From contig ONII01000016.1 of the NCBI GenBank assembly GCA_900317845.1, positions 1-44,033 on the forward strand: a stretch of DNA of 44,033 nucleotides, given 5' to 3'. The notes beneath the pieces were generated by a model. That model searched no databases. It had not been told where the DNA came from and saw only the letters and a list, made by a program, of their open reading frames with translations. Position numbers and translations under genes: made by a program. Shown here one piece after another: positions 1 to 44,033 of this stretch (the stretch's first letter is position 1; each line of letters begins with the position of its first letter). The stretch is from an uncultured Bacteroidales bacterium. GTDB lineage: Bacteria; Bacteroidota; Bacteroidia; Bacteroidales; UBA932.

Positions 1-1014
1 CGTGTAATCCAACAGGCCATAGCGCAGGTGCTTGGCCCGATGTATGAACCGCAGTTCAGTGATGGGAGCTTTGGCTTCCGTCCTGGACGAGGCGCACACG
101 ATGCGTTGAGAAGGGCGCAGGAGATACTGAACGAAGGGTATGAATATGCCGTGGGTATCGACCTTGAGAAGTTCTTCGATACGGTCAACCAAAGCTATCT
201 GATAGAACTCCTGTCACATACGGTAAAGGATGGACGGGTGATAAGCCTTATCCATAAATACCTGTATGCAGGAGTGCTGATAGACGGGATGTACCACCCG
301 ACCCCGGAAGGGACACCGCAAGGCGGCCCGCTCAGTCCGCTGTTGAGTAACATCGTACTCAGCGAGCTGGACAAGGAGCTGGAGCGGCGCGGACACCCGT
401 TTGTGCGCTATGCGGATGACAGTCTCATCTTTTGCAGGAGCAAGCGAGGAGCGGAACGAGTGTGCGAGGGCATCACGAAGTTCATCGAGAAGAAGCTTCA
501 TTTGAAGGTGAATCGCGAGAAGACGGAAGTGGGCTATGCACGCGAGATGAAGTTCCTTGGGTACTCGTTCTACAAGACAGGCGAAGGATGAAGGCTGTGG
601 GCGCACCCCAAGAGCATTGCAAAGCTGAAAGTGAAATTGAAACTGCTGACAAGCCGAAGCAACGGAATGGGATACGAGCGGCGCAAACAGATACTCCACG
701 AGACGATACGCGGCTGGGTGGGCTACTTCAAGCTGGCGGATATGAAATCTGCCATTGAAGACATAGACAAATGGCTTCGCAGGCGTATCCGAATGTGTAT
801 CTGGAAGGCGTGGAAGCATCCGAAAACACGGGTAAAGAACCTAATCAAGTGTGGCATCAAGCCATACTGGGCACATATGTGGGGTAATGCCAGCAAAGGG
901 TACTGGTCGGTAGCTGGAAGTCCGATAATGGCACAAGCGGCCTCAATCCTAAACCTTCGCATAGCAGGTTATCCCTGCCTGATGGACTACTATGTTCAAT
1001 TGCACAGAATGTAA
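1..1014 (+). pseudogene. ltrA: Group II intron reverse transcriptase/maturase, 5'-truncated by window and interrupted by an in-frame stop
   Basis: The frame is open from base 1 (RVIQQAIAQVLGPM...) and shows classic RT blocks: FGFRPGRGAHDAL, the first catalytic Asp region VGIDLEKFFDTV, GTPQGGPLSPLLSN and the catalytic RYADD (about 406-420). It then hits TGA at 589-591 within FYKTGEG, at the junction of the RT and maturase domains. The same frame resumes at once with RLWAHPKSIAKLK and runs through a complete group II maturase domain (RGWVGYFKLADM, GYPCLMDYYVQLH) to TAA at 1012-1014. There is no frameshift, so one substitution in a Trp, Cys or Arg codon would explain the break. Translation would give an RT lacking its maturase domain. 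Sequencing error or recoding cannot be excluded. Confidence 0.85.
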
Positions 1015-1113
1015 GGAACCGCCGTATGCCGAACGGCACGTACGGTGGTGTGAGAGGTCGGTAAACGAAAGTAGGAGATAAACTCCATTACTTTCGTTTA
1101 CCTCCTACTCGAT
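1015..1113 (+). ncRNA. Group II intron domains V and VI
   Basis: Directly after the RT stop, 1018-1049 folds into a domain V-like hairpin: ACCGCCGT pairs with ACGGTGGT (one G-T), and an upper GCC/GGC stem closes a GAAC loop, with an asymmetric bulge on the 3' side. Domain VI follows as a perfect 13-bp stem, GTAAACGAAAGTA (1061-1073) with its complement (1089-1101). An inner GGAG/CTCC stem encloses ATAAA, and an unpaired A near 1087 could be the branch point. These are the catalytic core and branch domains of the intron. The fold was drawn by eye. Confidence 0.75.
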
Positions 1114-1131
1114 TATGTGGTAAAAAATGGT

Positions 1132-1139
1132 TATATTTG
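1132..1139 (+). promoter_or_regulatory. Bacteroidota -7 box (TATATTTG) for the GNAT-like gene
   Basis: TATATTTG matches TAnnTTTG and ends 22 nt before the ATG at 1162. No -33 TTTG is seen at the usual 19-nt spacing; that position falls in the last bases of the group II intron. Confidence 0.6.
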
Positions 1140-1161
1140 TAGGCTAGAATAAACCTGAACC

Positions 1162-2292
1162 ATGTCTGTTGTCATCAAAACGGTTGCCAGCAAGGAGGAC
1201 CTCAAAACCTTTGTGAAGTTCCCCTTGCAACTCTATAAGGATTGCCCGTATTACGTTCCCAATCTCTTTGCCGATGAGATGGCCACCCTGGATCCGCAGC
1301 GGAATGCCATGGGTAAGTATTCCCTCACCCGTTTGTTCCTGGCCTACAAAGACGGCCGGGTTGCGGGACGTATCGCGGCCATTATCAACCGGATAGCCAA
1401 CACGGACTGGAACCACGCAGAGGTCCGCTTCGGCTGGGCCGATTTTATTGACGACAAGGAAGTTTCCAAGGCCCTGGTAGACGCCGTCATTGCCTTTGGC
1501 AAGGAAAACGGCATGACCACCGTAGCCGGCCCCCTGGGCTTTACGGATTTTGACAACGAAGGCTGCGTGGTAGAAGGCTTTGACGACATCTCTTCCTTCA
1601 TGCTCAAGTACAACTACCCCTATTACGGGGCGCATTTTGAGGCACTGGGCATGGAAAAAATCAATGACTGGCTGGAATACCGCGTCTACGTGCCGGACCA
1701 GGTCCCGGAGAAGGTGGTAAAGGCCGCTAAAATCGTCTCTGAGCGCTACAACCTGCATGTCCGTAAGATTACCAAGCGGGAGGTCAAACAAGAGCAATAC
1801 GGCCGAAAACTCTTTGAACTGGTGAACCGGACCTATTCCAAGCTGTTCGACTTCACGGTTCTTCCCTCGGAGGTGATTGACCAGTATGTAGATACCTTCC
1901 TGGGCATATTGGACATGCGATACATTACCCTGGTAGAAGATGCCGCAGGCAATCTGGTAGCCATGGCCATCAATATGCCTTCCATTGCCCATGCCGTGAA
2001 AAAGGGCAAGGGATACCTGTTCCCGCTCGGGTGGTGGCACATCTTTAAATCGATGTATCTCAAGCACGAAGATGCCGTGGAGTTTTTGCTCATCGCCGTG
2101 GATCCGGAATACCGGAACCGGGGTGTCCATGCCATGCTTTTTAACGATTTAATTCCCAAAATGATAGAGGACGGTTTTAAGTACGGTGAGTCCAATGCGG
2201 AAATGGAAAGCAACACTTCCGTACAGAACCTCTGGAACATGTACCGGAAGGAGTTTAAACGCCGCCGTCGCGTCTTTGGTAAAGCCATTTAA
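1162..2292 (+). CDS. GNAT-like acyltransferase of unknown substrate
   Basis: A 376-residue cytoplasmic protein with no signal peptide. Its C-terminal third resembles a GNAT fold: a strand FLLIAVDPEYRNRGVHAML (about residues 307-325) carries an arginine/glycine-rich stretch in the position of the acetyl-CoA pyrophosphate loop. It is followed by a helix and by NAEMESNTSVQNLWNMY, typical of the last GNAT motif. The N-terminal half (YYVPNLFADEMATLDP...) also looks like a degenerate GNAT half. Similar proteins are common in Bacteroidota as uncharacterised N-acetyltransferases, and I cannot name a substrate. The gene lies 3 nt upstream of rarA, so the two are probably co-transcribed from the -7 box at 1132. 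Confidence 0.6.
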   Translation: MSVVIKTVASKEDLKTFVKFPLQLYKDCPYYVPNLFADEMATLDPQRNAMGKYSLTRLFLAYKDGRVAGRIAAIINRIANTDWNHAEVRFGWADFIDDKEVSKALVDAVIAFGKENGMTTVAGPLGFTDFDNEGCVVEGFDDISSFMLKYNYPYYGAHFEALGMEKINDWLEYRVYVPDQVPEKVVKAAKIVSERYNLHVRKITKREVKQEQYGRKLFELVNRTYSKLFDFTVLPSEVIDQYVDTFLGILDMRYITLVEDAAGNLVAMAINMPSIAHAVKKGKGYLFPLGWWHIFKSMYLKHEDAVEFLLIAVDPEYRNRGVHAMLFNDLIPKMIEDGFKYGESNAEMESNTSVQNLWNMYRKEFKRRRRVFGKAI

Positions 2293-2295
2293 GTT

Positions 2296-3612
2296 ATGAG
2301 TGCCTCCTCTACCCTCCTCCCTCCTCTTCCCGAGCGCATGCGTCCCCGCACGCTGGCCCAGTATGTAGGACAACGCCACCTGGTGGGAGAAGGCTGCATC
2401 CTGAGGAAAATGATCGAGAGCGGCAACCTGAGCTCGTTCATCCTCTGGGGGCCTCCGGGCGTAGGAAAAACCACGCTGGCCCATATCATTGCAGAAACGC
2501 TGGACCGTGATTTTTACACGCTGTCGGCGGTAACGGCGGGCGTCAAGGATGTCCGGGAGGTGTTTGACAAGGCGCGGGGAAATTCCCTCTTTCAGCAAAA
2601 GGGCGCGCCCATTCTATTCATTGACGAAATACACCGCTTCAACAAAGCGCAGCAGGACGCCCTGCTGGGGGCGGTGGAAAACGGCACCATCGTCCTGATT
2701 GGTGCCACAACGGAAAATCCTTCGTTCGAAGTCATTACCCCCCTGCTCTCCCGTTGCCAGGTATTTGTGCTTAAGTCGCTGGAAAAGACCGATTTACAGA
2801 CGCTGCTGGACCGTGCGCTCAAGGAAGATGTCCTGCTCAAGGAGAAGGATATTGAGGTGCGTGAAAGCGAGGCGCTTATGCGTTACAGCGGGGGCGATGC
2901 CCGAAAACTCCTCAATGTGCTGGAACTGGTGGTGGACGCCCTGGGCGGACAGTCCCCCATCGTCATTGACAATGCCTCCGTTACGGCTTCTGTGCAGGAA
3001 AACATGGCCATCTACGACAAGGACGGCGAGATGCATTACGATATAATATCGGCCTTCATCAAGAGCATCCGCGGGAGCGACCCCAATGCGGCCATTTATT
3101 ACCTGGCACGCATGATTGACGGCGGCGAGGATCCGCTGTTCATTGCCCGGAGGCTGTGCCTGAGCGCCTCGGAGGACGTGGGGCTCGCGAATCCCAATGC
3201 GCTGCTGCTGGCAAACGCCTGCTTTGAGGTGGTCAGTAAGATTGGTATGCCGGAAGGGCGGATTCCGCTGGCGGAAACCACTGTTTATCTGGCCTCGTCG
3301 CCCAAGAGCAACGGCTCGTATATGGCCATCGAAAAGGCCCTTGCCAAGGTGCGGGAAACGGGAAACCTGCCGGTTCCCCTCGCCATTCGCAACGCCCCCA
3401 CCAAGCTCATGGAAGAACTGGGCTACAGCGACGGCTACAAATATGCCCACGACTATCCCGGGCATTTTGCCGATATGGAATTTATGCCGGAGGCTCTCCG
3501 CGGCACCGTGTTCTACGAGCCGCAAGCCAACAAGCACGAAAACGCCCTCCGCGCCTACCTGGAAGCCTGCTGGCCTAAATATTATCAAAACGGGTATCCA
3601 ACACCAAAGTGA
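2296..3612 (+). CDS. rarA: Replication-associated recombination protein A (AAA+ ATPase RarA/MgsA)
   Basis: A 438-residue protein of the RarA/MgsA/WRNIP1 family, which acts at stalled replication forks and binds SSB. The N-terminus MRPRTLAQYVGQ is typical. The AAA+ core has Walker A GPPGVGKTT (about 52-60), Walker B LFIDEIHRFN (about 107-116) and sensor 1 GATTENPSF (about 136). Then come the tetramerisation and C-terminal domains, with SFIKSIRGSDPNAAIYYLARM and LCLSASEDVGLANP. The length is normal. It starts 3 nt after the GNAT-like stop. Its 3' end overlaps the convergent tamL by 28 nt, so the last nine codons of each gene lie opposite the other. Confidence 0.96.
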   Translation: MSASSTLLPPLPERMRPRTLAQYVGQRHLVGEGCILRKMIESGNLSSFILWGPPGVGKTTLAHIIAETLDRDFYTLSAVTAGVKDVREVFDKARGNSLFQQKGAPILFIDEIHRFNKAQQDALLGAVENGTIVLIGATTENPSFEVITPLLSRCQVFVLKSLEKTDLQTLLDRALKEDVLLKEKDIEVRESEALMRYSGGDARKLLNVLELVVDALGGQSPIVIDNASVTASVQENMAIYDKDGEMHYDIISAFIKSIRGSDPNAAIYYLARMIDGGEDPLFIARRLCLSASEDVGLANPNALLLANACFEVVSKIGMPEGRIPLAETTVYLASSPKSNGSYMAIEKALAKVRETGNLPVPLAIRNAPTKLMEELGYSDGYKYAHDYPGHFADMEFMPEALRGTVFYEPQANKHENALRAYLEACWPKYYQNGYPTPK

Positions 3613-5789
3613 ATCGCGTAATTCCGCGGGAACCACTCGCGGACGGGCACCCAGCGGTTGCCGGCGGCGCGGGCAGGGTCGTGCAGGCGCAGACCGCCGT
3701 CCAGACGGATAAGGAGGAACCCCAGGTTTACGCGAATCCCCAGCCCCCAGTCCAGGCCGATGGACCCTGCAAAGTTCTTGATGTCAAAAACCCCCAACTT
3801 ATCGTCATCGTCTACATAATCGTAATCGGCCGGACGGGGCATGTTCCAGATGTTGCCGGCATCGGCAAAAAGCGCCCCTTCCAGCTTCCAGACGATGGGA
3901 AAACGGTATTCCACGTTGGCTTCCAGCTTCATTTCGCCAATCTGCGTGGGTATGGAGAAGACAGTAATAAGTTGGGAGTTGCCCGGCCCCAGGGTACGGG
4001 CCTGCCAGCCGCGCATGGACGATGAGCCGCCGCAATAGAACTGTTTCTCTACCGGCATGGTGGTGGAGTTGCCATAGCCGTAGCCAGCACCGGCCACCAG
4101 GTGCAGGGCAATGGCGTGCTCATTGTCTCCGCCAAAACGGAAGGTCTTGCCCAGATTGAGCTCTGCGCGTACATATTGGGCGTAAGGTGTGGACCAGATG
4201 GTGCGTTCCCCATCGTCGTTCAGGGGCATGGCCTTGTTGAACAGGCTGAGAAGGTTACCGGAAGTGTCCAAACTGAAACGCACGTAGTGATAGGGCGTTA
4301 GGGGCACTGCCGAAGCGTTGGTGGTGTAATACACGGTGCCGCTGATACCGTGGTCGAAGCGGCCCATGTAGGCGTTCATGATGAAGGGATTGGCCTTGAT
4401 GATCTTGGCCAGGAAATCCTGCTGGATATTGAACAGCCGGGCAATGTTGAGGCGGAACAGCGAAAACTGGTAAAAGAAGTTTTGTCCCACGCGTCCGTTA
4501 TACGTAAATGCAGTGGTGATGAGGGTGCGGCGGAATTCCGGCCGATCCTGGTAGGTAAAGGCCAGGGAAACGTCCGTTGTGGGGATGTTGGTGCCTTTGA
4601 ATACGCGGTTGGGCAGGCCCAGGAACTGCGGGAAACGGATGGAGGTGGTGATACCCACTTCCGTGGAATAGGCGTTGGACCCCGGCTTGAACTGGAAGTT
4701 TCCCTTCACACCCACGTTCAGGCGCTCTCCCCCGTGGAAAATGTTCTTGTGGTAGTAGTTGATTTGTGGCGAGATGCCAAACAGGCCCGTGGAGTTGAAG
4801 GAGCCTTCCAGATCGGCCTTGATGGCCTGTAAACGGGAATTTCGCAGCGTAATGTCTGCGTCTACGGTTTTGTCCGATGTGGGTTGGATGCGCACGTTTA
4901 CACCGGAAAGCATGCCCAGGTTGGCCAGGCGCGTGTACGTGGTGTTCACTTCCTGCTCGCTGTACAGCTGTCCGGGACGCAGGGTATTCATGTTCTCCAG
5001 CGTACGGCGGCGGATTTTCAGCTTTTCAGGATGGGAGATATTCACCTTCCCTAATGTGAATTTCTGATGCGGTTTGGCGGTTGAAACCGGGTCTCCCAGG
5101 GCGTAGTCGCGAAGGTTGTAGGTGAGCTTGGCCGTGCCGTCGTGCGCAAGGGTATCCGCGTCAAAGAGATAGTAGCTTTTGGTGAGGCCGTAGTACCCCT
5201 TGTTGCGGAACATCAGGGCGCTGCGCTCCGCTTCTTTCTCCAGGTCTTCCTCGGCCAGGAAGTCCCCTACTGCTACCGTGCTGTGGGGCAGGTCTTCCAT
5301 GAATTCCTGTTTGATGGTGCCGTATTCCGGAAGCACGTAGTCGATGGCGCTGATGGTATAACGTTTCCCCAGCGCCACGTAGTAACTCACATATACTTTG
5401 CGGCCTTTTACCTGCACCTGGCTTTCTACCTGGGAGCCGTAATAGCCAATGTAATGGAGGTGGTTCCCGATGCTGTTGATGCTTTTTTCCACCAGGGCGG
5501 GATCGTAGACTACGGGCGCCACACCCACGCTTTGCACGAATCGGCCCATTTTGGTTTTGCCGTCCCCGCCCCAGTTGTACACGGACAGGAGCGGGTTGAC
5601 GCCCAGCAGGTACGAATTGGGCTTTTGGGCAATGTAGGACATGAGGCTGGCGGCGTCGAAGGAGGGATCGTCCACCTTTACCTGGTTTTTCCGGAGGAGG
5701 TATTCTCCGTCTTTGAGCGAACGGGTGACGCTGCAGGCGCCTGCCCAAAACGCACAAATGCAAAGAAATATGACTTTCCACCGTTTCAT
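3585..5789 (-). CDS. tamL: TamL-like outer-membrane BamA/TamA-family lipoprotein
   Basis: A 734-residue Omp85-superfamily protein. The N-terminus MKRWKVIFLCICAFWAGAC is a lipoprotein-like signal with the candidate lipidated Cys at 19 (an imperfect lipobox). It is followed by SVTRSLKDGEYLLRKNQVKVDD, typical of Bacteroidota TamL proteins. POTRA-like repeats fill the first ~300 residues (e.g. YTRLANLGMLSGVNVRIQPT). A 16-strand-type barrel domain follows, with the conserved FYCGGSSSMRGWQARTLGPG and GLGIRVNLGFLLIRLDGG, ending in the aromatic YPF. In this family lipidated TamL works with a TamB-type partner in envelope biogenesis; no tamB is in the window. It overlaps rarA convergently. The -7 box is only 5 nt before the ATG. 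Confidence 0.85.
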   Translation of the reverse strand: MKRWKVIFLCICAFWAGACSVTRSLKDGEYLLRKNQVKVDDPSFDAASLMSYIAQKPNSYLLGVNPLLSVYNWGGDGKTKMGRFVQSVGVAPVVYDPALVEKSINSIGNHLHYIGYYGSQVESQVQVKGRKVYVSYYVALGKRYTISAIDYVLPEYGTIKQEFMEDLPHSTVAVGDFLAEEDLEKEAERSALMFRNKGYYGLTKSYYLFDADTLAHDGTAKLTYNLRDYALGDPVSTAKPHQKFTLGKVNISHPEKLKIRRRTLENMNTLRPGQLYSEQEVNTTYTRLANLGMLSGVNVRIQPTSDKTVDADITLRNSRLQAIKADLEGSFNSTGLFGISPQINYYHKNIFHGGERLNVGVKGNFQFKPGSNAYSTEVGITTSIRFPQFLGLPNRVFKGTNIPTTDVSLAFTYQDRPEFRRTLITTAFTYNGRVGQNFFYQFSLFRLNIARLFNIQQDFLAKIIKANPFIMNAYMGRFDHGISGTVYYTTNASAVPLTPYHYVRFSLDTSGNLLSLFNKAMPLNDDGERTIWSTPYAQYVRAELNLGKTFRFGGDNEHAIALHLVAGAGYGYGNSTTMPVEKQFYCGGSSSMRGWQARTLGPGNSQLITVFSIPTQIGEMKLEANVEYRFPIVWKLEGALFADAGNIWNMPRPADYDYVDDDDKLGVFDIKNFAGSIGLDWGLGIRVNLGFLLIRLDGGLRLHDPARAAGNRWVPVREWFPRNYAIHFGVGYPF

Positions 5790-5794
5790 CCTTA

Positions 5795-5802
5795 CAAAAG
5801 TA
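5795..5802 (-). promoter_or_regulatory. -7 box (TACTTTTG) for tamL
   Basis: On the minus strand TACTTTTG matches TAnnTTTG and ends 5 nt before the tamL ATG (5789). The transcript would start at or very close to the start codon, suggesting a leaderless mRNA. No clear -33 TTTG. Confidence 0.6.
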
Positions 5803-5814
5803 ATACTTTTTACT

Positions 5815-5822
5815 TATATTTG
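5815..5822 (+). promoter_or_regulatory. -7 box (TATATTTG) for arginine decarboxylase
   Basis: TATATTTG on the plus strand, 29 nt before the ATG at 5852. It lies 12 nt from the oppositely oriented tamL -7 box, so the two promoters share one 62-bp intergenic region and probably compete or are co-regulated. Confidence 0.6.
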
Positions 5823-5851
5823 CGTGATTTTTTAATACAGTTTACAGAGGG

Positions 5852-7249
5852 ATGAAAAACAAATACATCGACCTTATTGACCAGACCTTCGATTTCCCGC
5901 AGGACGAATTCATGGTGGTGGACGGCAACCTGATGTTCAACGACATCGACCTTATGGAAATCATCGACAAGTACGGTACTCCGCTCAAACTCACGTATTT
6001 ACCCAAGATTTCCTCGCAAATCCAGCGGGCCAAGCGTCTGTTCAAGGTGGCCATGGCCAAGGCCGATTACCGGGGGCAGTACCATTACAGCTACTGCACC
6101 AAGAGTTCCCAATTCGCTTTTGTGGTGCACGAGGCCCTCAAGAACGACATTCACCTGGAAACCTCGTCGGCCTATGACCTGGACCTTATCCGGGCCCTGG
6201 AAAAGGACGGTTCCGTGAAAAAAGAGAAGCTGTACGTCATTTGCAACGGCTTCAAACGCCCGCAGTACATTGAGAACATCGCCGCCCTGCGCAAGGAGGG
6301 CTGGAAAAACATCATCCCCGTACTGGACAACAAGAACGAGTTCGAAGACCTGGCAGACCTTATCGAGGAGGATACCATGATGGGCATCCGCATTGCTTCG
6401 GAAGAGGAACCCAACTTTGACTTCTATACCTCCCGCCTGGGTATCCGCTACTCGGATATCCTCAAGTTCTACCAGAACACCGTGGCCAAATATCCCAACT
6501 TCCACCTCAAGATGCTGCATTTCTTCATCAACACGGGTATCCGGGATACGGCCTATTACTGGAACGAGCTTTCCAAGTGCGTCAAGGTGTACTGCGAACT
6601 CAAGGCCATCTGCCCGGAGCTGGACAGCCTGAACATTGGCGGCGGCCTGCCCAACAAGACTTCCCTGGCCCAGGACTTCGACTACGAGTACATGGTGGAG
6701 GAAATCATCAACCAGATTAAAGTCACCTGCAATTCTTACGGCGTGCCGGAGCCGGACATCTTTACGGAGTTCGGCAGTTTCACCGTGGGCGAAAGCGGTG
6801 CCACCATCTTTAAAATCCTGGATATCAAGCAGCAGAACGACCGCGAAAAGTGGTACATGATAGACAATTCCTTCATGACCTGCCTGCCGGACACCTGGGG
6901 CCTGAATCAGCGCTTTATCCTGCTGCCTGTGAACAAGTGGAACGACGAATACCAGCGGGTGTTCCTGGGCGGCCTCACCTGCGACAGCCAGGATTTTTAT
7001 AACGCCGACTATCACGCCAACGCCATCTTCCTGCCTACCATCCGCAGCCGCCGGGAAAACCTGTACATCGGCTTTTTCCATACCGGAGCATACCAGGAGG
7101 CCATTTCCGGCTACGGCGGCATCAAGCACTGCCTCATGCCTTCGCCCAAGCACATCCTCATCGACCGCGATAAGGAAGGTAACCTGGTCACCAGCATCTT
7201 CGCAGAAGAACAGTCCGCGGAGTCCATGCTTAAAACGCTGGGGTACTAA
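5852..7249 (+). CDS. Arginine decarboxylase-type PLP enzyme (short Bacteroidota form)
   Basis: A 465-residue fold-type III PLP decarboxylase related to SpeA and carboxynorspermidine decarboxylases. SpeA-type enzymes turn arginine into agmatine for polyamine synthesis. Visible motifs are YCTKSSQ, with the PLP lysine K84 in the position of YPIKVNQ in SpeA; the phosphate-binding loop GGGLP (263-267); EFGSFTVGESGA; and the catalytic LTCDSQD around C377-D378. It is much shorter than the ~650-residue E. coli SpeA and resembles a compact form annotated as arginine decarboxylase in many Bacteroidota. Substrate assignment is by family only. A weak AGAGGG precedes the ATG. A palindromic repeat starts 4 nt after the stop. 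Confidence 0.75.
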   Translation: MKNKYIDLIDQTFDFPQDEFMVVDGNLMFNDIDLMEIIDKYGTPLKLTYLPKISSQIQRAKRLFKVAMAKADYRGQYHYSYCTKSSQFAFVVHEALKNDIHLETSSAYDLDLIRALEKDGSVKKEKLYVICNGFKRPQYIENIAALRKEGWKNIIPVLDNKNEFEDLADLIEEDTMMGIRIASEEEPNFDFYTSRLGIRYSDILKFYQNTVAKYPNFHLKMLHFFINTGIRDTAYYWNELSKCVKVYCELKAICPELDSLNIGGGLPNKTSLAQDFDYEYMVEEIINQIKVTCNSYGVPEPDIFTEFGSFTVGESGATIFKILDIKQQNDREKWYMIDNSFMTCLPDTWGLNQRFILLPVNKWNDEYQRVFLGGLTCDSQDFYNADYHANAIFLPTIRSRRENLYIGFFHTGAYQEAISGYGGIKHCLMPSPKHILIDRDKEGNLVTSIFAEEQSAESMLKTLGY

Positions 7250-7252
7250 GCC

Positions 7253-7278
7253 GTCATGCCCGACCTGATCGGGCATCT
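7253..7278 (+). repeat. Subfamily A palindromic element, copy 1 (3' of arginine decarboxylase)
   Basis: Runs from GTCATGCCCGAC to TCGGGCATCT: stem ATGCCCGA, loop CCTGA, complementary arm TCGGGCAT. It lies after the arginine decarboxylase stop with 3 nt between, GTCAT end toward the gene, and ends 9 nt before the next ATG. It could form a hairpin in the intercistronic mRNA. Confidence 0.85.
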
Positions 7279-7287
7279 GAAAAGAGA

Positions 7288-8013
7288 ATGATCACCGCCG
7301 CAGAAATAAAGTTCATCAAATCCTTGTCCCAGAAGAAATTCCGGGACGAGCATGGGCTTTTTGTGGTAGAAGGTGAAAAACTGGTTCAGGAGGCGTTAAG
7401 GTCCGGTTTCAAGGTCGAGAAAGTGTATCGGAAAGAGGAGATTGGCGAGGCCGCTATGGCCCGTATCAGTGCGCTCTCCTCCCCTTCCCCGGTGCTTGCC
7501 ACTGTAGCGCGGCCCGCAGACCTGGAGTCGGCCCTGTTGCCTTCCCAAGGCCTTTTTCTGGCGCTGGACGGCATTCGGGATCCGGGGAATCTGGGCACCA
7601 TCCTCCGCATTGCGGACTGGTTCGGTATCGACGCCGTGTTTGCTTCGCCGGATACGGTGGACGTCTTCAATCCAAAAGTGGTACAGGCCACTATGGGCGC
7701 CATTTTCCGGGTGAAGTTCCACTATACGGACATTCCCGCCCTGTGCCGGAGCGCCCTGCAGGCCGACGGCAACGTATACGGTACTTTCCTGGACGGAGAG
7801 AACATGTACCAAAAAAGCCTTTCCAACGGCATGGAAAGGCCTTCTGTGATTGTGATTGGCAATGAGGCCAACGGCATTTCCGCCGCCACAGCCGCCTCCG
7901 TCAGCGACCGCCTCTACATCCCTCCCTTCCCCGCCGATGACCCCGGCTCCGAATCCCTCAACGCCGCCATCGCCACCGCCATCACCGTCGCGGAATTCCG
8001 CCGGCGTATTTAG
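7288..8013 (+). CDS. TrmH/SpoU-family RNA 2'-O-methyltransferase
   Basis: A 241-residue SPOUT methyltransferase of the SpoU/TrmH family, which uses SAM to 2'-O-methylate ribose in rRNA or tRNA. An N-terminal substrate-binding domain (IKFIKSLSQKKFRDEHGLFVVEGEKLVQEAL) precedes the trefoil-knot catalytic domain. The three conserved motifs are visible: DGIRDPGNLGTILR (about 94-107), VIVIGNEANGIS (about 188-199) and ESLNAAIATAITVAEFRR at the C-terminus. The exact RNA target is unknown; RlmB-type rRNA methylation is one option. It starts 38 nt after arginine decarboxylase with a palindromic element between them, and another copy starts 2 nt beyond its stop. Confidence 0.9.
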   Translation: MITAAEIKFIKSLSQKKFRDEHGLFVVEGEKLVQEALRSGFKVEKVYRKEEIGEAAMARISALSSPSPVLATVARPADLESALLPSQGLFLALDGIRDPGNLGTILRIADWFGIDAVFASPDTVDVFNPKVVQATMGAIFRVKFHYTDIPALCRSALQADGNVYGTFLDGENMYQKSLSNGMERPSVIVIGNEANGISAATAASVSDRLYIPPFPADDPGSESLNAAIATAITVAEFRRRI

Positions 8014-8014
8014 C

Positions 8015-8040
8015 GTCATGCCCGACTTGATCGGGCATCT
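8015..8040 (+). repeat. Subfamily A palindromic element, copy 2 (between methyltransferase and GIY-YIG gene)
   Basis: From GTCATGCCCGAC to TCGGGCATCT with loop CTTGA; differs from copy 1 at one loop base. It starts 1 nt after the methyltransferase stop, GTCAT end toward that gene, and ends 13 nt before the GIY-YIG ATG (8054). Confidence 0.85.
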
Positions 8041-8053
8041 AAAACTACAATTT

Positions 8054-8362
8054 ATGGAAACAAAAGGCTACATCTACATGATGACCAACTCTTCCAACAA
8101 GGTGTTGTATATCGGCGTCACAAACAGTCTTAAACGAAGAATAACAGAGCATGCCGATGGCCGTGGCTCCTCCTTTACCAGTAAATATAATTGTCATAAA
8201 CTGGTTTACTATGAGGTTTTACCGGATATTGAGCAGGCCATAGCCCGCGAGAAGCAACTCAAACACTTCCAGAGAGCCTGGAAAGAGGATTTGGTTAACC
8301 GCTTTAACCCAGAATGGGAGGACCTTGGAGTATCGCTTATTGATGATCCGAATGTGGTCTGA
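8054..8362 (+). CDS. Small GIY-YIG nuclease-domain protein
   Basis: A 102-residue single-domain GIY-YIG protein. The frame is open upstream, but the first ATG that gives the domain without repeat-derived residues is 8054 (METKGYIYMM). GYIY (5-8) stands for the GIY motif, then LYIG (18-21) for YIG, the catalytic arginine region LKRRITEH (26-33) and AREKQLK. This is the UvrC/UPF0213 type of stand-alone domain; proteins of this size are usually uncharacterised. Base composition is clearly lower in GC than the methyltransferase upstream, and the arrangement suggests recent arrival. A palindromic element lies 13 nt upstream. It ends 20 nt from the convergent helicase gene. Confidence 0.88.
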   Translation: METKGYIYMMTNSSNKVLYIGVTNSLKRRITEHADGRGSSFTSKYNCHKLVYYEVLPDIEQAIAREKQLKHFQRAWKEDLVNRFNPEWEDLGVSLIDDPNVV

Positions 8363-8382
8363 TATGGATGCGTGTGTATGAT

Positions 8383-10947
8383 TTAATACCCAATTCTCTT
8401 CCTGGGAGTTCGGTGCGTCGAATTAAGGTTCACGAACTTGGTTTCCAGGTAGTCACAACCATACTTCTCGTTGCTGCAGGCAAACGTAGTGTATGGATTC
8501 CCGTTCACCGCTACACCCTTCTTGACAACCATTATACGGCCGCAGTGGCATTTCGGGCAGAGTTCGGCTTCCGGAATGTCGGCTCCAGGTTTTGTTACCG
8601 GCTCCAGTGTCTGAACGAACTCCTTGACAAACGGAGACGGGTTGTTTATATCGTAGAGCACCCAGGTGTGTTTTTTTGCCCTGGTGATCCCCACGTAGAA
8701 TATGCGGCGTTCCTCGCTGAACGAATAGGCGTCAGGCGCACTGAGGACGTATCTAAGAACATGACTATCACTGATTTGCGATGGAAAACCCATTGTTCCA
8801 CCATTGCAGTTGAGCAGAATGATGTAGTCACACTCCAGGCCCTTGGACTGGTGAACTGTCATGAAGTTCAACTTGCGTCGGCCATAGGTAATATAAGCAC
8901 TGTTTTGACCCTCGTGAATGGCTAGTTCCGTGTTCTTGAAGATGTTCACATCGAACTTATATCGGCCCAGCAGCATGATTTCTTTATCTGCAGGAATCTG
9001 GTCGGCCAGGTATTTCACGGTTTCTACGATGTCGGTCTGACCGTTGGTTGAAAGGAAGTCCAGCTTGGTCTCAGCATCCTCCCTGAAGGAATGCACATTC
9101 TTGACGGCCTGTTCAGGATTAGCCAGGATGAACTTGGAAGAATCGGCAATGGCCGGTTCCCCGAAGCGGTAGGTGGTTTCCATCAGGCATTTCTTTGTGT
9201 AGCCAAAGAACTTCTCAAAGGACTTGAAAAGGGCCATGTCACTGCCTGCAAAGCGGTAGATGGACTGCCAGTCATCTCCCACGCAGAACAGTTTTGTAAG
9301 CGGCTCTTTCCTCCTCAACGACTCCAGGAAGCGGTAGCGGTCCATTGAGATGTCCTGGAACTCATCGACAAGAATGTAATCGTAGTCGGGACGATGTCCA
9401 TTGTTGCACAGCTCTGTGGCTCTGATGATGGCATCGGTGAAGTCAATTTCATTGTTCTCCTCCTCCATCCGCGCATACGCTTCAACGAAGGGAGCAACGA
9501 TATCATTAATTGTGATTGCATCCGGTCCGGTGCCAACTTCGCGACGGATATCGTTCATGGATCTGCTCCTGGACTTTAGCAGGAAGTTGAATGCTGTGAG
9601 CATCCCCAGAATGTTCTCTTCCTGGCGCTGCAACTCGCGGGCAACATTCTGTTGAGTGGCTTTACTGAATACCGCACCCAGATCCTGCAGTTGCTTGCTG
9701 AGGTTTTGGAACACATCACCCCGGTGGAATCCGGCACTTGATGTCTCAAGCAGGATTGTTCCCCTATCGTGGTGGCACTTTCTCTTCCACTCAATTCCGT
9801 CCAGATACTTATATTCTTCGTCGTACGTAAACCAACCTGGACAGTGCCCAGCCTCGTTTACAGCAAAATGCTCAAGATATATCCTTTTAGTCTGGCCATT
9901 GGGCTGGTCGATATAAATGGAGAAATCCGGGTAATACTGGCGATAGTCGGCGTCGACAGTATTGAATTCATATTTTTCCTCGTAACGGAATTTGATGCCA
10001 CGGAAGCCCAGGAAATCGCAGATTTTGCTCTCTTCGTCCGACTTGCAGAAAACAGGGTGACCGTCCATATCCTTGAAGAAGGCCTGGATGCCGTGTTTCT
10101 GGCGGTCCATCATGTAGTCCTGCATGGAGGAATACTCAAACTGGTCCCGCATCGTGTATCGCGAACGAATAATATAGTCGGCAATAGCAGCCCGGAATGA
10201 AGGATTCTCCTTCGAGAGTTTATGATAGACCTGGACTGAGAAGTCTTGCGGCGTGATGGTCGGCTTTTCGCCGGTTGCCTCGCCGATGATATCCAAAGCT
10301 AGCTTGTGGAAAGTGCGGCATTTCAGCTTCTTCTCTCCCAGGCGCTCCGAGAGTGATTCTGCCGCTTTTCTGGTGAAGGTGATGAGCAGGATCTTTTCGG
10401 CCGGGACATGCTGCACGTCGATGAGGTACCGGACCTTGCCGACGGTGGTCATGGTCTTGCCGCTACCTGCGCTGCTTATCACGAGTACGTTATCCTCCAG
10501 AGACACAACAGCCTCCCGCTGCTGAGCATCGAGAGGATATGCTAAGACGGTATCGAAATACTGGCGGCAACGGGAGCGCTCATTATCGATGAAGTGCTCA
10601 TTGTTGGCCTTTTTATGCGTCCGTGTGTCCGTCATTGCGGTATGGAAACGCTGGAAGGACTCCTTTTCTGCTGACTCTTCTAGTTCCTTGGTGTTGAGGA
10701 GAGACTTCACCTCTCTATCCAGCGCGTCGTATTTCTCTGCCAGCATCAGGCGCTCCGTCTCAGTGATATAGTGGCTGAAGCTGTAGTATTTGCTAATATC
10801 GGTAAAGGCAAGCTTTAAATCTGGTTGAATACGAGCAATAGTTTCTAGGCGCTCTTGATGCCTCTTTGCCTTCTGTCTGGACCTGATGCAAATCATCACC
10901 CAGAGGATGACAGCAACAGTCAGCAGTATGATTAATGCATACAGCAT
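8383..10947 (-). CDS. Membrane-anchored UvrD/HelD-like SF1 helicase with nuclease-like insert and zinc ribbon
   Basis: An 854-residue SF1A helicase. Residues 3-20 form one hydrophobic segment (LYALIILLTVAVILWVMI), followed by charged and coiled-coil-prone sequence. The helicase has Walker A SSAGSGKT (158-165), Walker B LVDEFQD (526-532), GDDWQSIYRFAG (557-568), MTVHQSKGLECD and a motif VI RIFYVGITRAKK. Between the early motifs and Walker B is an insert with SDEESKICDFL (about 303-313), YYPDF (338-342) and YLEHF (357-361), the pattern of a PD-(D/E)XK-like domain found in HelD-type helicases. The C-terminus has a topoisomerase-like zinc ribbon with C797, C800, C824 and C831. Its composition is AT-richer than the neighbours. 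It may act in DNA repair or defence; the sequence alone does not decide. Confidence 0.85.
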   Translation of the reverse strand: MLYALIILLTVAVILWVMICIRSRQKAKRHQERLETIARIQPDLKLAFTDISKYYSFSHYITETERLMLAEKYDALDREVKSLLNTKELEESAEKESFQRFHTAMTDTRTHKKANNEHFIDNERSRCRQYFDTVLAYPLDAQQREAVVSLEDNVLVISSAGSGKTMTTVGKVRYLIDVQHVPAEKILLITFTRKAAESLSERLGEKKLKCRTFHKLALDIIGEATGEKPTITPQDFSVQVYHKLSKENPSFRAAIADYIIRSRYTMRDQFEYSSMQDYMMDRQKHGIQAFFKDMDGHPVFCKSDEESKICDFLGFRGIKFRYEEKYEFNTVDADYRQYYPDFSIYIDQPNGQTKRIYLEHFAVNEAGHCPGWFTYDEEYKYLDGIEWKRKCHHDRGTILLETSSAGFHRGDVFQNLSKQLQDLGAVFSKATQQNVARELQRQEENILGMLTAFNFLLKSRSRSMNDIRREVGTGPDAITINDIVAPFVEAYARMEEENNEIDFTDAIIRATELCNNGHRPDYDYILVDEFQDISMDRYRFLESLRRKEPLTKLFCVGDDWQSIYRFAGSDMALFKSFEKFFGYTKKCLMETTYRFGEPAIADSSKFILANPEQAVKNVHSFREDAETKLDFLSTNGQTDIVETVKYLADQIPADKEIMLLGRYKFDVNIFKNTELAIHEGQNSAYITYGRRKLNFMTVHQSKGLECDYIILLNCNGGTMGFPSQISDSHVLRYVLSAPDAYSFSEERRIFYVGITRAKKHTWVLYDINNPSPFVKEFVQTLEPVTKPGADIPEAELCPKCHCGRIMVVKKGVAVNGNPYTTFACSNEKYGCDYLETKFVNLNSTHRTPRKRIGY

Positions 10948-11079
10948 GCAGTTTTCATGAAAAGGAGGCTCTTGTGACTACAAATTTACAAAAAATCTTC
11001 TATAGCTTCTACGTCTCAGTAGCTGTGGACAAAAAGGAGAAGGTATTGCCTTCAAGAGAATAGGGTATCCTGATGGAAA

Positions 11080-11106
11080 AGATGCCCGGTCGGGGCCGGG
11101 CATGAC
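11080..11106 (-). repeat. Subfamily A palindromic element, copy 3
   Basis: Read on the minus strand: GTCATGCCCGG, loop CCCCGA, CCGGGCATCT. Third of three same-orientation copies between the GH13 gene and the helicase gene. Confidence 0.85.
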
Positions 11107-11179
11107 GAGGATGGGCAAGTAGGCTATGTTGACACATTGTTCCGTGAAATGGAACTAGTTGAATATTAGCTATTTATCA

Positions 11180-11213
11180 AAAATCACCTATGCGATTATG
11201 CATAGGTGATTTT
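11180..11213. terminator. Hairpin, possible terminator downstream of the GH13 gene
   Basis: A perfect 14-bp inverted repeat, AAAATCACCTATGC and its complement, separated by 6 nt (GATTAT) and ending in TTTT on both strands. It could terminate transcription leaving the minus-strand PFK-GH13 operon. It is AT-rich compared with classic terminators. It also lies in the accessory block between repeat copies 3 and 4 and could be mobile-element debris. Confidence 0.45.
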
Positions 11214-11259
11214 GCGTAAGTGATTCATACTGAATTGATTGCGTTTTACGGCTAAAAAG

Positions 11260-11286
11260 AGATGCCCGGTCAGGGCCGGGCATGAC
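11260..11286 (-). repeat. Subfamily A palindromic element, copy 4
   Basis: Minus strand: GTCATGCCCGG, loop CCCTGA, CCGGGCATCT. One loop base differs from copy 3. It lies 26 nt from copy 5. Confidence 0.85.
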
Positions 11287-11312
11287 GAGGAGGGCCGGGC
11301 TGGACTAAAAAG

Positions 11313-11338
11313 AGATGCCCGGTCAAGCCGGGCATGAC
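11313..11338 (-). repeat. Subfamily A palindromic element, copy 5 (3' of GH13 gene)
   Basis: Minus strand: GTCATGCCCGG, loop CTTGA, CCGGGCATCT. It begins 4 nt after the stop of the minus-strand GH13 gene with the GTCAT end toward the gene, the same polarity as copies 1 and 2. Copies 4 and 5 share the flank AAAAAGAG just outside the ATCT end. Confidence 0.85.
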
Positions 11339-11342
11339 GGGG

Positions 11343-12764
11343 TTATTGCACCTGGATAATGGTAAAGTCAAGGGTGCAGACCGTGAGGCTGTAGACTGTC
11401 CGGACGAGTTTAATGCCCAGATAGTCAAGGGCTTCCGGGGGGATGCGGACGGTGATGTCGGCCGTGTCGCCAAAGTTGGAGACAAGCAGGTAGGTTTCCT
11501 TGCCGTCTGAGCGGAGCCAGGCGAAATGGCGGTCCGGGTTAAAGCGGGCGGGGTCCTGGCAGTAACAAAGGTCGAAGGTGCGGCCTTCCGCAAAGGCAGG
11601 CTTGCCGGCCAATGCCAGCACCTCCCGATAGCGTTTCAGGACGCCCTGGTCCGGGGACGATAGCGCCGGAACCGTGCACCAGTCAAAGATGGAGGTGCGT
11701 CCGTCCAGGCCGCTGAAGCCTTCCTGCTGCATACCGCGCTCCCCTGCCTCCTGCCCGAAGTACAGCATGAAGGGGGCGTCATTCAGCAGGGCGCTCACTG
11801 CCAGGGCTGCATAGCCGGCCTGGGCGCTGCCGCAGAAAAAGTCGGATGCCACGCGCTGCTCGTCATGATTCTCCAGGAAGTTGAGCATATGCGGCTGTAA
11901 AGTCCCCAAAAACTGCCAGTTATGCGAGATCTCCCGGGCCGATGCACCGGAGCAAGTCACCGCCCGCAGCGTGTCGTACAGGCCGCATTTGTCGTACAGG
12001 TAGTCAAAGCCCACCTCTTCCACGTACATGCGGTACTTGGCTTTTTCGTACACTTCGGCCACAAAAATGACCTCCGGGAACTCTGCCTTGATGCTGGCGA
12101 TGAGCCACTGCATGAACTGCGGGGGCACCAGCTCCACCATGTCGCAGCGGAAGCCGTCCACGCCCTTAGAGGCCCAGAAACGCACAATGTCCAGCATCTT
12201 GTCCCAGGTGCCGGTGTGGTGATCGCAGTAGTTAATCTTGACCGTTTCCCACCAGTCGTTGATGCCGGGAGCGGCGGTGAAGCAGTTTCCGGAGGCCTTG
12301 GCGGGCATTTCCTGGTAGCCTTTGGGGTTGAGCGGCAGTTGCAGGGCCTCTCCCGGGTAGTAGAAAAAGTCGTTCTCCGGTGCCCAGTGCACGGTTTTAT
12401 CGTCCCCAACGCCCAGCGTCCCCTTGTATTCGCGGGCCACGTGATTGGGCACAAAGTCGATGATGCACTTGAGACCCGCCGCGTGCGTGCGCTTCACCAG
12501 GTCCTCGAATTCTTCCATCCGGCGCTCCGGGACATCGGCCATGTAAGGATTGACGTCGTAGTAGTCGGTAATGGCGTAGGGACTCCCGGCCTCCCCTTTC
12601 ACCACCTTTTCTCCCGAGCTGGCGCTGGCATGCCGGATGAGGCCGGTGTACCATACATAATGAGCACCGAGCCCTTTCCAATACTGGAAGGACCCGGTGT
12701 CGATGGAAGAAAATTTACCGTTTCCCCAGAGTCTGGGAAGTACCTGGTAAATAATTCTTTTCAT
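11343..12764 (-). CDS. GH13-family alpha-amylase-type glycosidase, cytoplasmic
   Basis: A 473-residue GH13 (alpha/beta)8-barrel enzyme without a signal peptide, so probably acting inside the cell on alpha-glucans or oligosaccharides. Conserved regions: CIIDFVPNHV (region I), GVDGFRCDMVE with the nucleophile D208, VAEVYE with the acid/base E237, and FLENHDEQR with the transition-state Asp D301. It ends with a beta-sandwich domain (YLLVSNFGDTADITV). The exact linkage specificity is not readable. The start codon is 1 nt from the stop of the PFK gene upstream, so they form an operon linking glucan breakdown to glycolysis. Three palindromic repeats and a hairpin follow the stop. Confidence 0.9.
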   Translation of the reverse strand: MKRIIYQVLPRLWGNGKFSSIDTGSFQYWKGLGAHYVWYTGLIRHASASSGEKVVKGEAGSPYAITDYYDVNPYMADVPERRMEEFEDLVKRTHAAGLKCIIDFVPNHVAREYKGTLGVGDDKTVHWAPENDFFYYPGEALQLPLNPKGYQEMPAKASGNCFTAAPGINDWWETVKINYCDHHTGTWDKMLDIVRFWASKGVDGFRCDMVELVPPQFMQWLIASIKAEFPEVIFVAEVYEKAKYRMYVEEVGFDYLYDKCGLYDTLRAVTCSGASAREISHNWQFLGTLQPHMLNFLENHDEQRVASDFFCGSAQAGYAALAVSALLNDAPFMLYFGQEAGERGMQQEGFSGLDGRTSIFDWCTVPALSSPDQGVLKRYREVLALAGKPAFAEGRTFDLCYCQDPARFNPDRHFAWLRSDGKETYLLVSNFGDTADITVRIPPEALDYLGIKLVRTVYSLTVCTLDFTIIQVQ

Positions 12765-12765
12765 A

Positions 12766-13995
12766 CTACCAATTCAGGATCTTCTTGAAGTCGTACTCCT
12801 CGGGATTGGCGACGTACTTCCCTGCGGCTTCATAGTCCGCGGGGGTGATGAAGTGGCAGATGTGGTTGAAGTAGTTCTGGGCGGTACCGCCGTCAATGGC
12901 CACGCGGCGCGGCGGGATTTTACCGTCGGCCTGCTGCAGGTCTTTCAGGTACAGCGGATGGGCGGTGCCAAAGGCGTCTACATACACCATGCAGCCGGTC
13001 TCGCCTTTTGCGAAGAGCTCATAGGCACCCATGGCCAGCTCCGTGCAGTAGGTAAGGTCAAAGCCGATGGGATCCTGGCAGCGGACATCGTAGCCAATCT
13101 CTATCGGACGGGTCTTGACCTTGAGGCCGATCTTCTTGAATTCTTTTTCCAGGATGTCGTTGAACAGCACAGCCTTGGAGATTTTTCCAAGTTCCGGATG
13201 GCCGTGTTCGTCGTAGGTCATGGACACGCCGGCGTTCTTGATTTCCTGGGGATCCAGATCATGGAACACGCCTTCTGCCACCACAACGGTACCGTAACCG
13301 ATGCCCAGGAGCTTGCGCTTGATGATGGTGGACAGGGCCAGCTTCACAATCTTGTCCAGGGTGATGGTGGTCTTGTTGAACATTTCCGGGATAATGGTCA
13401 TGGGGCAGTGCGTTGCCTCGCCAATACCCAGGGCCAGGTGACCGGCGCTGCGGCCCATGGCGCTGATGATGAGCCAGTTGCCGCTGGTGCGGGCATCCTC
13501 ATACACGGTGCGGGCCAGGTGGGCACCCTCGTCCTTGGCGCTGTTGAAGCCAAAGGTAGGAGTGTTCTGCGGCAGCGGAAGGTCGTTGTCGATGGTCTTG
13601 GGCACGTGGATGTTCTTGATGGGATACTGCTTGGCTTCCAGGAACTTGGCAATGCGGTTGGCGGTGGAGGCGGTGTCGTCGCCGCCCACGGTGACCAGCA
13701 GCTTGATGTTGTTGTCCTGGAACAGGTTCAGGTTGAAGTTTTCTTCAAAGTCCTTGTCGGTGGGTTTGAAGCGGCTCATCTGGAGGTAGCTGCCGCCCCG
13801 GTTAAAGTAAGCGTCCGCCTTGAAGAAATCCAGTTCTTCCGTGCGCGGATTTTTGGAGAACAGGCCGCTGTAACCCTCATGCAGGCCAATCACACGATAA
13901 CCATTGCTAAGGAAGGTCTTAGCCACAGACATAACCACGGTGTTCATGCCCGGAGCCGGGCCGCCACCACAAAGGATGATGATAGAATCTTTCAT
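12766..13995 (-). CDS. pfp: 6-phosphofructokinase, probably pyrophosphate-dependent
   Basis: A 409-residue phosphofructokinase, phosphorylating fructose 6-phosphate in glycolysis. GGGPAPGMN (10-18) is the N-terminal phosphate loop. GGDDT (104-108) has Asp where ATP-dependent enzymes have Gly (GGDGS), and PKTIDND (132-138) has Lys before the TIDND active-site motif. Both are known marks of PPi-dependent PFKs, whose reaction is reversible; D136 is the expected catalytic base. MGRSAGHLALG is the substrate-binding segment. Phosphoryl donor choice is inferred from these residues. The gene has its own -7 box 35 nt upstream and is followed after 1 nt by the GH13 gene. Confidence 0.93.
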   Translation of the reverse strand: MKDSIIILCGGGPAPGMNTVVMSVAKTFLSNGYRVIGLHEGYSGLFSKNPRTEELDFFKADAYFNRGGSYLQMSRFKPTDKDFEENFNLNLFQDNNIKLLVTVGGDDTASTANRIAKFLEAKQYPIKNIHVPKTIDNDLPLPQNTPTFGFNSAKDEGAHLARTVYEDARTSGNWLIISAMGRSAGHLALGIGEATHCPMTIIPEMFNKTTITLDKIVKLALSTIIKRKLLGIGYGTVVVAEGVFHDLDPQEIKNAGVSMTYDEHGHPELGKISKAVLFNDILEKEFKKIGLKVKTRPIEIGYDVRCQDPIGFDLTYCTELAMGAYELFAKGETGCMVYVDAFGTAHPLYLKDLQQADGKIPPRRVAIDGGTAQNYFNHICHFITPADYEAAGKYVANPEEYDFKKILNW

Positions 13996-14030
13996 ATTGT
14001 TTGTTAAAAATTTGGTTCCTTTAAATCATA

Positions 14031-14038
14031 CAAAGGTA
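14031..14038 (-). promoter_or_regulatory. -7 box (TACCTTTG) for the PFK-GH13 operon
   Basis: TACCTTTG on the minus strand, 35 nt before the PFK ATG at 13995. No exact -33 TTTG at the standard spacing. Confidence 0.55.
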
Positions 14039-14177
14039 ATCATTTTTTGTGGAAAAACATGATTTTTATTGGCAGGTATGGCCAATGTCCCACTGGAAGT
14101 CCCGCCACCGCTACGTTTTCCGGCCAAACTGCTCCCCTGGCGTACCAATCGCAGCATGAAATTCCGGAAAGATTCAC

Positions 14178-14185
14178 TACATTTG
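14178..14185 (+). promoter_or_regulatory. -7 box (TACATTTG) for the Y-family polymerase
   Basis: TACATTTG ends 5 nt before the ATG at 14191. Transcription would start at the start codon, which argues for this ATG and against an upstream start at 14047. Confidence 0.55.
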
Positions 14186-14190
14186 TAAGA

Positions 14191-15558
14191 ATGAATCCGC
14201 GGACCTACATAGCTATCGACCTTAAATCGTTCTACGCATCGGTAGAGTGCGTGGAACGGGGACTGGACCCGCTGCAGGCCCGTCTGGTGGTGGCCGATGA
14301 CTCCCGCACGGACAAAACCATCTGCCTGGCGGTGTCTCCCGCCCTCAAGGCGTATGGCATTCCCGGGCGGCCGCGTTTGTTTGAAGTGAAGCAGCGGATT
14401 GCCCAGCTCAAACGGGAGAATCCCCGGCTGGAACTGGACTTCATTACCGCTAAGCCGCGCATGGCTAAGTACCTGGAAGTCAGCGGTCAAGTGTACAGCG
14501 TGTACCTTCGCCACATTGCCCCGGAAGACATCCATGTGTACTCCATTGACGAGGTTTTTATCGACGCCACGGAATACCTCCGGATGTATAGCGTCGATGC
14601 CCATACGCTCGCGATGCGCCTCATCCAGGAAGTGCTCCGGGAGACGGGCGTTACGGCAACGGCGGGCATCGGCCCCAATCTGTACCTGGCCAAGGTGGCG
14701 ATGGACATTGAGGCCAAGCACCGGCAGGCGGACAAGGACGGCGTGCGCATTGCGGAACTTACAGAGATGAGTTACCGGGAAAAATACTGGACTCACAAGC
14801 CCCTGACGGACTTTTGGCGCATCGGCCATGGCACAGAAGCGCGGCTCGCGAGTGCCGGCATGTTTACCCTGGGCGACGTGGCGCGCATGTCGCTCCAGAA
14901 CGAAGAGGTGCTCTATAAACTCTTTGGTATCAATGCAGAGCTTCTGATTGACCACGCCTGGGGCTGGGAACCCTGCACCATGGCCGATATCAAGCGCTAC
15001 CGGCCCAGTGCCAGCAGCCTTTCCGGCGGCCAGGTGCTCATGGAGCCGTATTCCTTCGAGAAAGCCCGGACCATTGTGCGGGAAATGACGGATTTGCTGT
15101 CGCTGGATTTGGTCGATAAACGCCTGGTGACCACCCAGCTGGTGCTGCATGTGGGCTATGAGGCGGGCAAGGGAAACGGGCCCATGGTGAAGGACTGGTA
15201 CGGCCGCCCCACCCCCAAGCCGGCGCATGGCTCCGTGAACCTTCCTTTCCCCACATCGGCCACCTCCATCCTGCTCCGGTCCATGATGGAACTGTACGAT
15301 AAAATTGTAGACAAAAAGCTTTCTGTCAGACGCGTTTACGTTGTTGCATCTCAAGTAAAGCGGGAGGAGGAAGTGGACGGGCTCCAGATGAGTCTTTTTG
15401 ACGATGTGGCAGACACTTCCCGGGAGCGCCGGCAGCAGGAAGCCATCCTGGAAATTAGGCGGAAATTCGGGAAAAATGCCATCCTGAAAGGGATGAATTT
15501 CGAGGAGGGCGCCACCACCCGCGACCGCAACCAGCAAATAGGAGGACACCACGAATGA
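14191..15558 (+). CDS. Y-family (UmuC/DinB-like) translesion DNA polymerase
   Basis: A 455-residue Y-family polymerase that copies damaged DNA. The palm begins at once with TYIAIDLKSFYASVEC (catalytic D10) and continues with the second metal site YSIDEVFID (D120, E121). TATAGIGPNLYLAKVAMD follows, and the helix-hairpin region is around FWRIGHGTEARLASAGMFTLGDVA. The C-terminal little-finger domain includes MEPYSFEKARTIVREM. The frame extends upstream to 14047, but that stretch has no domain and includes the promoter, so ATG 14191 is used. The last base pairs overlap the start of a small YolD-like ORF (ATGA), a pairing known for UvrX/YolD-type loci. No LexA-type operator was recognised. Confidence 0.92.
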   Translation: MNPRTYIAIDLKSFYASVECVERGLDPLQARLVVADDSRTDKTICLAVSPALKAYGIPGRPRLFEVKQRIAQLKRENPRLELDFITAKPRMAKYLEVSGQVYSVYLRHIAPEDIHVYSIDEVFIDATEYLRMYSVDAHTLAMRLIQEVLRETGVTATAGIGPNLYLAKVAMDIEAKHRQADKDGVRIAELTEMSYREKYWTHKPLTDFWRIGHGTEARLASAGMFTLGDVARMSLQNEEVLYKLFGINAELLIDHAWGWEPCTMADIKRYRPSASSLSGGQVLMEPYSFEKARTIVREMTDLLSLDLVDKRLVTTQLVLHVGYEAGKGNGPMVKDWYGRPTPKPAHGSVNLPFPTSATSILLRSMMELYDKIVDKKLSVRRVYVVASQVKREEEVDGLQMSLFDDVADTSRERRQQEAILEIRRKFGKNAILKGMNFEEGATTRDRNQQIGGHHE

Positions 15559-15722
15559 GCACCCCGTACGATGATATCATCCACCTGGAGCATCCCACCT
15601 CCACCAGGCACCCCCGCATGGCCCGGCTGGACCGTGCCGCCCAGTTCGCGCCCTTCGCCGCCCTGAAAGGCTACGAGGAAGTCATTGAAGAGAACCGCGA
15701 GAAAAACGAGGAGAATTATTAG
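15555..15722 (+). CDS. YolD-like 55-residue protein, partner of the Y-family polymerase
   Basis: A 55-codon ORF starting at the ATGA overlap with the polymerase stop and ending at TAG 15720-15722. It reads MSTPYDDIIHLEHP...RMARLDRAAQFAPFAALKGYEEV. The pattern YDDIIxLxHP, RAAQFAPFAAL, GYEE is shared by short proteins found next to UmuC/UvrX-like polymerases in Firmicutes and mobile elements, often called YolD-like. The role is unproven; modulation of the polymerase is the usual guess. Translational coupling through ATGA supports a real gene. Its last 41 nt overlap the 3' end of the convergent araC-type gene. Confidence 0.82.
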   Translation: MSTPYDDIIHLEHPTSTRHPRMARLDRAAQFAPFAALKGYEEVIEENREKNEENY

Positions 15723-16590
15723 CATCTCCCGGAAACTCTGTAGGAGTCATTCCGGTCATCTTTTTGAACAGGCGGCTGAAATGGTGTGGATATTCAAACC
15801 CAAGCAAATCGGCTACTTCTCCCACACTGAGCCCTTTCATCAAGAAGGTCTTGGCCTGGTCGATAACGAAGGTATGGATATAGCCGATGGCTGTGCCGCC
15901 GGTAGCTTGGTGAATCATATCGCCGAAATAGCGGGCAGAATAAGCCAGTTCGCTGGCACACCAGGCAACTGTCGGGAGGCCCTTTTCGTGCTGAAGTCCC
16001 TTGGAGAAATAATCCACCAGCAGGCGGTGGAAGCGTTTGAGGATGTCGCTTTCGCCGCTTTCCTTTTCGGTAAGCTGGCGCAGGTAAATGCGCTGGCAGT
16101 AGTCCAGAATCAATTGAAGGTAACTGGTAAGGATTCTCCTGAGGGAAGGCGAGTCCTGGTTCTCCTGCATTTCCTTTCGCATCGTGACCAGGAGAAGCGA
16201 TATCCGTTCCCATTCCTTGGGTTCCATGCGGAGCCAGTCCGTGTCGAAATAGGAGAAAAACGGGTTTTCTGGTATATACAGTTCCGGAGACCAGAGCAAC
16301 GCCCATCCGTTGATGTACAGGGGCGTTCCGTTGTCTTCTCCGCCGCCAATCTGTCCGGGCGCAACGGCAATGATGGAGCTGTCACCGACCAGAATGGATT
16401 TGGTGCCGTAGGACAAATATTTAGGGAATTGCTGCTGAATGAAAAGGCCGTAAACGCCGTAATTGTTCAGGCTGTTGCGGAACGGCGACACCTCGTCATA
16501 ACTGATGAGCGCCAGCTGTGGATGTAGCACCGGAGCACCTACATACGCTGCATAGACATTAGGATTATCGACCTTCAGAATCTTCTTCAT
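15682..16590 (-). CDS. AraC-family transcriptional regulator
   Basis: A 302-residue regulator. The start is placed at 16590 (MKKILKVDN), because a -7 box lies 7 nt upstream; the frame continues upstream to 16809, but that stretch overlaps the divergent promoter and hydrolase gene. An N-terminal cupin-like effector domain (YGLFIQQQF...GPLYINGWALLWSP-like sequence) precedes a C-terminal double helix-turn-helix. The second HTH, LSVGEVADLLGFEYPHHFSRLFKKMTGMTPTEF in the protein's last 50 residues, is the canonical AraC signature. It probably controls the divergent hydrolase/cyclophilin-like operon across a 91-bp intergenic region. The last codons overlap the convergent YolD-like ORF by 41 nt. Confidence 0.9.
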   Translation of the reverse strand: MKKILKVDNPNVYAAYVGAPVLHPQLALISYDEVSPFRNSLNNYGVYGLFIQQQFPKYLSYGTKSILVGDSSIIAVAPGQIGGGEDNGTPLYINGWALLWSPELYIPENPFFSYFDTDWLRMEPKEWERISLLLVTMRKEMQENQDSPSLRRILTSYLQLILDYCQRIYLRQLTEKESGESDILKRFHRLLVDYFSKGLQHEKGLPTVAWCASELAYSARYFGDMIHQATGGTAIGYIHTFVIDQAKTFLMKGLSVGEVADLLGFEYPHHFSRLFKKMTGMTPTEFPGDANNSPRFSRGSLQ

Positions 16591-16597
16591 AACCCTG

Positions 16598-16605
16598 CAA
16601 AGATA
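16598..16605 (-). promoter_or_regulatory. -7 box (TATCTTTG) for the AraC regulator
   Basis: TATCTTTG on the minus strand, 7 nt before the ATG at 16590. It supports that start and a very short leader. The 91-bp AT-rich interval to the divergent gene is the likely operator region. Confidence 0.6.
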
Positions 16606-16669
16606 ACAAAATCTGCGAAATTGGTATATAATCAGCCAATATTTGTACAAGAACTTGGAAACCTCGCCG

Positions 16670-16677
16670 TACCTTTG
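16670..16677 (+). promoter_or_regulatory. -7 box (TACCTTTG) for the hydrolase operon
   Basis: TACCTTTG ends 4 nt before the ATG at 16682, again implying an almost leaderless transcript. It rules out an upstream start at 16643. Confidence 0.6.
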
Positions 16678-16681
16678 CACC

Positions 16682-17761
16682 ATGAAACAAACCGTAACCA
16701 TAGCCCTTGCAGCGATGTTGCTGCTGGGCTGCAACCAGAACAAGAATATGAACACCCTGAATCTCACCCAGGAATGGGACAAGACTTTCCCGAAATCGGA
16801 ACTGGTCAATCACAGCAAAGTCACTTTCCACAATCGTTTTGGCATTGAACTGGCCGCGGATATGTATGTCCCCAAAGAGATTCCCGGTCAAGCCGGGAAT
16901 GACGTCACGCCCGACATCGATCGGGCGTCTCTTCCCGCCATCGCCGTCTGCGGCCCCTTTGGCGCAGTGAAGGAGCAGACGGCCGGCATCTATGCCCAGC
17001 ATATGGCCGAGAGAGGGTTCCTCGCGATCGCCTTTGATCCCTCTTTTACCGGCGAATCCGGCGGTGAACCCCGCAGGATGGCGTCACCTGACATCAATAC
17101 GGAGGACTTCCTGGCGGCCGTGGATTTCCTTTCCACCAACGAATTGGTAGAGCCCGGGCGCATCGGCATCATCGGCATCTGCGGCTGGGGAGGCATGGCC
17201 ATCAACGCAGCTGCGCTTGACCCCCGCATTAAGGCAACCGTCACATCCACCATGTATGACATGTCCCGCGTGGCGCGCGAGGGCTACTTTGGCAGCACCG
17301 ACAATGAGGCTGCCCGCGACGCCCAGCGGCAGGCCTGGGCCGCGCAGCGCACTGAAGACTATCGCAGCGGTACCTACAAGCGTGCCGGCGGCGTGGTCGA
17401 TCCGCTTCCGGACGATGCACCCTGGTTCGTCAAGGACTATCACGCCTATTACAAGACGCCCCGTGGGTACCACAAGCGCAGCGGCAACTCTAACGACGGT
17501 TGGAATGTCATCGGCACCATGTCCTTCATGAACCAGCCCCTGCTGGACATGGCCGGCGAAATCAAGACTCCCGTGCTCATTATCCATGGCGAGAAGGCCC
17601 ACAGCCGCTATTTCAGCGAAGGCGCCTTCGAGAAACTGAAGGGCGACAACAAGGAACTCCTCATAATCCCGGGAGCCGTGCATACTGACCTCTATGATGA
17701 CGTTGCCGGAGTCATCCCCTACGACAAGATGGAATCCTTCTTCAAAGAGAACCTGAAGTAA
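16682..17761 (+). CDS. Lipoprotein alpha/beta hydrolase (DLH/YcjY-like) with repeat-derived insert
   Basis: A 359-residue alpha/beta hydrolase exported as a lipoprotein: MKQTVTIALAAMLLLGC with C17 in a good lipobox. The core has LPAIAVCGPFGAVKEQ, the nucleophile elbow GICGWGG (Cys at 167 where most hydrolases have Ser, as in dienelactone-hydrolase-like proteins), STMYDMSR, VLIIHGEKAHSRYFSE and the catalytic His region PGAVHTDLYD (H334). The substrate is unknown. Residues about 66-83 (EIPGQAGNDVTPDIDRAS) are encoded by two inverted palindromic elements inserted in frame in the N-terminal part of the core; the protein otherwise looks complete. It has divergent AraC control and shares TAATG with the next gene. 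Confidence 0.85.
   Translation: MKQTVTIALAAMLLLGCNQNKNMNTLNLTQEWDKTFPKSELVNHSKVTFHNRFGIELAADMYVPKEIPGQAGNDVTPDIDRASLPAIAVCGPFGAVKEQTAGIYAQHMAERGFLAIAFDPSFTGESGGEPRRMASPDINTEDFLAAVDFLSTNELVEPGRIGIIGICGWGGMAINAAALDPRIKATVTSTMYDMSRVAREGYFGSTDNEAARDAQRQAWAAQRTEDYRSGTYKRAGGVVDPLPDDAPWFVKDYHAYYKTPRGYHKRSGNSNDGWNVIGTMSFMNQPLLDMAGEIKTPVLIIHGEKAHSRYFSEGAFEKLKGDNKELLIIPGAVHTDLYDDVAGVIPYDKMESFFKENLK
16878..16903 (-). repeat. Subfamily A palindromic element, copy 6a (inside hydrolase gene)
   Basis: Minus strand: GTCATTCCCGG, loop CTTGA, CCGGGAATCT. The stem has T:A where other copies have G:C, with both arms changed. It is joined directly, GTC end to GTC end, to copy 6b. Confidence 0.8.
16904..16930 (+). 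repeat. Subfamily A palindromic element, copy 6b (inside hydrolase gene)
   Basis: Plus strand: GTCACGCCCGA, loop CATCGA, TCGGGCGTCT. Both arms carry a matching T-to-C / A-to-G change relative to copy 1. With copy 6a it forms a 53-bp inverted pair that keeps the reading frame. Confidence 0.8.
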
Positions 17762-18261
17762 TGAAAGCCGCTATAATCACAGTATTGTCCTGCTTCGTTT
17801 TGTCCCTGTCGGCCTGCGAAAAGCATCCTTCTCCACTGGAGCAGGAAGAGCAGCAGGAGGAACAGAAGCAGTCTGAAAACAGCAATCAACACGAGAACAT
17901 GCAATCTATGACCATGAATATCACCGCCGACGGCAAAACCATCACGGCCACGCTGGCAGACAATGCCACCGCCAGGGCGTTGGCCGAAAAACTGAAATCC
18001 GGATCCATAACCGTTGAGATGAAGGCCAATGGCTTTGAGCATTACGGTTCGCTCGGATTCTCATTGGATAGACACGATGAGCAGATTACGGCCGTATCCG
18101 GAGACATTATGCTATATAACGGCAACAATATCTGCGTCTTTTACGGCAGCAACAGCTGGTCCTATACTCCGCTGGGCAAGGTGGACAGAAAGACAGCTGA
18201 TGAGTTGAAAGCCTTCTTCGGCACCGGCACTATTTCAGTCACCTATTCACTGAAACAATAA
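17761..18261 (+). CDS. Cyclophilin-like fold lipoprotein
   Basis: A 166-residue predicted lipoprotein: MKAAIITVLSCFVLSLSAC with C19 as the likely lipidated residue. A Glu/Gln-rich spacer (about 24-46) precedes a compact domain: MNITADGKTITATLADNATARALAEKL, then FEHYGSLGF, GDIMLYNGNNICVFYGSNSWSYTPLGKV. This is the pattern of the cyclophilin-like domain family often encoded near flavodoxins, hydrolases and AraC regulators. Enzymatic activity is not established for this family. The ATG overlaps the hydrolase stop (TAATG), so the two are translationally coupled. A likely terminator follows at 18306. Confidence 0.75.
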   Translation: MKAAIITVLSCFVLSLSACEKHPSPLEQEEQQEEQKQSENSNQHENMQSMTMNITADGKTITATLADNATARALAEKLKSGSITVEMKANGFEHYGSLGFSLDRHDEQITAVSGDIMLYNGNNICVFYGSNSWSYTPLGKVDRKTADELKAFFGTGTISVTYSLKQ

Positions 18262-18305
18262 AAGCCAGTGAAACGGTGTTGAGAAGATCTCCCTTCTGAT
18301 CTGCG

Positions 18306-20479
<2,174 letters not shown>

Positions 20480-20499
20480 TTAATTAGGAGTTTGACGAT

Positions 20500-22764
20500 A
20501 TGAGTTTTTCGCAGTTCAACGAAAAAGATTACGAGGTCATTAACCAGGCCTATGCCAAGCTGCGCGCATCGGCAGAAAAACGCTGCGCCAATGCGGCAGA
20601 GCTGGAAGTGGTGCAACGCGCCTTCGAGTTTGCGAACAGCGCCCACAGCAATGTGCGCCGCCGCAGCGGAGAGCCTTATATGCTGCACCCCATTGCCGTA
20701 GCGCAAATTGTGGTGGACGACATTGGCCTTGGCTATAAATCCATTTCGGCCGCCCTGCTGCACGATGTTGTGGAGGACACCGACTACACCGTGGAAGACA
20801 TCCGCGAGCATTTTGGAAACAAGATTGCCTCGCTGGTGGACGGCCTTACCAAGATTAAAACGGTGCTGGACAACGAGCAAAAGACGCACGGCGTGGCGGA
20901 TATCAGCCAGCAGAGCATGCAGGCGGAGAACTTCAAGCGCATTCTCCTTACGCTCAATGACGATGTCCGCGTGGTGCTCATCAAACTGGCGGACCGCCTG
21001 CACAACTGCCGCACCATTGAGCACATGCCGGAACACAAGCGGGACAAGATTCTCTCGGAGACCATGTTCATCTTTATCCCGCTGGCCCACCGGCTGGGCC
21101 TGTACAGCATCAAGAGTGAACTGGAAAACATCTGGCTGCGCTACAATGAGCCGGAGGCCTACCAGGAAATCAAAGCCCGCATAGACAAGAGCGTTCAGGA
21201 AAAAGGCGCGGAGATGACCCAGTTCATCCGGCCCATCGCAGAGGCTCTCACCAAAGCCGGTTTCAGGTTCGAAATCAAGAAACGGGTGAAAACCCCCTAC
21301 TCCGCCTGGCGCAAGATGCAGCAAAAGCAGATTTCCTTTGAGGAAGTGTATGACCTGTACGCCATCCGAATCATTTTTGAGGCAGACCAAAGTTCCCCGG
21401 AAAGCGAGCGAGACCAGTGCTATCACATCTTTTCCATTATTACGGGCTTGTACCGCTACATGCCGGAACGCCTGCGTGACTGGGTAAAGCATCCCAAATC
21501 AAATGGTTACGAGGCCCTGCACTGCACCTTGCTCAGCGAATCCGGCGTATGGGTGGAGGTCCAGATCCGCACCCGCCGCATGGACGATATTGCGGAAAAA
21601 GGTATCGCCGCGCACTGGATGTACAAGCGCAACGGCTATCTGGGAGAGGGCGACTATGAGATGGATGCCTGGCTGGAGCGCATCAAGGAAATCCTGGTAA
21701 ATCCGGACGTAAATGCCCTGGAACTGCTGGATATCATCCATAACGACCTAACCGCCACCGAGATATACGTCTTCACCCCTAAGGGAGACCAACGCAGCAT
21801 CCAGAAAGGGGCCACCGCCCTGGATTTTGCCTATCTCATCCATACGGAGGTGGGCAACAAGGCCATCGCGGCCAAGGTGAACCAGCGCCTGGTAAAGCTG
21901 AGCCATGTGCTCAAAACCGGCGACAAAGTGGAGATTATTACGGCCGAGGATGCCAAGCCGCAGCCGGAGTGGATCAAATTCCTCACCACGCGACGCGCCC
22001 GCACCCTTGTGATGGATTACTTCAAGGCCCAGCGCAAGCAAACGGTGGACTTTGGCAAAAAGACCCTGGAGAATACGCTCACCTCGCTGGGCATCGAGAA
22101 CGATGAACGCAACCTCCAGCGCCTGCAGGCCGCATATGGCGTAGACTCCCGCGAAGAAATGTACTACGGAATCGGCCTTGGAAACCTGAGCCTGGACCAG
22201 GTGACGGAAAACCTCAAGAAGCAGTCGAGCGGCCGTTTGTCCTGGCTGCGCCGTGCTCTCAGGATGGACGATGAGACTGAGCAGCCGGTGGAGAACCGGC
22301 CGGAGGCAGAAACCTTTATCATTGGCAGTTCAGACCCCAACGGTCCGCGTTTCTCCATTGCCAGCTGCTGCAATCCCATCCCCGGAGACCCGGTGGTGGG
22401 CTTCAAGGCACCCGATGGCAGCGTTACCGTGCACAAGAAAGCCTGTCCGGTGGCGGAGAGCATTGCCGCCATGCACGGAGACTGGGTGGTAGTGCCCAAG
22501 TGGCTGGAACAAGCCGAGGACAATTCCTTCCTGGTACGTATCACCCTTAAGGGCATTGACCGTGTGGGCATGCTCAACGAGATTTCCCGCTACGTGTCGC
22601 TGGTGATGGGCGTGAACATGCGCCGGCTGTCGCTGCAGGCAGAAAGCGGCCTGTTCGAGGGCTATATCGACATGTACGTGCAGTCGCGCGAGATTCTGGA
22701 ACAAATGATCAGGAAACTTTCTTCCATCGAAGGCATAGAATCTGTAATTAGAACGGAACTATGA
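20500..22764 (+). CDS. rel: Bifunctional (p)ppGpp synthetase/hydrolase, Rel/SpoT family
   Basis: A 754-residue long RSH protein of the stringent response. The N-terminal HD hydrolase has YMLHPIAVAQIV and LLHDVVEDTDY with the metal-binding H88-D89 intact. The synthetase domain has EIKKRVKTPYSAWRKM, YDLYAIRIIF, KSNGYEALHCT and WVEVQIRTRRMDDIAEKGIAAHW (catalytic-region E353). A TGS domain (IYVFTPKGDQRSIQKGATALDFAYLIH) and a C-terminal ACT domain (SFLVRITLKGIDRVGMLNEISRYV) follow. The intact HD motif suggests that it can both make and break the alarmone. It overlaps the next gene by 4 nt (ATGA). Confidence 0.95.
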   Translation: MSFSQFNEKDYEVINQAYAKLRASAEKRCANAAELEVVQRAFEFANSAHSNVRRRSGEPYMLHPIAVAQIVVDDIGLGYKSISAALLHDVVEDTDYTVEDIREHFGNKIASLVDGLTKIKTVLDNEQKTHGVADISQQSMQAENFKRILLTLNDDVRVVLIKLADRLHNCRTIEHMPEHKRDKILSETMFIFIPLAHRLGLYSIKSELENIWLRYNEPEAYQEIKARIDKSVQEKGAEMTQFIRPIAEALTKAGFRFEIKKRVKTPYSAWRKMQQKQISFEEVYDLYAIRIIFEADQSSPESERDQCYHIFSIITGLYRYMPERLRDWVKHPKSNGYEALHCTLLSESGVWVEVQIRTRRMDDIAEKGIAAHWMYKRNGYLGEGDYEMDAWLERIKEILVNPDVNALELLDIIHNDLTATEIYVFTPKGDQRSIQKGATALDFAYLIHTEVGNKAIAAKVNQRLVKLSHVLKTGDKVEIITAEDAKPQPEWIKFLTTRRARTLVMDYFKAQRKQTVDFGKKTLENTLTSLGIENDERNLQRLQAAYGVDSREEMYYGIGLGNLSLDQVTENLKKQSSGRLSWLRRALRMDDETEQPVENRPEAETFIIGSSDPNGPRFSIASCCNPIPGDPVVGFKAPDGSVTVHKKACPVAESIAAMHGDWVVVPKWLEQAEDNSFLVRITLKGIDRVGMLNEISRYVSLVMGVNMRRLSLQAESGLFEGYIDMYVQSREILEQMIRKLSSIEGIESVIRTEL

Positions 22765-24560
22765 GCCTGAAAAAACTGCTGCCGCTCATTCCAGCGGCTC
22801 TCATACTGGGTTCGCTCATGTTCCCGCAGGGTTGTGCCAACACCACAACCCCGCCTTCCGGTGGCCCCAAGGACACCATCCCGCCCGTGCTCACCAAGGT
22901 GACCCCTTTCCCGGGTACGGTGAACGTGGGGGTGCACAAGACCAAACTGGTGTTCACTTTCAACGAATATGTGAAAATCAAGGACGCCACCGGCATTTAC
23001 CTGTCTCCCCCGCTGGAAAAACGCCCTAAGGCGGTTATCAAGGGCAAGTCGGTGGAAGTCTCGTTCGAGAGTGACCTGGATTCCAACACCACCTACACGC
23101 TGGACCTGACGGGCGCCATAGCCGACAATAACGAAGGCAACCTGTTCCCGGGCTTCACGCTGGTGTTCTCTACCGGTGCGCAGATTGACTCCATGTGCCT
23201 GACCGGCCTGGTACAGGACTGTAACACCCTGAAGCCGCTAAAAGGCATTACCGTCATGCTGTATAAGGACCAGGCCGATTCTGCCGTGTTCCTCAATCGT
23301 CCCGTTGCCGCCGCCAAAACCGACGAATGGGGCTTTTTCAGCCTTCGGAACATCCAGGACACCGTTTATCGGGTCTATGCCATCAAGGACGAGAACAACA
23401 ACAACCTGTACGACCCCGAGACGGAGCGGGTGGCCTTCCTGGATTCCCTGTTCCATCCGCATACGGTCTTTAACGACAGCCTGTACGAGTTCAAGAAATT
23501 CGACATGAAAGATACGGCCCTGTGCCTGGCGCGCAAGACGGACTTTGAACTGAACCTTTTCCGCGAAAAACCTTCCAAACAGATGATTGTAAAGAAGGAA
23601 CGCGTGGGGCTACGCACCGCTTATCTTACGTTTATGGCGCCGGATGCCGTGATTCACGACATGCGCATCAAGGGGCTCCCACGGGAAAAACTCATTTCCC
23701 AGTTCAACCTGCAGCGTGACTCCCTGGAGCTCTGGGTGAACGACCAGCGCAAAATGCCCGACACCCTCAAGCTGGTGGTGAATTTCGACAAAACCGATAC
23801 CACCGGCAAACTGGTTCCCACGGAAGAAGAGGTGAAGCTCTCTATTGGCAAGGAACTGCGGGCCGAACTCATGAAAATGGCCAACAATCCCCGTAACCGC
23901 AAGCACGAGGATACCATCGCCGTCATGACCACCAAGGCCGATGCCACCACCATTGAGCAGTACGGCTATGAGATTGAATTCAAGTATCCGCTCATTGAAA
24001 GCGCCTGGGATTCCCTGAAATTCCGCAGTGTGAACCCGCGTCAGCAGGAGGCCAAGGGCAAAGTGAAGGTAGTGCAGGACAGCACCAACCTGCGGCATTT
24101 CAATATTTACCCGGAAGAAAAACTGCAGGTGGGCTACGACTATTACCTCAAAATTCCCCACCGCCGTTTCCGTGACGTAAACGGTTACTACAATGACAGT
24201 ACGGAGCTCAAAGTTACGCTCCCCAACGACGAAAAACTCAGTTCCATTACCCTGGAACTCTCCCACGTGAAAAACAAGTACATCCTGGACCTGCTAACGG
24301 AAAAGCGGGACAAAGTGGTGCGTTCGTTCATTGTGGACAAGGATGGTACGCTGGTGTTCCCCTATCTGAAAACCGGGAATTATTGCATCCGTATCACGGA
24401 AGACCTGAACCGGAACAACCTGGTAGATACCGGCGTGCTGCTGGAGCACAAACAGCCGGAAAAGGTGCGCTTCTTTAAGGTGAACGACCAGTTCCTCATC
24501 AAGGTGCTGGAGCGGGCGGAGATGATTTGGCAGATAGACATGGAGGAAATGTTCCGATGA
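22761..24560 (+). CDS. Lipoprotein with N-terminal bacterial Ig-like (Big_5) domain
   Basis: A 599-residue exported protein. The signal MSLKKLLPLIPAALILGSLMFPQGC places the candidate lipidated Cys at 25, followed by ANTTTPPSGGPKDTIPPVL, a start shared by a conserved Bacteroidota family. Residues about 40-135 look like the SbsA-type Ig domain (TFNEYVKIKDATGIYLSPPLE...DLDSNTTYTLDLTGAIADNNEGN). Beta-rich repeats with carboxypeptidase-regulatory-like character follow (GLVQDCNTLKPLKGITVML, EWGFFSLRNIQDTVYRVYAIKDENNNNLYD). The function is unknown; envelope location is inferred. It is translationally coupled to rel upstream and to an outer-membrane protein downstream. Confidence 0.8.
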   Translation: MSLKKLLPLIPAALILGSLMFPQGCANTTTPPSGGPKDTIPPVLTKVTPFPGTVNVGVHKTKLVFTFNEYVKIKDATGIYLSPPLEKRPKAVIKGKSVEVSFESDLDSNTTYTLDLTGAIADNNEGNLFPGFTLVFSTGAQIDSMCLTGLVQDCNTLKPLKGITVMLYKDQADSAVFLNRPVAAAKTDEWGFFSLRNIQDTVYRVYAIKDENNNNLYDPETERVAFLDSLFHPHTVFNDSLYEFKKFDMKDTALCLARKTDFELNLFREKPSKQMIVKKERVGLRTAYLTFMAPDAVIHDMRIKGLPREKLISQFNLQRDSLELWVNDQRKMPDTLKLVVNFDKTDTTGKLVPTEEEVKLSIGKELRAELMKMANNPRNRKHEDTIAVMTTKADATTIEQYGYEIEFKYPLIESAWDSLKFRSVNPRQQEAKGKVKVVQDSTNLRHFNIYPEEKLQVGYDYYLKIPHRRFRDVNGYYNDSTELKVTLPNDEKLSSITLELSHVKNKYILDLLTEKRDKVVRSFIVDKDGTLVFPYLKTGNYCIRITEDLNRNNLVDTGVLLEHKQPEKVRFFKVNDQFLIKVLERAEMIWQIDMEEMFR

Positions 24561-25417
24561 AGCGTCTGATTTCCATTGTGATCGGCCTGTGTGCGGCCTG
24601 TTCTCTCTCCTTTGCCCAGGTAGACCTGGACAAGGAGTTCTTCAGCCTGCCGGACACGGTCACCAACGAGTATCTGGACAGCCTCAAGCTACAGGTCCAG
24701 AAACCCAACGACTATTGGATGATCGGGGTGTACGGGGGGATGTCGGCCCAGTTTGGCTACTGGAACCCTTCGCGGCTTTCCCAGGCGCAGGTGCAATTCC
24801 CGGTGTACGGTTTTTCCGTCATCCGGCAGTTCACCATGTTTGGCCTGTTCCCTTTTCTGGGACTGGAGTTTGGCGCGCAGCAAAACTATGAGGGTTACGA
24901 GTTCAAGACCAACAAGGAAACCGGGTACCGCTCTACTGAGTCGGGTGCGTACAAGGCCATGATGCGTGTTCCGGAGGCCTATATCCTCACCCACGGCCAC
25001 TTCGACCTGGGCCAGCACTTCAAATTCATGCTCAAGGTGGGTTTGTATGGCGGCTACAGGACCGGTATCAAACGTGTGCTGGACGATGCCTATGCCGGCA
25101 CCTCCTATGAGAATTACCTGACCGCTTTCCGCGACTACGACCTCCGCTGGACCTACGGCCTCATGGGTGGCCTGGGTATGGGACTGGTGTTTAATCCCAT
25201 AGAGATTCACCTGAACGTGAATATCAAATGGGGCTGGGGCTCGTTCTGGCAGCCGGATTATTCCAGCCCTTACTATTACCGTTTTGGCTACCCGCTGGAC
25301 GGTACCGTTACCCTGGGCGTGTATTATCAGCTCACGCCCCGTTATGGCCACACGCGCGCGCAGCTGCGTAAACTGGCCCGGAAAATGATAGAAGAACAGC
25401 AGCAGAATAAGCAATGA
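24557..25417 (+). CDS. Predicted outer-membrane beta-barrel protein
   Basis: A 286-residue protein starting at ATG 24557, which overlaps the preceding stop (ATGA). MKRLISIVIGLCAACSLSFAQ is a cleavable Sec signal with probable cleavage after AQ or near it. The mature part alternates aromatic and polar residues in strand-like segments with Gly turns (WMIGVYGGMSAQFGYW, FMLKVGLYGGYRTG, WTYGLMGGLGMGLVF, LDGTVTLGVYYQLTPRYG). This suggests a small barrel of roughly 10-12 strands. The C-terminal helix RAQLRKLARKMIEEQQQ is unusual for a barrel, which normally ends on an aromatic strand. The function is unknown. It is coupled to the Ig-like lipoprotein and to ispG. Confidence 0.7.
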   Translation: MKRLISIVIGLCAACSLSFAQVDLDKEFFSLPDTVTNEYLDSLKLQVQKPNDYWMIGVYGGMSAQFGYWNPSRLSQAQVQFPVYGFSVIRQFTMFGLFPFLGLEFGAQQNYEGYEFKTNKETGYRSTESGAYKAMMRVPEAYILTHGHFDLGQHFKFMLKVGLYGGYRTGIKRVLDDAYAGTSYENYLTAFRDYDLRWTYGLMGGLGMGLVFNPIEIHLNVNIKWGWGSFWQPDYSSPYYYRFGYPLDGTVTLGVYYQLTPRYGHTRAQLRKLARKMIEEQQQNKQ

Positions 25418-26676
25418 CAAAATTGATGGAAACCCGGACCGTCCGCGTGGGCGATGTCCTGATTGGCAGCGGCCACCCCATTGTGGTCCAGACTATGTGC
25501 AATACCCATACGGCGGATGTCGCCGCTACCGTGGCGCAGTGCCGCCGCCTGGCAGCGGTGGGCTCGCAGCTCATCCGTATCACCGTTCCCTCCCTGTCGG
25601 ACGTGCCCGCCTTGCAACAGATCCATGATACGCTGCGGGAAGAGGGTATTCAGACGCCCCTGGTGGCCGATATTCACTTCTCGGCGGAAGTGGCCATGGC
25701 CGTAGTGCCCGTGGTGGAGAAAATCCGTATCAACCCGGGAAACTTCCATCCGGACCATGAAAAAGCCCGCCAGCTCTTTGGGCAGTTCCTGGAAAAGTGC
25801 AAACAGTACAACCGGGCCATCCGGATTGGCCTGAACCATGGTTCGCTGGGCAAATACATTGTGGAAAAGTACGGAAATACGCCGCAGGCCATGGCTCTGG
25901 CCGCCATGGAATGGGTGGAGATGTGTATGGACGCTCAATTCTTTAACGTGGTGGTATCCCTCAAGGCGTCCAATACGGTGGTGATGGTGCAGGCCTACCG
26001 TGAGCTCGCGCGCCTGATGCAGGAGAAAGGCGTGGTGTTCCCGCTGCATGTGGGGGTGACGGAAGCCGGCAACGGCGACAGCGGCCGCATCAAGTCCTGC
26101 GTAGCCATTTCCACGCTGCTCTCCGAGGGGATCGGCAATACCATCCGTGTGTCCCTCACCGAAGACCCTGCCAACGAGATTCCCGTGGCGCAGTACCTGG
26201 CCCGGCGCTACGGTCCTGTCATACCGAGCGAAGCGAGCGTATCTCTCTCCGCCCGCGAGACTGCTCTCCTCAAGGCGGCGTGCGACTGGGGCGCTCCCCT
26301 GCTCAACCACGAGGTAGACGACATTCCCCTGGAGGACGAATACCTTAAGGACGAGATTTTACAGGCCTGCAGGCGCCGTTTCTACAAACCGGAGTACATT
26401 GCCTGTCCGGGCTGCGGCCGCACGCTGTACGACCTGGAAAACACCTTTAACAAGGTAAAGGCGGCTACTGCCGGTTTCAAGGATGTGGTGATTGCCGTCA
26501 TGGGCTGCATTGTCAACGGCCCCGGAGAAATGGCCGATGCCGACTACGGTTACGTGGGCGAAGGCGCCGGCAAGGTTACGCTCTACCGTAAAAAAGACCC
26601 CGTCCTGAGGCATATACCCGAGGACGAGGCTGTAGATAAGCTTGTGGAGCTGATTACTGCGGATCGGGCAGAATAG
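25414..26676 (+). CDS. ispG: IspG, HMBPP synthase, with the Bacteroidota insertion domain reduced
   Basis: A 420-residue 4-hydroxy-3-methylbut-2-enyl-diphosphate synthase of the MEP isoprenoid pathway. The TIM barrel runs from RTVRVGDVLIGSGHPIVVQTMCNT to GIGNTIRVSLTEDPANEIPVAQYL. The iron-sulfur domain has C331 and C334 (ACPGCGRT), C365 (MGCIVNGPGE) and E372, matching the known [4Fe-4S] ligands. Long-form Bacteroidota and plant enzymes carry a ~200-residue A* domain between these parts. Here only about 55 residues join them, starting with the repeat-encoded VIPSEASVS (about 269-278). All active-site residues are present, so it is probably functional. It overlaps the upstream stop by 4 nt and convergent psd by 23 nt. 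Confidence 0.95.
   Translation: MTKLMETRTVRVGDVLIGSGHPIVVQTMCNTHTADVAATVAQCRRLAAVGSQLIRITVPSLSDVPALQQIHDTLREEGIQTPLVADIHFSAEVAMAVVPVVEKIRINPGNFHPDHEKARQLFGQFLEKCKQYNRAIRIGLNHGSLGKYIVEKYGNTPQAMALAAMEWVEMCMDAQFFNVVVSLKASNTVVMVQAYRELARLMQEKGVVFPLHVGVTEAGNGDSGRIKSCVAISTLLSEGIGNTIRVSLTEDPANEIPVAQYLARRYGPVIPSEASVSLSARETALLKAACDWGAPLLNHEVDDIPLEDEYLKDEILQACRRRFYKPEYIACPGCGRTLYDLENTFNKVKAATAGFKDVVIAVMGCIVNGPGEMADADYGYVGEGAGKVTLYRKKDPVLRHIPEDEAVDKLVELITADRAE
26218..26245 (+). repeat. Subfamily B palindromic element inside ispG
   Basis: GTCATACCGAG, core CGAAGCG, AGCGTATCTC. Outer arms ATAC/GTAT and the inner GC-GAA-GC mini-hairpin are visible. Read in frame as [10 protein letters not shown] at the junction of the barrel and iron-sulfur domains. 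It differs from the mnmE copy at one base. Confidence 0.85.
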
Positions 26677-27334
26677 CCAGCACAGATTCTACGGCGCGGA
26701 CTTTATCTCCCACCTTCACTTTTACATCGGCTTCCACAGGGACAAAGAGGTCTATGCGGGAGCCGAATTTGATGACACCGCACTGGTCTCCGCGGTATTC
26801 GATTTTGCCGGGCTCCGAATAGCAGACGATGCGGCGGGCGAACGTGCCGGCGATTTGCTTGAAGAAGACCTCTCCGTACTCGTTCTTCATGCAGGACGAG
26901 GAGTGCTCATTGAGCTCCGAAGACTTGGGATGGAAGGCCAGGAGGTATTTGCCGGGATGGTACTTGTAGTAAGTAACCTCACCCGTGATGGGCCAGAAGT
27001 TGCAGTGGACGTCAAAAAAGTCCATATATACGGAAATCTGGATGCAGTCCCGCTTGAGGTACTCTTTTTCGTAGACCTTGTCCACAATCACCACTTTGCC
27101 GTCTGCCACGGAGGTAACCAGCTGATGATTATCGACATAGGGCGTTTCCCGGTTGGGGACGCGGAAGAACCAGGTGATGAACACCATGAAAATGACCATG
27201 AAGGCACACAGGGGGATGCTCAGCCACAGCCAGGGTACATAGCGGGCCGTAAGGAAAATGAGCACGGCGCAGATGCACCAGCTGGTGAGGATGGTTCCGT
27301 AGGAGTCGCTGTCAATTTTAATCCACTTCTTCAT
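26654..27334 (-). CDS. psd: Phosphatidylserine decarboxylase, membrane-anchored short form
   Basis: A 226-residue pyruvoyl enzyme making phosphatidylethanolamine. The start is ATG 27334 (MKKWIKIDSDSYGTI); the frame runs further upstream, but that part is an antisense shadow of cdsA. Two hydrophobic segments (about 14-60) anchor it. The body has NRETPYVDNHQLVTSVADGKVVIVDKVYE, ISVYMDFFDVHCNFWPITGEV and the self-cleavage site region GVIKFGSRIDLFVP, where cleavage before the Ser of FGS yields the pyruvoyl group. It lies 8 nt downstream of cdsA. The pair supply phospholipid synthesis: CDP-diacylglycerol, then PE from PS. A pssA is not in the window. Confidence 0.93.
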   Translation of the reverse strand: MKKWIKIDSDSYGTILTSWCICAVLIFLTARYVPWLWLSIPLCAFMVIFMVFITWFFRVPNRETPYVDNHQLVTSVADGKVVIVDKVYEKEYLKRDCIQISVYMDFFDVHCNFWPITGEVTYYKYHPGKYLLAFHPKSSELNEHSSSCMKNEYGEVFFKQIAGTFARRIVCYSEPGKIEYRGDQCGVIKFGSRIDLFVPVEADVKVKVGDKVRAVESVLAILPDPQ

Positions 27335-27342
27335 AAATAACT

Positions 27343-28176
27343 CTATACAAGTTCGAATAATACCAGATATACATACGCCGTGGGGATGGCGAACAAAGCG
27401 CTGTCGAAGCGGTCCAGGAGGCCGCCGTGGCCCGGCATGATGTTGCCGGAGTCCTTTACGCCAAACTGGCGTTTCCACAGGGACTCGTAAAGATCCCCGA
27501 AAACACCGGTAATGTGCATGAGGCTGGCCATCACCAGCACATGGACCACCGGGAAGGCAATCATGCCTGTTTTCAGGAGAATATAGGCCGCCAGAAGAAC
27601 GGTGAGCCAGCCGCCGAAAAAGCCCGCCCAGGATTTCTTGGGCGATATTTCCGGGCACATCTTGGCCGGCCACAGTTTTTGACCGAACAGCATGCCAAAG
27701 CAGTAGGCGCCCACATCCGAAGACCAGATGATAATGAAGAACGCCAGCATGAGAAGGCCGCTATAGCCGCTTCCCGTGCTTACCACAAACGGAGAAAGGG
27801 CCACAGGAAGGCCGATATACAGCAGCCCGGCCAGTACGTATGCGTATTCCTTGAAATCCTGATGGTTGACCACCATGTACATAAGGAGGCCGACAAACAA
27901 CAGGAGGGTAATCCCCAGGTATTTAACGGGAAGGGCCGGGTCCACGGTTCCGGTAGTTACGAACACCAGGCCAAAGGAGAGAATGGCCACCGCAATGGCG
28001 GCATTCCGTACGGCCACGTGTTTGTTTCCCAGGGTAATTTGGTAGTATTCCTTCATCATCTGGGCCTGAATAAACAGGAACAGGGGTAAGAAGAAAAACT
28101 TACCCCCAAGCAGGCTGCCAATCATGACAACCAGGAATACCAGACCGGATATGCTGCGCGTTACAGTGCTGTTCAT
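27343..28176 (-). CDS. cdsA: Phosphatidate cytidylyltransferase
   Basis: A 277-residue integral membrane enzyme making CDP-diacylglycerol from phosphatidate and CTP. About eight hydrophobic segments are visible. The C-terminal family signature is clear: CPEISPKKSWAGFFGGW (about 179-195), followed by GDLYESLWKRQFGVKDSGNIMPGHGGLLDRFDSALFAIP, which holds the conserved metal-binding aspartates. It overlaps ftsH by 4 nt upstream and precedes psd by 8 nt, the usual Bacteroidota order. Confidence 0.95.
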   Translation of the reverse strand: MNSTVTRSISGLVFLVVMIGSLLGGKFFFLPLFLFIQAQMMKEYYQITLGNKHVAVRNAAIAVAILSFGLVFVTTGTVDPALPVKYLGITLLLFVGLLMYMVVNHQDFKEYAYVLAGLLYIGLPVALSPFVVSTGSGYSGLLMLAFFIIIWSSDVGAYCFGMLFGQKLWPAKMCPEISPKKSWAGFFGGWLTVLLAAYILLKTGMIAFPVVHVLVMASLMHITGVFGDLYESLWKRQFGVKDSGNIMPGHGGLLDRFDSALFAIPTAYVYLVLFELV

Positions 28177-30113
28177 GCCTGACTTTCTTCCTCTACAATT
28201 TGATCGTCCGTGGCGGGTTCCACCTTGGGACCCAGAATTTGCTCGATATCTTCTGCAAAGATAACTTCTTTTTCCAAAAGATACGCACCCAGACGCATGA
28301 AACCTTCTTTATTGTCTTCGATGAGTTTGCGCGTGCGGTCGTGCACCTCTTTTACCAGGGCATTTACTTCCTGGTCCATGAGTTCCGCGGTTTTCTCCGA
28401 ATACGGTTTTACCAGATTGTAGCCGCGGGAGCCGGTGGAATCGTAGAAGCTCAGGGCCCCCACTTTGTCGCTCATGCCATAATACTGGACCATGGCGTAG
28501 GCCATGCCGGTCATGCGCTCCAGGTCATTGAGGGCACCCGTAGAGGGCTCTCCGTTGAGGATTTCCTCTGCTACGCGGCCGCCAATGAGCTGGCACATGT
28601 GGTCCAGCATGACGCTGCGTCTCCAGTTTTTGCGCTCTTCCGGGAGGCTCCAGGTAAGGCCCAGGGCATTGCCGCGTGGGATAATGGAAACCTTGAATAC
28701 AGGGTCTGCGTACGGAAGCAGCCAACCCACCAGGGCATGACCGGCCTCGTGGTACGCGATGGTGCGTTTTTCCGTGGGCGTCATGATGGTATTGGATTTG
28801 CGCTCCAGGCCGCCGATAATGCGGTCTACGGCATCCAGGAAGTCTTGCTGCATCACGACCTTGTGGTCCCGGCGGGCAGCGGTTAGGGCTGCCTCGTTGC
28901 ACACATTGGCAATATCTGCACCGGAGAAGCCGGGCGTATGCTTGGCCATGAATTCCACGGAAAAGTCTTCTCCCAGTTTAATGTCCCTCAGGTGCACCTT
29001 GAAGATTTCTTCGCGCTCCTTGAGTTCCGGCAGTTCCACATGGATTTGGCGGTCGAAGCGGCCGGCACGCATGAGGGCCTGGTCCAGAATGTCGGCGCGG
29101 TTGGTGGCCGCCAGGACAATGACACCGCTGTTGGTGCCAAAGCCGTCCATCTCCGTAAGGAGCTGATTCAGCGTGTTTTCTCGCTCGTCGTTGGAAGAAA
29201 AGCCACCGTTTTTGGCACGGGCGCGGCCCACGGCGTCAATCTCGTCGATAAAGACAATGCAAGGGGCTTTTTCCTTGGCCTGGCGGAACAGGTCACGGAC
29301 GCGCGAGGCGCCTACGCCCACAAACATTTCCACAAAGTCTGAGCCGGAGATGGAGAAGAACGGTACGTTGGCCTCCCCTGCCACAGCCTTGGCCAGCAGT
29401 GTTTTACCGGTTCCCGGAGGGCCTACCAGAAGGGCACCCTTGGGGATTTTTCCGCCCAGGGCGGTATATTTCTCCGGTTTTTTGAGGAAGTCCACAATTT
29501 CCATTACTTCTTCCTTGGCGCCATACAGGCCGGCAACGTCTTTAAAAGTGACTTTCACTTCATTTTTGTCCGCCTCCCGCGTGTTGGCTTTGCCCGCATT
29601 GAAGGGGTTCATGCCACCGCCAGCGCCACCGGGACCGCCCATGCCGCGGTTCATGCCGCGAAACATCCACACCCAGAACAGGATGAAGATCAGGAGCGGG
29701 AACACCATCTGGAAGATATCGCCCCAGATGTGTTCCTCGTTTTTAATGACCACCTTGAACTGCTCTACGGGCGTAAGTTCTGCGTTGAGTGCGCTAAAGG
29801 TGGTTTCAGGGTCAAATTTGGACGACACCAGGAAGTAGAAATGCGGCGCGCGGCGAGGCGGGTTGCCTCCGGGGAACTTGCTCTCATATTTGGCCAGCTT
29901 TTCCGGGCGCAGTTTAATCTCTCCTTTGTAGTCGTTGCGCACGAAGTCTATCTCTGCCACATCGCCTGCGGCAATCATGGACTGGACTTCTGCCCACTCT
30001 ATCTTTTCCGGAGCCGCACTTCGCTGGTTGTTAAACAGCAAATACCCGATTCCCAGAAGAATCAGGAAATACAGCCAGGAGAAGTTGAAACTTATTTTTT
30101 TTCTTTCTGCCAT
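28173..30113 (-). CDS. ftsH: ATP-dependent zinc metalloprotease FtsH
   Basis: A 646-residue membrane AAA+ protease for quality control of membrane and regulatory proteins. Two transmembrane segments (about 12-27 and 133-151) flank a periplasmic domain. A Gly-rich linker ([19 protein letters not shown]) leads to the ATPase: Walker A GPPGTGKT (231-238), Walker [10 protein letters not shown], and the second region of homology [21 protein letters not shown]. The zinc site is HEAGH (455-459) with a distal Asp. The length is normal for Bacteroidota. It lies 3 nt downstream of rsfS and is coupled to cdsA by ATGA. Confidence 0.98.
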
Positions 30114-30116
30114 GGA

Positions 30117-30500
30117 TTATTCTTCGGTTTTGTCCGCGGAAGCCTTGGGGACCCGGCGTTCCTTGTATTCTTTGCGGGGAACATCGGCCCAGAGCTCTTC
30201 CAGGCGGTAGAATTCACGGTACTCTTTGAGGAAGATGTGCACCACAATGTTGCCATAGTCCTGGATAATCCAGAAGTTGTTGCCCTCTCCCTGGGAGCGG
30301 TAGAGGGTATGGCCTTCCTCTTTCATTTTTTCTGCGATGTTGTCTGCTATGGCGCCAACCTGCGTGGTATTGGAGCCGTCGCAGACCACAAAATAGTCTG
30401 TAATGGCACCGTCAATGGACCTCAGGTCCAGGGAAACCACATTTTCGCCCTTCTTGTCATAAATTGCATCGGCCAGTAGCCTCAAATCGTGTGTAATCAT
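30117..30500 (-). CDS. rsfS: Ribosomal silencing factor RsfS
   Basis: A 127-residue protein of the RsfS/Iojap family, which binds ribosomal protein L14 and blocks subunit joining when nutrients are short. DLRSIDGAITDYFVVCDGSNTTQVGAIADNIAEKM and GNNFWIIQDYGNIVVHIFLKEYREFYRLEELWAD match the conserved core. It is first in the rsfS-ftsH-cdsA-psd operon, 3 nt before ftsH, with its own -7 box at 30527. A short charged C-terminal tail follows the domain. Confidence 0.95.
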   Translation of the reverse strand: MITHDLRLLADAIYDKKGENVVSLDLRSIDGAITDYFVVCDGSNTTQVGAIADNIAEKMKEEGHTLYRSQGEGNNFWIIQDYGNIVVHIFLKEYREFYRLEELWADVPRKEYKERRVPKASADKTEE

Positions 30501-30526
30501 GCGTATTTGTTTTGTCCGTGTTTAAG

Positions 30527-30534
30527 CAAAAATA
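30527..30534 (-). promoter_or_regulatory. -7 box (TATTTTTG) for the rsfS-ftsH-cdsA-psd operon
   Basis: TATTTTTG on the minus strand, 26 nt before the rsfS ATG (30500) and within the 45-bp gap after rpe. It suggests that the operon can be transcribed independently of pepD-rpe. No exact -33 TTTG was seen. Confidence 0.5.
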
Positions 30535-30545
30535 AAGCCACCTGT

Positions 30546-31211
30546 TTACTCTGCCATTTTGTCAGCCTGTTGCATGGCAAGGATGGCTGCGGCCGGGTCC
30601 TGAGCCTTGAAAACCGAGCTTCCGGCTACCAGGATACCCGCACCGGCTTTTACTACCTCCGGCGCATTGGCCGGGCCGATACCGCCGTCTACCTCAATGG
30701 GAACCTCCGGGCGGCCCAGCCGGTCCAGTTCCGTGCGCACGGCGTGGATGCGCTCCAGGCTTTCCGGAATGAACTTTTGCCCGCCAAAGCCTGCGAATAC
30801 GCTCATGATAAGCACGTAATCCACCATGGGCAGCAGCGGGAAAATGGCCTGCACCGGGCAGTCCGGATTGATGACGATACCTGCTTTTACGCCCAGGCCC
30901 TGAATGGTTTTGAGTAGCGCGGCACTCCCCTCCTTTGCGGCCTCGTAATGGAAACTGATCATCTGTGCACCGGCCCTGGCGAAGCGCTCTACGTATTTTT
31001 CCGGATGCACAATCATCAGGTGTACGTCCAGCGGTTTTTTTGCCTGTCCGGCGATGGCTTCCACTACCGGAAAGCCAAAGGAAATGTTGGGCACAAAGGT
31101 GCCGTCCATGATGTCCAGGTGGAAAATATCGGCATGTTCATTGACGATATCCACGTCTTTTTGCAGCTGCAGGAAATGGGCAGCCAGGATGGAAGGAGCA
31201 ACTTGAATCAT
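30546..31211 (-). CDS. rpe: Ribulose-phosphate 3-epimerase
   Basis: A 221-residue TIM-barrel enzyme interconverting ribulose 5-phosphate and xylulose 5-phosphate in the pentose phosphate pathway. Start VAPSILAAHFLQLQKDV; metal-site segment HLDIMDGTFVPNISFG; HLMIVHPEKY; and phosphate-binding EVDGGIGPANAPEVVKAGAGILVAGSSVF. The usual MSVNPGFGGQ motif reads MSVFAGFGGQ here, a change of two loop residues; the catalytic Asp and His are kept. The ATG overlaps the pepD stop (ATGA), so the two genes are coupled although their functions are unrelated. Confidence 0.95.
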   Translation of the reverse strand: MIQVAPSILAAHFLQLQKDVDIVNEHADIFHLDIMDGTFVPNISFGFPVVEAIAGQAKKPLDVHLMIVHPEKYVERFARAGAQMISFHYEAAKEGSAALLKTIQGLGVKAGIVINPDCPVQAIFPLLPMVDYVLIMSVFAGFGGQKFIPESLERIHAVRTELDRLGRPEVPIEVDGGIGPANAPEVVKAGAGILVAGSSVFKAQDPAAAILAMQQADKMAE

Positions 31212-32635
31212 TCGAAATTGAGGACAAGGTCGTTCAGGTGGTCTACGAATTTATCCAGCGAGGAGAGCTCCAGTTTTTCACCGGGAGCATGTACGCCCCG
31301 CAGGGTGGGGCCGAAGGAAATCATGTCCAGATCCGGGAATTTTTCCAGGAACAGGCCGCATTCCAGGCCCGCATGGATGGCTTTTACCTCCGGCTCATGG
31401 CCAAAGAGCTTTTTGTAGGAAGCCACCGTGCGCTCCAGCAGGCGGGAGTTCAGGTTGGGTTTCCAGCCGGGATACTCCCCGTGGTGCTCTACGTCAAAGG
31501 AGCCCAGGAAGAAGGCGGCTTCTACCTTTTCAGCCATGGCATGGAGCTCCGAGACCACCGAGCTGCGCTGGCTGGTAATGACCGTGAGGGTGTTTTCCTT
31601 GATATGGGCGGCGGCCAGGTTGGTGGAGGTTTCCACCAGGCCGGGAATGTCCACGGAAACCTTCTCTACGCCGTGCGGGCACGCGAGCAGCGTGGTAATG
31701 AGGTTGGCGGCATCTCCTTCCGCGATGGGTTTTTCTGCGCATTCTACGGGGCTGCAAACGGCTTTAACGCCGGCATCCGAAGACGCGAATTCCGCTTCCA
31801 GCAGTTGGCTGAAGGCTTTGACGTCTTCCTGCATCTCGTTTACCTCGTCTGCGGGAACGGCCAGGATAGCCTCTGCATGGCGGCAGATGGCGTTGGGCTT
31901 GTTGCCGCCGTCCAGGGTGATGAGCTGGAAATCGTACTGCATTTCCGTGTACAGGAAACGGACCAGCTGCTGGAGGGCGTTGCAGCGCTCTTTGTTGATA
32001 TCGTCTCCGCTATGGCCGCCCTGGGCGCCTGTGACGGCGATTTTGAGGGTTTTGTAGCCTTTGCGGAGGGGCTCGCGCTCAAAGGTGAAAGTGGCGGTGG
32101 TGTCCATGCCGCCGGCGCAGCCGATGAATAGCTGGCCTTCGTCTTCCGAGTCCAGATTGATGAGGATTTTTCCGCTGAAGAAGCCTTTTTCCAAGCCAAA
32201 GGCGCCGTCCATGCCGGTTTCTTCCGAGATGGTGAACAGGCACTCCAGCTTGCCTATGGGCTCTTCCCCGGCGAGGAGGGCCAGGCAGGCGGCAACGCCA
32301 ATGCCGTCATCTGCGCCCAGGGTGGTATCTTTGGCAATCATCCAGCCGTCTTCTACCACATATTGGATGGGTTGGGTTTTAAAGTCAAAGTTTACCCCCG
32401 GGTTTTTCTCGCAAACCATGTCCTGGTGGGCCTGCAGAACCAGCGTGGGCACGTTCTCCTTGCCCTTGGCCGCTTCTTTGGTGATGAGCACATTACCCGT
32501 TTTGTCCGTTTTGCAGGAGAGGTTGTGCTTGACGGCGAACTGCTGCAAGTATTCGATCATAGGACCCTCGTGCCCGGACTCACGCGGGATGCGGGTAATT
32601 TCCTTAAAGTATTCCAGTACAGTTGTTGCGTTCAT
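31208..32635 (-). CDS. pepD: Aminoacyl-histidine dipeptidase (M20 family, PepD-like)
   Basis: A 475-residue cytosolic metallopeptidase that cleaves dipeptides such as Xaa-His. Metal ligands are in LQAHQDMVCE (His about 78), TLGADDGIGV (Asp about 115) and ISEETGMDGAFGL (Glu pair about 145). The lid domain follows, and GLECGLFLEKFPDLDMISFGPTLRGVHAPGEKLELSS holds the last ligand His. The start MNATTVLEYFKEITRIPRESGHEGPM is typical. Upstream on the minus strand lies TATATTTA, one base off the -7 consensus, at 32659-32666. It is co-transcribed with rpe. Confidence 0.93.
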   Translation of the reverse strand: MNATTVLEYFKEITRIPRESGHEGPMIEYLQQFAVKHNLSCKTDKTGNVLITKEAAKGKENVPTLVLQAHQDMVCEKNPGVNFDFKTQPIQYVVEDGWMIAKDTTLGADDGIGVAACLALLAGEEPIGKLECLFTISEETGMDGAFGLEKGFFSGKILINLDSEDEGQLFIGCAGGMDTTATFTFEREPLRKGYKTLKIAVTGAQGGHSGDDINKERCNALQQLVRFLYTEMQYDFQLITLDGGNKPNAICRHAEAILAVPADEVNEMQEDVKAFSQLLEAEFASSDAGVKAVCSPVECAEKPIAEGDAANLITTLLACPHGVEKVSVDIPGLVETSTNLAAAHIKENTLTVITSQRSSVVSELHAMAEKVEAAFFLGSFDVEHHGEYPGWKPNLNSRLLERTVASYKKLFGHEPEVKAIHAGLECGLFLEKFPDLDMISFGPTLRGVHAPGEKLELSSLDKFVDHLNDLVLNFE

Positions 32636-32698
32636 ATCGATAAGCTTTTTTCACTTTGTAAATATAATGAAAAATTAGGGGATATGGAAGATTCTGCG

Positions 32699-32706
32699 TA
32701 AATTTG
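32699..32706 (+). promoter_or_regulatory. -7 box (TAAATTTG) for the ammonia-lyase gene
   Basis: TAAATTTG, 22 nt before the ATG at 32729. A GTG start at 32708 would be 1 nt from the box and hence upstream of the transcript start. Confidence 0.55.
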
Positions 32707-32728
32707 CGTGCATTTTTTACAATTTTAC

Positions 32729-34252
32729 ATGGATTATCTAAGCTTAGAGCAGGCAGAGAAGGTGGTCTTCTTTGGTGAAAAGCTCGAAATCGACAAAAAA
32801 GCCCTTGCAGAGGTTGAACGATCCTACCGTTTCCTGGAACAATTCCACAAGGATAAAGTCATCTATGGCATTAATACCGGATTCGGCCCCATGGCCCAGT
32901 GGCGCGTGGATGACCGTTATCTGAAAGACTTGCAATACAACATTATTCGCAGCCATTCTACGGGCGCCGGGAAGCCGCTTGGCGATGCTTCCGTGAAGGC
33001 AGCCATGGTAGCGCGTATCGGCACGTTCCTGCAGGGGAAATCGGGCATTCATCCGGACGTGGTGCGACTGCTCACCGAATTTGTGAACCGGGGCATTTAT
33101 CCTTTTATCCCCCGCCATGGCAGCGTTGGCGCCAGCGGCGACCTGGTTCAGCTGGCGCATATGGCCTTGGCCCTGATTGGCGAAGGTGAAGTGCATTATA
33201 ATGGCGAATGGCGTTCAGCGGCCGATGTCCTCAAGGAATGCGGCCTCAAGCCCATGGAAATCCACATTCGCGAAGGCCTCTCCGCCACCAACGGCACGTC
33301 CGTGATGACGGGCATCTCGCTGGTGAACCAGTTCCAGAGCGATCGTTTGCTGGATTGGGCCACCCTGGCGGCCGTTTGGATGAACGAGATTGCCGGCTCT
33401 TATGACGATTTTATGGCGGAGCCGCTGAACGGCTGCCGTCGCCACGAGGGACAGCAGCAGATTGCCCGCCGCATGCGGGAGTTGGCAGCATCGTCCCGGT
33501 GTTTCTCCAAACGCGAGATTGAACTCTTTAGCGGCGAGAACAAGGAGACGTATTTTGAGAAGAAGGTGCAGGCCTATTATTCCCTGCGCTGCACGCCGCA
33601 AATCCTGGGCCCCATTTACGACACCTTTGCCCAAACCCGCCGAGTGCTGGAAGAAGAGATGAACGCTGCCTGCGACAATCCCATTGTGGATCCGGATACC
33701 GAATATGTGTACCACGGCGGCAATTTCCATGGGGATTACATCTCGCTTGAAGAAGATAAAGTAAAGATTGCACTGGTGCGCCTTACCATGTTAACAGATA
33801 GGCAGTTAAACTATCTGTTCCATGACCGGATTAACGGCATTCTGCCGCCTTTCCTCAACCTGGGAACGCTGGGGCTCAACTACGGCATGCAGGCTTGTCA
33901 GTTCACGGCTACATCCACTACGGCGGAATGCCAGACGCTGGCCATGCCCAACTACGTGCACAGCATTCCCAACAACAACGACAACCAGGACATTGTGTCC
34001 ATGGGCACCAACAGCGCCCTCCTCTGCCGTCAGGTGGTGGAAAATGCCTATCAGGTGATGGCTATCCATTACATAGCGCTGGCGCAGGCTACAGACTGCC
34101 TGGGCATCCAGGACAAACTGTGTGATACGTCCCGCCGCACCTACGATGAAATTCGGAAGATACAGCCGGTAATCCGGGAAGATACCCCGTTTTACAAAGA
34201 GATTGCGCAAGTAATCACTTATTTGAAACGAAATCCCTTGAATTTGAAATAG
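32729..34252 (+). CDS. MIO-type aromatic amino acid ammonia-lyase (HAL/TAL family)
   Basis: A 507-residue lyase that removes ammonia from an aromatic amino acid or histidine. The prosthetic MIO group forms from A135-S136-G137 in GSVGASGDLVQLAHMALALIGEGE. Other active-site segments are VIYGINTGFGPMAQ (catalytic Tyr), NGTSVMTG, YSLRCTPQILGP, NPIVDPD and SIPNNNDNQDIVSMG. It resembles the Flavobacterium-type tyrosine ammonia-lyases more than enteric HutH, and no hutU/hutI/hutG genes are nearby. Substrate (Tyr, Phe or His) remains open. In relatives such enzymes feed flexirubin or aryl polyene pigments, but no such cluster is visible. Its stop abuts the convergent dnaA stop with no gap. Confidence 0.85.
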   Translation: MDYLSLEQAEKVVFFGEKLEIDKKALAEVERSYRFLEQFHKDKVIYGINTGFGPMAQWRVDDRYLKDLQYNIIRSHSTGAGKPLGDASVKAAMVARIGTFLQGKSGIHPDVVRLLTEFVNRGIYPFIPRHGSVGASGDLVQLAHMALALIGEGEVHYNGEWRSAADVLKECGLKPMEIHIREGLSATNGTSVMTGISLVNQFQSDRLLDWATLAAVWMNEIAGSYDDFMAEPLNGCRRHEGQQQIARRMRELAASSRCFSKREIELFSGENKETYFEKKVQAYYSLRCTPQILGPIYDTFAQTRRVLEEEMNAACDNPIVDPDTEYVYHGGNFHGDYISLEEDKVKIALVRLTMLTDRQLNYLFHDRINGILPPFLNLGTLGLNYGMQACQFTATSTTAECQTLAMPNYVHSIPNNNDNQDIVSMGTNSALLCRQVVENAYQVMAIHYIALAQATDCLGIQDKLCDTSRRTYDEIRKIQPVIREDTPFYKEIAQVITYLKRNPLNLK

Positions 34253-35680
34253 TTACCGTTCTACAGGAACGACAATCATGTTCTCGATATCCTCTACCCA
34301 CTGTCGGAAGAGTTTGTCCGTGGACATGAGGTCCTGTACCGTGCTGCAGGCGTGAAGTACCGTTGCGTGGTCTTTGCCGCCCAGTTCTGCGCCGATTGTA
34401 CTGAGCGAGCAGTTCTGGATAAGGTTGCGGCACTGGTACATGGCAATTTGCCGTGCTTGGACAATCTGGCGCTTGCGCGTTTTGGAAAGCAGCATGTCCC
34501 GGGTGATGTTGAAGTACTCGCACACGGTTTTTACAACGGTGTCAATGGTGACTTCCGTGCTTTGTTCGCCGACAATGTTGCCACAGACGCTCTGGGCCAG
34601 TTCTACATCGATTTCCCGGTGCCCCAGCGTGGCATATGCCACCAGGGAGGTGAGGGTGCCTTCCAGTTCGCGGAAGTTGGTTTTGATGCGGGAGGCCAGG
34701 AACGTGAGGACGTCCTCGCTCAGGGATACCCCCTCCCGGAGCGCGCGCGAGCGCAACATTTCCAGGCGGGTGTTATAGTCAGGACGGGTGAGTTCTGCCG
34801 ACAGGCCCCACTTGAAGCGGGACAGGAGGCGTTCCTCAAAGTTCTGCAGTTCCACCGGAGCGCGGTCACTGGTGAAAATGAGCTGCTTGCCGTTCTGGTG
34901 CAGGTGATTGAACACGTTGAAGAAGGTGTTCTGGGAACCCTGGCCCACCAGGTCCTGGATGTCGTCCACAATGAGGACGTCTATGCGCTGGTAGAAGGCG
35001 ATGAAATCTACAATGCGGTTGCCTTTGACGGCATCCATGTACTGCGTTTTGAATTCATTGCCGCTCACATAGAGGACTTGCAGGTCCTGGAAGCGCTCTT
35101 TGATGGCAATACCGATGGCCTGGGCGATATGGGTTTTCCCAAGACCGGGACCGCCAAAGAGGAACAGCGGGTTGAACGGGGTTTTACCGGGCGCCATGGA
35201 GATGCTTTCTCCGGCGCTTACGCCCAGTTTGTTGCACTCCCCTTCCACCAGGTTGCCAAAGCTGTACACGGGGTTCAGGCGCGGGTTAATCCTGAGGCGC
35301 TGCGTGCCCGGGAACACAAAGGGACTGGGCGTGCCCGACGGCTGGTAGGTGGAGATGGACACCGGATTGTTGGTGGGTGCGGCGCCCTGGCCGGCAGGCA
35401 ACACCATCCCTTCCCTGTTCTGTACGGGACGTACGAGGTAGAAAAGCTGGGCGTCTGCGCCAATGGCACGGCGGATGGTAAGGCGGAGTAAATCCCGGTA
35501 GCGCTCCTCCAGATACTCGCGGAAGAAGTCCGAGGGAACCTCTACCGTAAGACGCATGCCATCCAGGGCAACCGGGCGGATGCTCTTGAACCAGGTATTG
35601 TACTGCTGCGGATCAATGTTGTTGGCAATGATCTGCAGGCAGTTGTTCCATACCGCAATATGTCTTTCCTGGTCTGTCAT
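34253..35680 (-). CDS. dnaA: Chromosomal replication initiator DnaA
   Basis: A 475-residue initiator AAA+ protein. Domain I: WNNCLQIIANNIDPQQYNTWFKSIRP. A short linker domain II (about 95-145) with Pro/Ser-rich sequence leads to domain III: NPVYSFGNLVEGECN, Walker A GGPGLGKTHIAQA (about 175-187), Walker B VLIVDDIQDL and sensor LLSRFKWGL. Domain IV has the DnaA-box-binding signature GGKDHATVLHAC. The length is normal. Neither dnaN nor a recognisable origin adjoins it, common in Bacteroidota. Upstream is a 286-bp AT-rich non-coding region with a near-consensus -7 box (CATCTTTG, 35727-35734, minus). Confidence 0.98.
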   Translation of the reverse strand: MTDQERHIAVWNNCLQIIANNIDPQQYNTWFKSIRPVALDGMRLTVEVPSDFFREYLEERYRDLLRLTIRRAIGADAQLFYLVRPVQNREGMVLPAGQGAAPTNNPVSISTYQPSGTPSPFVFPGTQRLRINPRLNPVYSFGNLVEGECNKLGVSAGESISMAPGKTPFNPLFLFGGPGLGKTHIAQAIGIAIKERFQDLQVLYVSGNEFKTQYMDAVKGNRIVDFIAFYQRIDVLIVDDIQDLVGQGSQNTFFNVFNHLHQNGKQLIFTSDRAPVELQNFEERLLSRFKWGLSAELTRPDYNTRLEMLRSRALREGVSLSEDVLTFLASRIKTNFRELEGTLTSLVAYATLGHREIDVELAQSVCGNIVGEQSTEVTIDTVVKTVCEYFNITRDMLLSKTRKRQIVQARQIAMYQCRNLIQNCSLSTIGAELGGKDHATVLHACSTVQDLMSTDKLFRQWVEDIENMIVVPVER

Positions 35681-35966
35681 TCCGGGAGTTCTTGCTTAAT
35701 CCGATGTTTTGGTGTTAATGCTAGTGCAAAGATGGAGGAAAAAAATTTGATAAAAAATGAATTTTACTCTTGCTTTTAAAATTTTTTATCTTTAAATTAT
35801 TTGCAGGAGGTACCAAAATTTAAATTTTATCAATAAGCTGAAATTAAGCAGGTTATGTAAGCCTACCCCCGTTCTATTTAAGGGCAACGAATGTTCTTAT
35901 TTTGAATAATTACAAATAAAGAGACTGCAAAAAACAGTGCTTGAAGTAGCTTGAAACCGCAAATTA
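35681..35966. other. AT-rich intergenic region upstream of dnaA
   Basis: A 286-bp non-coding stretch, strikingly AT-rich compared with the genes around it. It contains the dnaA promoter region, a perfect palindrome AAAATTTAAATTTT (35815-35828) and poly-A/T tracts. I found no TTATCCACA-type DnaA boxes, no ORF and no clear terminator for the amidase gene. Confidence 0.6.
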
Positions 35967-37151
35967 TCAGCGTACTGGCGTAGTCTTTCCTTCCTCTATC
36001 TTTACAATGAAATTATCCGGAAATTTTTGCTGATATTTGGGATAATTCTTTTTCACTTCTTTGAGCGAATGTGAAGTACCTATAATATACTTGTACATTT
36101 TTCCGGCCCTTACCATCACGGGTGTGTATCCCGAGAAGAACGGGTCCTTGGGATCCATCTCTTTGGAAGTGACCAGCACCTGGACACCGTACAGGGGACC
36201 TTCCTGCTGCGCCTGTTGTTCCGGCGCAGGCCGAGGCTGTTCGGGCTCCTCCTTGGGCTCCGGCTCTGCGGGCTTGGCCTGTTCCTCGGGTTGGGCCGGG
36301 GCCGGCATTGCGTTGGGCTGGCTCTCCTCCTGGGAGGAACCATCGTACCGTACCTTGAATACGCTGAAGGCCTTCAGGAGATTGGCGGCAATGGCGTCGC
36401 GGCCTTCCGGGCTGCGCATGGCGGCCAGGTCTTCCGGGTTGGTGATGAAGCCTACTTCTACCAGCACCGATGGCATGGCTGTGCGCCAGAGCACCCAGAA
36501 CGGGTCCTGCGAGACCCCGCGGCTATGGCGGATGGGCTTGCTGCCCATGGCGTTGGCAACGTCTTCCGCAAACGTGAGACTGTTACCCAGGTGGGCGTTT
36601 TGCATGAGGCTGAAGATGATGGACGACTGCGGGTCGTTGGGGTCGAAGCCCTGGTATTTGGCCTCGTAATTGTCTTCCAGCATGATAACGGCATTCTCTC
36701 GTTTGACCAGGTCCAGATTCTTGGAATAAAGGTCATTGCCTTTGCGCTGGGACTGCCCCAGGCAGTGGATGGAATAGCCGTTGGCGGTGGTTCCCTTTTC
36801 TACGGAATTAACGTGGATGGAAATGAACAGGTTGGCGTCCGCTTTATTGGCAAATACCGCCCGGTTTTCCAATTCTACAAAGACATCTTCCGTACGGGTC
36901 ATGCGTACCTCCACGTCCGGATAGGCGACCGAAATTTTCTGGGCCAGGCGCTTGCCGATGTCCAGCGTGATGTTTTTCTCGTAGGTTTTGCCGTCCCGGC
37001 TTATGCAACCGGAGTCCTTGCCGCCGTGTCCCGGGTCTATCACCACGGTTTTCAGGCGAATATCGGCTCCTTTCTTTTGGGCAGGCACGGGGATTGCAAG
37101 CACAAGTGCGGCCAAAAAAGCGGTTATATAGCGACGTATGAACGGCATCAT
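35967..37151 (-). CDS. N-acetylmuramoyl-L-alanine amidase with C-terminal SPOR-like region
   Basis: A 394-residue periplasmic zinc amidase (Amidase_3) that cleaves the stem peptide from muramic acid during cell separation. The start is ATG 37151 or 37148 (MPFIRRYITAFLAALVLAIPVPAQ), giving a signal peptide; the longer frame upstream covers the promoter. Catalytic motifs: VVIDPGHGGKDSG (zinc His and Glu), ISIHVNS (second zinc His) and SVLVEVGFITNPED (catalytic Glu). A Pro/Glu/Gln-rich linker (about 275-315) joins a C-terminal ~70-residue domain (YGVQVLVTSKEMDPKDPFFSG...YIIGTSHSLKEVKKNYPKY) that looks SPOR-like and may bind denuded septal peptidoglycan. Confidence 0.92.
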   Translation of the reverse strand: MMPFIRRYITAFLAALVLAIPVPAQKKGADIRLKTVVIDPGHGGKDSGCISRDGKTYEKNITLDIGKRLAQKISVAYPDVEVRMTRTEDVFVELENRAVFANKADANLFISIHVNSVEKGTTANGYSIHCLGQSQRKGNDLYSKNLDLVKRENAVIMLEDNYEAKYQGFDPNDPQSSIIFSLMQNAHLGNSLTFAEDVANAMGSKPIRHSRGVSQDPFWVLWRTAMPSVLVEVGFITNPEDLAAMRSPEGRDAIAANLLKAFSVFKVRYDGSSQEESQPNAMPAPAQPEEQAKPAEPEPKEEPEQPRPAPEQQAQQEGPLYGVQVLVTSKEMDPKDPFFSGYTPVMVRAGKMYKYIIGTSHSLKEVKKNYPKYQQKFPDNFIVKIEEGKTTPVR

Positions 37152-37162
37152 GCGATCTGGGT

Positions 37163-37193
37163 TTTGAAAATTGTGGAATAAGTCGTATTTTTG
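37163..37193 (+). promoter_or_regulatory. Full Bacteroidota promoter for lptD (TTTG-N19-TATTTTTG)
   Basis: -33 TTTG (37163-37166) and -7 TATTTTTG (37186-37193) are separated by 19 nt, the known optimum for the Bacteroidota housekeeping sigma factor. The ATG at 37236 lies 42 nt downstream. Confidence 0.75.
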
Positions 37194-37211
37194 TACCTTA
37201 TATTTATTGCA

Positions 37212-37241
37212 CAAATATAGTAAATAATTGGTTAAATGACA
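37212..37241 (-). promoter_or_regulatory. Promoter for the amidase gene (TTG-N19-TATATTTG)
   Basis: On the minus strand, -7 TATATTTG (37212-37219) and a -33 TTG (37239-37241), 19 nt apart. It points at the amidase gene with a ~60-nt leader. It interlocks with the lptD promoter: each promoter's start region lies inside the other's transcribed leader, and its -33 falls inside the lptD coding start. Confidence 0.65.
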
Positions 37242-40208
37242 AGGAAGTTCCTGCAATATCTTGTTCTGGCGGTGCTTATTTTCACCGTCGGTGCGTCGGA
37301 TTTGCAGGCACGCCGTTTCCGGCAACTGCCGGATTCCAGTTTAACCGCTTTGCGGGCTGCGGGCCGTACTCCCCTGCGTGACACCTCGCTTCGTTCCACG
37401 GGCGATTCTTCACTCCGTTCCATGGCCGATTCCTCCTTCGCCGCGGTGCTGGACTCAAGTCTTATCGCCTCCCGGGATTCCCTGCACAGGGCCGATTCCA
37501 TCAAAGCCGCCCGGGCCGACTCCGTGGACCTGCTTCGCAAGAGTTCACTGGAGCGTCCGGCCTTCTCTACCGCCAAGGACTCCATCATCACGGATTTCAG
37601 CGACGGCAAACGCATGATCTATTATTACGGCGGCGCCACGGTCACTTATCAGAACATGAAACTGACGGCGGATTACCTGGAATACAACATGAAAACCAAC
37701 ACGGTATACGCCAGGGGCCGGAAAAACCTTACCACCGGAGAAATGGAAGGCCTTCCGGAAATGACCGAGAACGGGCAAAGCTACAAGATGGACGAGCTGT
37801 ATTACAACTTCAACTCCCAGAAAGCCCGTATCACCAATATGGTCACCAAGGAGGCGGACGGTTTGCTGCAGGGTAAGAAAATCAAGATGGAACCGGACAA
37901 GTCCATCAACATGCGCGACGGCGTGTACACCGTATGTGACCTGGAGGAGCCCCACTATTACCTGAAACTCAGTCTTGCCAAGGTCATTACCAAGCCTTCG
38001 CAGAAGACGGTGTTTGGTCCGGCCTGGCCGGTGGTGGCCGGCGTCCCTATCCCTATCGGCCTTCCTTTTGGTTTTGTGCCCAAAAAGCCGCAGCGCGCCA
38101 CCGGTCTCCTGATGCCCACCTTCGGTGAAGAACAAGCCCGCGGATTCTTTGCCAGGGACATGGGTATTTACTTCGTCATCGGCGACTATTTTGACATTTC
38201 CCTCACGGGCAGCTACTATACGCTGGGCTCCTGGTCGGTGGAGTTAAACTCCAGGTACAAAGTGAATTACAAGTTTAACGGTACGCTGGCCTTCAACTTC
38301 TCCAACGACCAAACCGGCGAGCGGGGCAGCACGGACTTCGTCCAGTCGCAGAACTTCGGTTTCCGCTGGTCGCATTCGCAGGATTCCAAGGCCCATCCGG
38401 GTTCCACGTTCAGCGCTTCCGTGAACTTTACATCGCCCTCCAACAACCGCTACAATGCCCGTTCGGTAACGGATGCCCAGCAAAACCAGGTGGGCTCATC
38501 CATCTCCTATTCACATAACTGGAACGGCAAGTTCAGCCTGAGCGTAAACGCCATGCACAACCAGAACTCGCGTGACTCCAGCTATTCGTTCACCCTCCCC
38601 AATGTTACGTTCAACGTTACGCGTTTCTATCCGTTTAAGCGGAAGAACCGCGTGGGAAAAGAAAAAATCTACGAGAAAATTTCCTTCGGCTATTCCACCT
38701 CCCTGCAAAACCGTATTAGCTTCAAAATGCGAGATTTACAGGACTATAAGATGGTGGACGGCGACTTTGTCTACAAGACCAACAAGGCCGGTGTCAAGTA
38801 TCGGGAAAAGGAGTTTGGAGATTCTTTGGGCGTGAAGGCGCTCCAGAGGCTGAACAACGGCATGTCGCACAATTTCCAAATCGGCCTGCCCAACTTTACG
38901 CTCTTCAAGTACATCAATGTTACGCCCAGCATCAGCTATGGTATGAACTGGATGTTCAATAAAGGCCGGCAATACCTGGAGACAGAACTGGACGAGAAAG
39001 GAAACCCTATCCTGGTCACGGACAAGGAGGGCAACCAGGTGATGGCCCAGAAGATGGTTTCGGATCCGGGGACGGCGTTCAACGGCTTCGGTGCCACGCA
39101 CACGTATTCCGGGAGCGTATCGGCCAGTACCCGTATCTACGGCATGTTCAATTTTGGCAAGCACCGGAAAATCCAGGCCATCCGCCATGTGATTACCCCG
39201 TCCATGTCGCTGAGTTTCAGCCCGGAAAAGGGTACGTCCTTCAATGGCTGGCGCACGCTGGAGGCCTATTATGACAAGCGGGGCACCTACCACGCAGAAA
39301 GCCAGTACAACATTTACAGCGTCACCGGCCATCACAACTCGGTGTCCCCGCCCGGACGCGGGAAAAGCGCCACCATGTCCCTGAGCTTCGGCAACAACCT
39401 GGAAGCAAAGGTGCGCGACTTGAGGGACACTACCGGTACGGGTTCCAAGAAGGTGAAGCTGCTGGATCAGCTCAACATCAATACCAGCTACAACTTCCTG
39501 GCAGACTCCCTGCGCATGCAGAATGTGGGTATTTCGGCATCGACCAACCTCTTTAACAAGGTGAATATCAGCGGCAACCTGAATTTCGACCCGTATGCCA
39601 TCGACGAGAAAGGTAAAAAAATCAACAAGCTCAATGTGGTGGCAACCGGCGTGCCGCTGCGTCTGACCAACGCTTCCCTGTCGGCCTCTTTCTCCCTGAA
39701 CGGAAAGGGGGCCATCAACGGCAACGACGGCTCCAAGAACAATGGCGCGGAGACAGATGCCAATTCCTATCAGCGCATTTATTATCATCCTATTACCGGC
39801 GAATACATCCCGGGCGGTTACGTGTACTACATGAACCCCAACTCGCCCTGGTCGGTGAACGTGAGCTACTCGTTCAATTATTCCAAGAGTTATACTTACC
39901 AGAGCACGACCAAACAGCTGGTAGTGAACAACAAATTCACCCAGACGCTGAACCTTAGCGGTAATGTCAAACTTACCCCGCGCCTGAGCATCCAGGCCAC
40001 CACGGGCTTTGATATCATGGCCTTGAAGTTCACCACAACGCAAATCAGCGCCTCCTATGACCTTCACTGCTTCAATATCGCCGTTTCCTGGGTGCCGATG
40101 GGAACGTATAAATCGTACAGTTTCCGTATTGCCGCCAATGCCGCAGCACTGGCCGATTTGCTGCGTTTCAAGAAGAGCGACAGTTACATGGACAACCTGC
40201 TTCGCTAA
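37236..40208 (+). CDS. lptD: LPS-assembly protein LptD-like outer-membrane protein
   Basis: A 990-residue LptD/OstA-family protein that inserts LPS into the outer leaflet. A signal peptide (MTRKFLQYLVLAVLIFTVGASDLQA) is followed by a Ser/Asp-rich, repetitive segment (about 40-110: DTSLRSTGDSSLRSMADSS...). Next is an OstA-like beta-jellyroll (YYYGGATVTYQNMKLTADYLEYNMKTNTVYARG...KARITNMVTKEADGLLQGKKI). The large barrel domain starts near GPAWPVVAGVPIPIGLPFGFVPKKPQRATGLLMPTFGE and has many amphipathic strands to the C-terminus. The N-terminal Ser-rich part is absent from proteobacterial LptD. It has its own strong promoter. Confidence 0.92.
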   Translation: MTRKFLQYLVLAVLIFTVGASDLQARRFRQLPDSSLTALRAAGRTPLRDTSLRSTGDSSLRSMADSSFAAVLDSSLIASRDSLHRADSIKAARADSVDLLRKSSLERPAFSTAKDSIITDFSDGKRMIYYYGGATVTYQNMKLTADYLEYNMKTNTVYARGRKNLTTGEMEGLPEMTENGQSYKMDELYYNFNSQKARITNMVTKEADGLLQGKKIKMEPDKSINMRDGVYTVCDLEEPHYYLKLSLAKVITKPSQKTVFGPAWPVVAGVPIPIGLPFGFVPKKPQRATGLLMPTFGEEQARGFFARDMGIYFVIGDYFDISLTGSYYTLGSWSVELNSRYKVNYKFNGTLAFNFSNDQTGERGSTDFVQSQNFGFRWSHSQDSKAHPGSTFSASVNFTSPSNNRYNARSVTDAQQNQVGSSISYSHNWNGKFSLSVNAMHNQNSRDSSYSFTLPNVTFNVTRFYPFKRKNRVGKEKIYEKISFGYSTSLQNRISFKMRDLQDYKMVDGDFVYKTNKAGVKYREKEFGDSLGVKALQRLNNGMSHNFQIGLPNFTLFKYINVTPSISYGMNWMFNKGRQYLETELDEKGNPILVTDKEGNQVMAQKMVSDPGTAFNGFGATHTYSGSVSASTRIYGMFNFGKHRKIQAIRHVITPSMSLSFSPEKGTSFNGWRTLEAYYDKRGTYHAESQYNIYSVTGHHNSVSPPGRGKSATMSLSFGNNLEAKVRDLRDTTGTGSKKVKLLDQLNINTSYNFLADSLRMQNVGISASTNLFNKVNISGNLNFDPYAIDEKGKKINKLNVVATGVPLRLTNASLSASFSLNGKGAINGNDGSKNNGAETDANSYQRIYYHPITGEYIPGGYVYYMNPNSPWSVNVSYSFNYSKSYTYQSTTKQLVVNNKFTQTLNLSGNVKLTPRLSIQATTGFDIMALKFTTTQISASYDLHCFNIAVSWVPMGTYKSYSFRIAANAAALADLLRFKKSDSYMDNLLR

Positions 40209-40224
40209 TTGCGCACCATTTTTA

Positions 40225-40255
40225 TTTGCAATCTGGATTTATTTGCCTATCTTTG
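40225..40255 (+). promoter_or_regulatory. Full Bacteroidota promoter for rho (TTTG-N19-TATCTTTG)
   Basis: -33 TTTG (40225-40228) and -7 TATCTTTG (40248-40255) at the optimal 19-nt spacing. The ATG at 40310 is 54 nt downstream, leaving room for a leader, where Rho autoregulation often acts. Confidence 0.75.
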
Positions 40256-40309
40256 TAGCGGCAAACCAATCGGATTGCCTTCTTTTACAGAACACATATT
40301 CTTATTTTT

Positions 40310-42103
40310 ATGCCCTATAAATTGCAAGAGCTCAATGAGATGAGCGAGGAGCAACTCAGAGCCCTCGGTGAATCTCTAAACATCAAAGGATTCAAGAAGA
40401 TGGACCAGCATACGCTGGGATTCGCCATTTTGGATGCGCAGGCCACGCTTGCTTCTCAGAATCCCATAGAAGAACCCAAGCAGAAAAAACGCGGTCGTCC
40501 GCGCAAAACGGACAAACCCGCTACAGACAAACCCGCAGAAGAGAAACCGGCAGAAGAGAAACCGGTAGCGACAAAGCCTGCCAAAAAGGCTGCAGCCGCC
40601 AAGGAGGAAGCCAAACCCGCAGAAGCCAAACCGGCTTCCAAACGGGGCCGCAAAGCCAAGCCTGCCGCTGAGAAGGTAGAGGTGGACGCAGCCGCAGCAG
40701 AGGGGAAAAAGCCGGAAGAGGCACAAGAGCAGCCCGTCGTAGATGGCAAGCAGTTCATGCACACGCTCTTTGATGACCTTAAGGAAGACGACGCCCAGAA
40801 AGAAGAGGCCGAAGAAACCGCCAAAGTGGAAGAAAAACGCCCGAGGGACAAAAAACAGCGCAATAAAGGACAGCAGCAACAGCAGGCGCAGGCACAGCCT
40901 CAGCCACAGGCGCAAGCGCAAGCGCAACAACAGCAGCAGCAAAACCAGCGCCCGCAGCGTATAGAGTTCGAAGGCTCCGTAGAGGCCACCGGCGTGCTGG
41001 AAATCATGCCGGACGGGTACGGTTTCTTACGCAGTTCAGACTACAATTACCTCAATTCCCCGGACGACATTTACGTTTCCCAGCAGCAAATCAAGCAGAA
41101 TGCCCTCAAAAACGGAGACACCGTCACCGGTGAAATCCGTCCCCCGAGGGAAGGCGACAAATATTTCCCGCTGGTAAAAATCAAATTCATCAACGGCCGC
41201 ACGCCGGAGTTTGTCCGGGACCGTGTCCCGTTCGACTTCCTCACTCCCCTGTTCCCCACAGAAAAATTCAACTTGCTGGGTCATGGGCACGAGAAAGACC
41301 AGAGCATCCGCATTGTGGATATGTTCACACCTATCGGCAAGGGACAGCGCGGCCTGATTGTGGCGCAGCCTAAAACGGGTAAAACCATGCTCCTGAAGGC
41401 CATCGCCAATGCCATTGCAGACAACCATCCGGAGGTATACGAGATTGTTCTCCTGATTGACGAACGTCCGGAAGAAGTGACGGATATGCAGCGTTCCGTA
41501 AAGGCAGAGGTGGTTGCATCCACCTTCGACGAACCTGCAGAGCGCCACGTCAAAGTGGCCAACATGATTCTGGACAAGGCCCGTCGCCTGGTGGAATGCG
41601 GCCACGATGTAGTAATCCTGCTGGACTCCATCACCCGCCTGGCCCGCGCCTACAATACCGTTCAGCCGGCTTCCGGCAAGGTGCTCACCGGCGGTGTAGA
41701 CGCCAATGCCCTGCAAAAGCCCAAGCGCTTCTTCGGCGCTGCCCGTAACATTGAGAACGGCGGTTCGCTCACCATCCTGGCCACGGCCCTTACGGAAACC
41801 GGTTCCAAGATGGACGACGTTATCTTCGAGGAATTCAAGGGTACCGGCAACATGGAACTCCAGCTGGACCGCAACCTGGCCAACAAGCGCATCTTCCCGG
41901 CCGTGAACCTGGTGCTCTCCTCTACCCGTAGGGACGACCTCCTGTACGATCCTTACACCAACAACCGTATCTGGATTCTGCGCAAGCTCCTGGCCGATAT
42001 GAACCCTGTGGAAGCCATGAACTGGATGCAGCAGCACATGGACGAATTCAAGACCAACAAGGACCTGATAGACAACATGTCCAAGTTTGGACGCTATGAC
42101 TAA
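40310..42103 (+). CDS. rho: Transcription termination factor Rho with long disordered insertion
   Basis: A 597-residue Rho hexameric helicase. Residues 1-45 form the Rho N-terminal helical domain ([24 protein letters not shown]). About 46-215 is low-complexity and charged: Lys/Pro/Ala/Glu-rich with tandem AEEKP units, then Gln-rich runs near 190-213. The RNA-binding cold-shock-like domain follows ([22 protein letters not shown]). The ATPase has [10 protein letters not shown] (K358), [13 protein letters not shown] and [10 protein letters not shown]. Such a disordered insertion is known in Bacteroides Rho, where it drives phase separation and affects termination. It overlaps mnmE by 8 nt. Confidence 0.98.
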
Positions 42104-43541
42104 TCTCTATCAGGACACCATCGTTGCTCCGGCCACCACCCCTGGGACCGGAGCAATTTCCATTGTACGCCTCAGCGGTCCGGACTGCTTCCGGATAGTG
42201 GACTCCGTGGTGGAACTGGCACACGGGACCGTTTCAGAGGCCGCTGCCTACACCATCCACTTCGGAAAGGTATATGTCATACCGAGCGAAGCGAGTGTAT
42301 CTCCCGCCCTTCTGGACGAAGTCCTCGTTTCCGTATTCCGCGCGCCACATAGTTATACGGGAGAAGATGCCGTAGAGATCTCTACGCACGCATCGGCCTA
42401 TATTGTGCAAGAGCTGGTGCGCTTGCTCATGGAGGCTGGTGCGCGCTTTGCCCAACCGGGAGAATTCACCCGCAGGGCTTTCCTAAATGGAAAAATGGAT
42501 CTGGCACAGGCAGAGGCTGTTGCGGATGTCATTTCGTCCACTACGGCGGCTGGGCACCGGGTGGCCATGAACCAGCTCAAGGGCGGTTTTTCCAAGGAAC
42601 TTGCCCGGTTGCGTGCAGAACTGCTGGAGATGGCATCCCTGCTGGAATTGGAACTGGATTTTTCCGAGGAAGATGTTGTATTTGCCGACCGGGAGAAACT
42701 CCTGATGCTGCTGGAAGCCACGCGCACGCATGTGGACCGGCTGGCGGCATCGTTCCATCAAGGCAATATGATTAAAAACGGCGTTCCTGTCGCTATCGTC
42801 GGCGCTGCCAACGCCGGCAAAAGCACCCTGCTCAATGCGCTGGTGGGTGAAGAACGGGCCATCGTTACGGATATTCCGGGTACTACGCGGGATACCATAG
42901 AGGAGGTAATCAATCTGGAGGGCGTCCTTTTCCGCTTTATCGACACCGCTGGAATCCGTGAGTCGCAGGACGCGGTGGAGAATCTGGGAATCGAGCGTTC
43001 CTTCCGGAAATTGTCGGAAGCGGAGGTGGTGTTGGGTATGCTGGACGTTACGTCGGACAGCGAGGATTTGGCAGCGCAACTGGCACTTTTGGGGCAGCAT
43101 TGGAACGGCCGTTCCCAGAAACTAATTTTGCTCCTCAATAAGTCCGATTTGATGGAAGATCCTACATATAACAAAAATGTTTCAGTAATTAACAAGTTTG
43201 TTTCTTCACTTGATTATAAGGTTGATATACTGAATATTTCTGCAAAAAAAGGTCAAGGTCTGTATGCGCTGAAGCAGCGGCTTTTAGCACTGGAAAAAGA
43301 CCTCATTCCCAATCAGGATTCCACTTTCGTGACCAATGTCCGGCACTATGACGCCCTTCGCCAGGCCTCTTCCGCCTTGCTGGATTGCCGCACTTCCCTC
43401 TCCCGCGGCATCCCCTCGGATCTGGTAGCGGAGGACCTCCGCCGCGCCCTCTCCAGCATCAATGCCATCCTGGGCACCGACCTCCTGGACCCCGAAGTCA
43501 TCCTGCATTCCATCTTCCGCAATCATTGCATCGGAAAGTAG
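42096..43541 (+). CDS. mnmE: tRNA-modifying GTPase MnmE with in-frame repeat and AT-rich patch
   Basis: A 481-residue GTPase that, with MnmG, modifies the wobble uridine (cmnm5U) of tRNAs. The start is ATG 42096 ([17 protein letters not shown]), overlapping the rho stop. The N-terminal formyl-THF-binding domain has IVRLSG and [22 protein letters not shown]. The G domain has [12 protein letters not shown] (236-247), [13 protein letters not shown] and NKSD. The C-terminus ends in the catalytic CIGK (Cys 478). Residues about 61-70 ([10 protein letters not shown]) come from a subfamily B palindrome that replaces a short variable loop. Bases about 43139-43260 are much AT-richer than the rest of the gene. 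Confidence 0.97.
42276..42303 (+). repeat. Subfamily B palindromic element inside mnmE
   Basis: GTCATACCGAG, core CGAAGCG, AGTGTATCTC; one base different from the ispG copy and in the same reading frame (VIPSEASVS). It lies in the loop before [14 protein letters not shown] of the N-terminal domain. Confidence 0.85.
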
Positions 43542-43880
43542 AATATACCACCTAACTAATTGATAATCAATCATAGGTGAGCAATTTAGCATAAATTTGC
43601 ACAACCACTGCACAACATAATTTAGATGCAGGCTGATAAAATTTCGATAAACCATTAAAAAAGGTTGATTTCGGTTGTGCAGACGTTCAAGATTGCAGTA
43701 GTTTTCGCGAGGTTTCAATGCTATGGCGTGGCGCGTTCCGGCCACGTTCCCGGCTGTTTCGAGCATTGTTCTTGGGGCGCTCTCTGAGTTATTGCACAAC
43801 GCCCCTCTCCCCCATTATGACAATGCCCGGGCAATCATCACAGAACACCCGGGCAAGAGATTACACCGATAAATCCGAAT
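43542..43880. other. Intergenic region after mnmE, possible mobile-element boundary
   Basis: A 339-bp stretch with no credible gene. It contains a hairpin just after mnmE (CACCTA 43549-43554 / TAGGTG 43574-43579, with inner ATTGA/TCAAT) and a plus-strand -7-like box TAAATTTG (43592-43599). It also has four copies of TGCACAA: 43598, 43609 and 43793 on plus, and 43675-43681 on minus. An 8-bp inverted repeat TGCCCGGG/CCCGGGCA (43824-43855) lies just beyond the stop of the minus-strand gene and may be its terminator. Confidence 0.45.
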
Positions 43881-44033
43881 TTACCTTATTACAATATTAT
43901 TCTTTGGTACCGGTTTTGCGAGTTTCATTGCATATTTGGTGCCGAAAGTTCTTCTGATGATCGTCTCTACATATTTAGTGACGAGTGTTTCATCATTAAT
44001 ATGGGTGAAGAGTCTCAGCACTCTTGTCTGGTT
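43881..44033 (-). CDS. C-terminal fragment of an unidentified protein (gene continues beyond window)
   Basis: On the minus strand a frame is open from the window edge to TAA at 43881-43883, giving 50 residues: VLRLFTHINDETLVTKYVETI, RRTFGTKYAMKLAKPVPKNN, VIR. The composition (mixed hydrophobic/charged helices, Lys/Arg-rich end) looks like real protein rather than a chance frame. It has an ordinary stop followed by a small inverted repeat. I do not recognise the family. Its position next to a repeat-rich intergenic region makes a mobile-element gene possible, but that is a guess. Confidence 0.45.
   Translation of the reverse strand, partial: NQTRVLRLFTHINDETLVTKYVETIIRRTFGTKYAMKLAKPVPKNNIVIR

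Follow-up and report, generated by a model that had tools for sequence, protein, structure and literature searches.

The window, i.e., the whole stretch of 44,033 nucleotides analyzed here (contig ONII01000016.1 from an uncultured gut Bacteroidales bacterium), contains ten short palindromic elements of two families, seven copies of family A and three of family B. All ten had been located in an earlier note on this DNA and all were recovered (10/10), the B copy listed there at 20403 being placed at 20404-20436 on the minus strand. At gathering scores, the sole Rfam match in the window was a group II intron. The elements and the genes that host them are as follows:

7252..7278, plus strand: single A copy flanked by a PLP-decarboxylase-like gene and a gene for a SpoU methylase
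8014..8040, plus strand: single A copy at the end of the SpoU methylase gene
11080..11107, minus strand: A copy, intergenic, covariance-model match
11260..11287, minus strand: A copy, intergenic, covariance-model match
11313..11339, minus strand: A copy, intergenic, in tandem with the copy at 11260..11287, covariance-model match
16643..17761, plus strand: alpha/beta hydrolase ORF (Pfam) with an A dimer in frame, peptide EIPGQAGNDVTPDIDRAS
16878..16903, minus strand: A copy, left half of the tags-inside dimer, zero spacing with a GACGTC junction, in-frame insertion
16904..16930, plus strand: A copy, right half of the dimer and partner of 16878..16903, in-frame insertion
18353..20479, plus strand: ligA (NAD-dependent DNA ligase) ORF (Pfam), host of a B copy
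20404..20436, minus strand: B copy with long inner stem GGCCC/GGGCC; lies in frame within the C-terminal linker of ligA
25414..26676, plus strand: ispG (GcpE) ORF (Pfam), with a loop that holds differing REPs among species
26218..26244, plus strand: short-form B copy, in frame within ispG, encoding VIPSEASVS
42087..43541, plus strand: mnmE ORF (Pfam), listed start TTG
42276..42302, plus strand: short-form B copy, in frame within mnmE

Family A has a CGTC tag and an 8-bp stem, and its close pairs are mostly tags-inside. Family B carries a TGTC tag, an outer stem of 4-5 bp, an unpaired CGA/GAG-type stretch and an inner stem of varying length that forms a nested hairpin. The ends GTCAT and ATCT first described for these elements need correction: elements have [C/T]GTC as their tag and CT as their tail, and the copy at 16904 begins GTCAC. 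The bare pattern GTCAT..ATCT gave 18 matches against a shuffle mean of 6.2 and a maximum of 14 in 100 shuffles, a modest excess; it is the stem that separates elements from chance. A covariance model of family A, built from 35 sequences that included the seven window copies, returned all seven at E < 1e-11 and nothing else under E = 0.2.

Compensatory changes in the stem, proposed in the earlier note, were confirmed by pair tests at stem positions left free by the search pattern, using a sample of own-genome copies (55 A and 38 B, from 64 loci and the window). The third pair of A was Watson–Crick in 53 of 55 copies and showed four pair types (mean 29.2 and maximum 38 in 2000 shuffles); the fourth was Watson–Crick in 54 of 55 (mean 35.2 and maximum 46 in 2000 shuffles). 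The third pair of B was Watson–Crick in all 38 (shuffles: mean 20.5, maximum 31); the fourth paired in 37 of 38, a value also reached by shuffles at a position half constrained by the pattern. Among 34 distinct A copies, which were selected for having a stem, 272/272 stem cells paired; two-sided changes numbered 40 (shuffle mean 10.6) and one-sided changes were absent. Two of five measures in this set, pairs with a two-sided change and further pair types, were not above shuffles. With standard DNA energies, both an A copy (z = -4.5) and an A dimer (z = -4.4) were stable. The one short B copy folded was unstable alone (-0.5 kcal/mol, z = +1.59), and the one long B copy folded reached -5.7 (z = -1.74) through its inner stem.

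A count of copies, also proposed in the earlier note, gave 57 A and 26 B in the whole genome with strict patterns and none with the reversed-pattern control; general patterns gave 83 of each, again with a control of 0. Across 300 genomes of the genus, our own included, A ranged from 0 to 116 copies per genome (control 0-1) and B from 0 to 209 (control 0-2). The idea of a single element in two linked forms did not survive these counts, which together with the model scores define two separate families. A and B numbers correlate over the 300 genomes (Spearman 0.45), and each family also occurs practically alone: of the 59 genomes in which A reaches 20 or more copies, 10 hold at most one B, and of the 56 in which B reaches 40 or more, 16 hold at most one A. 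With the A covariance model, A copies reach 46-51 bits and the three window B copies 9.8-11.2.

Four window sites lie in frame within protein-coding genes (ispG, mnmE, ligA and a hydrolase), a position that the earlier note had not mentioned. Genome-wide, 44 of 90 sampled own copies (49%; 28/55 for A, 16/35 for B) are inside a coding ORF with the same frame on both sides. Our coding caller accepted 1014 of 1500 random places (68%) and 2 of 1500 in sequence read backwards; genes are only mildly avoided, since 49% of copies are genic compared with 68% of random places. The name REP refers to an extragenic location, yet these REPs occur within genes at a frequency only somewhat below random expectation. 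Hosts elsewhere in the genome, named by Pfam, include polA, uvrA, metG and murB, and of 20 host proteins examined, 18 have Pfam domains and 15 carry the element inside or between domains. Five of the six reading frames are open through longer-loop A copies and through both B forms, and four of six through shorter-loop A copies. A single copy adds about 9 residues and a dimer about 17-18. The repeats often lie in working genes and leave the frame intact, lengthening loops of housekeeping enzymes by a few residues.

Comparison between species, using one genome per species, supports the suggestion that these are mobile structured elements: elements present at a site in some species are missing from the orthologous site in others, and certain sites hold a different REP from one species to the next. 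The hydrolase dimer is missing from 20 of 21 aligned orthologues, and the remaining one (L074) has an in-frame array with a 24-bp period at the same loop. This alignment left out 8 of 29 non-own loci: L090 and L092-L094, where the site was not covered, L095-L097, which matched the element alone, and L084, later seen to be empty too. In ispG, 6 of 30 aligned genes have clear REPs of four kinds in the loop and 2 more are ambiguous; in mnmE, the loop holds REPs of two kinds in 4 of 30 rows, and 27-bp and 39-bp copies lie at identical junctions in the window and in L240. Of the 20 loci with rho next to mnmE, 9 bear a B copy at the rho-mnmE boundary, of two types. The ligA copy is ATAC-type in the window and in G037 and ATTCC-type at the same place in G038; the closest ligA orthologue has N letters across the insertion site. 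Site 7253 is empty in the syntenic G037, where no target duplication is obvious, and in G038 this boundary is occupied by a B copy; at about 87% identity with G037, as at other single sites, the emptiness may be a loss in the relative. For site 8014, a right-flank counterpart was not found in the G037 and G038 stretches. Insertions often seem to replace some target bases, and some shared loop positions may represent one old insertion later altered rather than separate landings.

The earlier note knew of no named family for such elements. However, family A fits the CGTC-tagged REP superfamily, for which Di Nocera, De Gregorio and Rocco (2013) already report Bacteroidetes cases (PMC3733652), and on this match an unnamed element class was rejected. 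Family B is better called REP-like than a proven member because it lacks the continuous 8-9 bp stem. As defined there, CGTC REPs have an unpaired CGTC, TGTC or CCTC at one end, a stem of 8-9 bp that nearly always starts with AT, a loop of 4-5 nt and a short unpaired tail, CCA in most but not all (PMC3733652). Our elements share the tag: the base preceding GTC is C in 48, T in 5 and G in 2 of 55 own A copies, and T in 37 and C in 1 of 38 own B copies. The A stem has 8 bp, its first pair A-T in 34/34 (fixed by the pattern) and its second T-A in 28 and C-G in 6. Also in common with the published class are a multicopy state (83 pattern matches of A), covarying subfamilies and the absence of a linked transposase (on the flanks of Y1 genes), as well as genic copies, which there include uvrA, polA, DNA ligase and tRNA synthetases (PMC3733652).

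Differences from the known kind concern the tail, the dimer orientation, the architecture of B and the genic share, with about half of the sampled copies in genes. With the tail left free in the pattern, 57 own A copies end in CT (55), CC (1) or CA (1), CTC being commonest (39), versus mostly CCA in CGTC REPs. Among 24 pairs of A and B elements no more than 100 bp apart, 19 are tags-inside, 4 tandem and 1 tags-outside, whereas tags-outside (HH) dimers predominate in CGTC REPs, as a typical feature rather than a criterion (PMC3733652). The A loop has 5 or 6 nt if the stem is drawn as 8 bp, and B departs from the published form by its short outer stem, internal loop and inner hairpin of varying length. 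An avoidance of equal partners in A dimers was not significant (identical 0/14, equal stems 1/14; 59% of shuffles gave as few or fewer).

Some Rickettsia RPE elements and Neisseria dRS3 belong to the same superfamily (PMC3733652). RPE-4 and RPE-6 are likewise described there as short palindromes inside protein-coding genes, but they come from another phylum with other sequences, and here two families, many species and several REP kinds per loop are involved. The palindrome of dRS3 is of CGTC-1 type and high copy number; it differs in sequence and arrangement, Neisseria elements lying mostly in large clusters and many in intergenic mosaics (PMC3733652). GTAG REPs with RAYT/TnpA-REP resemble ours in the short hairpin, tetranucleotide tag and occurrence in pairs (Quentin et al. 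2018, PMC6006769), but have a GT[AG]G tag and, in several subclasses, a linked transposase, neither of which was found here. Text searches of the open-licence literature gave 7 papers for the element cores, their titles unrelated, and no match for the encoded peptides, and on CGTC REPs as a class, PMC3733652 was the sole paper noticed in that literature.

We consider it probable (roughly 0.78) that the elements are non-autonomous CGTC/TGTC-tagged REPs of two separate families, copied in trans and filtered by selection. Short hairpins would be copied to new sites, both in genes and between genes, by unlinked machinery, with DNA left single-stranded in replication as the most likely place. Selection would then purge copies that break the frame or the fold, and therefore survivors would be intergenic or in frame in flexible loops and linkers; in-frame survival would be easy because most frames through the elements are open. 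Copies already in place can also acquire a different inner stem or another type, pointing to gene conversion or hairpin slippage.

Such in-place change might be taken further, with template switching primed by hairpins, or gene conversion, in the course of replication and repair accounting for spread as well as change and no transposase acting at present. The inner stem that varies at fixed mnmE junctions, the nested hairpins of B, the 24-bp tandem array of L074 and the lack of an obvious target duplication at 7253 are all in line with this, as is the change of type in ligA, although the latter could also reflect a second landing. However, for complete elements, tags intact, to arise at unrelated sites, copying has to start without the help of shared sequence, and we regard this alternative as a serious but minority possibility. 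Maintained RNA or DNA regulatory hairpins, such as terminators or mRNA stabilizers, in place of mobile DNA would agree with the gene-boundary location of some copies, but are very improbable: nearly half of the sampled copies lie within coding sequence, the load per genome varies from 0 to more than 200, and sites differ among species, those tested already suggesting no positional conservation across the genus. G+C-rich DNA is prone to long spurious ORFs and the comparison drew on many metagenome assemblies, so that chance open frames or assembly errors could be invoked for the in-frame inserts. We find this scarcely credible, as the coding caller passes almost nothing in backwards sequence, the inserts lie within Pfam-matched proteins that have alignable orthologues, and those of ligA and mnmE recur in G037.

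If copying occurs in trans, a candidate for the mobilizer is an unlinked, long TnpA-REP-like HUH family (about 310-345 aa, with a Y1 core and a C-terminal extension). Its members share HUH and YxxNNP motifs and score 43.7 (L001), 39.0 (L145) and 35.2 (L003) against the REP-associated tyrosine transposase model, all below the cut-off of 80 bits. Where a strong member is present (E <= 1e-50, a cut-off set once the scores were known), 123 of 177 genomes hold at least 10 REPs, versus 37 of 123 where none is (odds ratio 5.3), in counts that ignore phylogeny. On the other hand, 34 of those 177 genomes have at most 2 REPs, and 15 genomes with at least 40 REPs have no strong member, including G064, G155 and G052 (95, 97 and 98% complete), and a strict need for a Y1 transposase was rejected. 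Within about 1.5 kb, 0 of 30 Y1 loci of congeners had an A or B copy (1.0 expected by density), as against 1 of 30 long-family loci (2.4 expected), a set that overlaps with the former; a REPtron with a Y1 gene was rejected since the transposase is not flanked by repeats at these loci. At one of the three Y1 loci of the own genome, a B copy lies in a neighboring ORF. Among HUH (Y1) genes, the one transposase type examined, no mobilizer of A or B was found, and a role for the long family in moving both in trans seems doubtful. It is less likely still that the two families continually supply housekeeping proteins, among them enzymes of replication and repair, with in-frame loop insertions and are moved in trans by this unlinked, lineage-specific HUH family as the missing mobilizer of CGTC REPs. 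Some genomes of the genus are free of copies and others carry chiefly A, chiefly B or both families, which makes the question of the CGTC REP mobilizer directly testable. Likewise, one ispG or mnmE loop with different REPs per species makes the origin of protein segments from repeat DNA traceable through hundreds of sister species.

As a minor point of annotation, the coding start of mnmE is probably the in-frame ATG at 42096 and not the listed TTG.

All ten palindromic elements that an earlier note had placed in the window were found at their positions. Seven form family A (CGTC tag, 8-bp stem, 5-6-nt loop, CT tail) and three form family B, which has a TGTC tag, ATAC/GTAT as its outer arms, then unpaired bases of CGA/GAG type, and an inner hairpin that varies, in the window copies, between GC/GC and GGCCC/GGGCC. 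The covariance model built for A recovered the seven A copies of the window at E < 1e-11 (all are among its 35 building sequences) and gave the three B copies 9.8-11.2 bits. In the genome to which the window belongs (2.41 Mb), strict patterns matched 57 A copies and 26 B copies, with zero matches for the reversed-pattern control; general patterns found 83 of each. In DNA folding, A is stable; the single short B copy examined does not fold well, and the single long one folds in its inner stem.

The compensatory stem changes claimed in the same note were borne out. When 55 A and 38 B copies of this genome were scored at the stem pairs that the pattern leaves free, three pairs (paired in 53/55 A, 54/55 A and 38/38 B copies) each exceeded all 2000 shuffles; pair 4 of B was paired in 37/38, a value that shuffles attain as well. 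Among 34 distinct A copies, a set selected for stems on which two of five measures were not above shuffles, 272/272 cells are paired and there are 40 two-sided changes, a number reached in 0/500 shuffles.

The elements match the CGTC-tagged REPs, a superfamily described by Di Nocera et al. 2013 (PMC3733652), REPs being palindromic repeats with a tetranucleotide tag. The paper places Neisseria dRS3 and Rickettsia RPE-4 and RPE-6 in the superfamily and records it from Bacteroidetes, so the view that this kind of element had no name is not supported. Family A agrees with the REPs described there in tag, stem and copy number and differs in its tail, which is CT in 55/57 copies (the tail being left free in the pattern) vs mostly CCA. 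Pair orientation differs too: 24 close pairs sampled in the genome of the window comprise 19 with tags inside, 4 in tandem and 1 with tags outside, whereas tags-outside predominates in the REPs of the paper; in three of the 14 tags-inside pairs made of two A copies, the copies adjoin without a spacer. Family B has the tag and lacks the continuous 8-9-bp stem reported in PMC3733652, and is therefore graded REP-like.

A and B, proposed at first as two linked forms, are separate families. Over 300 genomes of the genus, many of them incomplete and this one included, their counts correlate with a Spearman coefficient of 0.45; B numbers at most one in 10/59 A-rich genomes, and A at most one in 16/56 B-rich genomes. 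Such a natural range of genomes that have or lack each family merits follow-up. As a class the elements are already known; also worth following up are how widely copies lie in frame within genes and the presence of several REP kinds in one loop of housekeeping enzymes. Four genes of the window host REP copies:

16643..17761, + strand, hydrolase
18353..20479, + strand, ligA
25414..26676, + strand, ispG
42087..43541, + strand, mnmE

By a codon-score model, 44 of 90 sampled copies of this genome (28/55 A, 16/35 B) lie within an ORF with the same coding frame on both sides. At the same loci, 1014 of 1500 random places (68%) pass the caller, and 2 of 1500 do when the loci are read backwards; therefore the calls of genic copies are not spurious, and the elements avoid genes only mildly. 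Pfam domains were found in 18 of 20 hand-picked host ORFs, with the element inside or between matched regions in 15 (in one, L012, this is deduced from two stretches that match a single family). Hosts recognised by domain include PolA, UvrA (four copies), methionyl-tRNA synthetase, MurB, a tRNA 2-thiouridylase-like protein and a MutY-like protein. Since PMC3733652 lists, for other phyla, REPs within the genes for UvrA, PolA, DNA ligase and tRNA synthetases, the elements may indeed favour hosts of this sort, the sample here not having been drawn for that question.

Filled and empty sites, a comparison proposed in the earlier note, were both found, all between species, so that at single sites loss may account for an empty relative. 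The hydrolase ORF carries an A dimer in frame; the site is empty in 20 of 21 aligned orthologues and in L084, a locus outside the alignment. In the remaining orthologue (L074) this loop holds, in frame, an array with a period of 24 bp; this array (1999-2175), grown from an A dimer, encodes repeated SGNDV-type peptides. The syntenic relative G037 (block 87% identical) has no copy at site 7253, and its two flanking genes overlap there; the corresponding boundary in genome G038 holds a B copy. At the rho-mnmE boundary, 30 loci were compared, 20 with rho at that place; nine of these 20 hold a whole or partial B copy, of two types, and the window is empty. In four loci (L239, L243, L246, L256) the B copy there seems to give mnmE a new in-frame GTG start.

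One loop may hold several kinds of REP. Among 30 aligned ispG genes (the window plus 29 of the top-scoring loci, from 273 genomes with a match), REPs are clear in six and fall into four kinds: ATAC-type B in the window, a CCCGGG palindrome in L099, ATTCT-type B in L110, and A dimers in L111, L113 and L126, which may reflect one landing or several. Two (L100, L104) are ambiguous because native codons resemble the element, and no REP was recognised in 22; L161 and L162 are named examples of ispG REP loci. The best named ispG loci belong to the rumen metagenome assemblies RUG13929 (87% identity) and RUG11937 (86%), with Candidatus Cryptobacteroides species among the next-best; we infer Cryptobacteroides to be the genus of the window. 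A copy occurs in 4/30 mnmE rows, namely the window, L239 (decayed), L240 and L252 (other type); the insert in L266 is unclassified, and L267 is unreadable. Among 29 ligA loci, the window, L270 and L271 have a REP-coded peptide ahead of the C-terminal EPTLF, and L285 has an A-like peptide ahead of its C-terminal motif; the closest locus, L269, has N across the REP position. The LigA C-terminus (window 20462-20479) reads EPTLF here and ELTLF or QLSLF in some relatives, the REP lying in the preceding linker; we take the EPTLF-type end to resemble a sliding-clamp binding motif.

In the window and in G037 the ligA copy is ATAC-type; G038 has an ATTCC-type copy at that place, which could also be a second landing. 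Taken with the shared mnmE junctions around copies of different size (27 bp in the window vs 39 bp in L240) and the nested inner hairpins of family B, this change of type suggests that copies may undergo conversion or slippage after landing.

Y1 transposases, a class linked to some REPs, have matches in 219/300 genomes. No A or B copy lay within about 1.5 kb of Y1 in 30 congener loci (1.0 expected by density); of the three Y1 loci in the genome of the window, one lies beside an ORF that contains a B copy. Proteins of a long TnpA-REP-like family (about 310-345 aa) carry HUH and YxxNNP motifs and resemble REP-associated transposases, scoring below the model cut-off. At E <= 1e-50 this family has members in 177/300 genomes, and at least 10 REPs occur in 123/177 genomes with a member vs 37/123 without. 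Fifteen genomes with at least 40 REPs have no member, 34/177 genomes with one have at most two REPs, and a REP copy lies near 1/30 long HUH loci vs 2.4 expected. We regard the family as a lead to a possible mobiliser. Many genomes of the genus hold several divergent copies (L001, L003, L303-L332), some with in-frame stops, and these proteins share a conserved C-terminal extension.

Other features were observed in the window and its relatives. Around ligA, contig C13 of genome G005 (L078, L269) and the window share ~97-99% identity; in the hydrolase gene on that contig the figure is ~68%, which suggests recent gene exchange between species. The contig starts with a group II intron remnant (1-1113): a reverse transcriptase domain, a stop codon, a maturase domain in the same frame and then an Rfam match to group II introns. 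Another repeat, about 114 bp long (11142-11255), has the inverted ends CCGTAAAATG/CATTTTACGG together with an inner hairpin; it looks like a MITE and has three more matches in the genome (contigs C29, C22 and C30).
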